A stretch of DNA of 64,000 nt from Pseudomonas cavernae (GTDB lineage: Bacteria > Pseudomonadota > Gammaproteobacteria > Pseudomonadales > Pseudomonadaceae). Every line of letters starts with the position of its first letter. The stretch's first letter is position 1. The translations under genes were made by a program, and so were the position numbers. The notes under the pieces were generated by a model. That model saw nothing but the letters and a program-made list of their open reading frames with translations. It did not search any database and was not told the DNA's origin. Location of the stretch: the NCBI RefSeq assembly GCF_003595175.1, contig NZ_CP032419.1, positions 4,526,001 to 4,590,000 of the forward strand. The letters run 5' to 3'. Shown piece after piece: positions 1 through 64,000 of this stretch.

Positions 1-240
1 TGCAGCCTGGCCGAACGGCTGCTGGATGAGCGGCGGCTCGGCGGCATCGAGCTGCTCGGCCCGGTGCCGGCGCCGATGGAACGCCGCGCCGGCCGCTACC
101 GCGCACAGCTGTTGCTGCAGGCCAGCGCCCGCGCGCCGCTGCATCGCCTGCTCGGCGCCTGGCTGCTGGAACTGGAACAACTGCCCAGCGGCCGCGCGGT
201 GCGCTGGTCGCTGGATGTCGACCCGATCGACCTGTTTTAA
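1..240 (+). CDS. priA: Primosomal protein N' (PriA helicase), C-terminal end
   Basis: Only the last 79 codons are present; the reading frame enters from the left edge and stops at TAA 238-240. PriA is the 3'-5' DNA helicase that reloads the replisome at stalled forks. The visible part is the C-terminal helicase/CTD region, ending in WSLDVDPIDLF, which is the typical PriA tail of pseudomonads. The next gene is argS, matching the priA-argS order known from Pseudomonas. Catalytic motifs lie outside the window, so the call rests on the tail and on synteny. Confidence 0.85.
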   Translation, partial: CSLAERLLDERRLGGIELLGPVPAPMERRAGRYRAQLLLQASARAPLHRLLGAWLLELEQLPSGRAVRWSLDVDPIDLF

Positions 241-348
241 CCCACCGCGGCCGCGCCACAGCGGTTGGCAAGCCCGGAACGGCCACGGATAATGCCCAGT
301 TTTCAACCAGCGCCCAGGCGCCGCCGCCCGCCGGCAGGAAGAACCGAC

Positions 349-2091
349 ATGAAAGACCTCGTTCGTCAGCTGATCCAGCAAGCACTCACCCGTCTCGCCG
401 AGGACGGCGTGCTGCCGCAGGGGCTCACTCCGGCCATTCAGGTGGAAAACACCAAGGACAAGACCCACGGCGATTTCGCCAGCAACATCGCCCTGATGCT
501 GGCCAAGCCGGCCGGGCTGAAGCCGCGCGAACTGGCCGAGAAGCTGGTCGCCGCGCTGCCGCAGGACGCGCAGATCAGCAAGGTGGAGATCGCCGGCCCG
601 GGCTTCCTCAACTTCTACCAGGACAGCGGTGGCCTCGCCGCGCGCCTGGACGCCGCGTTCGCCGATGCCCTGCTCGGCGTGCGCAAGGCCGGCCCGGCGC
701 AGCGCGTGGTGGTCGACCTGTCCGCGCCGAACCTGGCCAAGGAGATGCACGTCGGCCACCTGCGCTCAACCATCATCGGCGACGGCGTGGCTCGGGTGCT
801 GGAGTTCCTCGGCGACACGGTGATCCGCCAGAACCACGTCGGCGACTGGGGTACCCAGTTCGGCATGCTGCTGGCGTACGGCATGGATCTCCCCAAGGGT
901 TTTAGATCCAAGGAGCTTTCTGACTTAGAAGGTTTCTACCGTGCAGCCAAGCAGCGCTTCGATCAGGAGCCCGAATTTGCTGAGCGTGCGCGCCAGCTCG
1001 TAGTGGAACTACAGGCCGGTAAAGAAGCGTGCTTAAGCGTTTGGCGGGAATTCAATGAAACGTCCCTGAGCCATTGCCAAGAGATATACGATCGCCTCGA
1101 TGTGAACTTGACCAGGGCCGACGTCAAGGGCGAAAGCGCCTATAACGACGACCTCGCCCAGGTCATCGTCGACTTGCAGGCCAAGGGCCTGCTCACCGAG
1201 AGCGACGGCGCCCAGTGCGTGTTCATGGACGAGTTCAAGAACGCCGAGGGTAACCCGCTGCCGCTGATCGTGCAGAAGGCCGGCGGCGGCTACCTGTACG
1301 CCACCACCGACCTGGCCGCCATGCGCTACCGTGCCAACGTGCTGCACGCTGACCGCGTGCTGTACTTCGTCGACCAGCGCCAGGCCCTGCACTTCCAGAT
1401 GGTCTTCGCAGCCGCGCGCCTTGCCGGCTTCGTCCCCGCAACCATGCAACTGGAACACATGGGCTTCGGCACCATGAACGGCGCCGATGGCCGGCCGTTC
1501 AAGACCCGCGACGGTGGCACGGTGAAGCTGATCGACCTGCTCGAGGAAGCCGAGACCCGCGCCTACGCCCTGGTCAAGGGCAAGAATCCCGAGTTGGACG
1601 ACGCCGAGCTGCGGCAGATCGCCCGCGTAGTGGGCATCGCCTCAGTGAAGTACGCCGACCTGTCCAAGCACCGCACCAGCGACTACAGCTTCAACTTCGA
1701 GCAGATGCTCAGCTTCGAGGGCAACACCGCGCCCTACCTGCTGTACGCCTATACCCGCGTGGCCAGCGTGTTCCGCAAGCTGGGCAAGGACTTCGCCGAA
1801 GCCGACGGGCAGATCGACCTGCAGGCCGCGCAGGAGCTCGAACTGGCCGCCAAGCTGGCGCAATTTGGCGAGGTGCTGGCCAACGTCGCCGAGAAAGGCG
1901 TGCCACACCTGCTGTGCACCTACCTGTACGATCTGGCCGGGCTATTCTCCAGCTTCTATGAGCACTGCCCGATTCTTGCCGCCGCCGACCAGGCCACCCA
2001 ACAGAGCCGCCTGCGTCTGGCCGCACTGACCGGCCGTACCCTCAAGCAAGGCTTGGAACTGCTTGGCCTGGACACCCTGGAACGCATGTAA
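349..2091 (+). CDS. argS: Arginyl-tRNA synthetase
   Basis: Class I aminoacyl-tRNA synthetase of 580 residues that charges tRNA-Arg in the cytoplasm. The N-terminal Add-1-like domain begins [13 protein letters not shown]. The HIGH signature appears as HVGH (within [11 protein letters not shown], near residue 135). The KMSKS loop is replaced by [11 protein letters not shown], as in other bacterial ArgS. The reading frame is open back to 265, but ATG 349 is preceded by GGAAGAA and gives the family N-terminus. Bases about 893-1120 (residues about 182-257) stand out: they use AGA, AGG, ATA, TTA, CTA, CTT and TCT codons that are nearly absent from the rest of the gene, while the protein still aligns with ArgS. 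That suggests a recombined internal patch. The SPOR gene follows after 6 bases. Confidence 0.97.
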
Positions 2092-2097
2092 CGGACT

Positions 2098-2778
2098 ATG
2101 GCGACCAAGAAAAAACCTGCCCCCAAGCGCGGCGCCAGCCGCTATCAGGCGCCCGCGAAGAAGCCCGTGCCCGGCTGGGTGTGGCTGGCCTGCGGTCTGG
2201 CCGTCGGCGCCTTCCTGATGCTGCTGGCCAAGCTCGAGCCGGGCCGCGACGAGGTCAAGCGCAGCAAGCCGGAGACCGCCCAGCAGGCAACGGGTGGCAA
2301 ACCCGCCGGCAAGCCGGCGCCGGCCACCCCGACCCCGCCGCCGCAGGTGAAGCCGAAGTACGATTTCTACACCCTGCTGCCGGAGTCCGAGGTGATAGTG
2401 CCGCCCGAGGCGGTGCCGGAGCAGACACCGCCGGCGCCGACCCCGCAGGAGCTGGCCAAGGCCGACGCCGCGCGCGCCGAGGCGGCGCTCAAGGGCGAAA
2501 CCCCGCCGCCGCTGCCGGTGGCGGTGAAAGCCGCCAGCACCCAGTACTTTCTCCAGGCCGGCTCGTTCCGCAAGCAGGCCGACGCCGAGAAGGTCCGCGC
2601 GCAGATCGCTCTGCTCGGCCAGGCGGTGCAGCTGGAATCCGGCACGGTGCGCGAGGAAACCTGGTACCGCGTGCTGGTCGGCCCGTTCAGCAACCGCGAG
2701 CAGCTGACCCAGGCGCAGAAGCAACTGGCCGGCAGCGGCTTCAGCAACTTGTTGCTGCAGCAGCGCCGGAGCCGCTGA
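2098..2778 (+). CDS. SPOR-domain membrane protein, FtsN-like
   Basis: A 226-residue bitopic inner-membrane protein. A basic cytoplasmic stretch (residues 1-22, rich in Lys) is followed by one membrane helix (about 26-46, GWVWLACGLAVGAFLMLLA). Then comes a Pro/Ala-rich periplasmic linker with many PP pairs and a C-terminal SPOR domain (about 148-226, from YFLQAGSFRKQADAEK to the end). SPOR domains bind denuded septal peptidoglycan, so a role in cell division or septal wall metabolism is likely. The position directly after argS and before hslVU matches the P. aeruginosa FtsN-like gene. Low sequence identity in the linker is normal for this family, so calling it true FtsN is less certain than calling it SPOR. 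Confidence 0.85.
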   Translation: MATKKKPAPKRGASRYQAPAKKPVPGWVWLACGLAVGAFLMLLAKLEPGRDEVKRSKPETAQQATGGKPAGKPAPATPTPPPQVKPKYDFYTLLPESEVIVPPEAVPEQTPPAPTPQELAKADAARAEAALKGETPPPLPVAVKAASTQYFLQAGSFRKQADAEKVRAQIALLGQAVQLESGTVREETWYRVLVGPFSNREQLTQAQKQLAGSGFSNLLLQQRRSR

Positions 2779-2854
2779 GCCCCCGTCGCCGTCTGGATTT
2801 CCAGCCGGCGGCAATCCGCTGTTACAGCCATTAGCTCCCACCCGCAGCCTGCCG

Positions 2855-2883
2855 GTTGAAATGCCGGCAGGACTCCCCCATAT
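2855..2883 (+). promoter_or_regulatory. Candidate sigma-32 heat-shock promoter for hslVU
   Basis: GTTGAAA (2855-2861) is followed after 14 bases by CCCCATAT (2876-2883). This matches the sigma-32 pattern of CTTGAA, a 13-17 base spacer and CCCCATnT. hslVU is a classical heat-shock operon, so both the position and the motif fit. The -35 lies in the loop of an inverted repeat (CTGCCGG 2849-2855, CCGGCAG 2864-2870). Seen in sequence; activity is inferred. Confidence 0.6.
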
Positions 2884-2929
2884 GATTCTCCATTAGGGCA
2901 TTCCGCCCCGCTGCGTGGAGATCCACCCC

Positions 2930-3460
2930 TTGACCACCATCGTTTCAGTCCGCCGCCAAGGCAAAGTCGTCATGGGCGGCGACGGCCAGGTTTCCCTCGG
3001 CAACACCGTGATGAAAGGCAACGCCAAGAAGGTCCGCCGCCTCTACCACGGCCAGGTCATCGCCGGTTTCGCCGGTGCCACCGCGGATGCCTTCACCCTG
3101 TTCGAGCGTTTCGAGGGTCAGCTGGAGAAACATCAGGGCCATCTGGTGCGCGCCGCCGTCGAGCTGGCCAAGGAGTGGCGCACCGACCGTTCGCTGAGCC
3201 GCCTGGAAGCCATGCTGGCGGTGGCCAACAAGGACGCCTCGCTGATCATCACTGGCAACGGCGACGTGATCGAACCCGAGGACGGCCTGATCGCCATGGG
3301 CTCCGGCGGTCCCTATGCCCAGGCCGCGGCTCGCGCCCTGCTGATGCACACCGAATTGCCGGCCCGCGAGATCGCCGAAACCGCGCTGAACATCGCCGGC
3401 AGCATCTGCGTGTTCACCAACCAGAATCTGACCCTCGAGGAGCTGGACTGCGTCGAGTGA
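2930..3460 (+). CDS. hslV: ATP-dependent protease subunit HslV (ClpQ)
   Basis: Proteolytic subunit (176 residues) of the HslVU two-component protease, an N-terminal-threonine hydrolase that degrades misfolded and regulatory proteins in the cytoplasm. I chose the TTG at 2930 because it has GGAG (2917-2920) nine bases upstream and gives M-T-T-I-V-S-V. Maturation removes the Met to expose the catalytic Thr. The in-frame GTG at 2915 would add five residues before it and prevent this. Family motifs seen: [19 protein letters not shown] and the [14 protein letters not shown] region. hslU follows after 71 bases. A sigma-32-like promoter lies just upstream. Confidence 0.96.
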
Positions 3461-3531
3461 GGCGCCGTCCACCCTCCTCTGGCGGCTGCGCGCCGACGTT
3501 CGCCGCCCCACCTCTTTAGCGAGTCCACGCC

Positions 3532-4869
3532 ATGCCCATGACCCCCCGTGAAATCGTCCACGAACTCAACCGCCACATCATCGGCCAGGACGACGCCAAG
3601 CGCGCCGTCGCCATCGCCCTGCGCAACCGCTGGCGGCGCATGCAGCTGCCGGCCGAGCTACGCCAGGAAGTGACGCCGAAGAACATCCTGATGATCGGCC
3701 CCACCGGCGTCGGCAAGACCGAAATCGCCCGGCGCCTGGCCAAGCTGGCCAACGCGCCGTTCCTCAAGGTCGAGGCGACCAAGTTCACCGAGGTCGGCTA
3801 TGTCGGCCGCGACGTCGAATCGATCATCCGCGATCTCGCCGACGCGGCGATCAAGATGCTGCGCGAGCAAGAAATCGTCCGCGTCCGCCACCGCGCCGAA
3901 GACGCCGCCGAGGAGCGCCTCCTCGACGCCCTGCTGCCGCCGGCGCGCAGTTTTGGTGACGAAGCCGCACAGAGCAGCGACTCGAACACCCGCCAGCTGT
4001 TTCGCAAGCGCCTGCGCGAAGGCCAGCTGGACGACAAGGAAATCGAGATCGAAGTCGCCGAGCACCCAGCCGGCGTCGAGATCATGGCCCCGCCGGGCAT
4101 GGAGGAGATGACCAACCAGCTGCAGAACCTGTTCGCCAACATGGGCAAGGGTAAGAAGAAGAGCCGCAAGCTCAAGGTCAGTGAGGCCTTCAAGCTGGTG
4201 CGCGACGAGGAAGCCGCGCGCCTGGTCAACGAGGAAGAGCTCAAGGCCCGCGCCCTGGAGGCAGTCGAGCAGCAGGGCATCGTGTTCATCGACGAGATCG
4301 ACAAGGTTGCCAAGCGTGGCAATGTCGGCGGCGCCGATGTGTCCCGCGAGGGCGTGCAACGCGACCTGCTGCCACTGATCGAGGGCTGCACGGTGAACAC
4401 CAAGCTGGGCATGGTCAAGACCGACCACATCCTGTTCATCGCCTCCGGCGCCTTCCACCTGTCCAAGCCGAGCGACCTGGTGCCGGAGCTGCAGGGCCGC
4501 CTGCCGATCCGCGTCGAGCTCAAGGCGCTGTCGCCGGAAGACTTCGAGCGCATCCTCACCGAGCCGCACGCCTCGCTGACCGAGCAGTACAGCGCGCTGC
4601 TGCAAACCGAGGGGTTGACCATCGAGTTCGCCGAGGACGCCATCAAGCGCATCGCCGAAATCGCTTGGCAGGTCAACGAGAAGACCGAGAACATCGGCGC
4701 ACGGCGTCTGCACACGCTGCTCGAGCGCCTGCTCGAAGAGGTCTCGTTCAGCGCCGGCGACCTCGCCGCCCAGCACGACGACAAGCCGATCCGCATCGAC
4801 GCGGCCTACGTCAACAGCCACCTCGGCGAGTTGGCGCAGGACGAAGACCTGTCGCGCTATATTCTCTAA
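3532..4869 (+). CDS. hslU: ATP-dependent protease ATPase subunit HslU (ClpY)
   Basis: AAA+ unfoldase (445 residues) that unfolds substrates and feeds them to HslV. It starts [19 protein letters not shown]. Walker A is GPTGVGKT (about residues 56-63) and Walker B is IVFIDEIDK (about 249-257). The intermediate I-domain lies between them (about 110-230, with the charged [11 protein letters not shown] segment). The C-terminal tail EDLSRYIL is the HslV-docking end typical of HslU. A second in-frame ATG at 3538 is also possible. It forms an operon with hslV and probably the DUF971 gene, 61 bases downstream. Confidence 0.97.
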
Positions 4870-4930
4870 GGAGTAGCCGCGGCAGGCTGCACACCGAGTG
4901 CGTCCTGCCGCCGGCATCGGAGCCCCGCAC

Positions 4931-5305
4931 ATGCGCATCCCCAGCGCCATCAAGCTGCACAAAGCGTCCAAGACCCTGACCCTGGAGTACGGCGCCGACG
5001 AGCGTTATAACTTGTCCGCCGAGTTCCTCCGCGTGCACTCGCCGTCGGCCGAGGTGCAGGGCCATGGCCAGCCGATCCTGCAGCACGGCAAGCTCGGCGT
5101 GGGCCTGAGCAAGATCGAGCCGGCCGGCCAGTACGCACTAAAACTGTGCTTCGACGACGGCCATGACAGCGGGCTGTTCACCTGGGACTACCTCTATCAG
5201 CTGGCGCAACGCCAGGAACAGCTGTGGGCCGACTATCTCGACGAACTGGCCAAGGCCGGCAAGTCCCGCGACCCGTCCGAATCGGTGGTCAAGCTGCTGC
5301 TCTAA
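4931..5305 (+). CDS. DUF971 family protein (GBBH-like N-terminal domain)
   Basis: A 124-residue protein with the fold of the N-terminal domain of gamma-butyrobetaine hydroxylase-like proteins (PF06155, formerly DUF971). Supporting segments are IKLHKASKTLTLEYGADE, LSAEFLRVHSPSAEVQG, and SGLFTWDYLYQLA near the C-terminus. The same family follows hslU in P. aeruginosa. A role in iron-sulfur protein maturation has been proposed for some homologues, but nothing here proves it. I chose ATG 4931; an in-frame GTG at 4898 would add 11 residues that do not resemble the family. Confidence 0.88.
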   Translation: MRIPSAIKLHKASKTLTLEYGADERYNLSAEFLRVHSPSAEVQGHGQPILQHGKLGVGLSKIEPAGQYALKLCFDDGHDSGLFTWDYLYQLAQRQEQLWADYLDELAKAGKSRDPSESVVKLLL

Positions 5306-5413
5306 CCCGCCGGTTAGGGCGAACTTTCTAAATCCCCTCGGCATACTCTCGCTCGCGCAAGACCGCCCGATCAGCCGGCTTGCGTAAATTCACGGCTCGG
5401 GTTACCAAGGTTC

Positions 5414-5430
5414 TGGCAGGCTCCATGCAT
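5414..5430 (+). promoter_or_regulatory. Sigma-54 (-24/-12) promoter of phaC1
   Basis: TGGCAGGCTCCATGCAT has GG at 5415-5416 and GC at 5427-5428, with exactly 10 bases between them. This is the invariant spacing of RpoN promoters. It sits about 135 bases upstream of the phaC1 ATG. RpoN-dependent phaC1 transcription has been reported in P. aeruginosa, which supports the reading. The rest of the 5306-5564 spacer shows no gene. Confidence 0.75.
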
Positions 5431-5564
5431 TTGCCCAGGCGAATGTAGAGCATGAAGCGGAGCGCCTCCGCCCACCCGGTAACCCGAGCAGTACCAGGCT
5501 CCCAGCCCTGTGTCCGCGCACAGCAGCACGCCGGTATTCGTCTCAGGACAATGGAGCGTCGTAG

Positions 5565-7247
5565 ATGAGCAACAAGAACACCGAAGACCTGCAACGCCAA
5601 GCCGCCGAGAACACCCTCGGGCTGAACCCGGTAGTTGGCTTGCGCAGCAAGGACATTCTGACTGCTGCCCGCATGGTGTTAACCCAAGCCGTTAAACAAC
5701 CCATCCACAGCGCCAAGCATGTGGCGCACTTCGGCCTGCAGCTGAAGAACGTCCTGCTCGGCCAGTCCGACCTGCGCCCGGATGAGGGCGACCGCCGCTT
5801 CGCCGACCCAGCCTGGAGCCAGAATCCGCTGTATCGCCGCTACCTGCAGACCTACCTGGCCTGGCGCCAGGAGCTGCATGACTGGATCGAGGACAGCAAC
5901 CTGCCCTCGCAGGACACCCGCCGCGGCCATTTCGTCCTCGATCTGCTCACCGAGGCGATGGCACCGAGCAACAGCATGGCCAACCCGGCGGCGGTCAAGC
6001 GCTTCTTCGAAACCGGCGGCAAGAGCCTGCTGGACGGCCTCTCGCACCTGGCCAAGGACCTGGTGAACAACGGCGGCATGCCCAGCCAGGTGAACATGAG
6101 CGCCTTCGAGGTCGGCAAGAACCTGGCCCTGACCGAAGGCGCCGTGGTGTTTCGCAACGACCTGCTGGAACTGATCCAGTACCAGCCGAGCACCGAGCAG
6201 GTGCACGAGCGGCCGCTGCTGGTGGTGCCGCCGCAAATCAACAAGTTCTACGTCTTCGACCTGTCGCAGGAGAAGAGCCTGGCGCGCTTCAACCTGCGCA
6301 ACGGCATCCAGACCTTCATCGTCAGCTGGCGCAACCCAACCAAGGCGCAACGCGAGTGGGGCCTGTCGACCTACATCGAGGCGCTGAAGGAAACCATCGA
6401 GGTGGTCCTCGCCATCACCGGCAGCAAGGACGTCAACCTGCTCGGCGCCTGCTCCGGCGGCATCACCTGCGCCGCCCTGCTCGGCCACTACGCGGCTATC
6501 GGCGAGAATAAGGTCAACGCCATGACCCTGCTGGTCAGCGTGCTCGACACCCAGCTGGATACCTCGGTCGCCCTGTTCGTCGACGAGCAGACCCTGGAAG
6601 CGGCCAAGCGCCGCTCCTACCAGGCCGGCGTGCTGGAAGGCAAGGACATGGCCAAGGTGTTCGCCTGGATGCGTCCCAACGACCTGATCTGGAACTATTG
6701 GGTCAACAACTACCTGCTCGGCAACGAGCCACCGGTGTTCGACATCCTCTACTGGAACAACGACACCACGCGCCTGCCGGCGACCTTCCACGGCGATCTG
6801 ATCGAGTTGTTCAAGACCAACCCGCTGACCCGTGCCAATGCCCTCGAGGTGTGCGGCACGCCGATCGACCTCAAGCAGGTGAAGAGCGACATCTACTGTC
6901 TGGCCGGGGTCAACGACCACATCACCCCCTGGGAGTCCTGCTACCGCTCGGCGCGGCTGTTCGGCGGCAAGATCGAGTTCGTGCTGTCCAACAGCGGCCA
7001 CATCCAGAGCATTCTCAACCCGCCGGGCAATCCCAAGGCGCGCTTCATGACCGGCGACAGAGAGCTACCCGCCGACCCCAAGGCCTGGCAGGAAGAGTCG
7101 ACCAAGCAGCCGGACTCCTGGTGGCTGCACTGGCAGGCCTGGCTGGCCGAGCGCTCGGGCAAGCTGAAAAAATCCCCGAGCGCCCTCGGCAACAAGACTT
7201 ACCCGGCCGGCGAAGCCGCCCCGGGCACCTACGTGCATGAACGATGA
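5565..7247 (+). CDS. phaC1: Class II poly(3-hydroxyalkanoate) synthase 1
   Basis: Polymerises medium-chain-length (R)-3-hydroxyacyl-CoA into polyhydroxyalkanoate at the granule surface. The length of 560 residues is typical. It has an alpha/beta-hydrolase fold with the lipase-like box GACSGG, where Ser is replaced by the catalytic Cys296. Asp451 (GVNDHITPW) and His479 (NSGHIQ) complete the triad; all three numbers match the class II enzymes. The first gene of the pha cluster, behind a sigma-54 promoter; phaZ follows. Its paralogue phaC2 is encoded 1.2 kb downstream. The long identical DNA blocks shared by the two (for example around 6660-6770 and 9560-9670) suggest conservation or gene conversion. 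Confidence 0.97.
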   Translation: MSNKNTEDLQRQAAENTLGLNPVVGLRSKDILTAARMVLTQAVKQPIHSAKHVAHFGLQLKNVLLGQSDLRPDEGDRRFADPAWSQNPLYRRYLQTYLAWRQELHDWIEDSNLPSQDTRRGHFVLDLLTEAMAPSNSMANPAAVKRFFETGGKSLLDGLSHLAKDLVNNGGMPSQVNMSAFEVGKNLALTEGAVVFRNDLLELIQYQPSTEQVHERPLLVVPPQINKFYVFDLSQEKSLARFNLRNGIQTFIVSWRNPTKAQREWGLSTYIEALKETIEVVLAITGSKDVNLLGACSGGITCAALLGHYAAIGENKVNAMTLLVSVLDTQLDTSVALFVDEQTLEAAKRRSYQAGVLEGKDMAKVFAWMRPNDLIWNYWVNNYLLGNEPPVFDILYWNNDTTRLPATFHGDLIELFKTNPLTRANALEVCGTPIDLKQVKSDIYCLAGVNDHITPWESCYRSARLFGGKIEFVLSNSGHIQSILNPPGNPKARFMTGDRELPADPKAWQEESTKQPDSWWLHWQAWLAERSGKLKKSPSALGNKTYPAGEAAPGTYVHER

Positions 7248-7408
7248 AGACCGAGACCCCAGCAGTGGCGCCGGATAGCGCCACTTACCCAGGCGAGCCC
7301 GCCGACACCGCGCCCACGCCGCCACAACAGGCGGCACGGGGCGCCAACAGGACCGGTGCGGGGCGGCGCGGTGGCGCTGCCGCCGCGCCTTCGCAAGGGC
7401 CCTCCAGC

Positions 7409-8266
7409 ATGCCGCAACCCTTTGTCTTCCGGACCATCGAGCTCGACGGCCTGAGCATCCGCACCGCCGTGCGGCCGGGCAAACCGCACCTGACGCCGCT
7501 GCTGATCTTCAACGGCATCGGCGCCAACCTGGAACTGGTGTTCCCCTTCGTCCAGGCGCTCGACCCCGACCTCGAAGTGATCGCCTTCGACGTCCCCGGG
7601 GTCGGCGGCTCCTCGACGCCGAGCACGCCCTACCGTTTCCCCGGCCTGGCCAAGCTGGCCGCGCGCATGCTCGACTACCTGGATATTGGACAAGTCAGCG
7701 CCATCGGCGTGTCCTGGGGTGGTGCACTGGCCCAGCAGTTCGCCCACGACTACCCGGAGCGCTGCAAGAAGCTGGTGCTCGCCGCGACTTCGGCCGGCGC
7801 CGTGATGGTGCCGGGCAAGCCCAAGGTGCTCTGGCGCATGGCCAGCCCACGCCGCTACATCCAGCCGTCCTATGGCGTGCGCATCGCCGCGGACATCTAC
7901 GGCGGGGCCTTCCGCCGCGACGCCAGCCTGGCCCTGGCGCACGCCAGCAAGGTGCGCTCCTCGGGCAAGCTCGGCTACTACTGGCAGCTGTTCGCCGGCT
8001 TCGGCTGGACCAGCATCCACTGGCTGCACCGGATCCGCCAGCCGACCCTGGTACTGGCCGGCGACGACGACCCGCTGATCCCGCTGATCAACATGCGCCT
8101 GCTCGCCTGGCGGATTCCCAACGCCGAACTGCACGTGATCGACGACGGCCATCTGTTCCTCATCACCCGCGCCGAAGCGGTGGCGCCGATCATCATGAAG
8201 TTCCTCCAGGAGGAACGCCAACGCGCGGTGATGCACCCGCACCCGGCGCCACTGCGCAGCCATTGA
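7409..8266 (+). CDS. phaZ: Intracellular PHA depolymerase
   Basis: Alpha/beta-hydrolase of 285 residues that hydrolyses granule polymer to hydroxyacids for carbon recycling. Catalytic residues align with the known P. putida enzyme: Ser102 in GVSWGG, Asp221 in LAGDDDP and His248 in DDGHLF. I chose ATG 7409 (AAGGG nine bases upstream) because it gives the family N-terminus MPQPFVFRTIELDG. The same frame is open from ATG 7244, which overlaps the phaC1 stop by four bases and would add 55 low-complexity residues. Lies between phaC1 and phaC2, the usual arrangement for mcl-PHA loci. Confidence 0.96.
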   Translation: MPQPFVFRTIELDGLSIRTAVRPGKPHLTPLLIFNGIGANLELVFPFVQALDPDLEVIAFDVPGVGGSSTPSTPYRFPGLAKLAARMLDYLDIGQVSAIGVSWGGALAQQFAHDYPERCKKLVLAATSAGAVMVPGKPKVLWRMASPRRYIQPSYGVRIAADIYGGAFRRDASLALAHASKVRSSGKLGYYWQLFAGFGWTSIHWLHRIRQPTLVLAGDDDPLIPLINMRLLAWRIPNAELHVIDDGHLFLITRAEAVAPIIMKFLQEERQRAVMHPHPAPLRSH

Positions 8267-8458
8267 GCAGCGCTGGCGCCTGCACGCACAGGGACGGTGC
8301 ACGCAGTCGGGATTTGACCCGCCCTGAGCCTCTGTGTAACACCTTCGAAAACTTCGCGCGGCAGTCTGGAATGCTTATCCGGCGAGCATTGGTACAAGCC
8401 TTGCTGCTTGCCCCATGACGTTGCTCCTTTTCTGGCTTGATGACGGAGTGTTGTTTCT

Positions 8459-10141
8459 ATGCGCGATAAATCTGCTGCGACTTCCCTGCCCACCCCCGCC
8501 ACCTTGATGAATGTCCAGAATGCCGTGGTCGGCCTGCGCGGGCGCGATCTATTCTCCACCGTCCGCGGCCTGACCCTGCAGGGTATGCAGCATCCGCTGC
8601 GCAACACCAAGCACGCCCTGGCCCTGGGCAAACAGCTCGGCCGCGTGCTGCTCGGCGACACGCCGTACCAGCCCCACCCGAGCGACGCCCGCTTCGCCGA
8701 TCCGGCCTGGAGCCTCAACCCCTTCTACCGCCGCAGCCTGCAGGCCTACCTGGCCTGGCAGAAACAACTCACGCTATGGATCGACGAGAGCACCCCCAAC
8801 CCCGACGACCGCGCCCGCGCGCAGTTCATCGCCAGCCTGATCGGTGACGCCCTGGCGCCGTCCAACAGCCCGCTCAACCCGCTGGCGCTCAAGGAGCTGT
8901 TCAACAGCGGCGGCGGCAGCCTGATCAAAGGGGCCCGCCACCTGTACGACGACCTGCTGCACAACCACGGCCTACCCAGTCAGGTGAACAAGCAGGCCTT
9001 CGAGGTCGGCAAGAACCTCGCCACCACCGCCGGCTCGGTGGTGTTCCGCAACGAGCTACTGGAACTGATCCAATACCGACCGCTGAGCGAGAAGCAATAC
9101 CTCAAGCCGCTGCTGATCGTGCCGCCGCAGATCAACAAGTTCTACATCTTCGACCTCAGCACCGAGAAGAGCTTCGTCCAGTACGCGCTGAAGAACGGTC
9201 TGCAGGTATTCATGGTCAGCTGGCGCAACCCCGATGCGCGGCATCGCGAATGGGGCCTGTCGACCTATGTGCAGGCGCTGGAGGAGGCACTGGACGTGTG
9301 CCGCAGCATTACCGCCAGCAAGGATGTGCACCTGCTGGGCGCCTGCGCCGGTGGCCTGACCATGGCCGCGCTGCAGGGCCACCTGCAAGCCAAGCGCCAG
9401 CTGCGCAAGGTCGCCAGCGCCACCTATGCGGTGAGCCTGCTGGACTGCCAGATCGACAGCCCGGCAATGCTGTTCGCCGACGAGCAGACCCTCGAGGCAG
9501 CCAAGCGTCGCTCCTATCAGCAAGGCGTGCTGGACGGCCGCGACATGGCGCGGATCTTCGCCTGGATGCGCCCCAACGACCTGATCTGGAACTATTGGGT
9601 CAACAACTACCTGCTCGGCAAGCAGCCACCGGCGTTCGACATCCTCTACTGGAACAACGACAACACCCGCCTGCCGGCCGCCCTGCACGGCGACCTGCTC
9701 GACCTGTTCAAGCACAATCCGCTGACCCATCCCGGCGGCCTGGAGGTGTGCGGCACGCCGATCGACCTGCAGAAGGTCACGGTCGACAGCTTCAGCATCG
9801 CCGGCATCAACGACCACATCACCCCCTGGGACGCGGTCTACCGCTCGACCCTGCTGCTCGGCGGCGAACGCCGCTTCGTGCTGTCCAACGCCGGGCATAT
9901 CCAGGCCATTCTCAACCCGCCGGGCAACCCCAAGGCCAACTTCATCGAGAACGCCAAGCTCAGCGCCGACCCGCGCGCCTGGTACTACGACGCCAAGCAG
10001 AGCGCCGGCAGCTGGTGGCCCGAGTGGCTGAACTGGATCCAGGCGCGCGCCGGCGAGCAGCGCGAAACCCAACTGAGCATCGGCAACGCCCGCTACCCGG
10101 CGATGGAAGCCGCGCCCGGCACCTATGTGCATGTGCGCTGA
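8459..10141 (+). CDS. phaC2: Class II poly(3-hydroxyalkanoate) synthase 2
   Basis: Second PHA synthase, 560 residues, collinear with PhaC1 so that the triad falls at the same positions: Cys296 in GACAGG, Asp451 in GINDHITPW and His479 in NAGHIQ. Class II pairs differ modestly in monomer preference. ATG 8459 has GGAG at 8445-8448. The 192-base spacer after phaZ has no clear terminator, so read-through from phaC1-phaZ is possible alongside a separate promoter. phaD follows after 78 bases. Confidence 0.96.
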   Translation: MRDKSAATSLPTPATLMNVQNAVVGLRGRDLFSTVRGLTLQGMQHPLRNTKHALALGKQLGRVLLGDTPYQPHPSDARFADPAWSLNPFYRRSLQAYLAWQKQLTLWIDESTPNPDDRARAQFIASLIGDALAPSNSPLNPLALKELFNSGGGSLIKGARHLYDDLLHNHGLPSQVNKQAFEVGKNLATTAGSVVFRNELLELIQYRPLSEKQYLKPLLIVPPQINKFYIFDLSTEKSFVQYALKNGLQVFMVSWRNPDARHREWGLSTYVQALEEALDVCRSITASKDVHLLGACAGGLTMAALQGHLQAKRQLRKVASATYAVSLLDCQIDSPAMLFADEQTLEAAKRRSYQQGVLDGRDMARIFAWMRPNDLIWNYWVNNYLLGKQPPAFDILYWNNDNTRLPAALHGDLLDLFKHNPLTHPGGLEVCGTPIDLQKVTVDSFSIAGINDHITPWDAVYRSTLLLGGERRFVLSNAGHIQAILNPPGNPKANFIENAKLSADPRAWYYDAKQSAGSWWPEWLNWIQARAGEQRETQLSIGNARYPAMEAAPGTYVHVR

Positions 10142-10219
10142 ACAGCAGTGGCCACGCCTGGTCGGCGGTCATCCGACCAGTTACCTTCTGGCCATCGGCG
10201 GCCACCACAAGATCATGGC

Positions 10220-10834
10220 ATGAAGACCCGCGACCGCATCCTCGAGTGTGCCCTGCTGCTGTTCAACCAGCTCGGCGAGCCCAACGTCTCCACCCTGGAG
10301 ATCGCCAACGAACTGGATATCAGCCCCGGCAACCTGTACTACCACTTCCACGGCAAGGAGCCGCTGGTGCTCGAGCTGTTCGCCCGCTTCCAGGAAGAAA
10401 TGGCGCCGCTGCTCGACCCGCCCGCCGACGCGCGCCTGGGCGCCGAGGACTACTGGCTGTTCCTGCACCTGATCGTCGAGCGCCTGGCGCAGTACCGCTT
10501 CCTGTTCCAGGACCTGTCCAACCTGGCCGGGCGCCTGCCGAAACTGGCGCGCGGCATCCGCAGCTGGCTGAACGCCCTCAAGCGCACCCTCGCCGCCCTG
10601 CTCGCGCGCCTGAAGGCCGAGCGGCAGCTGACCAGCGATACCCGGGCCCTCGGCCTGCTGGTCGAGCAGATCACCCTGACCCTGCTGTTCTCCCTCGACT
10701 ACCAGCGCATCCTCGGCACCGACGGTGAAAGCCGGATAGTGGTGTACCAGGTGATGATGCTGGTCACCCCGCACCTGACCGCCGACTCGCGGCAGGCCGC
10801 CGAGCAACTAGCGCTGCGTTATCTGCAAGCCTGA
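10220..10834 (+). CDS. phaD: TetR-like transcriptional regulator PhaD
   Basis: 204-residue TetR-family regulator with an N-terminal helix-turn-helix (about residues 20-45: VSTLEIANELDISPG then NLYYHFHGKE) and an all-helical ligand-binding domain. In P. putida PhaD activates the phaI and phaC1 promoters and is thought to sense a beta-oxidation intermediate (known for the family). I chose ATG 10220 because MKTRDRILECAL is the conserved start; an upstream in-frame start at 10148 adds unrelated residues. The last forward gene of the pha block, it meets phaF tail to tail. Confidence 0.94.
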   Translation: MKTRDRILECALLLFNQLGEPNVSTLEIANELDISPGNLYYHFHGKEPLVLELFARFQEEMAPLLDPPADARLGAEDYWLFLHLIVERLAQYRFLFQDLSNLAGRLPKLARGIRSWLNALKRTLAALLARLKAERQLTSDTRALGLLVEQITLTLLFSLDYQRILGTDGESRIVVYQVMMLVTPHLTADSRQAAEQLALRYLQA

Positions 10835-10840
10835 AACGCA

Positions 10841-10865
10841 AACGCCCGGCGCTAGGCCGGGCGTT
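10841..10865. terminator. Bidirectional terminator between phaD and phaF
   Basis: A perfect 10-bp inverted repeat (AACGCCCGGC 10841-10850, GCCGGGCGTT 10856-10865) with a 5-base loop lies between convergent phaD and phaF stops. The T-tracts are short on both sides. Confidence 0.75.
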
Positions 10866-10881
10866 CTCGCTCCTGAAGCAC

Positions 10882-11697
10882 TCAGGACTGAGTGACAGGC
10901 GTCGTCGGCGCTGCGGTCGGAGCCGAAGCAGGAGTCGCAGCAGCTGCGGGAGCCGGAGCCGCCGGCGTCACCGCCGCGGCCACGGCCGGCTTGGCTGCCG
11001 GTTTCGCGGCAGCCTTGGCGGCCGGCTTAGCCGCAGGTTTGGCCGCTGGCTTGGCTGCCGGTTTCGCCGCCGCTTTGACAACAGGTTTGGCGACCGGTTT
11101 CGCAGCGGGCTTGCCCGCGGCCTTGGCGGCAGGTTTAACCGCCGGCTTGGCGGCTGGCTTCGCTGCGGGCTTGGCGGCTGCAACCTTGGCGGCCGGTTTG
11201 GCGGGCGCTTTCGCAGCCGGTTTCGCTGCAGCCTTGGCCGCCGGTTTGGCCGCTGCTTTCGCTGCCGGTTTGACCGACTTGGCGGAAACCCCGGTGAGCT
11301 TCTCGATCTGCTTGGTCAGAGCCTCCACCTTGCCGTGCAGATCCTTGACCTCATTGCGACTCGGTACACCCAGACGCGAGATGGCGCTATTCAGACGCTT
11401 GTCGAAGGCCTCTTCCAGCTCCTCCCACTTACCCAGGGCCAAGCCTTTCATTTCGGTGACCTTGGACTTGGCCGACTTGGCCGAGGACTTCACCGCACCG
11501 AACTGCTTGTCGACTCCGGTCTTGGCCAGCTTCTCGGCCTTTTCGCCGTCCGCCACCAAGGTGTCGAACAGCTTGCTGCCGTCCTTGCTGACCTTCGAGT
11601 AAGCACCCAATCCAGCCAGCCAGATTTGCCGAGAATATTTTTCAACCTCGCCAATCCAGGAGCTGCCTGGTTTCTCGGTTTTCTTTTTAGCAACCAT
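10882..11697 (-). CDS. phaF: PHA granule-associated phasin PhaF with histone-like tail
   Basis: A 271-residue two-part protein. The N-terminal phasin domain (about 1-140; SRQIWLAGLGAYSK, KWEELEEAFDKRL, leucine-rich coiled coil near the end) binds PHA granules. The C-terminal half (about 142-260) is made of AAKPAAK-type repeats like histone H1 and binds DNA non-specifically. In P. putida PhaF thereby helps granules segregate with the nucleoid. The repeats at 10968-11275 make this stretch prone to length change. Transcribed after phaI with a 10-base gap. Confidence 0.96.
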   Translation of the reverse strand: MVAKKKTEKPGSSWIGEVEKYSRQIWLAGLGAYSKVSKDGSKLFDTLVADGEKAEKLAKTGVDKQFGAVKSSAKSAKSKVTEMKGLALGKWEELEEAFDKRLNSAISRLGVPSRNEVKDLHGKVEALTKQIEKLTGVSAKSVKPAAKAAAKPAAKAAAKPAAKAPAKPAAKVAAAKPAAKPAAKPAVKPAAKAAGKPAAKPVAKPVVKAAAKPAAKPAAKPAAKPAAKAAAKPAAKPAVAAAVTPAAPAPAAAATPASAPTAAPTTPVTQS

Positions 11698-11707
11698 CCC
11701 GCTCTCC

Positions 11708-12139
11708 TTATTGAGTCTTAGCCACGCGTGCGAGCAACTCGTTCAACACATCCAGCTTAGCAGAGAGTGTTTCGACGTCCTGCCGCGAGGCGATACCGAA
11801 GCGATTGAGGGCACCGGAGACACGTTCATCGAAGGCCTTCTCGATCTTGTCGAAGCGGCTTTCGACCTTGTCCTTGATGCTGGTGACATTGCTCTTGACC
11901 ACATCGATCTGACTGTTGGCGGCTTCGACTTGTTCAGTCACCAGCTTCTTGCCTTGCTTCTCTACCGACTCGCCGGCCTTGACCAGCTCCTTCAGGTAGT
12001 CGGCACCTTCGTGCCCGGCCTTGGCATAAGCGCCCAGACCCGCCAGCCAGATCTGCCGGCCGTAGTGTTTGACATCGGTCAGCAGGGTGGATTTGCTGGC
12101 GACTTTTGCCACTTTCTTCTTCACGGCGACTTTCGACAT
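11708..12139 (-). CDS. phaI: PHA granule-associated phasin PhaI
   Basis: 143-residue phasin sharing the N-terminal domain of PhaF (YGRQIWLAGLGAYAKAGHEG here; SRQIWLAGLGAYSK in PhaF) but lacking the DNA-binding tail. It coats PHA granules. I chose ATG 12139 (GAGGTG upstream) giving MSKVAVKKKVAK; the frame is open to 12223, but those residues are not phasin-like. First gene of phaI-phaF, divergently placed from ubiE with the small granule-region gene between them. The 107-base spacer upstream probably holds its promoter; I see no strong consensus there. Confidence 0.95.
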   Translation of the reverse strand: MSKVAVKKKVAKVASKSTLLTDVKHYGRQIWLAGLGAYAKAGHEGADYLKELVKAGESVEKQGKKLVTEQVEAANSQIDVVKSNVTSIKDKVESRFDKIEKAFDERVSGALNRFGIASRQDVETLSAKLDVLNELLARVAKTQ

Positions 12140-12246
12140 GCTGCACCTCACGTTCTCAAGTTTGAGCAAACGCCCACGGATTGCAGGCTTGAGGGCAAGG
12201 TAGCGGGGAAAATTAGAATTCACATACTAGTCACGAAAGTCGGCTC

Positions 12247-12522
12247 TCAAGCGAGCTTCTCGTCCAAGGTCTGCTCGATCTCGCGCTTGATCGGCCCGCT
12301 CATGGCCGACAGCAGCAAGCCCAGCTTCAGCTCGACACGCACGCGGTCCTCACCGACTTCGATCTTGCCGTCGGCGCCGCTGCGCTTGAACTCCAGGGTG
12401 TCGCCGTTCCAGCGGTAGCTGACCTGATATTCCTTGGCCAGGCGCTCGGCCAGTTGTTCGGCCTTGGCGCGGGCGGCGGCGCGGCCGAGGGAATGGGAAC
12501 GTTCGACGTTGATGCGGGCCAT
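12247..12522 (-). CDS. Polyhydroxyalkanoic acid system family protein (PHA_gran_rgn)
   Basis: 91-residue protein of the family found next to PHA granule genes (PF09650/TIGR02610). It starts [22 protein letters not shown] and has the conserved stretch [18 protein letters not shown], then [16 protein letters not shown] near the end. The function is not established; the constant linkage to phasin genes suggests a granule or PHA role. I chose ATG 12522; an upstream in-frame start (12552) adds ten residues. Confidence 0.88.
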
Positions 12523-12653
12523 GGCGGACTCCTGACTGCGGCCGGTGGTCACGCGACTATATCAGGCCCGCCGCCAGCAGGCCCGGCGGGCCGCCAAGAC
12601 AAAGCAGGCCCGCGGGATTAGAATGGCCGGCACTTTCTTTCGGTGGCAGCGAT

Positions 12654-13424
12654 ATGAACGATCCGCGCAAAGGCAGCGATGCCGAACCTAGCACCCACTT
12701 CGGTTACCAGAACGTGCCGGAAAGCCAGAAGGCCGGGAAGGTCGCCGAGGTGTTCCATTCGGTGGCGGCCAAGTACGACCTGATGAACGACCTGATGTCC
12801 GCCGGCGTGCACCGCTTGTGGAAGCGTTTCACCATCGAGCTGTCCGGCGTGCGTCCGGGCAATCGCGTGCTCGACATCGCCGGCGGTACCGGTGACCTGA
12901 CCCGCCAGTTCTCGCGCCTGGTCGGCCCGACCGGCGAGGTGGTGCTGGCCGACATCAACGCCTCGATGCTCATGGTCGGCCGCGACAAGCTGCTCGACAG
13001 CGGCGTGTCCGGCAATGTCAGCTTCGTCCAGGCCGACGCCGAGAAGCTGCCGTTCCCCGACAACCACTTCGACTGCGTGACCATCGCCTTCGGCCTGCGC
13101 AACGTGACGCACAAGGACGACGCCCTGCGCTCCATGCTGCGGGTGCTCAAGCCGGGCGGGCGCCTGCTGGTGCTGGAATTCTCCAAGCCGACCAGCAGCC
13201 TGCTGGCCAAGGCCTACGACGCCTACTCCTTCAGCCTGCTGCCGCTGATGGGCAAGCTGATCACCAACGACGCCGACAGCTACCGCTATCTGGCCGAGTC
13301 GATCCGCATGCACCCGGACCAGGAAAGCCTGAAGGCGATGATGGTCGAGGCCGGCTTCGACCGCGTCAGCTACCACAACATGACCGGCGGCATCGTCGCC
13401 CTGCATCGCGGCATCAAGCCCTGA
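12654..13424 (+). CDS. ubiE: Bifunctional demethylmenaquinone/2-methoxy-6-polyprenyl-benzoquinol methyltransferase
   Basis: C-methyltransferase of ubiquinone synthesis, 256 residues, SAM-dependent. Motif I is [12 protein letters not shown]. Family signatures [18 protein letters not shown] near the start, [13 protein letters not shown], and the [11 protein letters not shown] region support UbiE rather than a generic methyltransferase. It begins a forward run; its stop overlaps the ubiJ start by one base (TGATG), implying coupled translation. Confidence 0.97.
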
Positions 13425-14047
13425 TGCTGACCCAGGCCGTGCTGGCCGGCGTCGAGCTCGGCCTCAATCGCGTATTGCGCCTGGACGCCACGGCCCTGCC
13501 GCGGCTCGATGCGCTGAGCGGCCGGGTCATCGCCGTCGACTGCCAGAGCCCGGCCGTGCAGCTGTTCATCCTACCCTCAGGTGATGGTCTGCAACTTGCC
13601 GCGCACTGGGAGGCGCCCGCCGACTGCCGCCTGCGCGCGCCGGCCGGTAGCCTGCTGCGCCTGGCCCTGAGCAAGGACAAGAGCGCCGTGCTGCACAGTC
13701 CAGAGGTCGAGTTGGACGGTGACAGCGCGCTGCTGCTGGAACTCGCCGGCATCCTCCAGGACCTCGAGCTGGACTGGGAATACGAGCTGTCGCGCTGGCT
13801 CGGCCCACTCGCCACCCAGCTGCTCGCCGGCCACCTGAAGCTGCGCGCGCGCCTGCTCGGCCATGGCCTCGACAGCCTGCGCCTGAGCCTCACCGACTTC
13901 CTCAGCGAGGAATCGCGCAGCCTGGTCGGTCAAGCGGAAGCCGAGGCACGCTTCGCCGAACTGGATCGGCTCAAGCTGGCTCTCGACCGCCTCGACGCCC
14001 GCATCGAACTACTCTCCATCAAACTCCAACCCAGCGATCCCGCATGA
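13424..14047 (+). CDS. ubiJ: Ubiquinone biosynthesis accessory factor UbiJ (SCP2 domain)
   Basis: 207-residue accessory protein with an N-terminal SCP2 lipid-binding domain (about 15-115; [12 protein letters not shown] and [17 protein letters not shown]) and a C-terminal helical coiled coil (about 165-200). UbiJ, with UbiK, holds the hydrophobic Ubi metabolon intermediates (established in E. coli). The ubiE-ubiJ-ubiB order, with a one-base overlap upstream and a four-base overlap downstream, is the standard arrangement. Confidence 0.92.
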
Positions 14048-15651
14048 AGCTGCTTGCCGTCCGCCGTCTGCTGCGTATCCAGAATGTGGTCATCCGCTAT
14101 CGCCTCGACGACCTGCTGTTCAGCCTGCCGCTGCCCTGGTGGCTCGCCGCGTTGCGCTTCGCCCTGCCCTGGCGCTGGCTGCCGCGCAAGCCGCTGCAAC
14201 TGACCCGCGGCGAATGCCTGCGCCTGGCGCTGCAGGACCTCGGGCCGATCTTCATCAAGTTCGGCCAACTGCTGTCGACCCGCCGCGACCTGCTGCCGCC
14301 GGACATCGCCGACGAGCTGGCCAAGCTGCAGGACCAAGTCCCGCCCTTCGATCCCGAGCACTCGCTGGCGCTGATCGAGGAACAGCTGGGCGCCAAGGTC
14401 AGCAGCCTGTTCGCCCGCTTCGACAGCCAGCCACTGGCTTCGGCCTCGGTCGCCCAAGTGCATGCCGCGCAGTTGAAGAGCGGCGAGGAAGTGGTGATCA
14501 AGGTGATCCGCCCGAACCTCAGGCCGGTGATCCGCGCCGACCTCGCCTGGCTGTTCCTGCTCGCCAAGCTGTCCGAACGCATCTCCACCGAAGCGCGGCG
14601 CCTGCACCCGGTGGAAGTGGTCAGCGACTACGAGAAGACCATCTACGACGAGCTCGACCTGCTGCGCGAGGCGGCCAACGCCAGCCAGCTGCGGCGCAAC
14701 TTCGAGGGTTCTCCACTGCTCTACGTGCCCCAGGTGTATTGGGACCTGTGCCGGCCCAAGGTGCTGGTGATGGAGCGCATCTACGGCGTGCCGGTGACCG
14801 ACCTGGCCAGCCTCGCCGACCAGCGCACCAACATGAAGGTGCTGGCCGAACGCGGCGTGGAAATCTTCTTCACCCAGGTGTTCCGTGACAGCTTCTTCCA
14901 CGCCGACATGCACCCCGGCAACATCTTCGTCAGCACCCGCACGCCCTGGAGCCCGCAGTACATAGCCATCGACTGCGGCATCGTCGGCAGCCTCACCCCC
15001 GAGGACCAGGACTACCTGGCGCGCAACCTGATCGCCTTCTTCAAGCGCGACTACCGCAAGGTCGCGCAACTGCACATCGATTCCGGTTGGGTGCCGGCGG
15101 AAACCCGGGTCAACGATTTCGAGGCGGCGATCCGCACCGTCTGCGAACCGATCTTCGAGCGGCCGCTGAAGGACATCTCCTTCGCCCAGTTGCTGCTGCG
15201 CCTGTTCCAGACCGCGCGGCGCTTCAACATGGAGATCCAGCCGCAGCTGGTGCTGCTGCAGAAGACCCTGCTGAACATCGAGGGCCTGGGCCGCCAGCTG
15301 TATCCCGACCTCGATCTGTGGAGCACCGCGGCGCCGTTCCTCGAGCGCTGGATGCGCGAACGGGTCAGCCCCAAGCAGCTGCTGCACAACCTGCAGAGCC
15401 AGGTCGAGCAGGTGCCGCACCTGGCCAACATGACCCGCGACCTGCTCGAGCGCCTGTCGCAGCCGCCTGCCGCAGCCGCGCCGGCGCCCATCCACGCAGG
15501 CCGCGACGCCTGGGCTCTGCGCCTGACCGGCGCGGCGCTGCTGGCCGGCAGCGCCGCCGTGGCCGCTGCCACTGGCGCGCTTATCAGTCTGAGCGCCTGG
15601 CCGGTGTGGTTGATGGGCGCGGCCGGGCTGTATCTGATCCTGCGCCGATAG
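14044..15651 (+). CDS. ubiB: Atypical kinase/ATPase UbiB of ubiquinone biosynthesis
   Basis: 535-residue member of the ABC1/ADCK/UbiB family. The KxGQ motif ([11 protein letters not shown], about residue 72) and the Ala-rich loop ([10 protein letters not shown]) are both present, followed by the kinase-like core ([28 protein letters not shown]). The C-terminus carries two hydrophobic helices (about 490-532) for membrane anchoring. UbiB has ATPase activity thought to extract CoQ precursors from the membrane. ATG overlaps the ubiJ stop (ATGA). Confidence 0.97.
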
Positions 15652-15774
15652 CCAGTCAGCGCCGCGACTGGCACACTTGGCAGAATCTATTAGCACTGCC
15701 GATAACGCACTGACCCGCAGGGGAAGCGACGTCTCTGCCCCTGCCCTCCAAGGCCCACCCGGGCGGAAGTACCG

Positions 15775-16176
15775 ATGACTGATTGGCTCGATGACATCAA
15801 CTGGAACAGCGACGGCCTGGTGCCGGCGATCGCCCAGGACCATAAGACCGGCCGCGTGCTGATGATGGCCTGGATGAACCGCGAGGCGCTGACCCTGACC
15901 GCCACCGAACAGCGCGCCATCTATTGGTCGCGTTCACGCGGCAAACTGTGGCGCAAGGGCGAGGAGTCCGGCCATGTGCAGAAACTCCACGAGCTGCGCC
16001 TTGACTGTGACGCCGACGTGGTCATTCTGCTGGTCGAGCAGCTCGGCGGCATCGCCTGCCATACCGGCCGCGAGAGCTGCTTCTATCGGGTCTACGCCGA
16101 CGGCGCTTGGCAAACCGTCGACCCGGTGCTCAAGGACCCGCACGCCATCTATCAGGGAGGCCACCCGCATGAGTGA
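15775..16176 (+). CDS. hisI: Phosphoribosyl-AMP cyclohydrolase
   Basis: 133-residue enzyme that opens the purine ring of PR-AMP, the third step of histidine synthesis. Signature stretches are [31 protein letters not shown] and the metal-site region [14 protein letters not shown] with [11 protein letters not shown]. Here hisI and hisE are separate genes, unlike the fused enterobacterial HisIE, and overlap by eight bases. The remaining his genes in this window (hisB, H, A, F) are at 51-54 kb. Confidence 0.97.
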
Positions 16177-16504
16177 CACCCTCACCCGCCTGGCCGAAGT
16201 GCTCGAAGCGCGCAAAGGCGCCGCCCCCGACAGCTCCTACGTGGCCAGCCTGTACCACAAGGGCCTGAACAAGATTCTGGAAAAACTCGGTGAGGAAGCG
16301 GTGGAAACCATCCTCGCCGCCAAGGATGCCGCCGTCAGTGGCGACAGCAGCGACCTGATCTACGAAACCGCCGACCTGTGGTTCCACAGCCTGGTCATGC
16401 TCGCCGCCCTCGGCCAGCATCCGCAGGCGGTGCTGGACGAACTGGATCGGCGCTTCGGGCTGTCCGGGCACGCCGAGAAGGCCGCCCGCAACCCTTCGGC
16501 TTAA
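16169..16504 (+). CDS. hisE: Phosphoribosyl-ATP pyrophosphatase
   Basis: 111-residue all-alpha NTP pyrophosphohydrolase catalysing the second step of histidine synthesis. Motifs: [26 protein letters not shown] (split here as [10 protein letters not shown] and [10 protein letters not shown]) and [13 protein letters not shown], carrying the EExxE and metal-binding acids of the MazG-like fold. I chose ATG 16169, which lies inside the hisI end and gives [16 protein letters not shown]; the open frame further upstream is a shadow of hisI. tatA follows after 22 bases. Confidence 0.95.
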
Positions 16505-16526
16505 CGCAGTCACAGAGGAAAACAGC

Positions 16527-16772
16527 ATGGGCATTTTTGACTGGAAACACTGGGTCGTCATTCTGATCGTCGTCGTCCTGGTGTTCGGCACCAAGAAACT
16601 CAAGAACCTCGGCTCCGACCTCGGCGAAACCATCAAGGGGTTCCGCAAGGCGATGAACGAGGAAGAGAACAAACCCGCCGAGCCGCCGGTGCAACCAGGC
16701 GCGCCGCTGAACCCGCCGCACACCATCGATGCCCAGGCGCAGAAGGTCGAAGAGCCGGCGCGCAAGGACTGA
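16527..16772 (+). CDS. tatA: Sec-independent translocase subunit TatA
   Basis: 81 residues: one N-terminal membrane helix (about 8-22, [14 protein letters not shown]), the [10 protein letters not shown] hinge, then an amphipathic helix ([13 protein letters not shown]) and an acidic/proline tail. TatA multimers form the pore that exports folded proteins. First gene of tatABC; a GAGGAAA ribosome site precedes it. Confidence 0.97.
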
Positions 16773-16775
16773 GTC

Positions 16776-17162
16776 ATGTTCGGGATCAGCTTCGGCGAAC
16801 TACTGCTGGTCGGCCTGATCGCCCTGTTGGTGCTCGGCCCCGAGCGCCTGCCTGGTGCGGCACGTACCGCCGGACTGTGGATCGGCCGGCTGAAGCGCAG
16901 CTTCAATGCGATCAAGCAGGAAGTGGAGCGCGAGATCGGTGCCGACGAGATTCGCCGGCAGCTGCACAACGAGAACATCATGGCCCTCGAACAGCAGGCC
17001 AAGAACCTGATCGCACCGCCGCCCGCTACCGCCGAGTCCGCCGGGCCGGCCAGCGCCGCTGCGGCCGCGCCTGAAACCGCCGTACCCGCCAGCCCGACGA
17101 GTCCTGAGGCCGGCCAAACCGCGCCCAGCCCCGACCTGCAACAACCGCCGCGAACCCCATGA
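16776..17162 (+). CDS. tatB: Sec-independent translocase subunit TatB
   Basis: 128 residues with an N-terminal helix (about 6-21, [16 protein letters not shown]), the conserved GPERLP hinge, an amphipathic helix ([19 protein letters not shown]), and a disordered Ala/Pro-rich tail. TatB with TatC recognises the twin-arginine signal. Three bases after tatA; overlaps tatC by four bases. Confidence 0.96.
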
Positions 17163-17947
17163 GCGACCAGAAGCCGGAACTCGACCAGGAAATGCCGCTG
17201 GTCTCGCACCTCACCGAACTGCGTACCCGTCTGCTGCGCTGCGTGGCGGCGGTGTTCCTGATCTTCGCCGGGCTGTTCTACTTCGCCCAGAAGATCTACA
17301 CCCTGGTGTCGGCGCCGTTGCGCCAGTACCTGCCGGAAGGCGCGACGATGATCGCCACCGACGTCGCCTCGCCGTTCCTCACCCCGTTCAAGCTGACCAT
17401 GGTGGTGGCGCTGTTCCTCGCCATGCCGGTGATCCTCCACCAGATCTGGGGCTTCATCGCCCCCGGCCTGTACAAGCACGAGAAGCGCATCGCCGTGCCG
17501 CTGCTGGTCTCCAGCATCATCCTGTTCTACGGCGGCATGGCCTTCGCCTACTTCCTGGTGTTCCCGATGATCTTCCACTTCTTCGCCAGCGTGACGCCGG
17601 AAGGCGTGGCGATGATGACGGACATCTCGAGCTACCTCGACTTCGTCATGACCCTGTTCTTCGCCTTCGGCGTGGCCTTCGAGATTCCGGTGGCGGTGGT
17701 GCTGCTGATCTGGATCGGCGTGGTCGACGTCGCCTACCTGCGCAAGATCCGCCCCTACGTGGTGATCGGCTGCTTCGTGGTCGGCATGGTCCTCACCCCG
17801 CCGGACATCTTCTCGCAGACCATGCTGGCGGTGCCGATGTGGCTGCTGTTCGAGCTTGGCATCCTCGCCGGCAGCCTGGTGCGCAAGCGCGGCGAGGAGC
17901 AGGCCGACGAGCCGCCGGAAGACCAGCCGCCCGCCGTGCAACCGTGA
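17159..17947 (+). CDS. tatC: Sec-independent translocase subunit TatC
   Basis: 262-residue polytopic membrane protein with six predicted helices. Characteristic features are the N-terminal [15 protein letters not shown], the FLTPFKLTM loop, the HEKR loop after the second helix, and [11 protein letters not shown] before the last helices. It binds the RR signal peptide. The stop shares four bases (GTGA) with the GTG start of rsmE. Confidence 0.97.
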
Positions 17948-18651
17948 ACCTGCTGCTGCTGGAAGACGCCGACTTCGTCGCGGCGGACCGGGCGATCCTG
18001 CGCGACCGCCGCCTCAAGCACCTGCACGAGGTGCATCAGGCCGCCAGCGGTGACCGCCTGCGCGTCGGCCGCCTCAACGGCCTGATGGGCAGCGGCACGT
18101 TGTTGCGCCTGGACGCCACGGAAGCCGAGCTGCAGCTGCAGTTCGACCAGCCGCCACCGGCCAAGCTGCCGCTGACCCTGCTGCTGGCCCTGCCGCGGCC
18201 GAAGATGCTCAAGCGCATCCTGCAGACCGTCGCCGCCATGGGCGTGCCGCGGCTGGTGCTGCTGAACAGCTATCGGGTGGAAAAGAGCTTCTGGCAGACG
18301 CCCTTCCTCGAACCGGCGGCGCTTCGCGAGCAGCTGATCCTCGGCCTGGAACAGGCGCGCGATACGGTACTGCCCGAGGTGCTCATCGAGAAGCGCTTCA
18401 AGCCATTCGTCGAAGACCGCCTACCGGCCATCGCCGCGGAGACCCTCGGCCTGGTCGGCCACCCCGGCGACTACCCGCCCTGCCCGCGCGCAGTGGAACA
18501 GGCGGTGACCCTGGCCATCGGCCCGGAAGGCGGCTGGATTCCCTACGAGGTGGACAAGCTGCGCGAGGCCGGCCTACAGCCTGTGCAGCTCGGCGCGCGC
18601 ATCCTGCGCGTCGAGACCGCCGTTCCGGTGCTATTGGCACGACTGTTCTGA
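17944..18651 (+). CDS. rsmE: 16S rRNA (uracil(1498)-N3)-methyltransferase
   Basis: 235-residue SPOUT methyltransferase. The trefoil-knot SAM site is seen as [17 protein letters not shown] and [12 protein letters not shown] at the C-terminus; the N-terminal PUA-like domain contains [13 protein letters not shown] chose GTG 17944, overlapping the tatC stop, because [16 protein letters not shown] is the family start; the frame is open further upstream inside tatC. Last gene of the ubiE-rsmE forward run; a palindromic repeat lies just downstream. Confidence 0.95.
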
Positions 18652-18668
18652 GCCTCGGCCCGCTTTCC

Positions 18669-18754
18669 GTAGGATGGGTTGAGCGCAGCGATACCCATCT
18701 TCCGCCGCCCGGACGCCCGCATGCTGGGTATCGCCACGCTCAACGCCAGCCTAC
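18669..18754. repeat. Palindromic intergenic repeat, GTAGGATGGG family, diverged copy
   Basis: 86 bp starting GTAGGATGGGTTGAGCG and ending CTCAACGCCAGCCTAC, with internal GATACCCATC and GGGTATCGC arms. It can fold into one long hairpin. Same family as 28449-28527 and 44101-44179 but with a damaged right arm. Lies downstream of rsmE and the convergent HxlR gene. Confidence 0.85.
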
Positions 18755-18791
18755 AGAGCCACCCGGCGCGCAATCCGAACCGTAGCGCGCC

Positions 18792-19286
18792 CTAACCCCG
18801 GCCTCGCGCATGCCAGTGCGCCGGCAGCAGCTGCCCGCGGTACTCCGGCGCCTCGTTGAGATCGACATCCTGCGGCCGCAACGGCTCGCCGCATTCCGAA
18901 CAGACCAGCACGCCGTGCATATGCTGCCCGCAGCCCTTGTGGATGTGGCGGATCGGCGCGCCCTCGGCACCGCTGAGGTGGCGGTCGCCCCAGTTCACCA
19001 GCGCCAGGATCGCCGGGTACAGCTCGTGGCCGCGCGCGGTCAGGCGGTACTCCTCGCGGCGCGGGCGCTCCTGATAGGCGACCTTGTCCAGCACCTGCGC
19101 CTGCACCAGCGTCTTCAGACGGTCGGCCAGCACATGACGGGTGATGCCCAGGCGCTGCTGAAAATCCTCGAAACGGCGCACGCCGAGAAAGGCCTCGCGC
19201 AGCACCAGCAGGGTCCAGCGGTCGCCGACCACTGCCAGGGTGCGCGACAGCGAACAGGGTTGTTGATCGAGTTCCTCCCAGCGCAT
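18792..19286 (-). CDS. HxlR-family winged-helix transcriptional regulator
   Basis: 164-residue regulator. HxlR domain at about 8-100, recognised by CSLSRTLAVVGDRWTLLVLR, the FEDFQQRLGITRHVLADRL recognition region and LTARGHELYPAILALVNWGD. The C-terminal part carries CSECGEPL, a possible metal-binding pair. The gene is divergent from a short-chain dehydrogenase, and the shared 117-base spacer holds two near-identical 15-bp palindromes. It most likely autoregulates and controls the dehydrogenase; the signal sensed cannot be told. Confidence 0.9.
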   Translation of the reverse strand: MRWEELDQQPCSLSRTLAVVGDRWTLLVLREAFLGVRRFEDFQQRLGITRHVLADRLKTLVQAQVLDKVAYQERPRREEYRLTARGHELYPAILALVNWGDRHLSGAEGAPIRHIHKGCGQHMHGVLVCSECGEPLRPQDVDLNEAPEYRGQLLPAHWHARGRG

Positions 19287-19329
19287 GGCCGGTCCTCCGT
19301 CAGGTAATGGCGCTACTCTAGCTTGACAG

Positions 19330-19375
19330 GTTCTAAAAAGGAACTGACTATTCTAGGCAGGTTCCAAAATGGAAC
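19330..19375. promoter_or_regulatory. Tandem operator palindromes between HxlR regulator and dehydrogenase
   Basis: GTTCTAAAAAGGAAC (19330-19344) and GTTCCAAAATGGAAC (19361-19375) are GTTCC-N5-GGAAC palindromes with starts 31 bases apart, about three helical turns. Both are preceded by CAG and followed by TGAC, so the repeat unit is about 22 bases. TTGACA (19323-19328) directly abuts the first site and would be the -35 of the dehydrogenase promoter. Binding by the HxlR protein is inferred from position and symmetry. Confidence 0.7.
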
Positions 19376-19403
19376 TGACAAACCACAACGCGGAGGAACG
19401 GCC

Positions 19404-20132
19404 ATGGCCAAACGCAAGGCGGTACTGGTAGTGGGAGCCGGCGATGCCACCGGCGGGGCGATCGCCAAGCGCTTTGCCCGCGAGGGTTATGTCGCCTGCG
19501 TGGCGCGACGCCATGCCGACAAGCTGGAGCCGCTGGTCGCGGAAATCCAGGCCGCTGGCGGCCAGGCGCGGGCCTTCGGCTGTGACGCGCGGGTGGAAGA
19601 GCAGGTGCTGGAGATGTTCCAGACCATCGAGAGCGAAGTCGGCCCGCTGGAAGTGGTGGTGTTCAACATCGGCGCCAACGTGCAGTTCTCCATCACCGAA
19701 ACCACCGAGCGGGTCTACCGCAAGGTCTGGGAGATGGCCACCCTGGCCGGCTTCCTCACCGGCCGCGAGGCGGCCAAGGTGATGCTGCCGCGTGGCCGCG
19801 GCACAGTCATCTTCACCGGCGCCACCGCTTCGTTGCGTGGCCGCGCCGGCTTCGCCGCCTTCGCCAGCGCCAAGTTCGCCCTGCGCGCCCTGGCCCAGAG
19901 CATGGCCCGCGAGTTGGGCCCGCAAGGCATCCACGTCGCCCACCCGGTGATCGACGGTGCCATCGACACCGCCTTCATCCGCGACAACTTCCCCGAGCGC
20001 TACCAACTCAAGGAACAGGACGGCATCCTCAACCCCGAGCATATCGCCGAGCAGTACTGGCAACTGCATCGCCAGCCGCGCGACTGCTGGGTGCATGAGC
20101 TGGATCTGCGCCCCTGGACGGAAACCTTCTAA
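19404..20132 (+). CDS. Short-chain dehydrogenase/reductase-like protein, catalytic Tyr replaced
   Basis: 242-residue Rossmann-fold protein. Cofactor motif GAGDATGG (about residue 11), NIGAN in place of NNAG, and TGATASLRG with the structural Ser. At the YxxxK site the sequence is FASAK: Phe stands where the catalytic Tyr is expected while Lys is kept. ATG 19404 has GGAGG upstream; the open frame from 19323 runs through the operators and is not used. Likely controlled by the divergent HxlR gene. Its TAA is one copy of the 3-bp duplication flanking a repeat element. Substrate unknown. Confidence 0.85.
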   Translation: MAKRKAVLVVGAGDATGGAIAKRFAREGYVACVARRHADKLEPLVAEIQAAGGQARAFGCDARVEEQVLEMFQTIESEVGPLEVVVFNIGANVQFSITETTERVYRKVWEMATLAGFLTGREAAKVMLPRGRGTVIFTGATASLRGRAGFAAFASAKFALRALAQSMARELGPQGIHVAHPVIDGAIDTAFIRDNFPERYQLKEQDGILNPEHIAEQYWQLHRQPRDCWVHELDLRPWTETF

Positions 20133-20303
20133 GAACCTGTTCAATGTCTCGTGAGACCAGCACCTGTCATTGCCCGTCGGTGGAAAATGCTTCGCAGATT
20201 TCCACCCTACGCCAACGTTCAGACTTTGTAGGGTGGATAACGCTTTGCTTATCCACCATTACGCCGACACGGAGCGGTCACCGGAGTGACCTTGAACAGG
20301 CTC
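20133..20303. mobile_element. MITE-like element A, divergent member, 3-bp TAA duplication
   Basis: 171 bp with ends GAACCTGTTCAA and TTGAACAGGCTC (11 of 12 bases inverted-complementary). It is flanked by TAA on both sides (20130-20132 and 20304-20306); the left TAA is the stop codon of the dehydrogenase gene. No coding capacity. The interior carries two hairpins of the GTAGGGTGGA repeat family (20179-20210 and 20228-20257), so it differs from elements B-D except at its ends. Confidence 0.75.
20179..20257. repeat. Palindromic repeats, GTAGGGTGGA family, inside element A
   Basis: Two hairpin units: GGTGGAAAATGCTTCGCAG running to TTTCCACCCTAC (20179-20210), and GTAGGGTGGATAACG to GCTTATCCACC (20228-20257). 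The same units recur at 23520-23607 and 51803-51876. Confidence 0.8.
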
Positions 20304-20340
20304 TAAGCCGCCCCTATTTCCCCGCGACAAGGACAACAAG

Positions 20341-20928
20341 ATGAGCAAGACCGTGGAATTCTTCTTCGACTTCGGCAGCCCGACCTCCTACCTGGCCTGG
20401 ACCCAGCTGCCGAAGATTGCCGCCGCAGCCGGTGCGACCATCGTCTGGCGGCCACTGCTGCTCGGCGGCGTGTTCAAGGCCACCGGCAACCAGTCGCCGG
20501 CCGAGATTCCGGTCAAGGGCCGCTACATGAACCAGGACCTGGCGCGCTTCGCCAAGCGCTACGGCGTGCCGCTGCGCTTCAACCCCTACTTCCCGATCAA
20601 CACCCTGCACCTGATGCGCGGCGCCGCCGGCTACCAGGACGACCCGCGCTTCCACGCCTACCTGGCGGCGATCTTCCAGGCCATGTGGGTCGACGAGAAG
20701 CCCATGGGCCGCCCCGAAGTGGTCGCCGAAGTGCTCGCCGCCGCCGGCTTCGATCCCGCCGACTTCGAGCGACGGATCGGTGACGAGGCGGTCAAGGAAC
20801 GCCTCAAGGCCACCACCGAGGAAGCCATCGGCCGCGGCGTGTTCGGCGCGCCGAGTTTCTTCGTCGACGGCGAGCTGTTCTTCGGCCAGGACCGCCTCGA
20901 CTTCATCGCCGAGACCCTGACGAAATAG
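20341..20928 (+). CDS. DsbA-fold isomerase, 2-hydroxychromene-2-carboxylate isomerase family
   Basis: 195-residue thioredoxin/DsbA-fold protein related to GST kappa and NahD-type isomerases. The N-terminal FFFDFGSPTSYLAW gives the catalytic Ser in the DFGSP context. NTLHLMRGA follows in the middle and GVFGAPSFFVDGELFFGQDRL at the C-terminus carries the cis-Pro loop. NahD uses glutathione to isomerise 2-hydroxychromene-2-carboxylate in naphthalene breakdown, but many homologues sit outside catabolic clusters and have unknown substrates. Here it follows the dehydrogenase on the same strand, separated by element A. Confidence 0.87.
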   Translation: MSKTVEFFFDFGSPTSYLAWTQLPKIAAAAGATIVWRPLLLGGVFKATGNQSPAEIPVKGRYMNQDLARFAKRYGVPLRFNPYFPINTLHLMRGAAGYQDDPRFHAYLAAIFQAMWVDEKPMGRPEVVAEVLAAAGFDPADFERRIGDEAVKERLKATTEEAIGRGVFGAPSFFVDGELFFGQDRLDFIAETLTK

Positions 20929-21062
20929 GCCGCAACCAGCAAGCACGGGCGTTCCAAGCGACGAGCGGTTGACGTCAACGCCTAAGAAAGTCGACCGAAT
21001 GGTCGATTAAAGAAGCGCGCCACCGACCAAACGGAGCGCCTCGTTCTTGCTGGAGAAATGGA

Positions 21063-22997
21063 ATGTTCAACTGGCTCACCGACGCGCTGGGCAACGTCAG
21101 CGTTAACCGAAAATTGGCGCTTGGTTTCGGCATCGTCCTGGCGCTGACCCTGATGGTCGCCCTGATCGGCTGGCTCAACATGAGCACTATCATCGAGCGC
21201 GGCGACAAGCTCGCCAGTCTGTCCCAGCTCAATCTGCTGGCCAAGGACTTGCGCATTCACCGCCTCAGCTACCAGTCCAGCCGCGAGGCCGAAGACCGCG
21301 AGGCGGTGCTGCAGACCCTCGACAAGCTGGATCAGCACAACCAGCAGCTACTCGGCCGCCTAACCGACCCGCAGGATCGTCAGCTCCTGGACAAGCTGAG
21401 CGGCCATATCGACGACTATCGTCGCAGCTTCGCCGCGCTGATGAAGACCTTCGACAATCGCGAAAGTGCGCGGCAGAACCTGATCCAACAGGCGACGGCG
21501 GTCGCCGACAGCATCGTCAAGGTCGAGCAGGACATCATCAACGACGCTGGCGGCGCGATCGAGCAGCGCCTGCACGACCTGCATACCTTTGCCCAGTTCG
21601 GCCGCCAGGTGGTGCAGGCGCGCTTCCAGGCCTCCACCTATACCAGTGGCGACAATCAGGCGCACAAGGCCGCCGCCCTCGGCGCCGTCGACCAGACCAT
21701 CGAAGCCCTGCGCAGCCTGCGCGGCCAGGTCGGCAGCGGCCATGAAGCCGAACTGGACGAGTCCGCAGCAGCGCTGGCGACCTATCGGGCGACCCTCGCC
21801 TCGTTCTCCGGAGAGATCGACGCCAGCCTGGCGGCGCGCGAAACCATGGTGTCGCTCGGCGGACAGATCGAAGGACTGAGCGATGAGCTGAGCGACCGTC
21901 AGGCCGCCAAGCGCGACGCCGCCGCCGAGCACGCCCGTCTGCTGATCAGCCTCGGCGTGGCCCTGGCCCTGCTGCTGGGCATCGGCGCCGCCTGGACGAT
22001 CACCCGGCAAATCGTCGCACCGCTGAACGACACCCTGGCCGCCGCCAACCGTATCGCGTCCGGCGACCTCAGCCAGGACGTACGCGCCAACCGCCGCGAC
22101 GAACTCGGCCAGTTGCAACAGGCGATGCAGCGCATGACCCTGAGCCTGCGCGAGCTGGTCGGCCGCATCCACGACGGCGTGACGCAGATCGCCAGCGCCG
22201 CCGAACAGCTTTCCGCGGTCACCGAACAGACCAGTGCCGGGGTCAACAGTCAGAAGGTCGAGACCGACCAGGTCGCCACCGCGATGAACGAGATGGCCGC
22301 CACCGTGCAGGAAGTCGCGCGCAACGCCGAGCAGGCCTCCGAGGCCGCCGCGGAAGCCGATCGCGAAGCCAGCCAGGGTGATCGTGTGGTCAGCGACGCC
22401 ATCGCGCAGATGGACCGCCTGGCCGCCGAGGTGCAGAGCTCGGCCAACGCCATGGAACAGCTCAAGCAGGAAAGCGCGAAGATCGGCAGCGTGCTCGACG
22501 TGATCAAGTCGGTCGCCGAGCAGACCAACCTGCTGGCGCTCAACGCGGCCATCGAGGCGGCGCGCGCCGGTGAGGCCGGGCGTGGCTTCGCGGTGGTCGC
22601 CGACGAGGTGCGCGGCCTGGCGCAGCGCACGCAGAAATCCACCGAGGAAATCGAAGAGCTGATCGCCGGCCTGCACAGCGGTACCCAGCAGGCCGCCAGC
22701 CGCATGGACAGCAGCCGCGAGCTGGCCGGGCGCACCGTCGAACTGGCGCGCAAGGCCGGCGACGCGCTGGCCAGCATCAACCAGCGGGTGTCGAGCATTC
22801 AGGCGATGAACCTGCAGATCGCCGCGGCCGCCGAGGAACAGAGCGCGGTGGCCGAGGAGATCAACCGCAGCGTGATCAGCGTGCGCGACATCTCCGAACA
22901 GACCGCCGCGGCCAGCGAGGAGACCGCCGCCTCCAGCACCGAGCTGGCGCGCCTGGGCGGCGAACTGCAGGCGCTGGTCAACGGCTTCCGCCTGTAA
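21063..22997 (+). CDS. Methyl-accepting chemotaxis protein, probably with HBM sensor domain
   Basis: 644-residue transmembrane chemoreceptor. TM1 at about 18-38, a large helical periplasmic region (about 40-288, the size of a helical bimodular HBM domain), TM2 at about 292-312, HAMP about 312-365, then the signalling hairpin with the invariant tip [19 protein letters not shown] and [15 protein letters not shown]. In P. aeruginosa the gene at this place (after rsmE, before a UPF0158 gene) is PA5072/McpK, an HBM receptor for alpha-ketoglutarate. Orthology is inferred from synteny and architecture; the ligand is not shown by the sequence. Confidence 0.93.
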
Positions 22998-23046
22998 CGC
23001 CGATAGGGGTAGGATCAGCGGGTAAGCCATTGCAGGGGAACCGGCC

Positions 23047-23475
23047 ATGCGCCCGCTGACTATCGATCTCGACGAACTGGCCTTTGCCCTGAATACCGCC
23101 GGGCTTGACCACTACCTGGACCTGCTCAGCGGCAAGGTCGCGCTGATTCCCGTCGAGGATGCCGACCCCGAACTCGAGGCCTTGCTGCAGGCCGAGCCGG
23201 AACGTTTTCTGTTGATCGACCCGCTCAGCCCCGGCCAAGCCTTGGCGCTGATGCAGGAGTTCCTGGTCGAAGTCGGCGATCCGCACGCCTACGCCGTGCT
23301 GGAGCACGCCCTCGCCAGGCGCAAGCCGTTTCGCGCGTTCAAGCATGCGCTGCTGGCCTATCCGCAGCTGCTGGAGGCCTGGTATGCCTTCGAGGCCGCG
23401 CGCCTGCGCGAACTGGCCCTGGACTGGCTGGAGGAGAACGAACTGCAGGCGGCCCAGGGCCATACTTGGCATTGA
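23047..23475 (+). CDS. UPF0158 family protein
   Basis: 142-residue acidic cytoplasmic protein of the UPF0158 family: LTIDLDELAFALNT start, ALMQEFLVEVGDP in the middle and FRAFKHALLAYPQLLEAWY towards the end. No catalytic motif is evident and the function is unknown. It follows the chemoreceptor by 49 bases on the same strand, as in P. aeruginosa PA5072-PA5073. Repeats begin 45 bases after the stop. Confidence 0.85.
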   Translation: MRPLTIDLDELAFALNTAGLDHYLDLLSGKVALIPVEDADPELEALLQAEPERFLLIDPLSPGQALALMQEFLVEVGDPHAYAVLEHALARRKPFRAFKHALLAYPQLLEAWYAFEAARLRELALDWLEENELQAAQGHTWH

Positions 23476-23519
23476 GCGCGTCGCAGGATGAGCTCCCCCC
23501 TGCAAGCGCTTACAGCAAT

Positions 23520-23607
23520 GTAGGGTGGATGTCGCGCAGCACATCCACCGGCCTTTTGGGGTGGCAAACGCTTCGCGGTTTTCCACCCTACGACTACCCC
23601 ACCCTAC
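23520..23607. repeat. Palindromic repeats, GTAGGGTGGA family
   Basis: 88 bp with GTAGGGTGGATGTCGC to GCACATCCACC as one hairpin, then GGGTGGCAAACGC to TTTTCCACCCTAC as a second, and a further CCACCCTAC. It lies downstream of the UPF0158 gene and just before element B; together they fill the 344-base spacer 23476-23819, which holds no gene. Confidence 0.8.
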
Positions 23608-23623
23608 GCCGGCGTCCTGCTTA

Positions 23624-23819
23624 GAGCCTGTTTAGGATCTCGCGAGCTAAGGTCAGACAAGGCGAAGTCGGGCGAAGACGCACAGTTTACGAGTTGTAAA
23701 TGAGCAGTACTCGTTTCACTCGCCCTCCGGGCCGCGCTGAAGCGCGTTAGCCGCAAGCGGCTTGCTGAGCCCGACTTCAACGCGGTATGGCCGACGTGCA
23801 GCAGATCATCAACAGGCTC
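23624..23819. mobile_element. MITE-like element B, 3-bp TTA duplication
   Basis: 196 bp. Left end GAGCCTGTTTAGGATCT, right end AGATCATCAACAGGCTC, imperfect 17-bp inverted ends. Flanked by TTA at 23621-23623 and 23820-23822; the right copy is the TAA stop of the reverse-strand ABC ATPase gene. Shares TCTCGCGAGCTA near the left end, ACGAGTTGTAAATGAGCA in the middle and GGCCGACG near the right end with elements C and D, but has an extra GC-rich hairpin section. Confidence 0.82.
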
Positions 23820-24554
23820 TTACAGCACCTGCTTGAGGAAGGCCTGCGCGCGCGGGTCCCGCGGCTGGGCGAAGAACTGCGCCGGCGGGGCGTCTTCGAG
23901 CAGCTTGCCGTGATCGAAGAACAGCACGCGGTCGGCCACTTCGCGGGCGAAGCCCATCTCGTGGGTGACGCAGACCATGGTCATGCCTTCCACGGCCAGC
24001 TGCTTCATCACGTCGAGCACCTCGCCGACCATTTCCGGGTCGAGCGCCGAGGTCGGTTCGTCGAACAGCATCACCTTCGGCTCCATGCACAGCGCGCGGG
24101 CGATGGCCACCCGCTGCTGCTGGCCGCCGGACAGGCGCGAGGGGAATTCGTCGGCCTTCTGGGCGATGCCGACCTTGGCCAGCAGCGCGCGCGCCTTGTC
24201 CTCGCGTTCGGCCTTGCCGCGCTTGCGCACCACCTTTTGCGCCAGGCACAGGTTCTCCAGCACGGTCATATGCGGGAACAGGTTGAAGTGCTGGAACACC
24301 ATGCCGACTTCGCGGCGGTAGGCATTGACGTCGGTCTTCGGGTTGGCCAGGTCGAGGCCGTCGATGCTCACCGAGCCGGAATCGAGCTCCTCCAGGCCGT
24401 TGAGGCAGCGCAGGAAGGTCGACTTGCCGGAACCGGACGGACCGATCACCACCAGCACCTCGCCGCGTGCCACCGAGGTCGACACGTTGTCCACCGCGCG
24501 CACCTCGTGGCCGCGGGCATCGAAGACTTTTACCAGATCACGGACTTCAATCAC
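23820..24554 (-). CDS. Polar amino acid ABC transporter, ATP-binding protein
   Basis: 244-residue ATPase of the GlnQ/HisP type. Walker [10 protein letters not shown] (about 38-46), Q-loop [12 protein letters not shown], signature [10 protein letters not shown], Walker [14 protein letters not shown] and the H-loop VTHEMGF are all intact. It energises the importer encoded by the two upstream genes. Its start overlaps the permease end by eight bases. Its TAA stop is one copy of the duplication flanking element B. Confidence 0.95.
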
Positions 24555-25509
24555 TTTGCGCGAGCCTCCGTTCCAGGCGGTTGGCGATTTGCGACAGCGG
24601 CAGGTTGATCACCAGGTACAGCGCCGCCACGCAGAACCAGATCTCGAAGGTCGAGAACGAGGTGGTGATCGCCTCGCGGCCGCTCTTGGTCAGCTCGGTG
24701 ATGGCGATCACCGAGACCAGCGAGGTGTCCTTGACCAGACTGATGAACTGCCCGGCCAGCGGCGGCAGCACGCGCTTGAACGCCTGCGGCAGGATCACGT
24801 GACGCATGGTCTGCGGTGCGGTCAGGCCCAGCGAGCGGGCCGCCTCGTTCTGGCCCTTGGCGATCGACTGCACGCCAGCGCGGACGATCTCGGCGACATA
24901 GGCGCCGGTGAACAGCGCCAGCGCCGCCACCCCGGCGAACTCGCGCGACAGGTTCAGTACCGTGCCGATGAAGAAGTAGAAGATGAAGATCTGCACCAGC
25001 AGCGGCGTGCCGCGCACCAGTTCGACATAGACGGTCGACAGGTCGCGCAGGGTCGAGTTCTTCGACAGCCGGCAGAGGCCGGTGGCCAGGCCGATCAGCA
25101 GGCCACAGGCGCCGGACAGCACGGACAGCCACAGCGTGGTCCACAGCCCCCAGAGCAGCGGGCCGGCCGCCCAATGACGGGTCACGCCGATCTCGTCGCC
25201 TTCGCTGACGTCATCGCCCGGGGCGACCTTGAGGCTGTCCTTGGCGACGCTCAGCTGCGTCTCGCCGCCGCTCTCGTTGGCCAGGGTCACCAGGGCCTGC
25301 TCGCCTTGCTCGGCGATGGCCTTGACGCTGGCGTAATCGGGCGCGCGTTGCGCTTCTTCGGCCTGATAGGCGAAATACTGCGGCACCCGACTCCAGCGCC
25401 ACTCGTAGGAGATCAGCGAAGTCGAGAACCACAGGGCGTAGGCCAGGGCGATGAGGATCAGGCCGGTGAGCAGATGCCAGGGCCACTGGGCGTGTTTCGG
25501 TTTAGCCAC
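24547..25509 (-). CDS. Polar amino acid ABC transporter, permease
   Basis: 320-residue permease. N-terminal helix (about 11-30), a long periplasmic loop (about 35-115) unusual for the short HisM type, then the permease core with the EAA loop ([21 protein letters not shown]). [14 protein letters not shown] is the family signature. The extended N-terminal loop resembles GltJ/YhdX-like permeases. Forms an operon with the binding protein upstream and the ATPase downstream, equivalent to P. aeruginosa PA5074-PA5076. Confidence 0.92.
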
Positions 25510-25532
25510 GGGTCGGTTTCCCTAAAATGCAA

Positions 25533-25555
25533 ACGCGCAGGCCGGGCCTGCGCGT
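25533..25555 (-). terminator. Intercistronic hairpin between binding-protein and permease genes
   Basis: Perfect 11-bp inverted repeat (ACGCGCAGGCC and GGCCTGCGCGT, one base between). On the reverse strand it is followed by TTTGCATTTT. In the 72-base gap after the binding-protein gene it would protect that message or partly terminate, giving more binding protein than membrane components, as in other amino acid ABC operons. The role is inferred. Confidence 0.6.
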
Positions 25556-25581
25556 CGAGTCTTGAAGCGTAGCCGAACGGC

Positions 25582-26373
25582 TTACTCCATCTCTTTCAGC
25601 CACTCGGTCTTCTTGAACCACTTGGCGTGGATACGCTCGTAGGTGCCGTCATGGTGGATCTGGTTGAGGAAGTTGTTGATCCAGTTGAGGCTGTCGTAGT
25701 CGCCCTTCTTCAGGCCGAAGGCCAGCGGCTCGTAGGTGAACGGCTCATCCAGGTAGACCAGTTTGCCGGCGCCGGCCTTGTTCACCGCCACCACGTTATA
25801 CGGCGCGTCGTAGATGAAGGCGTCGGCCTTGCCATTGACCACGTCCATCACCGCTTCCTGCTCGTTGTCGAAGCCGTGGTACTGGGCCTTGGCGATCAGC
25901 TTCTTGGCGACCATCTCGCCGGTGGTGCCGATCTTCGAGGTGATGCGGTACTGCGCGTCGTTGAGGTCCTTGTAGGACTTGATCTTGTCCGCCAGCTCCT
26001 TGCGCACCAGCAGGGTCTGGCCGACCACGATGAAGGGTTCGGAGAAGTTCAGACGCAGATTGCGCTCCTGGGTCAGGGTCATGCCCGAGCCGATCATGTC
26101 GAACTTGTTGGTCAGCAGCGCCGGGATGATGCCGTCGTAGCTGGTGGACACCAGCTCCAGCTTGACGCCCATGGATTTGGCCATGGCTTTCAGCAGGTCG
26201 ACTTCGAAGCCGATGATCTCGCCGCGCTTGTTGGTCATCTCGAACGGCATGTAGGTCGGGTCCATGCCGACGCGCAGGGTGCCGCTCTTGACCGCGTCGT
26301 CGATCATCCCGGCGTGGGCCAGGCCGCTCAGGGCGCAGGCGGAAAGCAGCAGGGTGGCGAGAAATTTCTTCAT
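25582..26373 (-). CDS. Polar amino acid ABC transporter, periplasmic binding protein
   Basis: 263-residue family-3 solute-binding protein with a signal peptide (MKKFLATLLLSACALSGLAHA, cleaved after AHA, written here only as its type). The mature part begins GMIDDAVKSGTLRVGMDP. The SBP_bac_3 core is shown by DLLKAMAKSMGVKLELV, DGIIPALLTNKFDMI and MTLTQERNLRLNFSEPF. I chose ATG 26373; the frame opens seven codons earlier. First gene of this reverse operon. The amino acid carried is not determinable. Confidence 0.93.
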   Translation of the reverse strand: MKKFLATLLLSACALSGLAHAGMIDDAVKSGTLRVGMDPTYMPFEMTNKRGEIIGFEVDLLKAMAKSMGVKLELVSTSYDGIIPALLTNKFDMIGSGMTLTQERNLRLNFSEPFIVVGQTLLVRKELADKIKSYKDLNDAQYRITSKIGTTGEMVAKKLIAKAQYHGFDNEQEAVMDVVNGKADAFIYDAPYNVVAVNKAGAGKLVYLDEPFTYEPLAFGLKKGDYDSLNWINNFLNQIHHDGTYERIHAKWFKKTEWLKEME

Positions 26374-26515
26374 GGCGAATCCTCGATTGGGCAAAGGGGA
26401 CGTGGGCGCGCGGCGCCCACCGGCAAAAATGTGCGGCGCATGCTAACTGGCATCAGCAAAGATGGCGAGTCGACAAAAGGCAAGAGACGCGCCAGCAGAC
26501 GACCTGCAGGTCAAC

Positions 26516-26953
26516 TCAGACTTGCAGCAGGAAGGTCACCGGGCCGTCGTTGATCAGCTGCACCTGCATGTCGGCACCGAAGCGGCCGGTAGCCACCTGC
26601 GGGTGCTGCTGGCGGGCCAGCGTCACCAGCGCGTCGAACAGTTCGGCGCCTTGGGCCGGCGGTGCCGCGGTGGAAAAGCTCGGGCGCAGGCCGCTGTTGG
26701 TATCGGCGGCGAGGGTGAACTGCGAGATCAGCAGCAGGCCACCACCGATGTCCTTGAGCGAGCGGTTCATCTTGCCCTCGGCGTCGCTGAACACCCGGTA
26801 GTTGAGCAGCCGCTGCAGCATCTTGGCGACGCGGGCCGGATCGTCCTGCGGCTCGACGCCGATCAGCGCCAGCAAGCCCTGGTCGATGGCACCGACGCAC
26901 TCCCCGGCGACGTCCACCCGCGCGCTGCGCACGCGCTGAATCAGGGCTTTCAT
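26516..26953 (-). CDS. dtd: D-aminoacyl-tRNA deacylase
   Basis: 145-residue enzyme that hydrolyses D-aminoacyl-tRNA, including Gly mischarged on tRNA-Ala, to protect translation. Starts [15 protein letters not shown]; the SQFTLAADT motif and the C-terminal INDGPVTF carry the active-site signatures (SQxxL and the GPxT gate). Its ATG overlaps the stop of the upstream pip gene by four bases. Confidence 0.96.
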
Positions 26954-27921
26954 ACTTCTTCCGGCGGCAGGTCGAGAAGCTTGCGGGCGATCTGGTTGGC
27001 GGCGCGCACCAGGGCGTCGGTGATGCCCAGTTCGGCGGCGGCGTGGCCGGCGTCGCGGATCACCTGCAGCTCGCAGTTCGGCCAGACCTGGTGCAGCGCC
27101 CAGGCGTTGTCCAGCGGGCAGACCACGTCGTAACGGCCATGCACTATGACCCCGGGCAGATGGGCGATCTTGTGCATGTCACGCAGCAACTGGTCGGGCT
27201 CGAGGAAGGCGTTATGGATGAAGTAATGGCACTCGATGCGCGCGATCGACAGCGCCCGCTGCGGCTCGCTGAAGTGGTCGACCACCTGTGGATTGGGACG
27301 CAGCGTGGCGGTGCGCCCTTCCCAGGTCGACCAGGCCTTGGCCGCATGCATCTGGGCGATCTGGTCGGCGCCGGTGAGACGTTTGTGGAAGGCGCTGACC
27401 AGATCGCCGCGCTCGTCGGCGGGGATCGGCGCCAGGTAGTCCTGCCAGTAATCGGGGAACAGCCGGCTGGCGCCCTCCTGATAGAACCAGTGAATTTCCT
27501 GCGGCCGACAGAGGAAGATGCCGCGCAGGATCAGCGCCAGCACCCGCTCGGGATGGCTCTGGGCGTAGGCCAGCGACAGGGTCGAACCCCAGGAACCGCC
27601 GAACAGCACCCACTTGTCGATGCCCAGGTGCGCACGGATGCGCTCGAGGTCGGCGACCAGGTGCCAGGTGCTGTTGTTCTCCAGGCTCGCATGCGGGGTG
27701 GAGCGCCCGCAGCCGCGCTGGTCGAAGGTGATGATGCGGTACAGGGTCGGATCGAAGTAGCGGCGGCTGGCGGCATCGCAGCCGGCCCCCGGGCCGCCGT
27801 GGATGAACACCACCGGCAAGCCCTCCGGCGAACCGCTCTCGTCCACATAGAGGACGTGCGGCGCCTCCACGGCCAACTCATGGCGGGCGTAAGGCTTAAT
27901 CTCCGGATACAAAGTCTGCAT
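26950..27921 (-). CDS. pip: Proline iminopeptidase
   Basis: 323-residue S33 peptidase that removes N-terminal proline from peptides. Oxyanion-hole motif HGGPGAGC (about 41-48), nucleophile Ser110 in GGSWGST, Asp in HGRYDVVCP and His in DAGHAA. The family N-terminus [13 protein letters not shown] confirms the start at 27921. Operon pip-dtd, as in P. aeruginosa PA5080-PA5079. Confidence 0.95.
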
Positions 27922-28010
27922 AGCGCGCTCCCGAATCTGCTCGTACGGTGCCGCCCAGGCCCCGCGGAAATGTCCTGCCGGGCATCATAACCATGAAACA
28001 GGAGTTGAGC

Positions 28011-28445
28011 ATGTCGGCACGCCGATTTGTCCTGCCGCTGTGGCTGATCCTCACCCTGCTCGGTGGCTGCGCCGACGACGATCCGCAGGTCGCCCTGGAG
28101 ACTGCGGTGCAGCAACTGCAGGACAACCTCGAGGCGAAACAGACCAGCGCGGTGCTCGAGCAACTGCATGACGACTTCCGCGCCCAGGCGGGCCAGGACC
28201 GCGCCTGGGCGCAACGCACCATGACCCTGCTGTTCCTGCGCCATCAGCACATCAAGGTGATCGCCCTGAGCCAGAGCAACCGGCTCGACCCGATCTACCT
28301 CGACAAGGGCCATACCGACGCCGAGGTGGTCCTGAGCGGCGCCGAGGGACTGATCCCCGATAGCGCCCGGCACTATCGGGTCAAGCTGGAGTGGTGGCAG
28401 GACGACGCCGACGAATGGAAGTTGGCGCGCCTGGACTGGCAGTGA
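28011..28445 (+). CDS. Small lipoprotein of unknown function
   Basis: 144 residues with a lipoprotein signal: basic MSARRF, hydrophobic core and lipobox LGGC (Cys about 21) followed by ADDD. Asp after the acylated Cys would favour retention in the inner membrane by the Lol +2 rule. The mature part is helical then beta-rich, ending WKLARLDWQ. ATG 28011 has GGAG six bases upstream; an in-frame ATG at 27993 lacks one. Divergent from pip. The last codons (LDWQ-stop) are duplicated 100 bases downstream, beyond a palindromic repeat. I do not recognise a named family. Confidence 0.75.
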   Translation: MSARRFVLPLWLILTLLGGCADDDPQVALETAVQQLQDNLEAKQTSAVLEQLHDDFRAQAGQDRAWAQRTMTLLFLRHQHIKVIALSQSNRLDPIYLDKGHTDAEVVLSGAEGLIPDSARHYRVKLEWWQDDADEWKLARLDWQ

Positions 28446-28448
28446 ACC

Positions 28449-28527
28449 GTAGGATGGGTTGAGAAGCGTAGCGCCGATACCCATCGTTGCAGCGCCGATG
28501 GGTATCGCTACGCTCAACCCATCCTAC
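28449..28527. repeat. Palindromic intergenic repeat, GTAGGATGGG family
   Basis: 79 bp beginning GTAGGATGGGTTGAG and ending CTCAACCCATCCTAC (15-bp perfect inverted ends), with GATACCCATC and GATGGGTATC inner arms. It lies three bases after the lipoprotein stop. The gene end CTGGACTGGCA occurs on both sides (28431 and 28531), suggesting duplication on insertion. Confidence 0.88.
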
Positions 28528-28564
28528 CGACTGGACTGGCAATAGCCGTAGCGGAGCGCTATCA

Positions 28565-28704
28565 GAACCTGTTCCGGATCTCGCGAGCTAGAGTCAAACA
28601 AGGCAAAAACGGCTGAGGAAGCGGAGTTTACGAGTTGTAAATGAGCATTCCGAAGCCATTTTTAACGCCGTTTGGCCGACGCGCAGCAGATCCGAGACAG
28701 GTTC
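28565..28704. mobile_element. MITE-like element C, 3-bp TCA duplication
   Basis: 140 bp. Left end GAACCTGTTCCGGATCT and right end AGATCCGAGACAGGTTC are inverted repeats matching at 16 of 17 positions. Flanked by TCA at 28562-28564 and 28705-28707; the right copy is the TGA stop of the reverse-strand lipocalin gene. Interior nearly identical to element D. No open frame of note; it can fold into a long imperfect hairpin (AACGGC and GCCATTTT/GCCGTTT arms). Confidence 0.88.
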
Positions 28705-29265
28705 TCAGCGCTTGCCGATCTGCTCGTCCGGGGTGCGCCAGATCAGCTTGCTGGTGTCGTAGTCGCGATGGTGCGCCTCGTCCAGCAGTTTCTCGCGCAC
28801 CTGTGGCGTCACCTGCGGCTCGCGCGACAGCAGCCACAGGTAGTCGCGATCGGGGTTGCCGACCAGCGCGGTGCGGTAGTCCTTGTCCAGGTACAGCACC
28901 CAGTATTCGCCCTTGCTCAGGCCCGGGGCGAGCGAGGAAAACCAGTTGTCGAAGCGCACCCACAGCTTGTTGGTTTCGCCCTTCTCCTGCGGCTCGGCGC
29001 GGCCGTCGGCCTGCAGCCATTCGCCCTCGGCATTGCGGCAGCGGTTGGTGACCGCGAGGCTGCCATCGTCTTGCAGCCGATAGTGGGCCTCGGCTTGCGC
29101 GCAGTCACGCTGGATGAACATCGGCAGGCGCGCCAACTCGTACCAAGCGCCCTGGTAGCGCTGCAGGTTGACCTTGTCGACGGTCTTCGGCGGCACCGGG
29201 CCGGTGCCGGAATTGGCGCAGCCGGCCAGGACCAGCACGGCGCATAATGCTAGAAACTTGCGCAT
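28705..29265 (-). CDS. Outer-membrane lipoprotein of the lipocalin family (Blc-like)
   Basis: 186 residues. Lipoprotein signal with lipobox LAGC (Cys about 16, Ala at +2, so sorted to the outer membrane). Lipocalin signature GAWYELARLP at about residue 39, TNRCRN in the mid barrel, and YRTALVGNPDRDYLWLLSR as structurally conserved region. Blc-type lipocalins bind lysophospholipids and are linked to envelope stress. The stop codon TGA is part of the element C target duplication. A small lipoprotein gene lies ten bases upstream, probably in one transcript. Confidence 0.93.
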   Translation of the reverse strand: MRKFLALCAVLVLAGCANSGTGPVPPKTVDKVNLQRYQGAWYELARLPMFIQRDCAQAEAHYRLQDDGSLAVTNRCRNAEGEWLQADGRAEPQEKGETNKLWVRFDNWFSSLAPGLSKGEYWVLYLDKDYRTALVGNPDRDYLWLLSREPQVTPQVREKLLDEAHHRDYDTSKLIWRTPDEQIGKR

Positions 29266-29275
29266 GCTCGACTCC

Positions 29276-29530
29276 TTACTTCAGGCCCTTGCCGGAAAAC
29301 ATCAACACCTTGTCGCCGGCGTACTGGACGCTGATGAAGGTCTGCTGATCGCCCCAGGTGCAGCTGCTGAAGCCGGCCGCGCCAGAGCACTCGGTCGGGC
29401 TGCCGAGCAAGGTTTCGACCTCGGCCTTGGCCATGCCGGTCTTGAGTTTCGAGTAGTTTTCCTGATTGAGCTTGCTGCAGGCGGCCAACAGCACGCACAA
29501 CGACAGCAGGGCGAAACGACGCAATGGCAT
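29276..29530 (-). CDS. Small BamE/SmpA-like lipoprotein (DUF3862-type)
   Basis: 84 residues: signal MPLRRFALLSLCVLLAAC with lipobox LAAC (Ser at +2), then a short domain with YSKLKTGMAKAEVETLLGSP, the helical hairpin typical of SmpA/BamE-like folds, and a beta segment ending FSGKGLK. The family assignment is by motif; the function is unknown, probably in the outer membrane. Upstream of the lipocalin gene by ten bases. Confidence 0.78.
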   Translation of the reverse strand: MPLRRFALLSLCVLLAACSKLNQENYSKLKTGMAKAEVETLLGSPTECSGAAGFSSCTWGDQQTFISVQYAGDKVLMFSGKGLK

Positions 29531-29595
29531 GACGAACTCCTTAGGGACAGGGACGACAAGCTGAGCATAGCCAGTTGCCGCATCAGCCCTTGGAG

Positions 29596-30198
29596 TCAGA
29601 AACGCGAGCCAGGTTCCTGCAGGAAGGCGAGTTCTTCCGCGCTCGAGACGCGGCCGAGCAGCGCATTGCGGTGGGGGAAGCGGCCGAAGCGGGCGATCAC
29701 CCGCCGATGTTGCTCGGCATAGTCGAGAAAATCGGCGAACAGCGGCTGTTCGGCCGGGTCCGCGGCGTCGCGCAGCGCCTGATAGCGCTGCACCGCCTGC
29801 TCCTGCAGCGCCAGATCTTCGGCATGTTCGAGCACCAGCAGGATGAACACCCGCTGGATCGGCGCCAGCGCCGTCTCGCGGTCCTGGGCGAGACCGGTGG
29901 CGACCAGCGCCTGGGCGCGCGCGTCGCCGGCGAAGGCTTGCGGGCTATCGCGGTGGATCATCCGTGGCAGCTGGTCGAGCAGCAGGATCAGCGCCAGCCA
30001 GCCCTGCGGCTCGGCCGTCCACTCCTCGAGGCCGCCCGCCAGCGCCTGCTCGACCCAGGCGCCGAAACGCTCACGCGCCTCGGCGTCCTGGCTGGCGCGT
30101 TTGCCGAACCACAGGCCGCTGCGCTGCGCCGCCACCTCGGCGGCGCTCGTCAGGGGGCCGAACCACCAGTCGAGCAGTGGCTGCCAGGCGGCGGACAT
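29596..30198 (-). CDS. DUF924 family protein
   Basis: 200-residue helical protein of the DUF924 family (TPR-like). Signatures: LDWWFGPL near the start, LWFGKR, LILLLDQLPRMIHRD, FILLVLEHAEDL and the C-terminal FGRFPHRNALLGR. No enzymatic function is established. It starts three bases after the fbp stop, so it belongs to the fbp transcript. Confidence 0.88.
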   Translation of the reverse strand: MSAAWQPLLDWWFGPLTSAAEVAAQRSGLWFGKRASQDAEARERFGAWVEQALAGGLEEWTAEPQGWLALILLLDQLPRMIHRDSPQAFAGDARAQALVATGLAQDRETALAPIQRVFILLVLEHAEDLALQEQAVQRYQALRDAADPAEQPLFADFLDYAEQHRRVIARFGRFPHRNALLGRVSSAEELAFLQEPGSRF

Positions 30199-30201
30199 GG
30201 C

Positions 30202-31212
30202 TTATGCCAGGTGGTAGCGGGTGGCGCGCTCGACTTCTTCCTTCGAGCCGAGGAACACCGCCACGCGCTGGTGCAGGGAGTCCGGCTGGATGTCGAGGAT
30301 GCGTTGCTGGCCGTTGGTGGCGGCACCGCCGGCCTGCTCGATGATGAAGGACATCGGGTTGGCTTCGTACATCAGCCGCAGTTTGCCGGGCTTGCCGGGC
30401 TCGCGGGCGTCGCGCGGGTACATGAAGATGCCGCCGCGGGTGAGGATGCGGTGCACGTCGGCGACCATCGAGGCGATCCAGCGCATGTTGTAGTTCTTGC
30501 CCAGCGGGCCGTCCTTGCCGGCCAGCAGCTCGTCGACATAGCGTTTGACCGGGGCTTCCCAGTGGCGCTGGTTGGACATGTTGATGGCGAATTCGGCGGT
30601 GCTTTCCGGCACGCGGATGTCGTCGTGGGTGAGCACGAAGCTGCCCAGCTCGCGGTCGAGGGTGAAACCCTTGACGCCGTCGCCGAGGGTCAGCATGAGC
30701 ATGGTCTGCGGGCCGTAGATGGCGTAGCCGGCGGCGACCTGCTGGGTGCCCGGCTGGAGGAAGGCTTCCTCGCCGAGGGCATCGTTCTGGCTGACGCAGC
30801 CGTTCGGGCAACGCAGCACCGAGAAGATGGTGCCGACCGAGACGTTGACGTCGATGTTACTGGAGCCGTCCAGCGGGTCGAACACCAGCAGGTAGGCGCC
30901 TTTCGGGTACTTACCGGGGATCTGGTAGGCGTTGTCCATTTCCTCGGAGGCCATGCCGGCCAGATGGCCGCCCCACTCGTTGGCCTCCAGGAGGATCTCG
31001 TTGGACAGCACGTCGAGCTTCTTCTGCACCTCGCCCTGCACGTTCTCGGTGCCCATGCTGCCGAGCACGCCACCCAGCGCGCCCTTGGACACCGCGTGGC
31101 TGATCTCCTTGCACGCGCGCGCCACCACTTCGATGAGGAAGCGCAGATCGGCCGGGGTGTTGTTACAGCGGGTCTGCTCGATCAGATAGCGACTGAGGGT
31201 AACGCGGGACAT
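30202..31212 (-). CDS. fbp: Fructose-1,6-bisphosphatase class 1
   Basis: 336-residue gluconeogenic enzyme converting fructose-1,6-bisphosphate to fructose-6-phosphate. Metal-site signature [13 protein letters not shown] (about 115-127), substrate region [12 protein letters not shown], and [20 protein letters not shown] at the C-terminus. Length and N-terminus ([15 protein letters not shown]) are normal for proteobacterial class 1. DUF924 follows directly. Confidence 0.97.
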
Positions 31213-31315
31213 GGAGAGGCTCCAGAAAGGAAGAAAAATCGCGCGCAGTTTAACGCGAGTCGTGCGGCAATGCTTCTGTCAGACCCGCGCGCCCGGCGGA
31301 TGGTTCGTTTGTGCC

Positions 31316-32965
31316 TCAGCGCGCCAACACGCAGACCTGATTACGACCACTGCGCTTGGCCTCGTAGAGCGCCGCGTCGGCCGCCTGCAGCAGCGCCTCG
31401 AGCGTCAGCCCCTGCGCCGGCCAATGCGCCAGGCCGGCGGACAAGGTGACCCCCAGGGCGCCGCTGCGGGTCGCCACCGGCGTGGCCGCCAGTTGCTGGC
31501 AGAGGCTGTTCAGCCGCTTGTGCGCCTCGCCCGCCTCGGCCCCTGGCAACACCAGCAGGAATTCCTCGCCGCCGATGCGGAACACCGCATCGGTACTGCG
31601 CAGGCTGGCAGTCAGCAGCTGCGCCACTTCGCGCAGCACATCGTCGCCGACCAGGTGGCCGTATTCGTCGTTGAGGCGCTTGAAGTGATCCAGATCGATC
31701 AGCGCCAGGGCGATCGGCTTGCACTCGCGCTGGCAGCGCGCCAGTTCGCGGGCGAAGAACTCGTCGAGGTAGCGGCGGTTGTACAGCCGGGTCAACGGGT
31801 CGCGCAGCGCCTGGTCCTGTAACTGGCCATGCAACTGGGTGATGGTGCGCAGACGTTCCTCGCTCACCGCCAGCGCCTCGGCGAGCTTGAGCTCGCTGAG
31901 GTGACGCTGGGTGACATCGCGCAGATAGAGCATCTGCCCGAGGCTATAGGGACCGGCTCGGGTCATCCGCTCGATGCCGCGCACGCGCAACTCGAAGTAG
32001 CGCGCCTGTTCGCTCAGGCTCAGCAGCGGTTCACTGTTGGCGGTCTCCGCGCCCTGCTGGAGCAAGCGCTGCAACTCGCCGCCGAGCAGCGGCCAGTCCC
32101 GCAGCGGACGCCCCTGCCAACCGCCGCTCACGCCACTCAGGCACAGCGCCGCCGGGTTGGCTTCGACCACCCGCCCCTGTGCATCCACCACCAGCACCGG
32201 ATCGGGCAGCTGCTCGAGCAGCAGGTGACGCGCCACCGGCACCAGATCGAACAGGCGCACGGCGGTGATCAGCAGGGTGAACGCGATCAGGGTGAAGGCG
32301 AAGCTGAACGGCGTCGGGTCGAAACCGAACAGCGACCAGCCGTACAGCAGGTGCGCCGCGTTGGCCAGCCAGGGCACGCAGGTGACCAGCACGAAAGCCA
32401 GATAATGACGGCGATGCAGCCCTTGACTGGCCAATGCCGCGCGCAGCACCACAGCCAGGCTGAACAACATGAACAGATAGATGTAGGCCGCCACGGCCTT
32501 GAACAGCGGACCGTGCTCGTACAGCACCGGCGCGCCCGGCAGGCCATTCAGCGGTGCGGTCAGCGGGCCGTAGAACAGTTGTCCCGGGTTGACCAGCGCC
32601 AGCCCGCAAGCCAACAGCGGACCGATGCTCAGCGCCAGATAGGCCGCAGGCCGCAGCGGTGTGCGGATGCTATTGACGTACTGCCACAGGAACACGGCCC
32701 ACAGGCTCGGCACGGCGGCGATTCCCGGCCAGGCCATGCTGGCCCAGAGCACCTTGCAGGAGGCGCCCTGCACACCCATTTCGATGCCCGCGGCGAGCAG
32801 CCACCAGAGCATCGCCGCGTGGAGGAGGACGAAGGTGCCACGACCGGAAAAGTACGGTTGCCGGGCGACCCAGAGCGCCACCAGGAAGACGCCGGCGCTC
32901 ACTGCGCCGATCAGAGCCAAGGGCGGGCTAAACTGCCAACCGGACTGTACGCAGACGCTCAGCAC
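31316..32965 (-). CDS. Membrane diguanylate cyclase with 7TM-type sensor, PAS and GGDEF domains
   Basis: 549 residues. N-terminal block of about seven membrane helices (residues 12-215; PF16927-like histidine-kinase N-terminal sensor), a PAS domain (about 225-340; LPDPVLVVDAQGRVVEANPA split across it), a short coiled coil, then GGDEF (about 385-549). The active-site motif is GGEEF (about 463) and the inhibitory site RSTD lies exactly five residues before it, so the enzyme should make c-di-GMP with product inhibition. I chose GTG 32965 because GGAG lies eight bases upstream; the open frame extends to 33343 across the divergent ykgJ start and is unlikely. The sensed signal is unknown. Confidence 0.9.
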   Translation of the reverse strand: MLSVCVQSGWQFSPPLALIGAVSAGVFLVALWVARQPYFSGRGTFVLLHAAMLWWLLAAGIEMGVQGASCKVLWASMAWPGIAAVPSLWAVFLWQYVNSIRTPLRPAAYLALSIGPLLACGLALVNPGQLFYGPLTAPLNGLPGAPVLYEHGPLFKAVAAYIYLFMLFSLAVVLRAALASQGLHRRHYLAFVLVTCVPWLANAAHLLYGWSLFGFDPTPFSFAFTLIAFTLLITAVRLFDLVPVARHLLLEQLPDPVLVVDAQGRVVEANPAALCLSGVSGGWQGRPLRDWPLLGGELQRLLQQGAETANSEPLLSLSEQARYFELRVRGIERMTRAGPYSLGQMLYLRDVTQRHLSELKLAEALAVSEERLRTITQLHGQLQDQALRDPLTRLYNRRYLDEFFARELARCQRECKPIALALIDLDHFKRLNDEYGHLVGDDVLREVAQLLTASLRSTDAVFRIGGEEFLLVLPGAEAGEAHKRLNSLCQQLAATPVATRSGALGVTLSAGLAHWPAQGLTLEALLQAADAALYEAKRSGRNQVCVLAR

Positions 32966-33152
32966 GACACCCTCTCCTTTTTCTACCCGGACTACACGAG
33001 GAACGCCGCAGTCTTTCCTGACCGGGTCGAATCTGGCAAAGATACCCGAAGCCCGGGGGTTTTGCTCTTGCCCGCACCGGCGGACGGTCGTTCCTTTTTC
33101 CGGCACGCCCGCTATCATGCCGGCCCGCAACCTTCCCCAGACATGGATCACC

Positions 33153-33554
33153 ATGAACAAGCTGTTGATCATCGGCGCCGAACTGGATCGCACCGAAACC
33201 TGGATCAAGTACGAGAAGACCATGTGCAGCAGCTGCCACTCCAGCTGCTGCACCATGCCGGTGGAGGTGCGCTTCAACGATTTGCTGCGCATCGGCCTGG
33301 TCCAGGAATTCGAGCGCAGCGAGCCGGCGAAAAACATCGCCAAACGCCTGATGAAAGAAGGCGTGGTCGAACGGTTCAGCCAGAAGTCCGGGATCTACAC
33401 CCTGGTGCGCATGGGCAACAACGACTGCCTGTACCTGGACCGCAAGAGCCGCCTGTGCACCATCTACGAGCAGCGCCCGGACACCTGCCGCAACCACCCG
33501 AAAATCGGCCCGCGCCCGGGTTACTGCGCGTTCAAGCCGAAGCAGAGCAGCTGA
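33153..33554 (+). CDS. YkgJ-type cysteine cluster protein
   Basis: 133 residues with CSSCHSSCC (about 26-34) and later Cys residues in NDCLYLD, RLCTIYEQRPDTCRNHP and GYCAF. This CxxCxxxCC plus C/C/C pattern is the YkgJ/UPF0153 zinc- or iron-binding cluster family. The function is unknown. I chose ATG 33153 (MNKLLIIGAELD); in-frame extension upstream enters the divergent GGDEF gene's promoter. Ends before a strong terminator. Confidence 0.85.
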   Translation: MNKLLIIGAELDRTETWIKYEKTMCSSCHSSCCTMPVEVRFNDLLRIGLVQEFERSEPAKNIAKRLMKEGVVERFSQKSGIYTLVRMGNNDCLYLDRKSRLCTIYEQRPDTCRNHPKIGPRPGYCAFKPKQSS

Positions 33555-33606
33555 CCTCCGCACCCCGCTAACACCCACGGCAGCCGCAACACTGCCCTGG
33601 TGAAAC

Positions 33607-33645
33607 AACAACGCCCCCGTCAGCCAGGCTGACGGGGGCGTTGTT
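33607..33645. terminator. Strong bidirectional terminator between ykgJ-type gene and typA
   Basis: 19-bp perfect inverted repeat (AACAACGCCCCCGTCAGCC 33607-33625, its complement 33627-33645), with A/T-rich ends that give T-runs in both directions. Separates the convergent YkgJ-type gene and typA. Confidence 0.92.
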
Positions 33646-33660
33646 TCAAGCGGCTAGCGG

Positions 33661-35472
33661 TCAGTTCTTGCTGGCGCGCTTACGCTCGTTTTCGTTGAGC
33701 ACTTTCTTGCGCAGACGGATCGACTTCGGCGTCACTTCCACCAGCTCGTCGTCGTCGATGAACTCCAGCGCCTGCTCCAGGGTGAACTTGATCGGTGGCA
33801 CCAGGGCGATGACTTCATCCTTGCCGGAGGCACGCATGTTGTCGAGCTTCTTGCCCTTGGTGGGGTTGATCACCAGGTCGTTGTCGCGGCTGTGGATACC
33901 GGCCAGCTGGCCTTCGTAGATGTCCTGGCCCGGCTCGAGGAACAGCTTGCCGCGGTCCTGCAGGGTTTCCAGCGAGTAGGTCAGCGCCTTGCCGGTAGCC
34001 ATCGAGACCAGCACGCCGTTCTGGCGGTGGCCGACTTCACCCGACTTGATCGCGCCGTAGTGGCTGAAGGTCGAGGTCAGGATGCCGCTGCCCGAGGTCA
34101 TGGTCAGGAAGGTGTTACGGAAACCGATCAGGCCACGCGCCGGGATGGTGTACTCGAGGCGGATGCGACCCTTGCCATCCGGCACCATGTTGGTCAGGTC
34201 GCCTTTACGCAGCCCCATCTGCTCCATGATCGGACCCTGGTGCTGCTCCTCGACGTCGATGATGACGTTCTCGTAGGGCTCCTGCTTCTCGCCGTCGACT
34301 TCCTTGATCACCACTTCCGGACGACCAACCGCCATCTCGAAGCCTTCGCGACGCATGGTTTCGATCAGTACCGAGAGGTGCAGTTCGCCGCGGCCGGAGA
34401 CCTTGAACTTGTCGGCCGAGTCGCCTTCCTGCACGCGCAGGGCCACGTTGTGCAGCAGTTCTTTTTCCAGGCGCTCTTTGATGTTGCGGCTGGTGACGAA
34501 CTTGCCTTCCTTACCGCAGAACGGCGAGTCGTTGACCTGGAAGGTCATGGAAACGGTCGGCTCGTCGACGGACAGCGGCGGCAGGGCTTCGACATTGTTC
34601 ATGTCGCACAGGGTGTCGGAGATGTACAGCTCGTCCATGCCGCTGACGCAGACGATGTCGCCAGCCTGGGCTTCGGCGACTTCAACGCGATGCAGACCCG
34701 AGTGACCCATGATCTTCAGGATGCGGCCCTGACGCTTCTTGCCGTCGGCGCCGATGGCGACCACCGGGGTGTTGGTTTTGACCTTGCCGCGAGCGATACG
34801 GCCGATACCGATGACTCCGAGGAAGCTGTTGTAGTCCAGCTGAGAGATCTGCATCTGGAACGGACCGTCGACGTCGACATTCGGGGTCGGTACGTGGTCG
34901 ACGATGGCCTGGAACAGGGCATCCATGTGCTCGTCCATTTTTTCGTGGTCGAGGCCGGCGATGCCGTTCAGGGCGCTGGCGTAGACGATCGGGAAGTCCA
35001 GCTGCTCTTCGGTGGCGCCGAGGTTGTCGAACAGGTCGAAGATCTGGTCGATGACCCAATCCGGACGCGCGCCCGGACGGTCGATCTTGTTGACCACGAC
35101 GATCGGACGCAGGCCGGCCTTGAACGCCTTCTGGGTCACGAAACGGGTCTGCGGCATCGGGCCGTCCTGGGCATCGACCACCAGCAGCACGGAGTCGACC
35201 ATCGACATCACGCGCTCGACTTCACCGCCGAAGTCGGCGTGGCCGGGGGTGTCGACGATGTTGATGTCGTAGCCGTTCCATTTCAGGGCGGTGTTTTTTG
35301 CCAGGATGGTGATGCCGCGCTCTTTTTCCTGGTCGTTGCTGTCCATCACGCGCTCGGATTCCAGCTCTTTACGGTCCAGGGTGCCGGACAGGCGCAGCAG
35401 CTTGTCGACCAGGGTGGTTTTGCCATGGTCGACGTGGGCGATGATGGCGATGTTGCGGAGATTTTCGATCAC
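33661..35472 (-). CDS. typA: Ribosome-associated GTPase TypA/BipA
   Basis: 603-residue translational GTPase of the EF-G family, needed for ribosome assembly at low temperature and under stress. G1 AHVDHGKT (about 12-19), G2 around RGITI, G3 DTPGHAD, G4 NKID. Later domains include the family-specific [18 protein letters not shown] and C-terminal [16 protein letters not shown]. Transcribed on its own after thiI (124-base gap). Confidence 0.97.
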
Positions 35473-35596
35473 GATGTCGTCTCGATTAGGGATTCAGGTG
35501 CCGCGATTCTGGGCGGCCAATATGAAAAGCAATGCAGTGATTCAGCTCGGGTCGGGGGGGCGATGGCGGATACTGCCGCCAAGCAGCCCCGGCTGT

Positions 35597-37051
35597 TTAA
35601 GCCGGACGATAAACGCGCACATTGGCATGCCCCTCGCTGAGCAAATGATGGGCATGCAGGCGACTCATCACACCCTTGTCGCAATACAGCAGGTACTGGC
35701 GGGTGTCATCCAGGTTCTTGAAGCGACTGTTGAGGGCGAAGAACGGCAGCGCCTGCACCTCGATGCCGGGAAGCGTGAGCGGCTGGTCTTCGGCGGCATC
35801 CGGGTGGCGGATGTCGAGGACGATCTGCCCCGGCAGCGCCTCGGCCAGCTCCTCGACCTGCACATCCTCGCCCAGCTCGTCGATCACCCGGTCGATGGCC
35901 ACCAGCCGCGCGCGCTCCAGCGCTCGTTCGAGCACCGCCATGTCGAACTGGCGCTCCTCGTATTCGACGCGGTCGCGCTTGGCCTTGGTGGTCGGGTTGA
36001 CCGAGATGACGCCGCAGTATTCCGGCATGTGCTTGGCGAATTCGGCGGTGCCAATCTCGTAAGCGGTATCGATGATGTCTTGCTTGTGGGCGGCGATCAG
36101 CGGACGCATCACCAGCTTTTCGGTCGCCGCGTCGATCACCGCTAGGTTCGGCAGGGTCTGGCTGGACACCTGGGAGATCGCCTCGCCGGTGACCAGCGCA
36201 TCGATCTTCAAGCGCTCGGCGATGTCGGTGGCGGCGCGCAGCATCATGCGCTTGAGGATCACGCCCATGTGGCTATTGTCGACCTTGCCGAGAATCTCGC
36301 CAACCACTTCCTCGAACGGCACCGACACGAACAGCACGCGTTGCGAACGGCCGTACTTGTCCCACAGGTAATGGGCGACTTCCATCACCCCCAGCTCGTG
36401 GGCACGGCCGCCCAGATTAAAGAAGCAGAAGTGGCTGACCAGGCCGCGGCGCATCATCTGATAGGCCGCCACGGTGGAGTCGAAACCGCCGGACATCAGC
36501 ACCAGGCAGTGTTCGATGGTGCCCAGCGGATAGCCGCCGATGCAGTCGTGCTGTTTATGCACGACGAACAGGCGCTGGTCGCGGATCTCCATGCGCACTT
36601 CGACTTCCGGCTTCTTCAGCGCGATGCCGGCGGCGCCACACTGCTGGCGCAGCTGGCTACCGACATGGCGCTCGACGTCCATGGAAGTGAAGTCATGCTT
36701 GCCGGCACGCTTGCAGCGCACGGCGAAGATCTTGCCCAGTAGCTGGTCGGCGTAATGACGTTTGCACTTCTCGACGATGTCGTCGAGGTCACCCAGCGGG
36801 TATTCGTGCACCTCGAGGAACTGACCGATGCCCGGCGTACAGCGCAGCCGCTCGATCATCTCGCGCAGCACCTTCGGCTCGCTCAGCGCGGTCTGCACTT
36901 CCAGGTTGTCCCAGGCGCCGCTCACCTCCAGCTTGGGATCGAGGTCGCGCAACACCGTGCGAATGTTCTTCGCCAGCTGCCGGATGAAGTGCTTACGCAC
37001 CGGGCGGCTCTTGATGGTGATTTCCGGGAAGACTTTGACGATCAGTTTCAT
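35597..37051 (-). CDS. thiI: tRNA 4-thiouridine sulfurtransferase ThiI
   Basis: 484 residues: ferredoxin-like and THUMP N-terminal domains (about 1-165), PP-loop ATPase SGGFDST (about 185-191), and a C-terminal rhodanese domain (about 405-484). The rhodanese Cys lies in YCDKGVMS, and the partner Cys in EYCGVIS in the AANH domain. It makes s4U8 in tRNA and supplies sulfur for thiazole. I chose ATG 37051 ([18 protein letters not shown]); the frame opens 21 codons earlier. Confidence 0.96.
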
Positions 37052-37148
37052 GAAAACAGCGCGCGCGGGCGAGGTCGAAAAACAGGGGCGCGGATTATAG
37101 CCGAAATTGCTCAAGGTTTAATCAACTATCGTATAGCCGCCCAACCGA

Positions 37149-37196
37149 CGCACCAACATGAGGCGGGCAAAAATCAGCCAGCCCCACAATAGTGCA
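37149..37196. promoter_or_regulatory. Two candidate NtrC enhancer sites upstream of glnA
   Basis: CGCACCAACATGAGGCG (37149-37165), and TGCACTATTGTGGGGCT on the reverse strand (37180-37196), compare with TGCACYA-N3-TGGTGCA; the second matches at 12 of 14 defined bases. Their centres are 31 bases apart, about three helical turns. They lie 75-120 bases upstream of the sigma-54 promoter. Inferred from motif only. Confidence 0.5.
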
Positions 37197-37268
37197 TCAG
37201 GACGCGCCACGCGCCATCGCAACCCCCGCCACGCCTGAGTTTCAGGGCTCGCTCCCAACCTGGAGCAC

Positions 37269-37284
37269 TGGCACGCAATTTGCT
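37269..37284 (+). promoter_or_regulatory. Sigma-54 promoter of glnA
   Basis: TGGCACGCAATTTGCT is a full match to the RpoN consensus TGGCAC-N5-TTGCW, with GG at 37270-37271 and GC at 37282-37283. Transcription would start near 37296, giving a leader of about 87 bases before the glnA ATG with GGAGG upstream of the start. The 331-base spacer 37052-37382 otherwise holds only the thiI promoter area. Confidence 0.9.
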
Positions 37285-37382
37285 CCCTTGTGAGGCAGAC
37301 TGCCCTGGCGGAGTATGCCGCCCCGGCTTCAACTTTATTACTCAGAGGCTAATCGTTAAGCCTTTACCTTCTGGAGGACATC

Positions 37383-38789
37383 ATGTCGAAGGCGCTTCAA
37401 CTGATTAAAGATAACGATGTGAAGTGGGTAGACCTGCGCTTCACCGACACCAAAGGCAAGCAGCACCACGTGACCATGCCGGCCCGTGATGCTCTGGACG
37501 AAGACTTCTTCGAACACGGCAAGATGTTCGACGGCTCGTCCATCCATGGCTGGAAAGGCATCGAAGCCTCCGACATGATCCTGCTGCCGGTCGACGAAAC
37601 TGCCGTGCTCGACCCGTTCACCGAAGAGCCGACCCTGATCCTGGTCTGCGACATCATCGAGCCGAGCACCATGCAAGGCTACGACCGCGACCCGCGCTCC
37701 ATCGCCAAGCGCGCCGAGGAATACCTGAAGACCACCGGCATCGGTGACACCGTATTCGTGGGCCCGGAGCCTGAGTTCTTCATCTTCGACGAAGTGAAGT
37801 TCAAGTCCGACATCTCCGGCTCGATGTTCAAGATCATCTCCGAGCAAGGCTCGTGGATGACCGACCAGGACGTCGAAGGCGGCAACAAGGGCCACCGTCC
37901 GGCCGTCAAAGGCGGCTACTTCCCGGTTCCGCCGTGCGACCACGACCACGAAATCCGTACCGCCATGTGTAATGCCATGGAAGAAATGGGCCTGGTCATC
38001 GAAGTTCACCACCACGAGGTGGCGACTGCCGGTCAGAACGAAATCGGCGTGAGGTTCAACACCCTGGTCGCCAAGGCTGACGAAGTTCAGACCCTGAAGT
38101 ACTGCGTGCACAACGTCGCCGACGCCTATGGCAAGACCGCGACCTTCATGCCGAAGCCGCTGTACGGCGACAACGGCTCGGGCATGCACGTGCACATGTC
38201 CATATCCAAAGATGGCAAGAACACCTTCTCCGGCGAAGGCTATGCCGGCCTGTCCGAGACCGCCCTGTACTTCATCGGCGGCATCATCAAGCACGGTAAA
38301 GCCCTGAACGGCTTCACCAACCCGGCGACCAACTCCTACAAGCGTCTGGTTCCGGGCTTCGAAGCTCCGGTCATGCTGGCCTACTCGGCCCGCAACCGTT
38401 CCGCCTCGATCCGCATCCCGTACGTTTCTAGCCCGAAAGCCCGTCGCATCGAGGCGCGCTTCCCGGACCCGGCTGCCAACCCCTACCTGGCCTTCGCCGC
38501 GCTGCTGATGGCCGGTCTGGACGGTATCCAGAACAAGATCCACCCCGGCGATGCCGCCGACAAGAACCTGTACGACCTGCCGCCGGAAGAGGCGAAAGAG
38601 ATCCCGCAGGTTTGCGGCAGCCTGAAAGAGGCGCTGGAAGAGCTGGACAAGGGCCGTGCGTTCCTGACCAAGGGCGGCGTGTTCACCGACGACTTCATCG
38701 ATGCCTACATCGAGCTGAAGAGCGAAGAAGAAATCAAGGTGCGCACCTTCGTGCACCCGCTGGAATACGACCTGTACTACAGCGTCTGA
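37383..38789 (+). CDS. glnA: Glutamine synthetase type I
   Basis: 468-residue dodecameric enzyme that joins ammonia and glutamate, the main entry of nitrogen. Signatures: [45 protein letters not shown] and NRSASIRIP. The adenylylation site Tyr397 is in NLYDLPPEE, so it is of the GlnE-controlled beta class. Codon use is notably optimal, fitting high expression. Driven by the sigma-54 promoter and probably NtrC encoded 3 kb downstream. A clear terminator follows. Confidence 0.98.
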
Positions 38790-38808
38790 TCCGGCTCTGC
38801 TGAACATG

Positions 38809-38833
38809 AGGCCTCCTTCGGGAGGCCTTTTTT
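38809..38833 (+). terminator. Rho-independent terminator of glnA
   Basis: AGGCCTCC, loop TTCG, GGAGGCCT, then TTTTT: an 8-bp stem with a UUCG tetraloop and T-run, 20 bases after the glnA stop. Confidence 0.95.
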
Positions 38834-39021
38834 ATGCCTTGCGTTCTATCGGAAACCCCCGAGTCGAACCTAGGATCATTCCGAGTTCGCCAGCCCACTC
38901 AGCGGCGGGATTGCCGACCACTGCGCAAGGTCGGCCACGCGCGCCGCCGCCGCGGCCTTTTCCCTTGCCAGTCACGCCCGGCGATGCAAGGCTTAGCGCA
39001 GTCCACCCGAGGAGCACACGC

Positions 39022-39579
39022 ATGCGTTTGCCGATTGCCTGCCTGATGCTGGCACTGACCCTGCCGGCCAGCGCGCAGATCTACAAATACACCGACGCCA
39101 AGGGCAATACGGTGTACACCAACCAGCCACCGCACGGCGTTAAGAGCGAGACGGTCGAATTGCCGCCGCCCAATACCGTGGAGATGCAGGCGCCAAGCGC
39201 GGCGGCCGGCGACGCCGGGCAGAATGTTCAGGCCGAGCAAGCGCCCTACCGCCAGCTGCGCCTGGCCAACCTTCCCGATGAGGCGGCCTTGCGCGCCAAC
39301 AGCGGCACCTTCAGCGTCAGCGTCGAGCTACAACCGCGCCTGCAACCCGGCCATAGTCTGCGCCTGCTCCTCGACGGCCAGCCCTATGGCGCGCCGAGCC
39401 AGGTGACGAGCCTGCAGTTGACCAACATCGCGCGCGGCGAACACAGCCTGGCGGTGGAAGTCCTCAGCGGCGACCAAGCGATCCAGCAGAGCGCGACCGA
39501 GACCTTCACCGTGCAGCGCGTCAACACCAGCAGCCCGGCGCTGCGCCCGCCAGCCCCCACCCCCCGAGCCACGCCCTGA
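39022..39579 (+). CDS. DUF4124 domain-containing periplasmic protein (first of two)
   Basis: 185 residues: signal peptide ending ASA (about residue 18), then the DUF4124 motif QIYKYTDAKGNTVYTNQPP (split here: IYKYTDAKGN and VYTNQPP), a Pro/Ala linker and a beta-rich C-terminal region LLLDGQPYG. DUF4124 is a small SH3-like envelope module of unknown function. ATG 39022 has GAGGAG upstream. The next gene is a diverged copy three bases downstream; both lie between glnA and ntrB as PA5120-PA5121 do in P. aeruginosa. Confidence 0.85.
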   Translation: MRLPIACLMLALTLPASAQIYKYTDAKGNTVYTNQPPHGVKSETVELPPPNTVEMQAPSAAAGDAGQNVQAEQAPYRQLRLANLPDEAALRANSGTFSVSVELQPRLQPGHSLRLLLDGQPYGAPSQVTSLQLTNIARGEHSLAVEVLSGDQAIQQSATETFTVQRVNTSSPALRPPAPTPRATP

Positions 39580-39582
39580 CTC

Positions 39583-40206
39583 ATGCGCCTTACGCTCTTC
39601 TGCCTGCTCCTGCTCGGCCTGCCGGCCATGGCCGAGGTCTACACCTACCTCGACGCCGAAGGCAACCGGGTGTTCACCGACCGCCCCCACCCCGGCAATG
39701 CCCAGCGCCTGCAACTGACGCCGGCCAACAGCATGGGCGGCCAACGGCCCAATGCCGCGCCGCCGGCTCCGGCTCCGGCCGCCCCGGTCACGGTGCCGAG
39801 CTACCAATTGCTGCGCATTCTGGTGCCGGAGCCGGACGCGACCATCCAGAACGGCACTTCCGGCGATCTGATCGTCACCGCCACCAGCGAGCCCGGCCTG
39901 CTTCCCGGGCATAACTACCAGGTGCTGCTGGATGGCCGGCCCGCCAGCGAGCCCAGCCGCAGCCCGGTGTTCCCGCTGAGCAACCTGGAACGCGGCAGCC
40001 ACCAGCTGGCGGTGGAAATCCGTGACGCCGAAGGCCGCACGCTGGAGCGTACCCCCAACCAGCCGGTGCATATCCTGCGCGCCTCGCTGGCGCAAAAGCG
40101 CCGGATCAAGCCGTGCAAGCACGAGGATTACGGCGCGCGCCCGGAATGCCGACTGCAGGACAAGCCGGCCGAAGAGCCCGACATCCCCCTCGTCCCCTTC
40201 ATGTGA
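39583..40206 (+). CDS. DUF4124 domain-containing periplasmic protein (second of two)
   Basis: 207 residues with a signal peptide ending AMA (about 17), DUF4124 motif VYTYLDAEGNRVFTDRP, Pro/Ala linker, and a C-terminal domain sharing LPGHNYQVLLDGRPA and GSHQLAVEIRDAEG with its neighbour (LQPGHSLRLLLDGQPYG and GEHSLAVEVLSG). It also has a basic/Cys C-terminal extension absent from the first copy. The two genes look like a tandem duplication and are probably co-transcribed. Confidence 0.85.
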   Translation: MRLTLFCLLLLGLPAMAEVYTYLDAEGNRVFTDRPHPGNAQRLQLTPANSMGGQRPNAAPPAPAPAAPVTVPSYQLLRILVPEPDATIQNGTSGDLIVTATSEPGLLPGHNYQVLLDGRPASEPSRSPVFPLSNLERGSHQLAVEIRDAEGRTLERTPNQPVHILRASLAQKRRIKPCKHEDYGARPECRLQDKPAEEPDIPLVPFM

Positions 40207-40397
40207 GCCCGGCAGGATTCGCACCATAACAGTGCGACATCCTGCACCACTTTCTGTACGCTCACCATAATGGTTCACCACCAGCGCCCCATCGCGCCGG
40301 AATGCGGCCGCAAACGCTAAGCAGCCTGGTTTTCCCGCGTCTTTTCGGGGCTTTGGTTTGTTTTTTGCATTTTCCGACCCAACTCCGGAAGCTGCCT

Positions 40398-41479
40398 ATG
40401 ACCATTAACGACGCACTGCACCGCCTGCTGCTCGACAACCTGACCACCGCGACCCTGCTGCTCAACGCCGAACTGCGCCTCGAGTACATGAATCCGGCGG
40501 CCGAGATGCTCCTGGCCGTCAGCGGTCAGCGCAGCCACGGACAATTCATCAGCGAACTGTTCACCGAGTCGCCCGAGGCCCTGGCATCCCTGCGTCAGGC
40601 CGTCGAGCAGGCGCACCCGTTCAACAAGCGCGAAGCGGTGCTGACCGCCCTGACCGGGCAGACCCTGACCGTCGATTACTCGGTCACGCCGATCCTCAAC
40701 CGCGGCGAGACCCTGTTGCTGCTGGAAGTCCTGCCGCGCGACCGGCTGCTGCGCATCACCAAGGAAGAGGCGCAGCTGTCCAAGCAGGAAACCACCAAGC
40801 TGCTGGTGCGCGGCCTGGCCCACGAGATCAAGAACCCGCTCGGCGGCATCCGCGGCGCCGCCCAGTTGCTGGCCCGCGAGCTGCCGGAAGAGAGCCTGCG
40901 CGACTACACCAACGTGATCATCGAAGAGGCCGACCGCCTGCGCAATCTGGTCGATCGCATGCTCGGCTCGAACAAACTGCCGAACCTGGCACCGACCAAC
41001 GTCCACGAGGTGCTGGAGCGGGTCGGCAGCCTGGTCGAGGCGGAAAGCCAGGGCGGCATCACCCTGGTGCGCGACTACGACCCGAGCATCCCGGACGTGC
41101 GCATCGACCGCGAACAGATGATTCAGGCGGTGCTCAACATCGTCCGCAACGCCATGCAGGCCATCGGCACGCAGAACGAGCTGCGCCTCGGCCGTATCAC
41201 CTTGCGCACCCGCACCCTGCGCCAGTTCACCATCGGCCATACCCGCCATCGCCTGGTGACCAAGGTCGAGATCATCGACAACGGCCCGGGCATTCCGGCC
41301 GAGCTGCAGGACACCATCTTCTATCCCATGGTCAGTGGCCGCCCGGACGGTACCGGGCTGGGGCTGGCCATCACCCAGAACATCATCAGTCAGCACCAAG
41401 GCCTGATCGAGTGCGAGAGCCACCCCGGCCACACCGTGTTCTCGATCTTCCTGCCGCTGGAACAAGGAGTCAGCCCGTC

Positions 41480-41483
<4 letters not shown>
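40398..41483 (+). CDS. ntrB: Nitrogen regulation sensor histidine kinase NtrB (GlnL)
   Basis: 361-residue cytoplasmic sensor kinase without membrane helices. PAS domain about 10-110, HisKA with the phospho-acceptor His142 in LAHEIKNPLGG, and HATPase with NIVRNAMQAI (N box), DNGPGIP (G1) and GTGLGLAI (G2). Under nitrogen limitation it phosphorylates NtrC, and PII proteins turn it off. I chose ATG 40398 (MTINDALHRLLLDNL). Overlaps ntrC by four bases. Confidence 0.96.
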
Positions 41484-42916
<1,433 letters not shown>

Positions 42917-42932
42917 GGCGCGCCCCTGAACC

Positions 42933-42970
42933 ACGCAAAAGCGGGCCACTGGCCCGCTTTTGCGTTTCTC
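42933..42970 (+). terminator. Rho-independent terminator of ntrBC
   Basis: 15-bp perfect stem (ACGCAAAAGCGGGCC 42933-42947 and GGCCCGCTTTTGCGT 42951-42965) with a 3-base loop, followed by TTCTC, 16 bases after the ntrC stop. Confidence 0.92.
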
Positions 42971-43014
42971 CGCCCGCCACTCGTAACCTAGCCGGATGCT
43001 CATTGCCGGCGCGC

Positions 43015-43035
43015 GGGGTGCACGCGATGCACCCC
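43015..43035. promoter_or_regulatory. Palindrome upstream of the orphan sigma-54 promoter
   Basis: GGGGTGCA (43015-43022), five bases, TGCACCCC (43028-43035). The arms carry GGTGCA/TGCACC, the NtrC half-site, though in everted order compared with the usual site. It is about 100 bases upstream of the -24 element, a normal enhancer distance. Tentative. Confidence 0.4.
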
Positions 43036-43129
43036 CGCGGTTCAAACGCAGCGCCTTAATGGCCGGCGAAAAACCCGCAACGCGGCTGCAGCCCAATAAA
43101 TTCGAGCCCTGGCGCCATCGTAATAAAAC

Positions 43130-43146
43130 TGGCACATGCTCTGCAT
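43130..43146 (+). promoter_or_regulatory. Orphan sigma-54 promoter downstream of ntrC
   Basis: TGGCACATGCTCTGCAT has GG at 43131-43132 and GC at 43143-43144 with 10 bases between, and a full TGGCAC box. It points forward, but the next gene is on the other strand and ends toward it, so it has no protein-coding target nearby. Confidence 0.85.
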
Positions 43147-43155
43147 AGGATAGAG

Positions 43156-43212
43156 CACAGCCAGTTTCGGGGACCTTGGTACAGGCAGGCCGGGGAATCC
43201 CCTCTTTTATTC
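43156..43212 (+). ncRNA. Probable NrsZ-like nitrogen-regulated small RNA
   Basis: A transcript from the sigma-54 promoter would start near 43156 and meet GGGG-AAT-CCCC (43192-43202) followed by TCTTTT, a short terminator-like hairpin, giving a RNA of about 55 bases. In P. aeruginosa the sRNA NrsZ lies in the same place (between ntrC and PA5126) and is sigma-54/NtrC dependent. Identity rests on position, promoter and lack of a gene; the boundaries are estimates, and the transcript could run further into the antisense of the next gene. Confidence 0.55.
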
Positions 43213-43644
43213 CGCCCGCAGGCTGATCGTCAGCCGCCACCGCCCGTCCGCCGTTGCGCCGTGCCATTCGCCGCGCAACGGGCGGGCAGCGACCAGATTC
43301 AGCAGCAAGCCCTGCGCGCCCCGCCCCACTCGCCAATTCACCGCCTTGCCGTTCAGTTGCAACTGGCCGCGGCGAGCCTCACCCTCGGCATCGATCCGCA
43401 GCAGCAGCGCACCCTGCACGTGCTCGCCGTGCACCTGCGCCTCACGGTTGAACCACAGCACCAGGCCGCCGGCCTGCACCTCCACCCGTTCGAGACTCAC
43501 CGGCTCGGGGCTGCTCAGGCGGCCGAGCATCAGCCCGACCAGCAGGCCGAGCAACGCCAGGGCGGCGAGAAAACGCCAACGCAACTGCGGGCGCGGGTCC
43601 TCGGGAGTAGAATGCCGCCCGTCCTCAAGCGCGGAGCCGTGCAT
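43207..43644 (-). CDS. Hypothetical single-pass membrane protein
   Basis: 145 residues: short basic N-terminus, one membrane helix (about 23-41, WRFLAALALLGLLVGLMLG) and a beta-rich periplasmic domain with GGLVLWFNREAQVHGEHVQG, LLLRIDAEGEARRGQLQLNG and WHGATADGRWRLTISLRAE (each a fragment). I do not recognise a family; the gene is probably the PA5126 equivalent. Its ATG (43644) shares the palindrome CATG with the divergent trmL start, which leaves no room for separate leaders; an internal TTG at codon 21 just before the helix is an alternative start. Confidence 0.65.
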   Translation of the reverse strand: MHGSALEDGRHSTPEDPRPQLRWRFLAALALLGLLVGLMLGRLSSPEPVSLERVEVQAGGLVLWFNREAQVHGEHVQGALLLRIDAEGEARRGQLQLNGKAVNWRVGRGAQGLLLNLVAARPLRGEWHGATADGRWRLTISLRAE

Positions 43645-44104
43645 GTTTCACGTCATCCTTTTTCAACCGGAAATTCCACCGAATACCGGCAACATTATCA
43701 GGCTGTGCGCCAACAGCGGTTGCAGCCTGCACCTGATCGAGCCGCTCGGCTTCGAACTGGACGACAAGCGCCTGCGCCGCGCCGGTCTGGACTACCACGA
43801 GTACGCCCAGGTACAGCGCCACCCCGACCTCGCCAGCTGCCTGCAGAGTCTCGGCCAGCCGCGCCTGTTCGCCTTCACCACCAAGGGCTCGCACGCCTTC
43901 CACGAAGTCCAGTACCGCCCCGGCGACGCCTTCCTGTTCGGCCCGGAAAGCCGCGGCCTGCCGGAAGAGGTGCGCAACGCGCTGCCGCCGGAACAGCGCC
44001 TGCGCCTGCCGATGCGCCCCGGCTGCCGCAGCCTGAACCTGTCCAACACCGTGGCGGTGACGGTGTATGAGGCCTGGCGCCAGCAGGGTTTCGCCGGGGC
44101 GTAA
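43643..44104 (+). CDS. trmL: tRNA (cytidine(34)-2'-O)-methyltransferase
   Basis: 153-residue SPOUT enzyme that methylates the wobble base of tRNA-Leu. MFHVILFQPEIPPNTGNIIRL start, FGPESRGLP (motif 2) and LSNTVAVTVYEAWRQ (motif 3 of the knot) are diagnostic. I chose ATG 43643; the longer open frame upstream is a shadow of the opposite gene. Its TAA stop lies inside the first bases of a GTAGGATGGG-type repeat. Confidence 0.96.
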   Translation: MFHVILFQPEIPPNTGNIIRLCANSGCSLHLIEPLGFELDDKRLRRAGLDYHEYAQVQRHPDLASCLQSLGQPRLFAFTTKGSHAFHEVQYRPGDAFLFGPESRGLPEEVRNALPPEQRLRLPMRPGCRSLNLSNTVAVTVYEAWRQQGFAGA

Positions 44105-44179
44105 GATGGGTTGAGGAGCGTAGCGACGATACCCATCATGCCGATGCCCATGGGTATCGCTTCGCTCAACCCATCCTAC
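44101..44179. repeat. Palindromic intergenic repeat, GTAGGATGGG family, overlapping the trmL stop
   Basis: 79 bp, the same length as the copy at 28449. Begins GTAAGATGGGTTGAG (GTAA instead of GTAG) and ends CTCAACCCATCCTAC. The changed base makes the TAA stop codon of trmL. Confidence 0.87.
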
Positions 44180-44204
44180 GGCTACTCGCACCTTGTCGGC
44201 GCCC

Positions 44205-44232
44205 ATAAAAAACGCCGCTAAAAAGCGGCGTT
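44205..44232 (-). terminator. Rho-independent terminator of secB
   Basis: AACGCCGCT (44211-44219), AAAA loop, AGCGGCGTT (44224-44232). On the reverse strand the 9-bp stem is followed by a run of T (complement of 44205-44212). Confidence 0.9.
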
Positions 44233-44249
44233 TGATACCCGGTCGGGGC

Positions 44250-44735
44250 TTAGGCCTGGGCCGGCGCCGTGCCGGCGGCCTGCATGCGCGCCAGTTCCTG
44301 GGCATACAGGGCATCGAAGTTCACCGGCGACAGCATCAGCGCCGGGAACGAGCCGCGCACCACCAGGCTGTCCAGGGTTTCGCGCGCGTAGGGGAAGAGG
44401 ATGTTCGGGCAGAACGCGCCGAGGGTGTGGCTCATGGACGCCGGGTCCAGGCCCTTGATCAGGAAGATGCCGGCCTGCTGCACTTCGGCGATGAAGGCGA
44501 CTTCTTCACCGGTCTTGACCGTTACCGAGAGGGTCAGCACCACTTCATGGAAGTCGCCTTCCAGGGCCTTCTGGCGAGTGTTCAGATCCAGCGCGACGCT
44601 CGGGTTCCACTCCTGGCGGAAGATTTCCGGGCTCTTCGGCGCCTCGAAGGACAGGTCGCGGACATAGATGCGCTGCAGGGAGAACTGCGGGTTCTGCTCG
44701 TCCGGAGCAGCGCCACTGGTTACTTGATCGGTCAT
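44250..44735 (-). CDS. secB: Protein-export chaperone SecB
   Basis: 161-residue tetrameric chaperone that keeps preproteins unfolded and delivers them to SecA. Recognised by [20 protein letters not shown] (split: [19 protein letters not shown]), [17 protein letters not shown] and [11 protein letters not shown]. Last gene of the reverse yibN-grxC-secB operon, the same order as in enterobacteria. Confidence 0.97.
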
Positions 44736-44777
44736 AGCGGAGCCTTCTTCTTATACGGGTTTGTACGGGGTGAACAT

Positions 44778-45032
44778 TCAGGCCTCGAGCAGCGCGTCCA
44801 GCTTGCCGGCGCGCTCCAGGGCGTAGAGGTCATCGCAGCCACCGACATGGGTGCTGCCGATCCAGATTTGCGGCACCGAAGTGCGCCCGGCCTTGTGGCT
44901 CATCTCGGCGCGCAGCTGCGGCTGGCCATCGACTTTGATTTCCTCGAAGGCCACGCCCTTGCTCGCCAGCAGTTGCTTGGCGCGCATGCAGTAGGGGCAC
45001 CAGTCGCTGGAATAGACGACGACGCTGGGCAT
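44778..45032 (-). CDS. grxC: Glutaredoxin 3
   Basis: 84-residue dithiol glutaredoxin with active site CPYC (residues 12-15), the cis-Pro region TSVPQIWIG and glutathione-binding GGCDDL. It reduces protein disulfides with glutathione. One base separates it from the upstream rhodanese-like gene; secB follows after 42 bases. Confidence 0.96.
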   Translation of the reverse strand: MPSVVVYSSDWCPYCMRAKQLLASKGVAFEEIKVDGQPQLRAEMSHKAGRTSVPQIWIGSTHVGGCDDLYALERAGKLDALLEA

Positions 45033-45033
45033 C

Positions 45034-45447
45034 TCACTTCACCAGCGGCAGATTGTCGGCGCGCCAGCTGCCTATCCCGCCGCCCAGCTTGGCGGCGTTG
45101 AAGCCGGCCTTCTTCAGCTCGCGGCAAGCGGTGCCGGCATGCTGGCCCATGGCATCGACCACGATCAGGGTCTTGGCCTTGTGCTTGTCCAGCTCGCTCA
45201 TGCGCGCGACGAGCTTGTCGTAGGGGATGCTCAGCGCATCGACGATGTGCCCGCTGGCGAAGTCCTTGCTGCTGCGCACGTCGACCACCAGGCCGCCGTC
45301 GCTGTTGACCAGCGCGGTGAGCTCGCGGCTGCTCAGGCTTTTGCCGCCCTTGTTCAGTTCGGTGACGATCAACAGCGCCAGCAGCACGGCGAACAATCCG
45401 CTCAGTACATAGTGGTTAGAGACAAATTCAATCAGGTGGGCAAGCAT
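45034..45447 (-). CDS. YibN-like membrane-anchored rhodanese-fold protein, no catalytic Cys
   Basis: 137 residues: N-terminal membrane helix (about 12-30, VLSGLFAVLLALLIV) and a rhodanese domain (GGLVVDVRSSKDFASGHI, then VVDAMGQHAGTACRELKKAGF, each as fragments). At the active-site loop the expected Cys is Asp (VVDAMG), as in E. coli YibN, so sulfurtransferase activity is unlikely. I chose ATG 45447; the frame is open 16 codons further. Heads the operon with grxC and secB, pointing to an envelope or export role. Confidence 0.9.
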   Translation of the reverse strand: MLAHLIEFVSNHYVLSGLFAVLLALLIVTELNKGGKSLSSRELTALVNSDGGLVVDVRSSKDFASGHIVDALSIPYDKLVARMSELDKHKAKTLIVVDAMGQHAGTACRELKKAGFNAAKLGGGIGSWRADNLPLVK

Positions 45448-45591
45448 CACGTGGTTCCACAACCGTAAAATGGCGGCCAGTATACACAGGCCCAAAGGTC
45501 GGCCAAACCCCGTCCGGCGGTGACGCCAACGGAACTTGGCTTTAAAATGCCGCTCTTTTTTTCACCCCCTTAGCGCAACCGAGTCGACCCC

Positions 45592-47127
45592 ATGACTGCT
45601 ACGCCAAAACCGCTGGTTCTGATCATCCTCGACGGCTTCGGTCACAGCGACAGCCCCGAATACAACGCCATCCATGCCGCCCGCACGCCGGTCTACGACC
45701 GCCTGTGGGCGACTCAGCCGCACAGCCTGATTTCCGGCAGCGGCATGGATGTTGGCCTGCCGGACGGGCAGATGGGTAACTCCGAGGTCGGCCACATGAA
45801 CCTCGGCGCCGGCCGCGTGGTGTACCAGGACTTCACCCGGGTGACCAAGGCGATCCGTGACGGCGAGTTCTTCCAGAACGCCGTGATCAACGGCGCGGTC
45901 GACCAGGCCGTGGCCACCGGCAAGGCCGTGCACATCCTCGGTCTGCTCTCCGATGGCGGCGTGCACAGCCACCAGGACCATCTGGTGGCCATGGCCGAAC
46001 TGGCCGCCCAGCGCGGCGCCGAGAAGATCTACCTGCACGCCTTCCTCGACGGGCGCGACACTCCGCCGAAGAGCGCCCAGCCGTCGCTGGAACTGCTCGA
46101 CGCCACCTTCGCCCGCCTCGGCAAGGGCCGCACCGCCAGCCTCATCGGCCGCTACTTCGCCATGGACCGCGACAACCGCTGGGACCGCGTCGCCCAGGCC
46201 TACAACCTGATCGTCGACAGCCAGGCCGAGTTCAGCGCCGCCAGCGCCGTCGAGGGCCTGGAGGCCGCCTATGCGCGCGGCGAGAGCGACGAGTTCGTCA
46301 AGGCCACCCGCATCGGCGCGCCGGCGCCGGTGGCAGACGGCGACGCCGTGGTGTTCATGAACTTCCGCGCCGACCGCGCGCGCGAGCTGACCCGCGCCTT
46401 CGTCGAGCCGGACTTCCAGGAATTCGCCCGCGCCCGCCAGCCGCAGCTGGCCGGCTACATCATGCTCACCCAGTACGCCGCCAGCATCCAGGCGCCCAGC
46501 GCCTTCGCCCCGGCCAGCCTGGACAACGTGCTCGGCGAATACCTGGCGAAGCATGGCAAGACCCAGCTGCGCATCGCCGAGACCGAAAAATACGCCCACG
46601 TCACCTTCTTCTTCTCCGGCGGCCGCGAAGAGCCGTTCGAAGGCGAAGAGCGCATCCTCATTCCGTCGCCGAACGTCGCCACCTACGACCTCAAGCCGGA
46701 GATGAGCGCCCTGGAAGTCACCGACCGCATCGTCGAGGCCATCGAGCAGCAGCGTCACGACGTGATCATCGTCAACTACGCCAACGGCGACATGGTCGGC
46801 CACACCGGCGTGTTCGCCGCCGCGGTGGCCGCGGTGGAATGCCTGGACGGCTGCGTCGGCCGCATCGTCGCCGCGCTGGACAAGGTCGGCGGCGAGGCAC
46901 TGATCACCGCCGACCACGGCAACGTCGAACAGATGGAAGACGAGTGCACCGGTCAGGTGCACACCGCCCATACCTGCGAACCGGTCCCCTTCATCTATGT
47001 CGGCAAACGCCCGCTTAGTCTGCGCGAAGGCGGCGTGCTGGCCGACGTAGCGCCGACCATGCTCAAGCTGATGGGCCTGGCGCAGCCGGCGGAAATGACC
47101 GGCACCAGCATCATCGAGCTGCAATAA
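45592..47127 (+). CDS. gpmI: 2,3-bisphosphoglycerate-independent phosphoglycerate mutase
   Basis: 511-residue manganese enzyme of glycolysis interconverting 3- and 2-phosphoglycerate. Alkaline-phosphatase fold with catalytic Ser64 in [14 protein letters not shown]. Metal-binding sites at LIILDGFG (start), [13 protein letters not shown] and ADHGNVEQM near the end. Standard length. A 145-base spacer separates it from the divergent yibN gene. Confidence 0.97.
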
Positions 47128-47144
47128 CCTCGCCCGCGCCTAGC

Positions 47145-47170
47145 GAAGCCCCGGCCAGTGCCGGGGCTTC
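47145..47170 (+). terminator. Terminator hairpin of gpmI
   Basis: 11-bp stem GAAGCCCCGGC / GCCGGGGCTTC with a 4-base loop (CAGT), 18 bases after the gpmI stop. The T-run is weak (GGCGTTTCC). Confidence 0.75.
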
Positions 47171-47302
47171 GGCGTTTCCAGGCAGCCGTTGCGGCACCCT
47201 GCAGATCCGCGCCCACGCCCGCCATCCGCGGCACGGGCGTTTTTTTTGCCACGCTCCGCGGGCATACTAGGCCGGTCCTCCCTCCTCGGTGTCACACGCC
47301 CC

Positions 47303-48568
47303 ATGCCTCGTGCCCTGCTTGCCCTTCTTTGCCTCTGCTTGCTCAGCCCGGCCATGGCCGATCAGCGCGCGGAAACCCAGCAGCAGCTGGAAGCGGCGCG
47401 CAAAGACATCAACGAGCTGAAAAAACTGCTCAACCAGGTCGAGCAGGAAAAATCCGGCGTGCAGAAACAGCTGCGCCACACCGAAACCGAGATGGGCGAC
47501 CTGGAAAAGCAGGTCAAGTCCCTGCAGGACGAGCTGAAGGACAGCGAGACCGAGCTGCAGCGCCTGGATGACGAGAAAAAAAAACTCGACAGCGCGCGCC
47601 ATGAACAGCAGCGCCTGATCGGCATCCAGGCCCGCGCCGCCTATCAGGCCGGCAATCAGGAGCCCCTGCGTCTGCTGCTCAACCAGCAGCAGCCGGCGCA
47701 GTTCTCGCGCACCCTCACCTACTACGAATACCTCGGCCAGGCGCGGGTCGACCAGCTCAACACCTTCAATGAAACGCTGCGCCAGCTGGCCAATGTCGAG
47801 CAGGACATCGCCACCCAGCAAAGCCGCCTGAACGAACAGAAAAGCGCCCTCGACGGCCGCCGTGAGCAGCTGGCGCAGGTGCGCAAGGAGCGCCAGCTGG
47901 CCCTGGCGCAACTGAACCAGCAGTCCAGCGAACGCAGCCGCAAGCTCAAGGCCCGCGAGCAGAACCAGGCCGAGCTCGGCCGCGTGCTGAAAACCATCGA
48001 GGAAACCCTGGCCCGCCAGGAGCGCGAAGCCAAGGCCGCCGCCGAAGCCGCCCGTCAGCGCGCGCTGGCCGAGCAGCGTCTGGCCGCCAGCCAGCCGCCA
48101 AGCAAGGCCAAGCCGGCCGCTGCCGGGCCGCTGGTGTCCAGCAGCGGCGCCAATTACGGCGGGCCGTTCGGCCAGGCGCGCGGCAAGCTGCCGTGGCCGG
48201 TCAGCGGCCGTCTGGTGGCCCGCTACGGTGCCCCGCGCGGCGGCGACGCGCGCAGCACCTGGGACGGCGTGCTGATCGGCGCCAGCGCCGGCAGCCAAGT
48301 GCGCGCCGTGCACGGCGGCCGGGTGGTGTTCGCCGACTGGTTGCGCGGCGCCGGGCTTCTGGTCATTCTGGATCATGGCAACGGCTACCTGAGCCTCTAC
48401 GGCCATAATCAGAGTCTGTTGAAAGATGCCGGCGATATCGTCAAGGCCGGCGAGCCGATCGCCACCGTTGGCACCAGTGGCGGGCAAGACGCCCCGGCCC
48501 TGTATTTTGCGATTCGTCAGCAGGGCCGCCCCAGCGACCCCGCTCAGTGGTGCCGCGCGCAGGGCTAG
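47303..48568 (+). CDS. envC: Murein hydrolase activator EnvC-like (LytM domain)
   Basis: 421 residues. Signal peptide ends AMA (about 19); two long coiled coils follow (about 22-110 and 160-265, Gln/Glu/Lys-rich), then a basic Ala-rich linker and a C-terminal LytM/M23 domain (about 300-421; LDHGNGYLSLYGHNQSLL). The first zinc-ligand region reads GGDARSTWDGV without the HxxxD His, so the domain is degenerate, as expected for an activator of amidases rather than an enzyme. I chose ATG 47303; the frame opens upstream at 47189 through the gpmI terminator area. ctpA follows after 49 bases. Confidence 0.92.
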   Translation: MPRALLALLCLCLLSPAMADQRAETQQQLEAARKDINELKKLLNQVEQEKSGVQKQLRHTETEMGDLEKQVKSLQDELKDSETELQRLDDEKKKLDSARHEQQRLIGIQARAAYQAGNQEPLRLLLNQQQPAQFSRTLTYYEYLGQARVDQLNTFNETLRQLANVEQDIATQQSRLNEQKSALDGRREQLAQVRKERQLALAQLNQQSSERSRKLKAREQNQAELGRVLKTIEETLARQEREAKAAAEAARQRALAEQRLAASQPPSKAKPAAAGPLVSSSGANYGGPFGQARGKLPWPVSGRLVARYGAPRGGDARSTWDGVLIGASAGSQVRAVHGGRVVFADWLRGAGLLVILDHGNGYLSLYGHNQSLLKDAGDIVKAGEPIATVGTSGGQDAPALYFAIRQQGRPSDPAQWCRAQG

Positions 48569-48617
48569 GAAGCTCGCGTCTTGGTAGCGCCGCACATTAT
48601 TTAGGAGTCAGTCTCAC

Positions 48618-49934
48618 ATGCCGCATTTGCCCCGCCTCACTTCCCTGGCTGCCGCGCTTGCGCTGCTGCTAGGCGCGCCGCTGCTGCCAGCCGCCGAGTC
48701 GAGCCCGCCGGCGGTCGACGCCGCCGCCAAGGACAAGGCGCCGCTGCCGCTGGATGAACTGCGCACCTTCGCCGAGGTCCTCGACCGAGTGAAAGCCGCC
48801 TATGTCGAGCCGGTGGACGACAAGACCCTGCTGGAAAATGCGATCAAGGGCATGCTCAGCAACCTCGACCCGCACTCGGCCTATCTCGGCCCCGAGGACT
48901 TCCAGGAACTGCAGGAAAGCACCAGCGGCGAGTTCGGCGGCCTGGGCATCGAGGTCGGTATCGAAGACGGCTTCGTCAAGGTGGTGTCGCCGATCGACGA
49001 CACCCCGGCGTCCAAGGCCGGCATCCAGCCCGGCGACCTGATCATCAAGATCGACGGCCAGCCGACCAAGGGCCTGTCGATGATGGAAGCGGTGGACAAG
49101 ATGCGCGGCAAGCCGGGGCAGAAGATCCAACTGACCCTGGTGCGCGAAGGCGGCCAGCCCTTCGACCTGGAGCTGACCCGCGCGGTGATCAAGGTCAAGA
49201 GCGTCAAGAGCCAGCTGCTCGAAGCCAACTACGGCTACCTGCGCATCACCCAGTTCCAGGTCAACACCGGCGAGGAAATCGGCAAGGCCCTGGCCAAGCT
49301 GCGCAAGGACAACGACGGCAAGAAGCTGCGCGGCCTGGTCCTCGACTTGCGCAACAACCCCGGCGGCGTGCTGCAGTCGGCAGTGGAGGTCGCCGACCAC
49401 TTCCTCAAGAAGGGTCTGATCGTCTACACCAAGGGCCGCATCGCCAATTCCGAGCTGCGCTTCTCCGCCGACCCGGCCGACGCCAGCGAAGGCGTGCCGC
49501 TGGTGGTGCTGATCAACGGCGGCAGCGCCTCGGCCTCGGAGATCGTCGCCGGCGCCCTGCAGGACCACAAGCGCGCGATCCTGATGGGCACCGACAGCTT
49601 CGGCAAGGGCTCGGTGCAGACCGTGCTGCCGCTGAGCAACGAGCGCGCGCTGAAGATCACCACCGCGCTGTACTTCACCCCCAACGGCCGCTCGATCCAG
49701 GCCCAGGGCATCATTCCGGACATCGAAGTGACCCGCGCCAAGATCACCCGCGAGCAGGATGGCGAGATCTACAAGGAAGCCGACCTGGCCGGCCACCTCG
49801 GCAACGGCAACGGCGGCGCAGACAAACCGAGCGCCAAGAAGGCGGCCGCCATGCCGCGCCCACAGGACGACGACTTCCAGCTCGGCCAGGCGCTCAACCT
49901 GCTCAAGGGCCTCAACGTCACCCGCGGCGGCTAA
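48618..49934 (+). CDS. ctpA: Carboxyl-terminal processing protease CtpA (S41)
   Basis: 438-residue periplasmic serine protease. Signal peptide (about 1-24), PDZ domain (about 105-185; SPIDDTPASKAGIQPGD as fragment), and S41 core with the Ser nucleophile in NGGSASASEI and Lys in DSFGKGSVQT. The C-terminus is Ala/Lys-rich and ends LLKGLNVTRGG. In P. aeruginosa CtpA with LbcA degrades peptidoglycan cross-link hydrolases. Operon gpmI-envC-ctpA matches PA5131-PA5134. Confidence 0.95.
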   Translation: MPHLPRLTSLAAALALLLGAPLLPAAESSPPAVDAAAKDKAPLPLDELRTFAEVLDRVKAAYVEPVDDKTLLENAIKGMLSNLDPHSAYLGPEDFQELQESTSGEFGGLGIEVGIEDGFVKVVSPIDDTPASKAGIQPGDLIIKIDGQPTKGLSMMEAVDKMRGKPGQKIQLTLVREGGQPFDLELTRAVIKVKSVKSQLLEANYGYLRITQFQVNTGEEIGKALAKLRKDNDGKKLRGLVLDLRNNPGGVLQSAVEVADHFLKKGLIVYTKGRIANSELRFSADPADASEGVPLVVLINGGSASASEIVAGALQDHKRAILMGTDSFGKGSVQTVLPLSNERALKITTALYFTPNGRSIQAQGIIPDIEVTRAKITREQDGEIYKEADLAGHLGNGNGGADKPSAKKAAAMPRPQDDDFQLGQALNLLKGLNVTRGG

Positions 49935-49957
49935 ACCGGCGGAGCGACTGCAGAAAC

Positions 49958-49987
49958 AAAAAACCCGGGCCTTGGTCCGGGTTTTTT
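49958..49987 (+). terminator. Rho-independent terminator of ctpA
   Basis: AAAAAACCCGG (49958-49968), an eight-base loop that can itself pair, then CCGGGTTTTTT (49977-49987). 23 bases after the ctpA stop and 18 bases before element D. Confidence 0.92.
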
Positions 49988-50005
49988 ATGGGCCCATCGG
50001 CCTTA

Positions 50006-50144
50006 GAACCTGTTTCGGATCTCGCGAGCTAGAGTCATACAAGGCAAAACGGCTGAGGATGCGGAGTTTACGAGTTGTAAATGAGCATTCCGAAGCCGTT
50101 TTTAACGCCGTTTGGCCGACGCGCAGCAGATCCGAGACAGGTTC
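50006..50144. mobile_element. MITE-like element D, 3-bp TTA duplication
   Basis: 139 bp. Left end GAACCTGTTTCGGATCT and right end AGATCCGAGACAGGTTC are inverted at 16 of 17 positions. Flanked by TTA at 50003-50005 and 50145-50147; the right copy is the TAA stop of the reverse-strand binding-protein gene. Differs from element C by only a few bases, so both are recent. No coding capacity. Confidence 0.9.
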
Positions 50145-50900
50145 TTACAGATAGCTGTTGAGGATGTCATCAACGAAGCCCTCGGCACGCATCTGCTCCA
50201 GCGCGGCCTGGAGCTTCTGCACCACCTCGTCCGGCACATCCTTGTTCAGCGCCAGGAACAGCTCGGCGCTGTTGAAGCGCAGCACGGTCTTCAGCCCGGA
50301 CACGCCCTCCTGCTTGGCCAGGTAGCGCCCGGCCGGATCGCCGCTGGCCCACAGGTCGATCTGCCCGCTCTCGAGCTTCTTGGCATTCTCCTGGTCGCGC
50401 AGCGCGGTGATCGGCTCCAGCTTGTGCTGGGTCAGGTACTCGGCGATGGCATCGCCCTTGTAGGCGCCGATCTTGTACTGCTTGGCCTGCTCCAGGCTGC
50501 CGAGGGTGATCGGGCTGTCGCTCTTGGCCAGCAGCACCCAGTCGTCCGGACCGATCGGACCGACCCACTTGAACAGCTGCTCGCGCTCCGGCAGACGGGC
50601 GGTGACGAACACGCCGTAGTCCGGCTTCTCCAACGCCAGCTTGTAGATGCGGTCCCAGGGGAAGCGCAGGGTCAGGCTGTACTTGATCCCGGCGCGCTTG
50701 AACATCTCGCGCACGATGTCGGCGGCGATGCCGTCGATGTTGTCTTCCTGGGCGAAGTTCTTGCCGTTGATCGCCATGTTGTAGGGCGGGAAGTTCTCGG
50801 TCAGCAGGACCACGCTGTAGTTTTCGTCCACTTCGGCGCGCGCGGCGGTGGAGAGCACCAGCAAGGTGCCGGCAAACGTGAGCAGCAGGCGTTTCAACAT
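50145..50900 (-). CDS. Periplasmic solute-binding protein (family 3 type)
   Basis: 251 residues with a signal peptide ending ARA (about 22). The mature part has LLTENFPPYNMAINGK, DNIDGIAADIVREMFKRAG and WDRIYKLALEKPDYGVF, typical of the SBP_bac_3-like proteins found as orphans in pseudomonads rather than the classical amino acid importer type. No permease or ATPase adjoins it. It sits downstream of hisF on the same strand (112-base gap). The ligand is unknown. Its stop codon is the element D target. Confidence 0.87.
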   Translation of the reverse strand: MLKRLLLTFAGTLLVLSTAARAEVDENYSVVLLTENFPPYNMAINGKNFAQEDNIDGIAADIVREMFKRAGIKYSLTLRFPWDRIYKLALEKPDYGVFVTARLPEREQLFKWVGPIGPDDWVLLAKSDSPITLGSLEQAKQYKIGAYKGDAIAEYLTQHKLEPITALRDQENAKKLESGQIDLWASGDPAGRYLAKQEGVSGLKTVLRFNSAELFLALNKDVPDEVVQKLQAALEQMRAEGFVDDILNSYL

Positions 50901-51012
50901 AAGCCACTACCTAAGTCAGAGGGATCGGAAAGGTGCTGGAGCGCAGCTCACTGCGCTCGCGGAGCTCAATAGTAGGCAAGAACCGCGCTCAGCGCCCGCT
51001 CTAAACCGCGGC

Positions 51013-51783
51013 TCAGCGCACCACGATGCCACGACTGGCCAAATAGGCCTTGGCCTCCGGCACGGTGTATTCGCCGAAGTGGAAGATGCTCGCCGCCAGC
51101 ACGGCTGAGGCCTTGCCTTCGAGGATGCCGGCGGCCAGGTGTTCGAGGTTGCCGACGCCGCCGGAGGCGATCACCGGGATACCCACGGTGTCGCTGATGG
51201 CGCGGGTGACACCGAGGTCGTAGCCGCGCTTGACGCCGTCCTGATCCATGCTGGTCAGGAGGATCTCGCCGGCGCCGAGGTCTTCCATCTTCTTCGCCCA
51301 GGCCACCGCATCGAGACCGGTCGGCTTGCGCCCGCCATGGGTGAAGATTTCCCAGCGCGGGGGTTCGCCGGGGGCGGAAACCTTCTTGGCGTCGATGGCG
51401 ACGACGATGCACTGCGAGCCGAAACGGTCGGCCGCCTCGCCGACGAATTCCGGGGTGAACACCGCAGCGGTGTTGATCGACACCTTGTCGGCGCCGGCAT
51501 TCAGCAGGTTGCGGATGTCCTGCACGGTGCGCACGCCGCCGCCGACGGTGAGCGGGATGAACACCTGGCTGGCCATGCGCTCGACGGTGTGCAGGGTAGT
51601 GTCGCGGCCATCGACGCTGGCGGTGATGTCGAGGAAGGTGATCTCGTCGGCGCCCTGCTCGTCGTAGCGGCGGGCGATCTCCACCGGGTCGCCGGCGTCG
51701 CGGATGTTCTCGAACTTGACGCCCTTGACCACGCGGCCGTTGTCGACGTCGAGGCAGGGGATGATGCGTTTTGCCAGTGCCAT
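51013..51783 (-). CDS. hisF: Imidazole glycerol phosphate synthase, cyclase subunit
   Basis: 256-residue TIM barrel that, with HisH, closes the imidazole ring. Starts [21 protein letters not shown]; catalytic Asp11-type in CLDVD, and second Asp in LLTSMDQDG; phosphate loops GGGVRT and ASGGVGN. I chose ATG 51783; the frame is open through the repeat upstream. Last his gene of the reverse operon. Confidence 0.97.
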
Positions 51784-51802
51784 TGCGGTGCTCTCGCGAC
51801 TT

Positions 51803-51876
51803 GTAGGGTGGACAACGCTTTGCTTGTCCACCATCGATCGGTGGAAAACGCTTCGCGGTTTTCCACCCTACCCTAC
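51803..51876. repeat. Palindromic repeats, GTAGGGTGGA family, inside the his operon
   Basis: 74 bp: GTAGGGTGGACAACG to TTGTCCACC (first hairpin) and GGTGGAAAACGC to TTTTCCACCCTAC (second). They fill most of the 100-base gap between hisA and hisF, so they are transcribed with the operon and may form RNA hairpins there. Confidence 0.83.
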
Positions 51877-51883
51877 GTTCAGA

Positions 51884-52621
51884 TTAACCCTTGTAGCTGT
51901 CGCACAGCGCCTGCGCTTCGGCGACGTCCAGGGTGCCTTCGTAGATCGCCCGGCCGGTGATCGCGCCGATGATGCCCGGGGCCTTGGCGTCCAGCAGGGC
52001 CTGGATGTCGCCGAGGTTGTGGATGCCGCCGGAGGCGATCACCGGAATCTTCGTGGCGTTGGCCAGGGCGGCGGTGAAGGGCACGTTGCAGCCCTGCATC
52101 ATGCCGTCCTTGGCGATGTCGGTGTAGACGATGGCGGCGACGCCATCGGCCTCGAAACGCTTGGCCAGGTCGATGACCTGCACCTGGCTGATTTCCGCCC
52201 AGCCGTCGGTGGCGACGAAGCCGTCCTTGGCATCCAGGCCGACGATCACCTTGCCGGGGAAGGCCTTGCACGCCTCGCTGACGAACTCCGGCTGCTTGAC
52301 CGCCTTGGTGCCGATGATCACATAGCCGACCCCGGCCTTGACGTAGTGCTCGATGGTTTCCAGCGAGCGGATGCCGCCGCCGATCTGGATCGGCAGTTGC
52401 GGGTAGCGCTTGGCGATGGCGGTGACCACTTCACCGTTGACCGGCTGGCCCTCGAAGGCGCCATTCAGGTCGACCAGGTGCAGGCGCCGGCAGCCGCCGT
52501 CCACCCACTTGGCGGCCATGCTCACCGGGTCGTCGGAGAACACCGTGGAGTCGTCCATGCGGCCCTGGCGTAGACGCACGCAGGCGCCGTCCTTGAGATC
52601 GATAGCGGGAATAATCAGCAT
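51884..52621 (-). CDS. hisA: Phosphoribosylformimino-5-aminoimidazole carboxamide ribotide isomerase
   Basis: 245-residue TIM barrel homologous to HisF; performs the Amadori rearrangement before the HisHF step. Starts [20 protein letters not shown]; catalytic Asp in PAIDLKDG and Asp in YTDIAKDGM; phosphate loops IGGGIRS and ASGGIHN. Forty bases after the DUF2164 gene. Confidence 0.97.
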
Positions 52622-52661
52622 CGCGGAAACCTGTTTGAGTCTTGAGTTCGGTTAGGACGGG

Positions 52662-52919
52662 TCAGCTCTTCTCGAGCGCCCACAAGTCGCTTTCGATGCT
52701 CTGGAACCTGTCGGCCAGGTGCGCCTGCACATCGGCAATCGCCTTGTTGTAAAAGTGTGGCGCCACTTCGCGGGTGAACAACTCGAGCACTTCCTGCACC
52801 TCGAAGGAACCCAGCTGCAGCTCGAAGCGCTCCTCGAGGAAGCGTTTGATACTCTGCAATGCGGCCCGCTCCTGGGCGGCGTCCAGCGCCAGGATCGGCG
52901 GCTTCTTGGCGCGGCTCAC
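52662..52919 (-). CDS. DUF2164 family protein inside the his operon
   Basis: 85-residue helical protein of the DUF2164 family ([17 protein letters not shown], then [18 protein letters not shown]). The function is unknown. Its ATG overlaps the hisH stop by four bases, so it is translationally coupled to the his genes, a conserved arrangement in Pseudomonas. Whether it has any role in histidine synthesis is not known. Confidence 0.87.
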
Positions 52920-53554
52920 CAGCGACCATCCCAGGCGGCGAAGTTCTGCAGCAATTGCAGGCCGTGGGTATGGCTCTTCTCCGGGTGGAACTGCACGGCG
53001 AAGCGCGAGCCCTCGGCCAGCGCGGCGGCGAAGTCCTTGCCGTAGTGGCCGCGGCCGGCGACCTGGCGCGGATTGCCAGCCTCGATGTAGTAGCTGTGCA
53101 CGAAGTAGAAGCGCGCCAGGTCCGGAATATCGTGCCAGAGCGGGTGGTCGAGGCTCTGCGCGACTTCGTTCCAGCCCATGTGCGGCACTTTCAGGGCCTC
53201 GCCGTCCTCGACCAGATCCTTGCCGAAGAAGCGCACCTGGCCGGGGAACAGGCCGATGCAGTCGACCCCATCGTTCTCCTCGCTGCGCTCGAGCAGCGCC
53301 TGCATGCCGACGCAGATGCCGAGGAACGGCCGGTCCTGGCTGACTTCGCGGACCAAGCTGTCGAAACCGAGGCGGCGGATCTCGGCCATGCAGTCGCGAA
53401 TCGCGCCGACGCCGGGGAACACCACGCGGTCGGCCTCACGAATCACCTGCGCATCGCTGGTGATCTGCACCCGCCCGGCACCGACATGCTCGAGGGCCTT
53501 GGCCACCGAGTGCAGGTTGCCCATGCCATAGTCGATTACGGCAACGCTTTGCAT
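52916..53554 (-). CDS. hisH: Imidazole glycerol phosphate synthase, glutaminase subunit
   Basis: 212-residue class I glutamine amidotransferase supplying ammonia to HisF. Starts [13 protein letters not shown]; nucleophile Cys in LGICVGMQ; His and Glu of the triad in VQFHPEKS near the end. I chose ATG 53554, which shares one base with the hisB stop; the open frame continues far upstream in another frame of hisB and is a shadow. Confidence 0.97.
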
Positions 53555-54147
53555 CAGAGCATGCCCTTGGTCGACGGCATCTGCCCGGCCATGCGCGGGT
53601 CCAGTTCGACGGCCATGCGCAGCGCGCGGCCGAAGGCCTTGAACACCGTCTCGATCTGGTGGTGGGTGTTGTGCCCGCGTAGGTTGTCGATGTGCAGGCT
53701 GACCAGAGCGTGGTTGACAAAGCCCTGGAAGAACTCCTGGAACAGGTCGACGTCGAAGCCGCCGACCACCGCGCGGGTGAACGGCACGTGCATCTGCAGG
53801 CCGGGACGGCCGGAGAAGTCGATCACCACGCGCGACAACGCTTCGTCCAGCGGCACATAGGAGTGACCGTAACGGGTCATACCCTTCTTGTCGCCGATGG
53901 CCTTGGTGAAGGCCTGGCCGAGGGTGATACCGACATCTTCGACGGTGTGGTGGTCGTCGATATGCAGATCGCCCTGGCACTCGATGTCCAGGTCGATCAG
54001 GCCATGACGGGCGATCTGCTCGAGCATGTGCTCGAGGAATGGCACGCCGATGGCGAAGCGCGCCTTGCCAGTGCCATCCAAGTTGATCGAAACCTTGATC
54101 TGGGTTTCCAGGGTGTTGCGTTCGACGGACGCCGTACGTTCGGCCAT
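53554..54147 (-). CDS. hisB: Imidazoleglycerol-phosphate dehydratase
   Basis: 197-residue manganese enzyme of histidine synthesis, monofunctional (no phosphatase domain). Metal-binding repeats DDHHTVED and GHNTHHQIE, plus [18 protein letters not shown] chose ATG 54147 ([17 protein letters not shown]); the frame starts four codons earlier. First gene of the reverse operon hisB-hisH-DUF2164-hisA-hisF. A TATAAT (complement of 54183-54188) 36 bases upstream is a probable -10 for the operon. Confidence 0.97.
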
Positions 54148-54272
54148 CACCAGCTCCACAAATGCTCACGGAAAAGGCCGGCATTATAGGCTTTCGCGGC
54201 CGCACGCGGCTACCGACCGCAGCCACTCGCGGTTTACACTCGTCGCCCCACGCCCCCGCCGGAGCCCCCGCC

Positions 54273-54671
54273 ATGCCCGTGTTCGTCGAAGTCGTCAGCG
54301 CCCCCACGGCGCAGGATCACAGCGATCTGGCGAAGATCTATGCCGATGCCCCGGCCTGGCTACTGGTGCCCTATGCCGACGCCGCGGCTCTGATTCAGGC
54401 CGGCCTGGATAACGGCACCCTGGTCGCCGGGCGCTTCAACGATCGCCTGCTCGGCGCCGCCCTGCTCGAACGCGGCGCCGCGCATTGGCAGCTGTCGCAC
54501 CTGTGCGTACGCAAGGCCACCCGCCAGCGCGGCGTCGCTCGCCGCCTGCTCGACGAGGCCCAGCGCCTGGCCACCGAAGCCGGCAAGCCGCTGCACCTGG
54601 CCGCCCCCACCGGCCACCTGGAGAGTCAGGCCCTGGCCGCGCGCACGCACTTGCCGCTGGGCCCGCTGTAA
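54273..54671 (+). CDS. PanZ-like GNAT-domain protein
   Basis: 132-residue protein with a compact GNAT acetyltransferase fold: [18 protein letters not shown], and the acetyl-CoA loop [17 protein letters not shown]. This resembles PanZ/PanM, an acetyl-CoA sensor that triggers cleavage of aspartate decarboxylase PanD in enterobacteria. Whether the pseudomonad homologue does so is not known. Divergent from hisB with 125 bases between. I chose ATG 54273; the frame opens 37 codons upstream inside the promoter region. Confidence 0.75.
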
Positions 54672-54817
54672 CGCCTACGCCGGTCCGGCGGCCGCGCCGA
54701 CGCGGGAACCTGCCGCCGCTCGGCCCGTCCAACCCGCTACACGTCTGGCGGCGCAGCAGTTTTCCGCCACTCTGTATACTCCGCTATCACCCTGCTATTG
54801 CACACAAGGACTCGTCG

Positions 54818-57049
54818 ATGAAATCGCTCGGCAAAATTCTCGGCCTGGTCTTCCTCGGCCTGTTGCTGATCGTCGTGGCGCTGGGCTTCGCCCTCACCCA
54901 CCTGTTCGATCCCAACGACTACAAGGACGAAATCCGCCAGCTCGCCCGCGACAAGGCCAATCTGGAACTGACCCTGAACGGCGACATCGGCTGGAGCCTG
55001 TTCCCCTGGCTCGGCCTCGAGCTGCACGACGCGACGCTGGCCAGCGCCGTCACCCCGGAGCAGCCGTTCGCCGACCTCGACCTGCTCGGCCTGTCGGTGC
55101 GCGTGCTGCCGCTGCTGCGCAAGGAAGTGCAGATGAGCGACATCCGCGTCGAAGGCCTGAACCTGACCTTGCACCGCGACGAACAAGGCCACGGCAACTG
55201 GCAAGACATCGGCCGCCCGGCCAAGCCCGCCAGCGCTCCGGCCGACGCCAGCCAGTCGGCTCCGAGCACGCCTGCCAGCACCGACGCGGCCGAGGAGAAA
55301 CCGGCGCAGCCGCTGAAGCTGGATATCGACAGCCTGATCGTCAACAACGCGCGTATCGACTACCAGGACGCCAAGAGCGGGCGGCAATTCAGCGCCGAAA
55401 GCATCCAGCTGACCACCGGCGCGATCCGCGAAGGGACCAATATTCCGCTGAAGCTGACCGCCTTCCTCGGCAGCAACCAACCGCTGCTGCGCGCCAAGAC
55501 CGAACTGCAGGGCGAACTGCGCTTCGATCGCGCGCTCAAGCGCTACCAGCTGGAAGACCTGAAACTGTCCGGCGAGGCCTCCGGCGAGCCGCTGCAAGGC
55601 AAGACCGCGACCTTCGCCGTGCAGGGCCAATTGCTGCTCGACCAGGCGGCGCAGATCGCCGAATGGACCGGCCTGAAGCTGTCGGTCAACCAGCTGCGCG
55701 CCCTCGGCGAGCTGAAGGTGCGCGAACTGAACAAGACCCCCAAACTCACTGGCGGCCTGTCCATCGCCCAGTTCAACCTGCGCGAATTCCTCGACAGCCT
55801 CGGCCAGCCGCTGCCGGCCATGGCCGACGGCAACAGCCTGAGCAAGCTCGAGCTGGTCGCCCGTCTGAACGGCAGCCCGAACAGCCTGGCCCTGGACGAA
55901 CTGAACCTGAAGCTGGACGACAGCAGCTTCAGCGGCCGCCTCGCCGTGGCCGATTTCGCCAAGCAGGCGCTGCGCGCGCAGCTGAAGGGCGACCGCCTCG
56001 ACCTCGACCGCTACCTGCCGGCGAAAGCCGCCAAGGCCGCCGATGCCGCCAGCGCCAGCCGCCAGGCCGAAGTGCAAAGCACCGTCGCCACCGCCACCAC
56101 TCAAGGCAACAGCGAACTGCCCAAGGCCCCGACCCAACAGGCCTGGAGCGAGGCGCCGCTGCTGCCGGTGGAGCGCCTGCGCAGCCTCGATCTGGAGCTG
56201 GACCTCGGTCTCGGCCAACTGACCCTGGAAAAACTGCCGATCGAGCAGGCCAGCCTCAAGGTTCAGGGCAAGGACAGCTTGCTGACTCTGCAGGACCTGC
56301 GCGGCGAACTGTACAACGGCCGCTTCGACGCCAAGGCTACGCTCGACGTGCGCCCGCCCGTGCCGCTGCTGACCATACAAAAGCACCTCAGCCAGGTGCC
56401 GGTGGAAAAACTCATCGAGAGCCAGGGGCAGAAAACCCCAGTCACCGGCCGCCTGGACCTGACCACCGACCTCAGCACCAGTGGCAACAGCCAGAAGACC
56501 TGGATCGAAGGCCTCAACGGCAGCGCCAGCTTCACCCTCAACGACGGCGTGCTGCTCAACGCCAACCTCGAACAGCAGCTCTGCCAGGGCATCGCCACCC
56601 TCAACCGCAAGAGCCCGGGTGGCCCGGTCGGCGGCAAGGACACGCCGTTCGAGGAACTCAAGGGCAACCTCAGCTTCCACAACGGCGTCGCCAGCAACCC
56701 CGACCTGCGCGCGCGCATTCCCGGCCTGAGCCTCAAGGGCGACGGCGACGTCGATCTGCGTGTGCTGGGCATGGACTACCGCGTCGGCATCTTCATCGAA
56801 GGCGACAAGCGCGAGATGCCCGACCCAGCCTGCCAGGTCAACCCGCGCTACGTCGGCATCGAATGGCCGGTGCGCTGCCGCGGCCCGCTGGAGCTGGGCG
56901 CCAAGGCCTGCCGCCTGGACCAGGACGGCCTGGGCAAGGTCGCCGCCAAGCTGGCCGGCAGCAAGCTCAACGAAAAGCTCGAAGAAAAACTCGGCGACAA
57001 GGTCAGCCCGGAACTGAAAGACGCACTCAAGGGCCTGTTCAAGCGATGA
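54818..57049 (+). CDS. asmA: AsmA family protein
   Basis: 743-residue envelope protein. N-terminal membrane anchor (about 7-28, [20 protein letters not shown]), then the AsmA N-terminal chorein-like domain ([20 protein letters not shown] as fragment) and a C-terminal AsmA-like repeat region ending with a basic amphipathic tail. An Ala/Pro/Ser linker lies at about 135-165 and another at about 405-440. AsmA proteins are linked to lipid transport between membranes. Ends four bases inside mutY. Confidence 0.93.
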
Positions 57050-58110
57050 GTCCCGAGCAATTCAACGGCGCGGTGCTGGCCTGGTACGACCGCCACGGCC
57101 GCAAGGACCTGCCCTGGCAGCAGGGCATCAATCCGTACCGGGTGTGGGTCTCGGAAATCATGCTGCAGCAGACCCAGGTCAGCACAGTGCTCGATTACTT
57201 CGACCGTTTCATGCACACCCTGCCGACGGTCGAAGCGCTGGCCGCGGCGCCGGAGGACGAAGTCCTGCACCTGTGGACCGGGCTCGGCTACTACAGCCGT
57301 GCGCGCAACCTGCACAAGACCGCGCAACTGGTCGTCAGCGAGCACGGCGGCGAATTTCCCCGCGACGTCGACGCCCTCGCCGAACTGCCCGGCATCGGCC
57401 GCTCCACCGCCGGCGCCATCGCCAGCCTGAGCATGGGCCTGCGCGCACCGATCCTCGACGGCAACGTCAAGCGCGTGCTGGCGCGCTACAGCGCCCAGGA
57501 CGGCTATCCCGGCGAACCCAAGGTGGCCAAGCAGCTGTGGGAAGTCGCCGAGCGCTTGACCCCGCAGCAGCGAGTCAACCACTACACCCAGGCGATGATG
57601 GATCTCGGCGCCACCCTCTGCACCCGCAGCAAGCCGAGCTGCCTGCTGTGCCCGCTGCAGAGCGGCTGCCGCGCCCACCAGCTGGGCCGCGAAAGCGCCT
57701 ACCCGGTGCCCAAGCCACGCAAGACGCTGCCGCAGAAGCGCACCCTGATGCCGCTACTGGCCAACCGCGACGGCGCCATCCTGCTCTACCGGCGCCCCGC
57801 CAGCGGCCTCTGGGGCGGACTCTGGAGCCTGCCGGAACTGCTCGCCAGCAACGAACTGGACGGCCTCGCCGCCCGCCACGGCCTGACCCTCGGCAGCCGC
57901 CGCGAACTGCCCGGCCTGAGCCACAGCTTCAGCCACTTCCAACTGGCCATCGAACCCTGGCTGGTCCAAGTCGAGGCCCAGAGCCCCGCCGTGGCCGAGG
58001 GCGACTGGCTCTGGTATAACCTCGCCAGCCCGCCGCGCCTGGGCCTCGCCGCCCCGGTGAAGAAGCTGCTGAAGTGCGCGGAAACCGAATTGCACCAAGA
58101 GCCGGGCTGA
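57046..58110 (+). CDS. mutY: Adenine DNA glycosylase
   Basis: 354-residue repair enzyme that removes A mispaired with 8-oxoguanine. HhH-GPD domain: [29 protein letters not shown] and the catalytic Asp in LDGNVKRVL. The 4Fe-4S cluster is C-X6-C-X2-C-X5-C ([17 protein letters not shown]). A C-terminal NUDIX-like domain (about 230-354) recognises 8-oxoG. ATG overlaps the asmA stop. Confidence 0.97.
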
Positions 58111-58176
58111 CCACGCCCCGCGCCGACTGATCGGCCGCGAAGCCCCAAGCGCCCGCCGAACCGCAGGAGATTGACC

Positions 58177-58449
58177 ATGACCCGCACCGTGATGTGCCGC
58201 AAATTCAAAGAAGAACTGCCCGCCCTCGCCCGTCCGCCCTACCCCGGCGCCAAGGGCGAAGACATCTACAACCACGTCTCGCAGAAAGCCTGGGACGAAT
58301 GGCAGAAACACCAGACCCTGCTGATCAACGAGCGACGCCTGAACATGATGAACGCCGAGGACCGCAAGTTCCTCCAGGCCGAGATGGACAAGTTCCTCTC
58401 CGGCGAGGAATACGCCCAGGCCGAAGGTTACGTCCCGCCCAGCGAATGA
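58177..58449 (+). CDS. yggX: Iron-trafficking / oxidative damage protection protein YggX
   Basis: 90-residue protein of the YggX family, thought to handle iron and protect Fe-S clusters. [20 protein letters not shown] with the conserved Cys7, [16 protein letters not shown], then [19 protein letters not shown] (fragments). Follows mutY, itself an Fe-S enzyme, by 66 bases as in P. aeruginosa and E. coli. I chose ATG 58177 with AGGAGA upstream; a TTG two codons earlier is in frame. Confidence 0.95.
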
Positions 58450-58500
58450 GGCCGAAATACGTAAGCGCCCGTTATCGCTAAATATTTTTCGTTCTCTCGC

Positions 58501-58529
58501 TTGACAGGCAAAGGTCAAATCCGTCTAAT
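58501..58529 (+). promoter_or_regulatory. Sigma-70 promoter of tRNA-Phe
   Basis: TTGACA (58501-58506) and TCTAAT (58524-58529) with a 17-base spacer, 11 bases before the mature tRNA 5' end. Confidence 0.8.
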
Positions 58530-58540
58530 AGCGCCCCGTT

Positions 58541-58616
58541 GCCCAGGTAGCTCAGTCGGTAGAGCAGGGGATTGAAAATCCCCGTGTCGGCGGTTCGATT
58601 CCGTCCCTGGGCACCA
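58541..58616 (+). tRNA. tRNA-Phe (GAA)
   Basis: 76 bases including encoded CCA. Acceptor stem GCCCAGG / CCTGGGC, D-loop with AGCTCAGTCGG, anticodon GAA at 58574-58576 in loop TTGAAAA, T-loop GTTCGATTC. A terminator follows. Confidence 0.97.
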
Positions 58617-58630
58617 CTAATACCGAACAA

Positions 58631-58659
58631 AAAGCCTCAGCCAAGTGCTGGGGCTTTTT
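58631..58659 (+). terminator. Terminator of tRNA-Phe
   Basis: AAAGCCTCAGC (58631-58641) pairs with GCTGGGGCTTT (58647-58657), one G-U pair, then TT. A second hairpin with GGGCTTTTTTG near 58720-58748 (CCCGAATC / GATTGGG) is a possible further terminator. The rest of 58660-58910 shows no gene. Confidence 0.85.
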
Positions 58660-58910
58660 GCTTTCTGGGGTTCATCACCGACCAAGCTCCGACCTCGCCA
58701 GCGAACCCCGCACATATAAACAACCCGAATCCGATTGGGCTTTTTTGTATCAGCGCGACACCCGCCTTCGGCTATGCGACAAGCCTTCTTGCGGGCCGCA
58801 TTTAGCCCTGCTCGCGCGCTTGGCTGGCTTTTGAACGCTATGCTAGCTTGGTGCCACGCCAGGAAGGCCAACAACTGCCGGAGCGCATCCCGAGAGCAAG
58901 AGGACCCTGT

Positions 58911-59684
58911 ATGGCCGAGGCCACGCCCGCGCTGGAAATTCGCAATCTGCACAAACGCTACGGCGACCTCGAGGTACTCAAGGGCATCTCCCTGACCGCT
59001 CGCGATGGCGACGTGATCTCCATTCTCGGTTCCTCCGGTTCCGGCAAGTCCACCTTCCTGCGCTGCATCAACCTGCTGGAAAATCCCCATCAGGGGCAGA
59101 TCATCGTCGCCGGAGAAGAGCTCAAGCTGAAGGCTAACCGCCACGGCGAACTGGTCGCCGCCGACAACAAACAGATCAATCGCCTGCGCAGCGAGATCGG
59201 TTTCGTCTTCCAGAACTTCAACCTGTGGCCGCACATGACGGTGCTCGACAACATCATCGAGGCACCGCGTCGGGTGCTCGGCCAGAGCCGTGCCGAAGCC
59301 ATCGAAGTGGCCGAAGCGCTGCTGGCCAAGGTCGGCATCGCCGACAAGCGCCACGTCTACCCAAATCAGCTCTCCGGCGGCCAGCAACAGCGCGCGGCAA
59401 TCGCCCGCACCCTGGCGATGCAGCCGAAGGTGATTCTGTTCGATGAACCAACCTCGGCCCTCGATCCGGAAATGGTACAAGAAGTGCTTGCGGTGATCCG
59501 CGCGCTCGCCGAGGAAGGTCGCACTATGCTGCTAGTGACCCATGAGATGGGTTTCGCCCGCCAGGTCTCCAGCGAAGTGGTCTTTCTGCATCAGGGCCTG
59601 GTGGAAGAGCAGGGGCCGCCCGCGCAGGTTTTCGACCACCCGAACTCGGCACGCTGCAAACAGTTCATGTCCAGCAATCACTAA
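58911..59684 (+). CDS. Polar amino acid ABC transporter, ATP-binding protein (HisP/AotP-like)
   Basis: 257-residue ATPase. Walker [10 protein letters not shown] (about 40), Q-loop [12 protein letters not shown], signature [10 protein letters not shown], Walker [15 protein letters not shown]-loop VTHEMGF. It has the inserted [17 protein letters not shown] loop found in HisP-type proteins for basic amino acids. I chose ATG 58911 with AGAGGA upstream. First gene of a four-gene forward operon matching P. aeruginosa PA5152-PA5155. Confidence 0.94.
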
Positions 59685-59698
59685 CGGAGCAACATCGC

Positions 59699-60451
59699 AT
59701 GATGAACTATAAGAAGATTCTGCTGGCCGCTGCCGCCACCCTGGCCTTCGGTTCCGGCGCCTTTGCCGCGGACAAGTTGAAGATCGGCACTGAAGGCGCC
59801 TACCCGCCCTTCAACCTGATCGATGCCAGCGGCCAGGTGGTCGGCTTCGACGTCGAAATCGCCCAGGCGCTGTGCGCCAAGATGAAGGTCGAATGCGAGG
59901 TGGTGACCTCCGACTGGGACGGCATCATCCCGGCCCTCAACGCGAAGAAATTCGACTTCATCGCCGCCTCGATGTCGATCACCGAGGAACGCAAGCAGGC
60001 GGTGGATTTCACCGAGCCCTACTACACCAACAAGCTGCAATTCATCGGCAGCAAGTCGACCGAACTGAAAACCGACAAGGCCGGCCTCAAAGGCAAGGTC
60101 ATCGGTGCCCAGCGCGCCACCATCGCCGGCAACTGGCTGGAAGACAACCTCAACGACGTGGTCGACATCAAGCTCTACGACACCCAGGAAAACGCCTACC
60201 TGGACCTGTCCTCCGGGCGTCTCGACGGCATCCTGGCCGACACCTTCGTCAACTGGGAATGGCTGAAGAGCGATGCCGGCAAGAGCTTCGAATTCAAGGG
60301 TGACCCGGTGTTCGACAACGACAAGATCGGCATCGCCGTGCGCAAGGGCGACCCGCTGCGCGAGAAGCTGAATGCCGCCCTGAAAGAAATCGTGGCCGAC
60401 GGCACCTACAAGAAGATCAACGACAAGTACTTCCCGTTCAGCATCTACTGA
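59699..60451 (+). CDS. Polar amino acid ABC transporter, periplasmic binding protein
   Basis: 250 residues with a signal peptide ending AFA (about 23), then DKLKIGTEGAYPPFNLID, the lysine/arginine/ornithine-type start. GFDVEIAQALCAKMKVECE, DGIIPALNAKKFDFI and the Cys pair (CAKMKVEC) are typical of LAO-type binding proteins, suggesting a basic amino acid substrate. The ATG at 59702 is an equal alternative. Confidence 0.93.
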   Translation: MMNYKKILLAAAATLAFGSGAFAADKLKIGTEGAYPPFNLIDASGQVVGFDVEIAQALCAKMKVECEVVTSDWDGIIPALNAKKFDFIAASMSITEERKQAVDFTEPYYTNKLQFIGSKSTELKTDKAGLKGKVIGAQRATIAGNWLEDNLNDVVDIKLYDTQENAYLDLSSGRLDGILADTFVNWEWLKSDAGKSFEFKGDPVFDNDKIGIAVRKGDPLREKLNAALKEIVADGTYKKINDKYFPFSIY

Positions 60452-60506
60452 TGCCAGCCGACTGGCGTCACCGTGTGGCGGCGCCGGTCTTCAATAGTTG
60501 CCCCAG

Positions 60507-61202
60507 ATGACCTTCGATCTCTACGGATTCGGTCCGGCGCTGGCCGCCGGCACCCTGATGACCATCCAGTTGGCGCTGTCGGCGCTGGCCCTCGGCCTGG
60601 TGCTCGGCCTGCTCGGCGCCCTGGCCAAGACTTCACCGTTCCGCACCCTGCAATGGTTGGGCGGCACCTACTCGACCCTGGTGCGCGGCGTTCCCGAATT
60701 GCTCTGGGTGCTGCTGATCTATTTCGGCACGGTCAACCTGATGCACGGTATCGGCGCGCTGGTCGGCAACCCGAGCCTGGAGCTGTCACCGTTCGCCGCC
60801 GGCAGCATCGCCCTCGGCCTGTGCTTCGGCTCCTACGCCACCGAGGTGTTTCGCGGCGCCATCCTGGCCATCCCCCGCGGCCACCGCGAGGCCGGCCAGG
60901 CGCTCGGCCTGTCGAAAACCCGCATCCTCTGGCGCCTGATCCTGCCGCAGATGTGGCGCATCGCCCTGCCCGGCCTCGGCAACCTGTTCATGATCCTGAT
61001 GAAAGACACCGCGCTGGTGTCGGTGATCGGCCTCGAAGAAATCATGCGTCGCTCGCAGATCGCAGTAACCGCGAGTAAGCAGGCCTTTACCTTCTTCCTA
61101 GTGGCGGCCTTCATCTACCTGGGCCTGACCATCCTCGCCATGATCGGCCTGTACTGGCTGGAAAAACGCGCCGCCCGCGGCTTTGTCAGGAGCGCGTCAT
61201 GA
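60507..61202 (+). CDS. Polar amino acid ABC transporter, permease (HisQ-like)
   Basis: 231-residue permease with about five membrane helices; TLVRGVPELLWVLLIYFG is the HisQ/GlnP signature, and the EAA loop reads REAGQALGLSKTRILWRLILPQ (as two fragments). The start is uncertain: ATG 60507 has a poor ribosome site, and TTG 60498 is in frame. Overlaps the next permease gene by four bases; the two form a heterodimer. Confidence 0.93.
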   Translation: MTFDLYGFGPALAAGTLMTIQLALSALALGLVLGLLGALAKTSPFRTLQWLGGTYSTLVRGVPELLWVLLIYFGTVNLMHGIGALVGNPSLELSPFAAGSIALGLCFGSYATEVFRGAILAIPRGHREAGQALGLSKTRILWRLILPQMWRIALPGLGNLFMILMKDTALVSVIGLEEIMRRSQIAVTASKQAFTFFLVAAFIYLGLTILAMIGLYWLEKRAARGFVRSAS

Positions 61203-61888
61203 ACTGGGAAGTCATCATCAAGTACCTGCCGCGGTTGCTCGACGGCGCCTGGCTGACCCTGGAGCTGGTCGCCATTGCGGTCATCGCCGGGCTGTTCCTC
61301 GCCATTCCACTAGGTGTCGCCCGCGCCTCGCGGCACTGGTACGTGCGCGCCCTGCCCTACGGCTACATCTTCTTCTTCCGCGGCACACCGCTGCTGGTGC
61401 AACTGTTCCTGGTCTATTACGGCATGGCGCAGTTCGAGGTGATCCGCCAGGGCCCGCTGTGGCCGTACCTGCGCGATCCGTACTGGTGCACTATCCTGAC
61501 CATGACCCTGCACACCGCCGCCTATATCGCCGAGATTATCCGTGGCGCGATTCAGGCGGTGCCACCGGGCGAGATCGAGGCGGCACGCGCGCTGGGCATG
61601 TCGCGCCCTCAGGCGCTGTTCTACATCATCCTGCCGCGCGCCGCGCGCATCGGCCTACCGGCCTACAGCAACGAGGTGATCCTGATGCTCAAGGCCAGCG
61701 CCCTGGCCAGCACCGTCACCCTGCTGGAGCTGACCGGCATGGCACGCACCATCATCGCCCGCACCTACCTGCCGGTGGAGATCTTCTTCGCCGCCGGGCT
61801 GTTCTACCTGCTGATCGCCTTTATCCTGGTGCGCGGCTTCAAGCTGCTGGAACGTCGACTGCGGGTCGACGTCACCCAGGGGCGTTGA
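61199..61888 (+). CDS. Polar amino acid ABC transporter, permease (HisM-like)
   Basis: 229-residue permease; [17 protein letters not shown] signature and EAA loop EIEAARALGMSRPQALFYIILP (as two fragments). Pairs with the HisQ-like protein. Ends the operon; a strong terminator follows. Confidence 0.94.
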   Translation: MNWEVIIKYLPRLLDGAWLTLELVAIAVIAGLFLAIPLGVARASRHWYVRALPYGYIFFFRGTPLLVQLFLVYYGMAQFEVIRQGPLWPYLRDPYWCTILTMTLHTAAYIAEIIRGAIQAVPPGEIEAARALGMSRPQALFYIILPRAARIGLPAYSNEVILMLKASALASTVTLLELTGMARTIIARTYLPVEIFFAAGLFYLLIAFILVRGFKLLERRLRVDVTQGR

Positions 61889-61894
61889 GCATCC

Positions 61895-61921
61895 AAGCCC
61901 CTCTCCGGCGGAGAGGGGCTT
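61895..61921 (+). terminator. Terminator of the second ABC operon
   Basis: 12-bp perfect stem AAGCCCCTCTCC (61895-61906) / GGAGAGGGGCTT (61910-61921) with a 3-base loop, six bases after the stop. Confidence 0.85.
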
Positions 61922-61954
61922 ATACTGCGCTGCCACTCAGCCAATCTCGCTCCC

Positions 61955-63172
61955 GTGTCCACTCCAACTCCGCTCCAAGGCCCGCAACTGCTCGAACGCT
62001 TTCAGGCGCTGGATGCCTTCCTGCTGGCCGGACAAGCCCTCTGGCGCCCACGCCCCTTCACCCATCGGTATCTGCCCTGGGAGCAGCAACACCCCGAGCT
62101 GGCCACCTGGCTGCGCCGGCGCTCGCTGGCGGAAGCCGAAGCCGTCCATAACCACCCGGAGCAGCTGCAAGCACCCGCGCCTTTCGCCCAACTGGCCGCG
62201 CAAGCCCTGGCACTGAACGCGGTGGGCGAGTTCGCGGAGAAGCCGCTGCCGACCCTATCGATGCACTTCGCGATGGATATTCCCGGACGCAAATGGCAGC
62301 AGATCCAGGCCTTCGCCAGCCGCCTGCAGTTCCGCCAACCGCCGCGGCACTGGCTCGACTGGTGCGCCGGCAAGGGCCATCTCGGCCATCTGCTGGCCCA
62401 GGATGGCGGCGGCCTGACCTGCCTGGAATACGACCCGCAGCTGGTTCAATCCGGCGCAGAACTGAGTCGGCGCCGCAGCCTGCAAGCTGTGCACCGGCAG
62501 CAGGACGTGCTCGCCGTCGATGCCGCGGCTTGCCTAGACGCCCGCCACACACCGGTGGCCTTGCACGCCTGCGGCGATTTGCATGTGCGCCTGATCGAAC
62601 TAGCCAGCGCGGCCGGCTGCGCGCACCTGGCGATCGCTCCGTGCTGCTACAACCGTATCGCGAGTGCGACCTATCAACCGCTTTCATCCGCTGCGCAGGC
62701 CTCGGCACTGCACTTATCCCGCGACGACCTCGGCCTGCCGCTGAGCGAAACGGTTACCGCCGGCGCTCGCGTACGCCGTCAGCGCGACACCTCGATGGCC
62801 CGCCGCCTGGCCTTCGACCTGCTGCAACGCGAACTGCGCGACTGCGACGACTATCTACCGACCCCATCGCTCCCCAGCGCCTGGCTGCACAAGGACTTTC
62901 GCAGCTATTGCTTGGACCTGGCGGCGCTGAAGAACCTCCCCATTTCCGGCGCCCGCGACTGGTCAGCCTTGGAAGCGGCCGGCTGGCAACGCCTGGCCGC
63001 AGTACGCAACCTCGAACTGCTGCGCGGCCTGTACCGCCGCCCGCTGGAACTCTGGCTGCTGCTCGACCGCGCGCTCTACCTGCAAGACCAGGGTTATCGC
63101 GTGCAACTGGGCAGCTTCTGCCCCAGCCGGCTCACCCCGCGCAACCTACTGCTGCTCGCCGAGCGCGAATGA
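61955..63172 (+). CDS. SAM-dependent methyltransferase, function unknown
   Basis: 405 residues. The SAM site is LDWCAGKGHLGHLLA (about residue 138), of the Methyltransf_32 type. HACGDLHVRLIELA and the following APCCYNRI resemble the post-motif region of that family, with a paired Cys. The N-terminal 120 and C-terminal 150 residues are helical and not recognised. It starts with GTG 61955. Probable substrates are RNA or small molecules, but nothing here shows which. Confidence 0.82.
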   Translation: MSTPTPLQGPQLLERFQALDAFLLAGQALWRPRPFTHRYLPWEQQHPELATWLRRRSLAEAEAVHNHPEQLQAPAPFAQLAAQALALNAVGEFAEKPLPTLSMHFAMDIPGRKWQQIQAFASRLQFRQPPRHWLDWCAGKGHLGHLLAQDGGGLTCLEYDPQLVQSGAELSRRRSLQAVHRQQDVLAVDAAACLDARHTPVALHACGDLHVRLIELASAAGCAHLAIAPCCYNRIASATYQPLSSAAQASALHLSRDDLGLPLSETVTAGARVRRQRDTSMARRLAFDLLQRELRDCDDYLPTPSLPSAWLHKDFRSYCLDLAALKNLPISGARDWSALEAAGWQRLAAVRNLELLRGLYRRPLELWLLLDRALYLQDQGYRVQLGSFCPSRLTPRNLLLLAERE

Positions 63173-63173
63173 G

Positions 63174-63196
63174 TTACCCACACATTCTGTGGATAA
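63174..63196. other. DnaA-box-like pair downstream of the methyltransferase gene
   Basis: TTACCCACA (63174-63182, one base off consensus) and TGTGGATAA (63188-63196, the complement of a perfect TTATCCACA) face each other. A third, TGTGCATAA, is at 63364-63372. The 293-base spacer 63173-63465 is AT-rich compared with the window and has no gene apart from the tRNA promoter. Confidence 0.45.
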
Positions 63197-63422
63197 CTTT
63201 GTGGGCAGTTTCTGAGCAAATCGCTGCACCGTCGGCAGACCAAGGCCTGGCCTGTACTGGCGAATTTTCATCCGGTTCATAAAAATTAGTAAAAACAGAT
63301 AGTTATGAATTTCTGCTAGCTGTCGCACAAAAACCGAGCACGTTTGTACTAAGCGCATTGAGGCTGTGCATAAGCATTTCCTTTACATGCCTCGAACTCC
63401 GTCTAAACAGCCATTTCTCCGA

Positions 63423-63451
63423 CTTTACGCGAGCTTACGAATGGATATAAT
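63423..63451 (+). promoter_or_regulatory. Promoter of tRNA-Thr
   Basis: Perfect -10 TATAAT (63446-63451) with CTTTAC (63423-63428) 17 bases upstream as a weak -35; 14 bases before the tRNA. Confidence 0.75.
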
Positions 63452-63465
63452 GGCGGCCCGAAAAA

Positions 63466-63541
<76 letters not shown>

Positions 63542-63557
63542 TATAAAACAACGACTT

Positions 63558-63584
63558 AGGCTCACCGCAAGGTGGGCCTTTTTC
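63558..63584 (+). terminator. Terminator of tRNA-Thr
   Basis: AGGCTCACC, GCAA tetraloop, GGTGGGCCT, then TTTTT; one T-G pair. Confidence 0.9.
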
Positions 63585-63843
63585 GTTTCCAGAGCAATTA
63601 AAGGCCATTTGGTCACAGCTTTGGTCACAGCTTCTCGCTTGATTGAACTGAATACGCCCCTGTTCCGGCGAAACTCGTGCACAGCGTGCGCCGGCTCGCG
63701 GGTGGCGCGTCATGAAACAAGAAAGCCCCGCCACCGGTGATGGTGTGCAGGGCTTTCAAGGCTTGGGCAGAGCACGGCGAATCTATCAGGGCACCATGCC
63801 CAGGACAAACGTGCCCCCGGCATAACGCTTCGTTCCCCTCTCC
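63585..63843. other. Non-coding spacer after tRNA-Thr
   Basis: No supported gene. It contains a short direct repeat TTTGGTCACAGC (63608-63619 and 63620-63631) and an inverted pair GAAAGCCC / GGGCTTTC (63721-63761 area). Several short reverse frames cross it, but they run through the tRNA or lack any recognisable domain. Position next to a tRNA 3' end makes a past integration site possible. Confidence 0.4.
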
Positions 63844-64000
63844 GTCGCCACCCAAGGCGCCGGCGTGCCCCTGGGCGACTGATCGCTGATCGGCGAAGTC
63901 CTCGCCACCGGCCGCCTCGTAGCCCCTTCGACCTCAAGGTGCCCACTGGCGACGGCTTCCTCGTCTACCCCAAACGCCCGCCCCCAGCCCGCCACTGGGC
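63844..64000 (+). pseudogene. Decayed C-terminal fragment of a LysR-type regulator
   Basis: Read forward from 63844, the frame gives VATQGAGVPLGD, stop, SLIGEVLATGRLVAP; after a one-base shift at about 63926 it continues FDLKVPTGDGFLVYPKRP to the window edge. This is the end of the effector domain of a GcvA-like LysR regulator (GxGVxLGxxxLIxxxLAxGRLVxPFDL). The in-frame TGA (where Trp would fit) and the frameshift show it is not functional. No matching upstream part is present, so only a fragment remains. Confidence 0.5.

Follow-up and report, generated by a model that had tools for sequence, protein, structure and literature searches.

Mobile hairpins in Pseudomonas cavernae often sit exactly on stop codons and share their core with elements that carry different ends in other bacteria

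A 64,000-nucleotide stretch of Pseudomonas cavernae DNA (hereafter the window, whose coordinates are used throughout) contains four short elements that each abut the end of a gene, which raises the question of how a mobile element comes to lie precisely on a stop codon. An initial annotation of the window proposed that the four are MITE-like, that they are flanked by 3-bp TNA duplications, and that one copy of each duplication is the stop codon of the neighboring gene. We re-read the ends and flanks of all four elements (TAA/TAA, TTA/TTA, TCA/TCA and TTA/TTA for elements A to D, respectively), and every one was correct. With genes called by a simple purpose-made caller instead of being taken from an annotation, one flank copy was the stop codon of the adjoining gene for all four elements, and the flank triplet itself was the stop, as expected if the duplication restores it.

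Element A (positions 20133-20303, no strand assigned) is 171 bp long with type-c ends (GAACCTGTT...AACAGGCTC). Its TAA duplication occupies 20130-20132 and 20304-20306, and the left copy is the forward-strand stop codon of a gene (19404-20132) that we named SDR-like by eye, without a family search. Element B (23624-23819, forward strand) is 196 bp long and has GAGCCTGTT ends; the first part of its conserved core (GTTTACGAGTTGTAAATGAGCA, 23685-23706, forward strand) is followed by extra hairpin DNA, with approximately 56 additional bases in the center. The TTA duplication of B lies at 23621-23623 and 23820-23822, and the right copy is the TAA stop of a reverse-strand gene (23820-24554) that by eye resembles an amino-acid ABC transporter ATPase. 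Element C (28565-28704, forward strand) is a typical full-length copy of 140 bp that folds into a single long hairpin around the core GTTTACGAGTTGTAAATGAGCATT (28626-28649, forward strand); its TCA duplication is found at 28562-28564 and 28705-28707, the right copy being the TGA stop of a reverse-strand gene (28705-29238, named lipocalin-like by eye). Element D (50006-50144, forward strand; 139 bp) has its core at 50066-50089 on the forward strand and a TTA duplication at 50003-50005 and 50145-50147, of which the right copy is the TAA stop of a reverse-strand gene (50145-50900) resembling, by eye, a periplasmic solute-binding protein. The initial description of the four needs two corrections. 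All have GARCCTGTT ends and TNA duplications, and B, C and D are members of a quasi-palindromic 140-bp family with many copies, but B is enlarged and the interior of A lacks the conserved core, gives no match to the element profile and contains a GTAGGGTGG-type repeat.

To sample the genome, we took the window together with 120 systematically placed stretches of 20 kb (2.46 Mb in all) and searched them for pairs of GARCCTGTT ends with at most two mismatches in total and a spacing of 60-400 bp. This identified 181 end pairs, 41 of which had identical 3-bp flanks. The flanks were TNA in 40 of these 41 and GGA in one, an association with TNA far beyond chance. Pairs with identical flanks were 77-256 bp long, with 19 of the 41 at 140 bp, and 57 copies with perfect 8-bp ends fell in the range of 111-141 bp. 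The elements are thus short and multicopy, lack coding capacity, being too small for a transposase gene, and combine terminal inverted repeats with a target-site duplication, as expected of MITEs. From the sample we assembled 53 elements, 41 with an exact TNA duplication (40 end pairs and one profile match). Another 25 loci of the same genome outside the sample yielded 21 with an exact duplication, or 19 distinct ones (L209 and L035, and L211 and L038, are the same elements fetched twice). Transposition appears to be recent, judging from the 17 of 29 140-bp copies that have another copy at ≥97% identity.

Mobility of the elements also predicts sites without them in relatives. Seven relatives provided 13 regions with a matching gene end. 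None of the 13 contained the element or any profile or end match, and in 5 of them the gene beyond the insertion point matched as well. Element A was absent from G027 and G014 (both flanking genes matched in each), element B from G027 (both matched), G001, G013 and G003, and element C from G027 and G001 (both matched in each), G013 and G028. Element D was absent behind the matching gene in G001, G012 and G014, where a paralogue follows.

Position at a stop codon is common beyond the window. Among sample elements with an exact duplication, 32 of 41 were at a stop codon: in 29 the triplet was itself TAA or TGA, and in three a TTA plus the first G of the element gave TAG. Of all 53 assembled elements, 36 were at a stop and one was inside a called gene. 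Loci outside the sample gave 15 of 21 (14 of 19 distinct), so that the triplet was at a stop codon in 46 of 60 distinct exact-duplication copies from this genome and elsewhere in 14. For a different intergenic repeat in the sample, 1 of 37 clusters placed the motif edge at 0-3 bp from a stop, compared with 32 of 41 for the present elements, although the repeat may in truth end closer to the stop. The initial annotation attributed the position to TNA preference, and this is insufficient because stops make up just 9% of usable TNA sites in the genome. The target core is C-TNA-G, and stops account for 24% of usable CTNAG sites and for 32% of sites weighted by a position weight matrix that was trained on the same insertions with which it is compared. 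Of 40 placed copies, 20 were in convergent, 17 in tandem and 3 in divergent gaps, and 19% of all intergenic bases lie in gaps of the convergent kind. Much of the preference for stops is accounted for by the C-TNA-G core combined with survival of copies at the 3' ends of genes.

It is possible, but unlikely, that the transposase instead recognizes a feature of gene ends, be it sequence context at the stop that goes further than C-TNA-G or some state associated with transcription termination, so that insertion is aimed at stops. The share at stops does exceed the genome-wide expectations from site composition, and elements in other species with YTAR-targeting ends of types a and b were at stops in 10 of 17 rows (16 distinct insertions, as L169 and L313 are identical), compared with a background of 11% among usable YTAR sites of P. 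cavernae. However, the figure across all YTAR rows is 11 of 27 and includes a Bacteroidales row, and the null was drawn from a different genome. Against a background of CTNAG sites no more than 20 bp from a stop, exact stops were not significantly enriched (p 0.077), which offers no evidence of a stop-reading mechanism, and the excess in convergent gaps fits selection.

The initial annotation also suggested, as a candidate parentage, a non-autonomous derivative of the IS1031 group of IS5; the comparison made here is at the level of the IS5 family. Short end probes against plasmids recovered IS5-family elements of 849 bp on plasmids of Xanthomonas campestris, Pandoraea and Nitrosomonas stercoris, the last annotated as 'IS5 family transposase ISStma16'. 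Like the elements in the window they have TNA duplications and the same ends, which agree at 16 of 16 positions in L400 and at 15 of 16 between the two ends of L401, and their 3-bp duplication is TTA, located within CTTA (GAACCTGTTCACGATC/TTA in L400 and GAGCCTGTTTACGATC/TTA in L401; both ends also occur on type-c copies). The transposase is read in two frames, and those of L401 match NCBIfam transpos_IS5_3 (NF033580) and PF01609/PF13340. With one of the two frames as query, no such transposase was found in the P. cavernae genome, and in 56 relatives the sole matches were a 64-aa fragment with 65% identity (G042) and others at 36% (G024 and G032). An autonomous element with the same ends was seen only in other bacteria and not in this genome; an autonomous element in the same genome is common for MITEs but is not required. 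No long element with GARCCTG ends was present in the DNA examined. Candidate parents were also sought among PF01609 and PF05598 loci of this genome and PF13586 and PF13340 loci of this genome and 33 relatives; the loci inspected (for PF05598, L395) had different ends or none discernible. The 849-bp elements differ from ours in encoding a transposase and in having an interior without the core. Against three TNA-type insertion sequences the element profile matched only from model position 1 to 44, 45 or 68 (11.5-14.8 bits), near the ends, and the core was absent from seven insertion sequences. Thus the link to a parent type of the IS5 family that shares the ends and duplicates TTA is supported, but the elements are not internally deleted copies of that insertion sequence.

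We consider it very probable that these are MITEs mobilized in trans by a transposase of the IS5 family with a C-TNA-G target, that insertion recreates the stop, that selection filters the insertions, and that the interior is independent of the partner. A transposase like the one carried, between identical 16-bp ends, by plasmids from other bacteria would act on the elements in trans, cut at TNA with a preference for C-TNA-G, and duplicate the triplet. One strand of any TNA site reads TAA or TGA, so that insertion at such a stop would recreate the stop and leave the protein unchanged. Selection would purge insertions in genes and promoters, and the copies left would consequently gather at stop codons, with half lying between convergent genes. 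The ends would belong to the transposase partner and the interior would not, being instead an old hairpin, maintained for its structure, whose tips correspond to several transposase types across different bacteria.

The stability of the hairpin raises another explanation, that the position behind the stop is positively selected as a terminator or a stabilizer of the mRNA 3' end and copies elsewhere are lost. The hairpin of C is long and stable (z -7.6 and -6.0 on its two strands), A-rich and T-rich runs lie in the paired arms of the elements, and the core at stops is more often antisense than sense (33 compared with 13, p 0.0045, post hoc; four at-stop rows of unclear orientation were left out). 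However, a simple consensus scan for intrinsic terminators (GC stem, short loop, direct T run) found none across the C and D regions and so gave terminator function no support, and on the reading strand of D a GC-rich inverted repeat with a T run is already present beyond the element. Rfam returned nothing above the gathering cut-off and three sub-threshold matches in six loci. The two arms covary strongly (0.408 observed, compared with 0.146 shuffled and 0.03-0.07 slid), and the rarity of wobble pairs (41 of 1698 cells, one invariant G-U pair excluded) favors pairing at the level of DNA over RNA. We regard this explanation as improbable.

To return to the interior of the MITEs, approximately 100 bp is conserved across Pseudomonas, the Halomonadaceae and others, and the approximately 16-bp tips and the target duplications vary; the same interior is found in elements with other tips and CTAG or TTAA duplications, tip types being assigned by patterns and by eye. 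Insertion sequences with other tips were also seen (GTTCTGTACGAAAAGT/CTAG in L220 and CCAGGCTGTGTGAAAA in L187-189). The type a end probe matched two Pseudomonas plasmids at E<1e-3 plus many weaker matches, and the type e probe matched Halomonas only. Convergence or chance in place of common descent with tip change is very improbable: although the collection pattern fixes 20 central bases (pattern and filter impose the central invariance in all 57 alignment rows from other genomes), palindromic DNA can self-correct towards symmetry and, of the 49 rows whose end pair is convincing, no more than 33 have a length of 138-142 bp, the similarity extends well past the pattern (query positions 31-120, 81.5% identity to a Halomonas copy, E 4e-13, pattern-free search), the near-invariant columns CAAGGC and TTTnAACGC lie outside it, and the reversed pattern has no match in 369 genomes.

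The elements behave like one satellite lineage with several changes of transposase partner. A tree of 86 core columns forced three changes for tip type b, in a weakly resolved topology that leaves 28 of its 57 inner branches open. The innermost hairpin of approximately 30 nt (AGCGSAGTTTAC n4 TGTAAATGAGCATTT) recurs with unrelated long palindromic arms in two Bacteroidales bins and one Mariprofundales bin, a class of assembly that can be contaminated. CORE-SINEs, which are retroposons of animals and thus eukaryotic, have a conserved central core and ends that are exchangeable to suit different autonomous partners. The present elements are alike in their kept core and exchangeable ends but are bacterial DNA elements with inverted ends. 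It is an even call whether they are the bacterial counterpart of CORE-SINEs, a hairpin-satellite lineage that would keep its interior, with the ~30-nt hairpin as its functional heart, and repeatedly swap tips and target (TNA, CTAG/TTAA and others) to suit whichever IS5-type or other transposase is available. Landing on stops would persist through such a change, since a stop codon can be read in TNA and in YTAR targets alike.

Related repeats are known in Pseudomonas. MITEPsy1 of Pseudomonas syringae is likewise a small IS5-type MITE with demonstrated transposition, and sequences distantly similar to it are reported to be perhaps widespread (PMC3189936). Compared by description, it differs in its length (100 nt), ends (18 nt) and target duplication (CTAG or YTAA). 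The P. fluorescens repeats R0, R2, R6 and others are also intergenic, several with flanking inverted repeats and some termed MITE-like, but they differ in size (e.g. 89, 110 and 177 bp), and the available part of that report mentions neither insertion at stop codons nor tip exchange (PMC2718517). Judged by titles and the beginnings of abstracts among the matches listed, the open-access literature (PMC) contained no stop-codon-targeting MITE and no instance of the present core; with the core letters as query, the matches listed were unrelated by title.

Mobile hairpins in this genome often sit exactly on stop codons, copying the stop as they insert and sparing the protein. Since the target sequence is itself the stop codon, the duplication heals the gene, and this offers a simple and testable reason that some mobile elements can become numerous in gene-dense, GC-rich genomes. 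Other bacteria have this hairpin core too, there bounded by the ends of different mobile elements, and the kept interior with exchangeable ends is the larger point, one not visible from a single window. If partner change is true, bacterial MITEs could be long-lived lineages that change their transposase and not necessarily short-lived offcuts of one insertion sequence, and their conserved interior would be maintained for its structure.

The initial annotation had described four MITE-like elements in the window, A (20133-20303), B (23624-23819), C (28565-28704) and D (50006-50144), and the positions, ends and flanks of all four were borne out exactly by the sequence. B, C and D are members of a 140-bp family, whereas A shares their ends but not their interior. 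Repeats of the GTAGGGTGG...CCACCCTA type lie within A and beside B (window 23480-23623). In the Pseudomonas cavernae genome (one 4.95-Mb contig), a pattern of perfect 8-bp ends retrieved 57 copies of 111-141 bp. With D as the query, 40 of 211 first-look candidates scored in this genome, and 41 matches were listed there, one being a reverse-strand overlap of another. The best local identity between DNA of this genome and named Pseudomonas loci was 84-88% in the 12 rows listed.

Insertion sites were tallied in a 2.46-Mb sample made up of 120 stretches of 20 kb, taken in 35-kb steps up to 4.185 Mb, together with the window (GC 64%). Genes were predicted with a simple, crude codon-usage caller (2104 genes, 82% coding), which overlooks some genes and therefore inflates the intergenic class. 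Identical 3-bp flanks were found in 41 of 181 end pairs, and 40 of these 41 were TNA (TTA 17, TCA 11, TAA 6, TGA 6; the other was GGA), confirming the proposed 3-bp TNA duplication. Exact TNA duplications accompanied 15 of 19 pairs without end mismatches, 18 of 34 with one and 7 of 128 with two; the two-mismatch pairs are probably mostly chance pairs. A profile search added one copy with TTA flanks, giving 41 exact copies (identical TNA triplets on both sides) among 53 elements. When empty sites were rebuilt, the triplet was preceded by C and followed by G in 64 of 82 symmetrised cases.

Empty alleles, which the annotation had proposed to seek, were found in relatives. We examined 13 matching gene ends of A-D in seven relatives, and none of the 13 regions contained a profile match or a GARCCTGT end. 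The gene on the far side matched as well in five (A in genomes G027 and G014, B in G027, C in G027 and G001); at the A site, ...TTC TAA [171 bp] TAA GCC... in P. cavernae corresponds to ...TTC TGA GCA... in G027. A paralogue of the gene comes next in the three D regions and the far side differs in the remaining regions, so there the gene side alone is informative.

The annotation had also suggested looking for a full insertion sequence (IS) with the same ends. IS5-family elements of this kind with TTA duplications exist on plasmids of other bacteria; none was found in the P. cavernae genome. The IS examined after searches by transposase family in this genome and in relatives have other ends and were rejected as partners. 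Short end probes against plasmids retrieved 849-bp IS5-family elements flanked by TTA/TTA: one on Xanthomonas campestris pXcc1 (L400, ends 16/16 alike), one on N. stercoris plasmid 1 annotated as ISStma16 (L401, 15/16) and two Pandoraea copies (L398, L399; 12/16). The IS end sequences GAACCTGTTCACGATC and GAGCCTGTTTACGATC also occur as ends of copies with GARCCTGTT ends and TNA duplications (type c). The L401 frames match NF033580 transpos_IS5_3 and PF01609/PF13340. The longer frame had no match in the P. cavernae genome and matched 3 of 57 genomes at 1e-5, through a 64-aa fragment with 65% identity in G042 and 36% matches in G024 and G032. Activity looks recent, since 17 of 29 140-bp copies have another copy at least 97% alike. 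It is plausible that a plasmid brought the transposase, which was later lost. A Comamonas odontotermitis plasmid carries MITE-like DNA whose ends are GARCGTGTTTACGATC and whose interior differs (L404:1805-2069, with a TTA/TTA duplication; L402:1805-1874, flanked by TTA/TTG without one).

The conserved interior occurs with several kinds of end. When plasmids were searched with D, the interior alone matched, in 13 plasmids of Pseudomonas (from the P. syringae group and P. veronii) and in one Halomonas record; the three copies examined carried different ends together with 4-bp duplications: TTAA for Halomonas and P. veronii and, by eye, CTAG for P. tremae. The pattern GTNTACNNNNTGTAAATGAGCATT was present in 6 of 369 genomes sampled across the class, including that of P. 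cavernae, and the reversed control in none of the 369. A scan of named genomes for the core pattern yielded at least 120 stretches; Pseudomonas predominates among the 80 listed, alongside Halomonas/Vreelandella, Salinicola, Chromohalobacter, Stutzerimonas, Thiopseudomonas, Motiliproteus, Nitrosomonas, Methylococcaceae, Mariprofundales and two Bacteroidales bins. Seven IMG/VR viral contigs (L410-L416) also contain the core pattern. Sufficient flanking sequence was available for 111 core copies; by our own score, 49 of these had a convincing end pair, 33 of them at 138-142 bp. End types, assigned by eye and pattern, included GARCCTGTT with TNA duplications, CAGGCYGTTGAAA with CTAG, TTAA, TTAG or CTAA, GYTYTGTACGAAA with CTAG, CCTCTGATTA with TTAA, GCTCTGAAA with TTAA in one row, CAGGCYGTGTGAAA without a consistent duplication, and CCTCTAAAA. 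Two of the non-GARCCTGTT ends are also borne by genuine IS, GTTCTGTACGAAAAGT (L220, CTAG) and CCAGGCTGTGTGAAAA (P. cavernae genome, L187-189). The core was absent from all seven IS examined, and the profile matches TNA-type IS in the end regions alone.

The inner hairpin AGCGSAGTTTAC...TGTAAATGAGCATTT was also seen with wholly different long palindromic arms in two Bacteroidales bins (L285:1034-1057, L334:3968-3991) and, in two copies, in a Mariprofundales bin (L328); bins may carry contaminating sequence. The AGCG-A bases flanking it lie outside the search pattern. An identical extra arm hairpin, GATCGGACTCGCGC-CGAG, in a same-family genome (L197), a same-order genome (L205) and Chromohalobacter (L323) suggests transfer between families.

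We aligned 63 elements, six from P. cavernae (of 19 listed) and 57 others whose end pairs are 136-142 bp apart, with L285, L334 and L328 excluded beforehand. Pattern and filter impose the central 20 bases on each of the 57 other rows, so these bases prove nothing by themselves; near-invariant columns beyond the search pattern include CAAGGC and TTTnAACGC. In a weakly resolved tree of the interior (86 columns), the TNA type formed a single clade (support 92). The eight labels of the first typing required 19 changes of end type (minimum 7; shuffled mean 39.7), and nine labels, after L198 and L298 were retyped, required 18 (minimum 8; shuffled mean 39.9); these totals are rough, since one label ('o') is a catch-all of mixed rows. 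Well-supported branches force at least three changes for the CTAG-duplicating type b, which is present in Halomonadaceae and Pseudomonas. Among 28 consensus pairs, 19 had changes on both sides; 96.2% of cells were paired, both-side changed cells numbered 248 vs 74 in shuffles, and the covariation score was 0.408 vs 0.146 shuffled and 0.03-0.07 slid. RNA helices usually change via wobbles, and these made up 41 of 1698 cells (one invariant G-U pair excluded); pairing therefore appears to be maintained in DNA, whether through hairpin function or through palindrome correction, and the data fit either.

The duplicated triplet, claimed to be a stop codon at A-D, lies at one in 46 of 60 distinct exact copies at the P. 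cavernae loci examined (95% interval 64-87%). The sample contributed 32 of 41 (36 of 53 over all elements). Beyond it, 25 more loci included 21 exact duplications, 15 at a stop, or 14 of 19 without two elements fetched twice. In three of the 32 sample copies the stop is TAG, which arises where TTA meets the first G of the element; TAG or TAA was already present in the rebuilt empty sites. One copy (L133) supplies the stop for two convergent genes simultaneously. Core orientation relative to the stop-hit gene was skewed in this genome (33 antisense, 13 sense; p 0.0045, post hoc; four rows without clear orientation left out).

Among usable sites (non-coding sequence and stop codons), stops make up 9% of TNA sites, so the predicted excess at stops stands and TNA alone is insufficient to explain it. 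The share is 24% for CTNAG and 32% when sites are weighted with a matrix derived from these very insertions (32/41 against the latter, p 2.7e-9). The CTNAG expectation rises to 47% within 200 bp of a stop (p 1.6e-7), 70% within 50 bp (p 0.0008; matrix 77%, p 0.009) and 84% within 20 bp (p 0.077). Near the ends of genes, insertion at the exact stop thus largely reflects the CTNAG preference, and what is left over is a surplus of gene 3' ends. Of 40 copies (out of 41) placed by gap, 20 were in convergent, 17 in tandem and 3 in divergent gaps; convergent gaps hold 19% of intergenic bases and divergent gaps 27%. Clusters of another intergenic repeat, GTAGGGTGG, lay 4-20 bp from a stop in 15 of 37 cases in the same sample and within 3 bp in 1 of 37; their edges were read from an 8-base motif, and the true ones may be nearer. 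For the P. cavernae elements, the simplest reading is that target and selection together account for their position at stop codons.

Elements with other ends also lie at stops. Over 37 of 49 rows (12 with other duplications left out), stops were hit in 6 of 8 type-c rows, 8 of 13 CAGGCYGTTGAAA rows (TAG or TAA within YTAR), 2 of 4 GYTYTGTACGAAA rows (L169 and L313 being one insertion with unlike calls) and 11 of 27 YTAR rows overall, including one Bacteroidales row; in the P. cavernae genome, stops account for 11% of the YTAR sites that are usable. TNA and YTAR are alike in that both can read as a stop.
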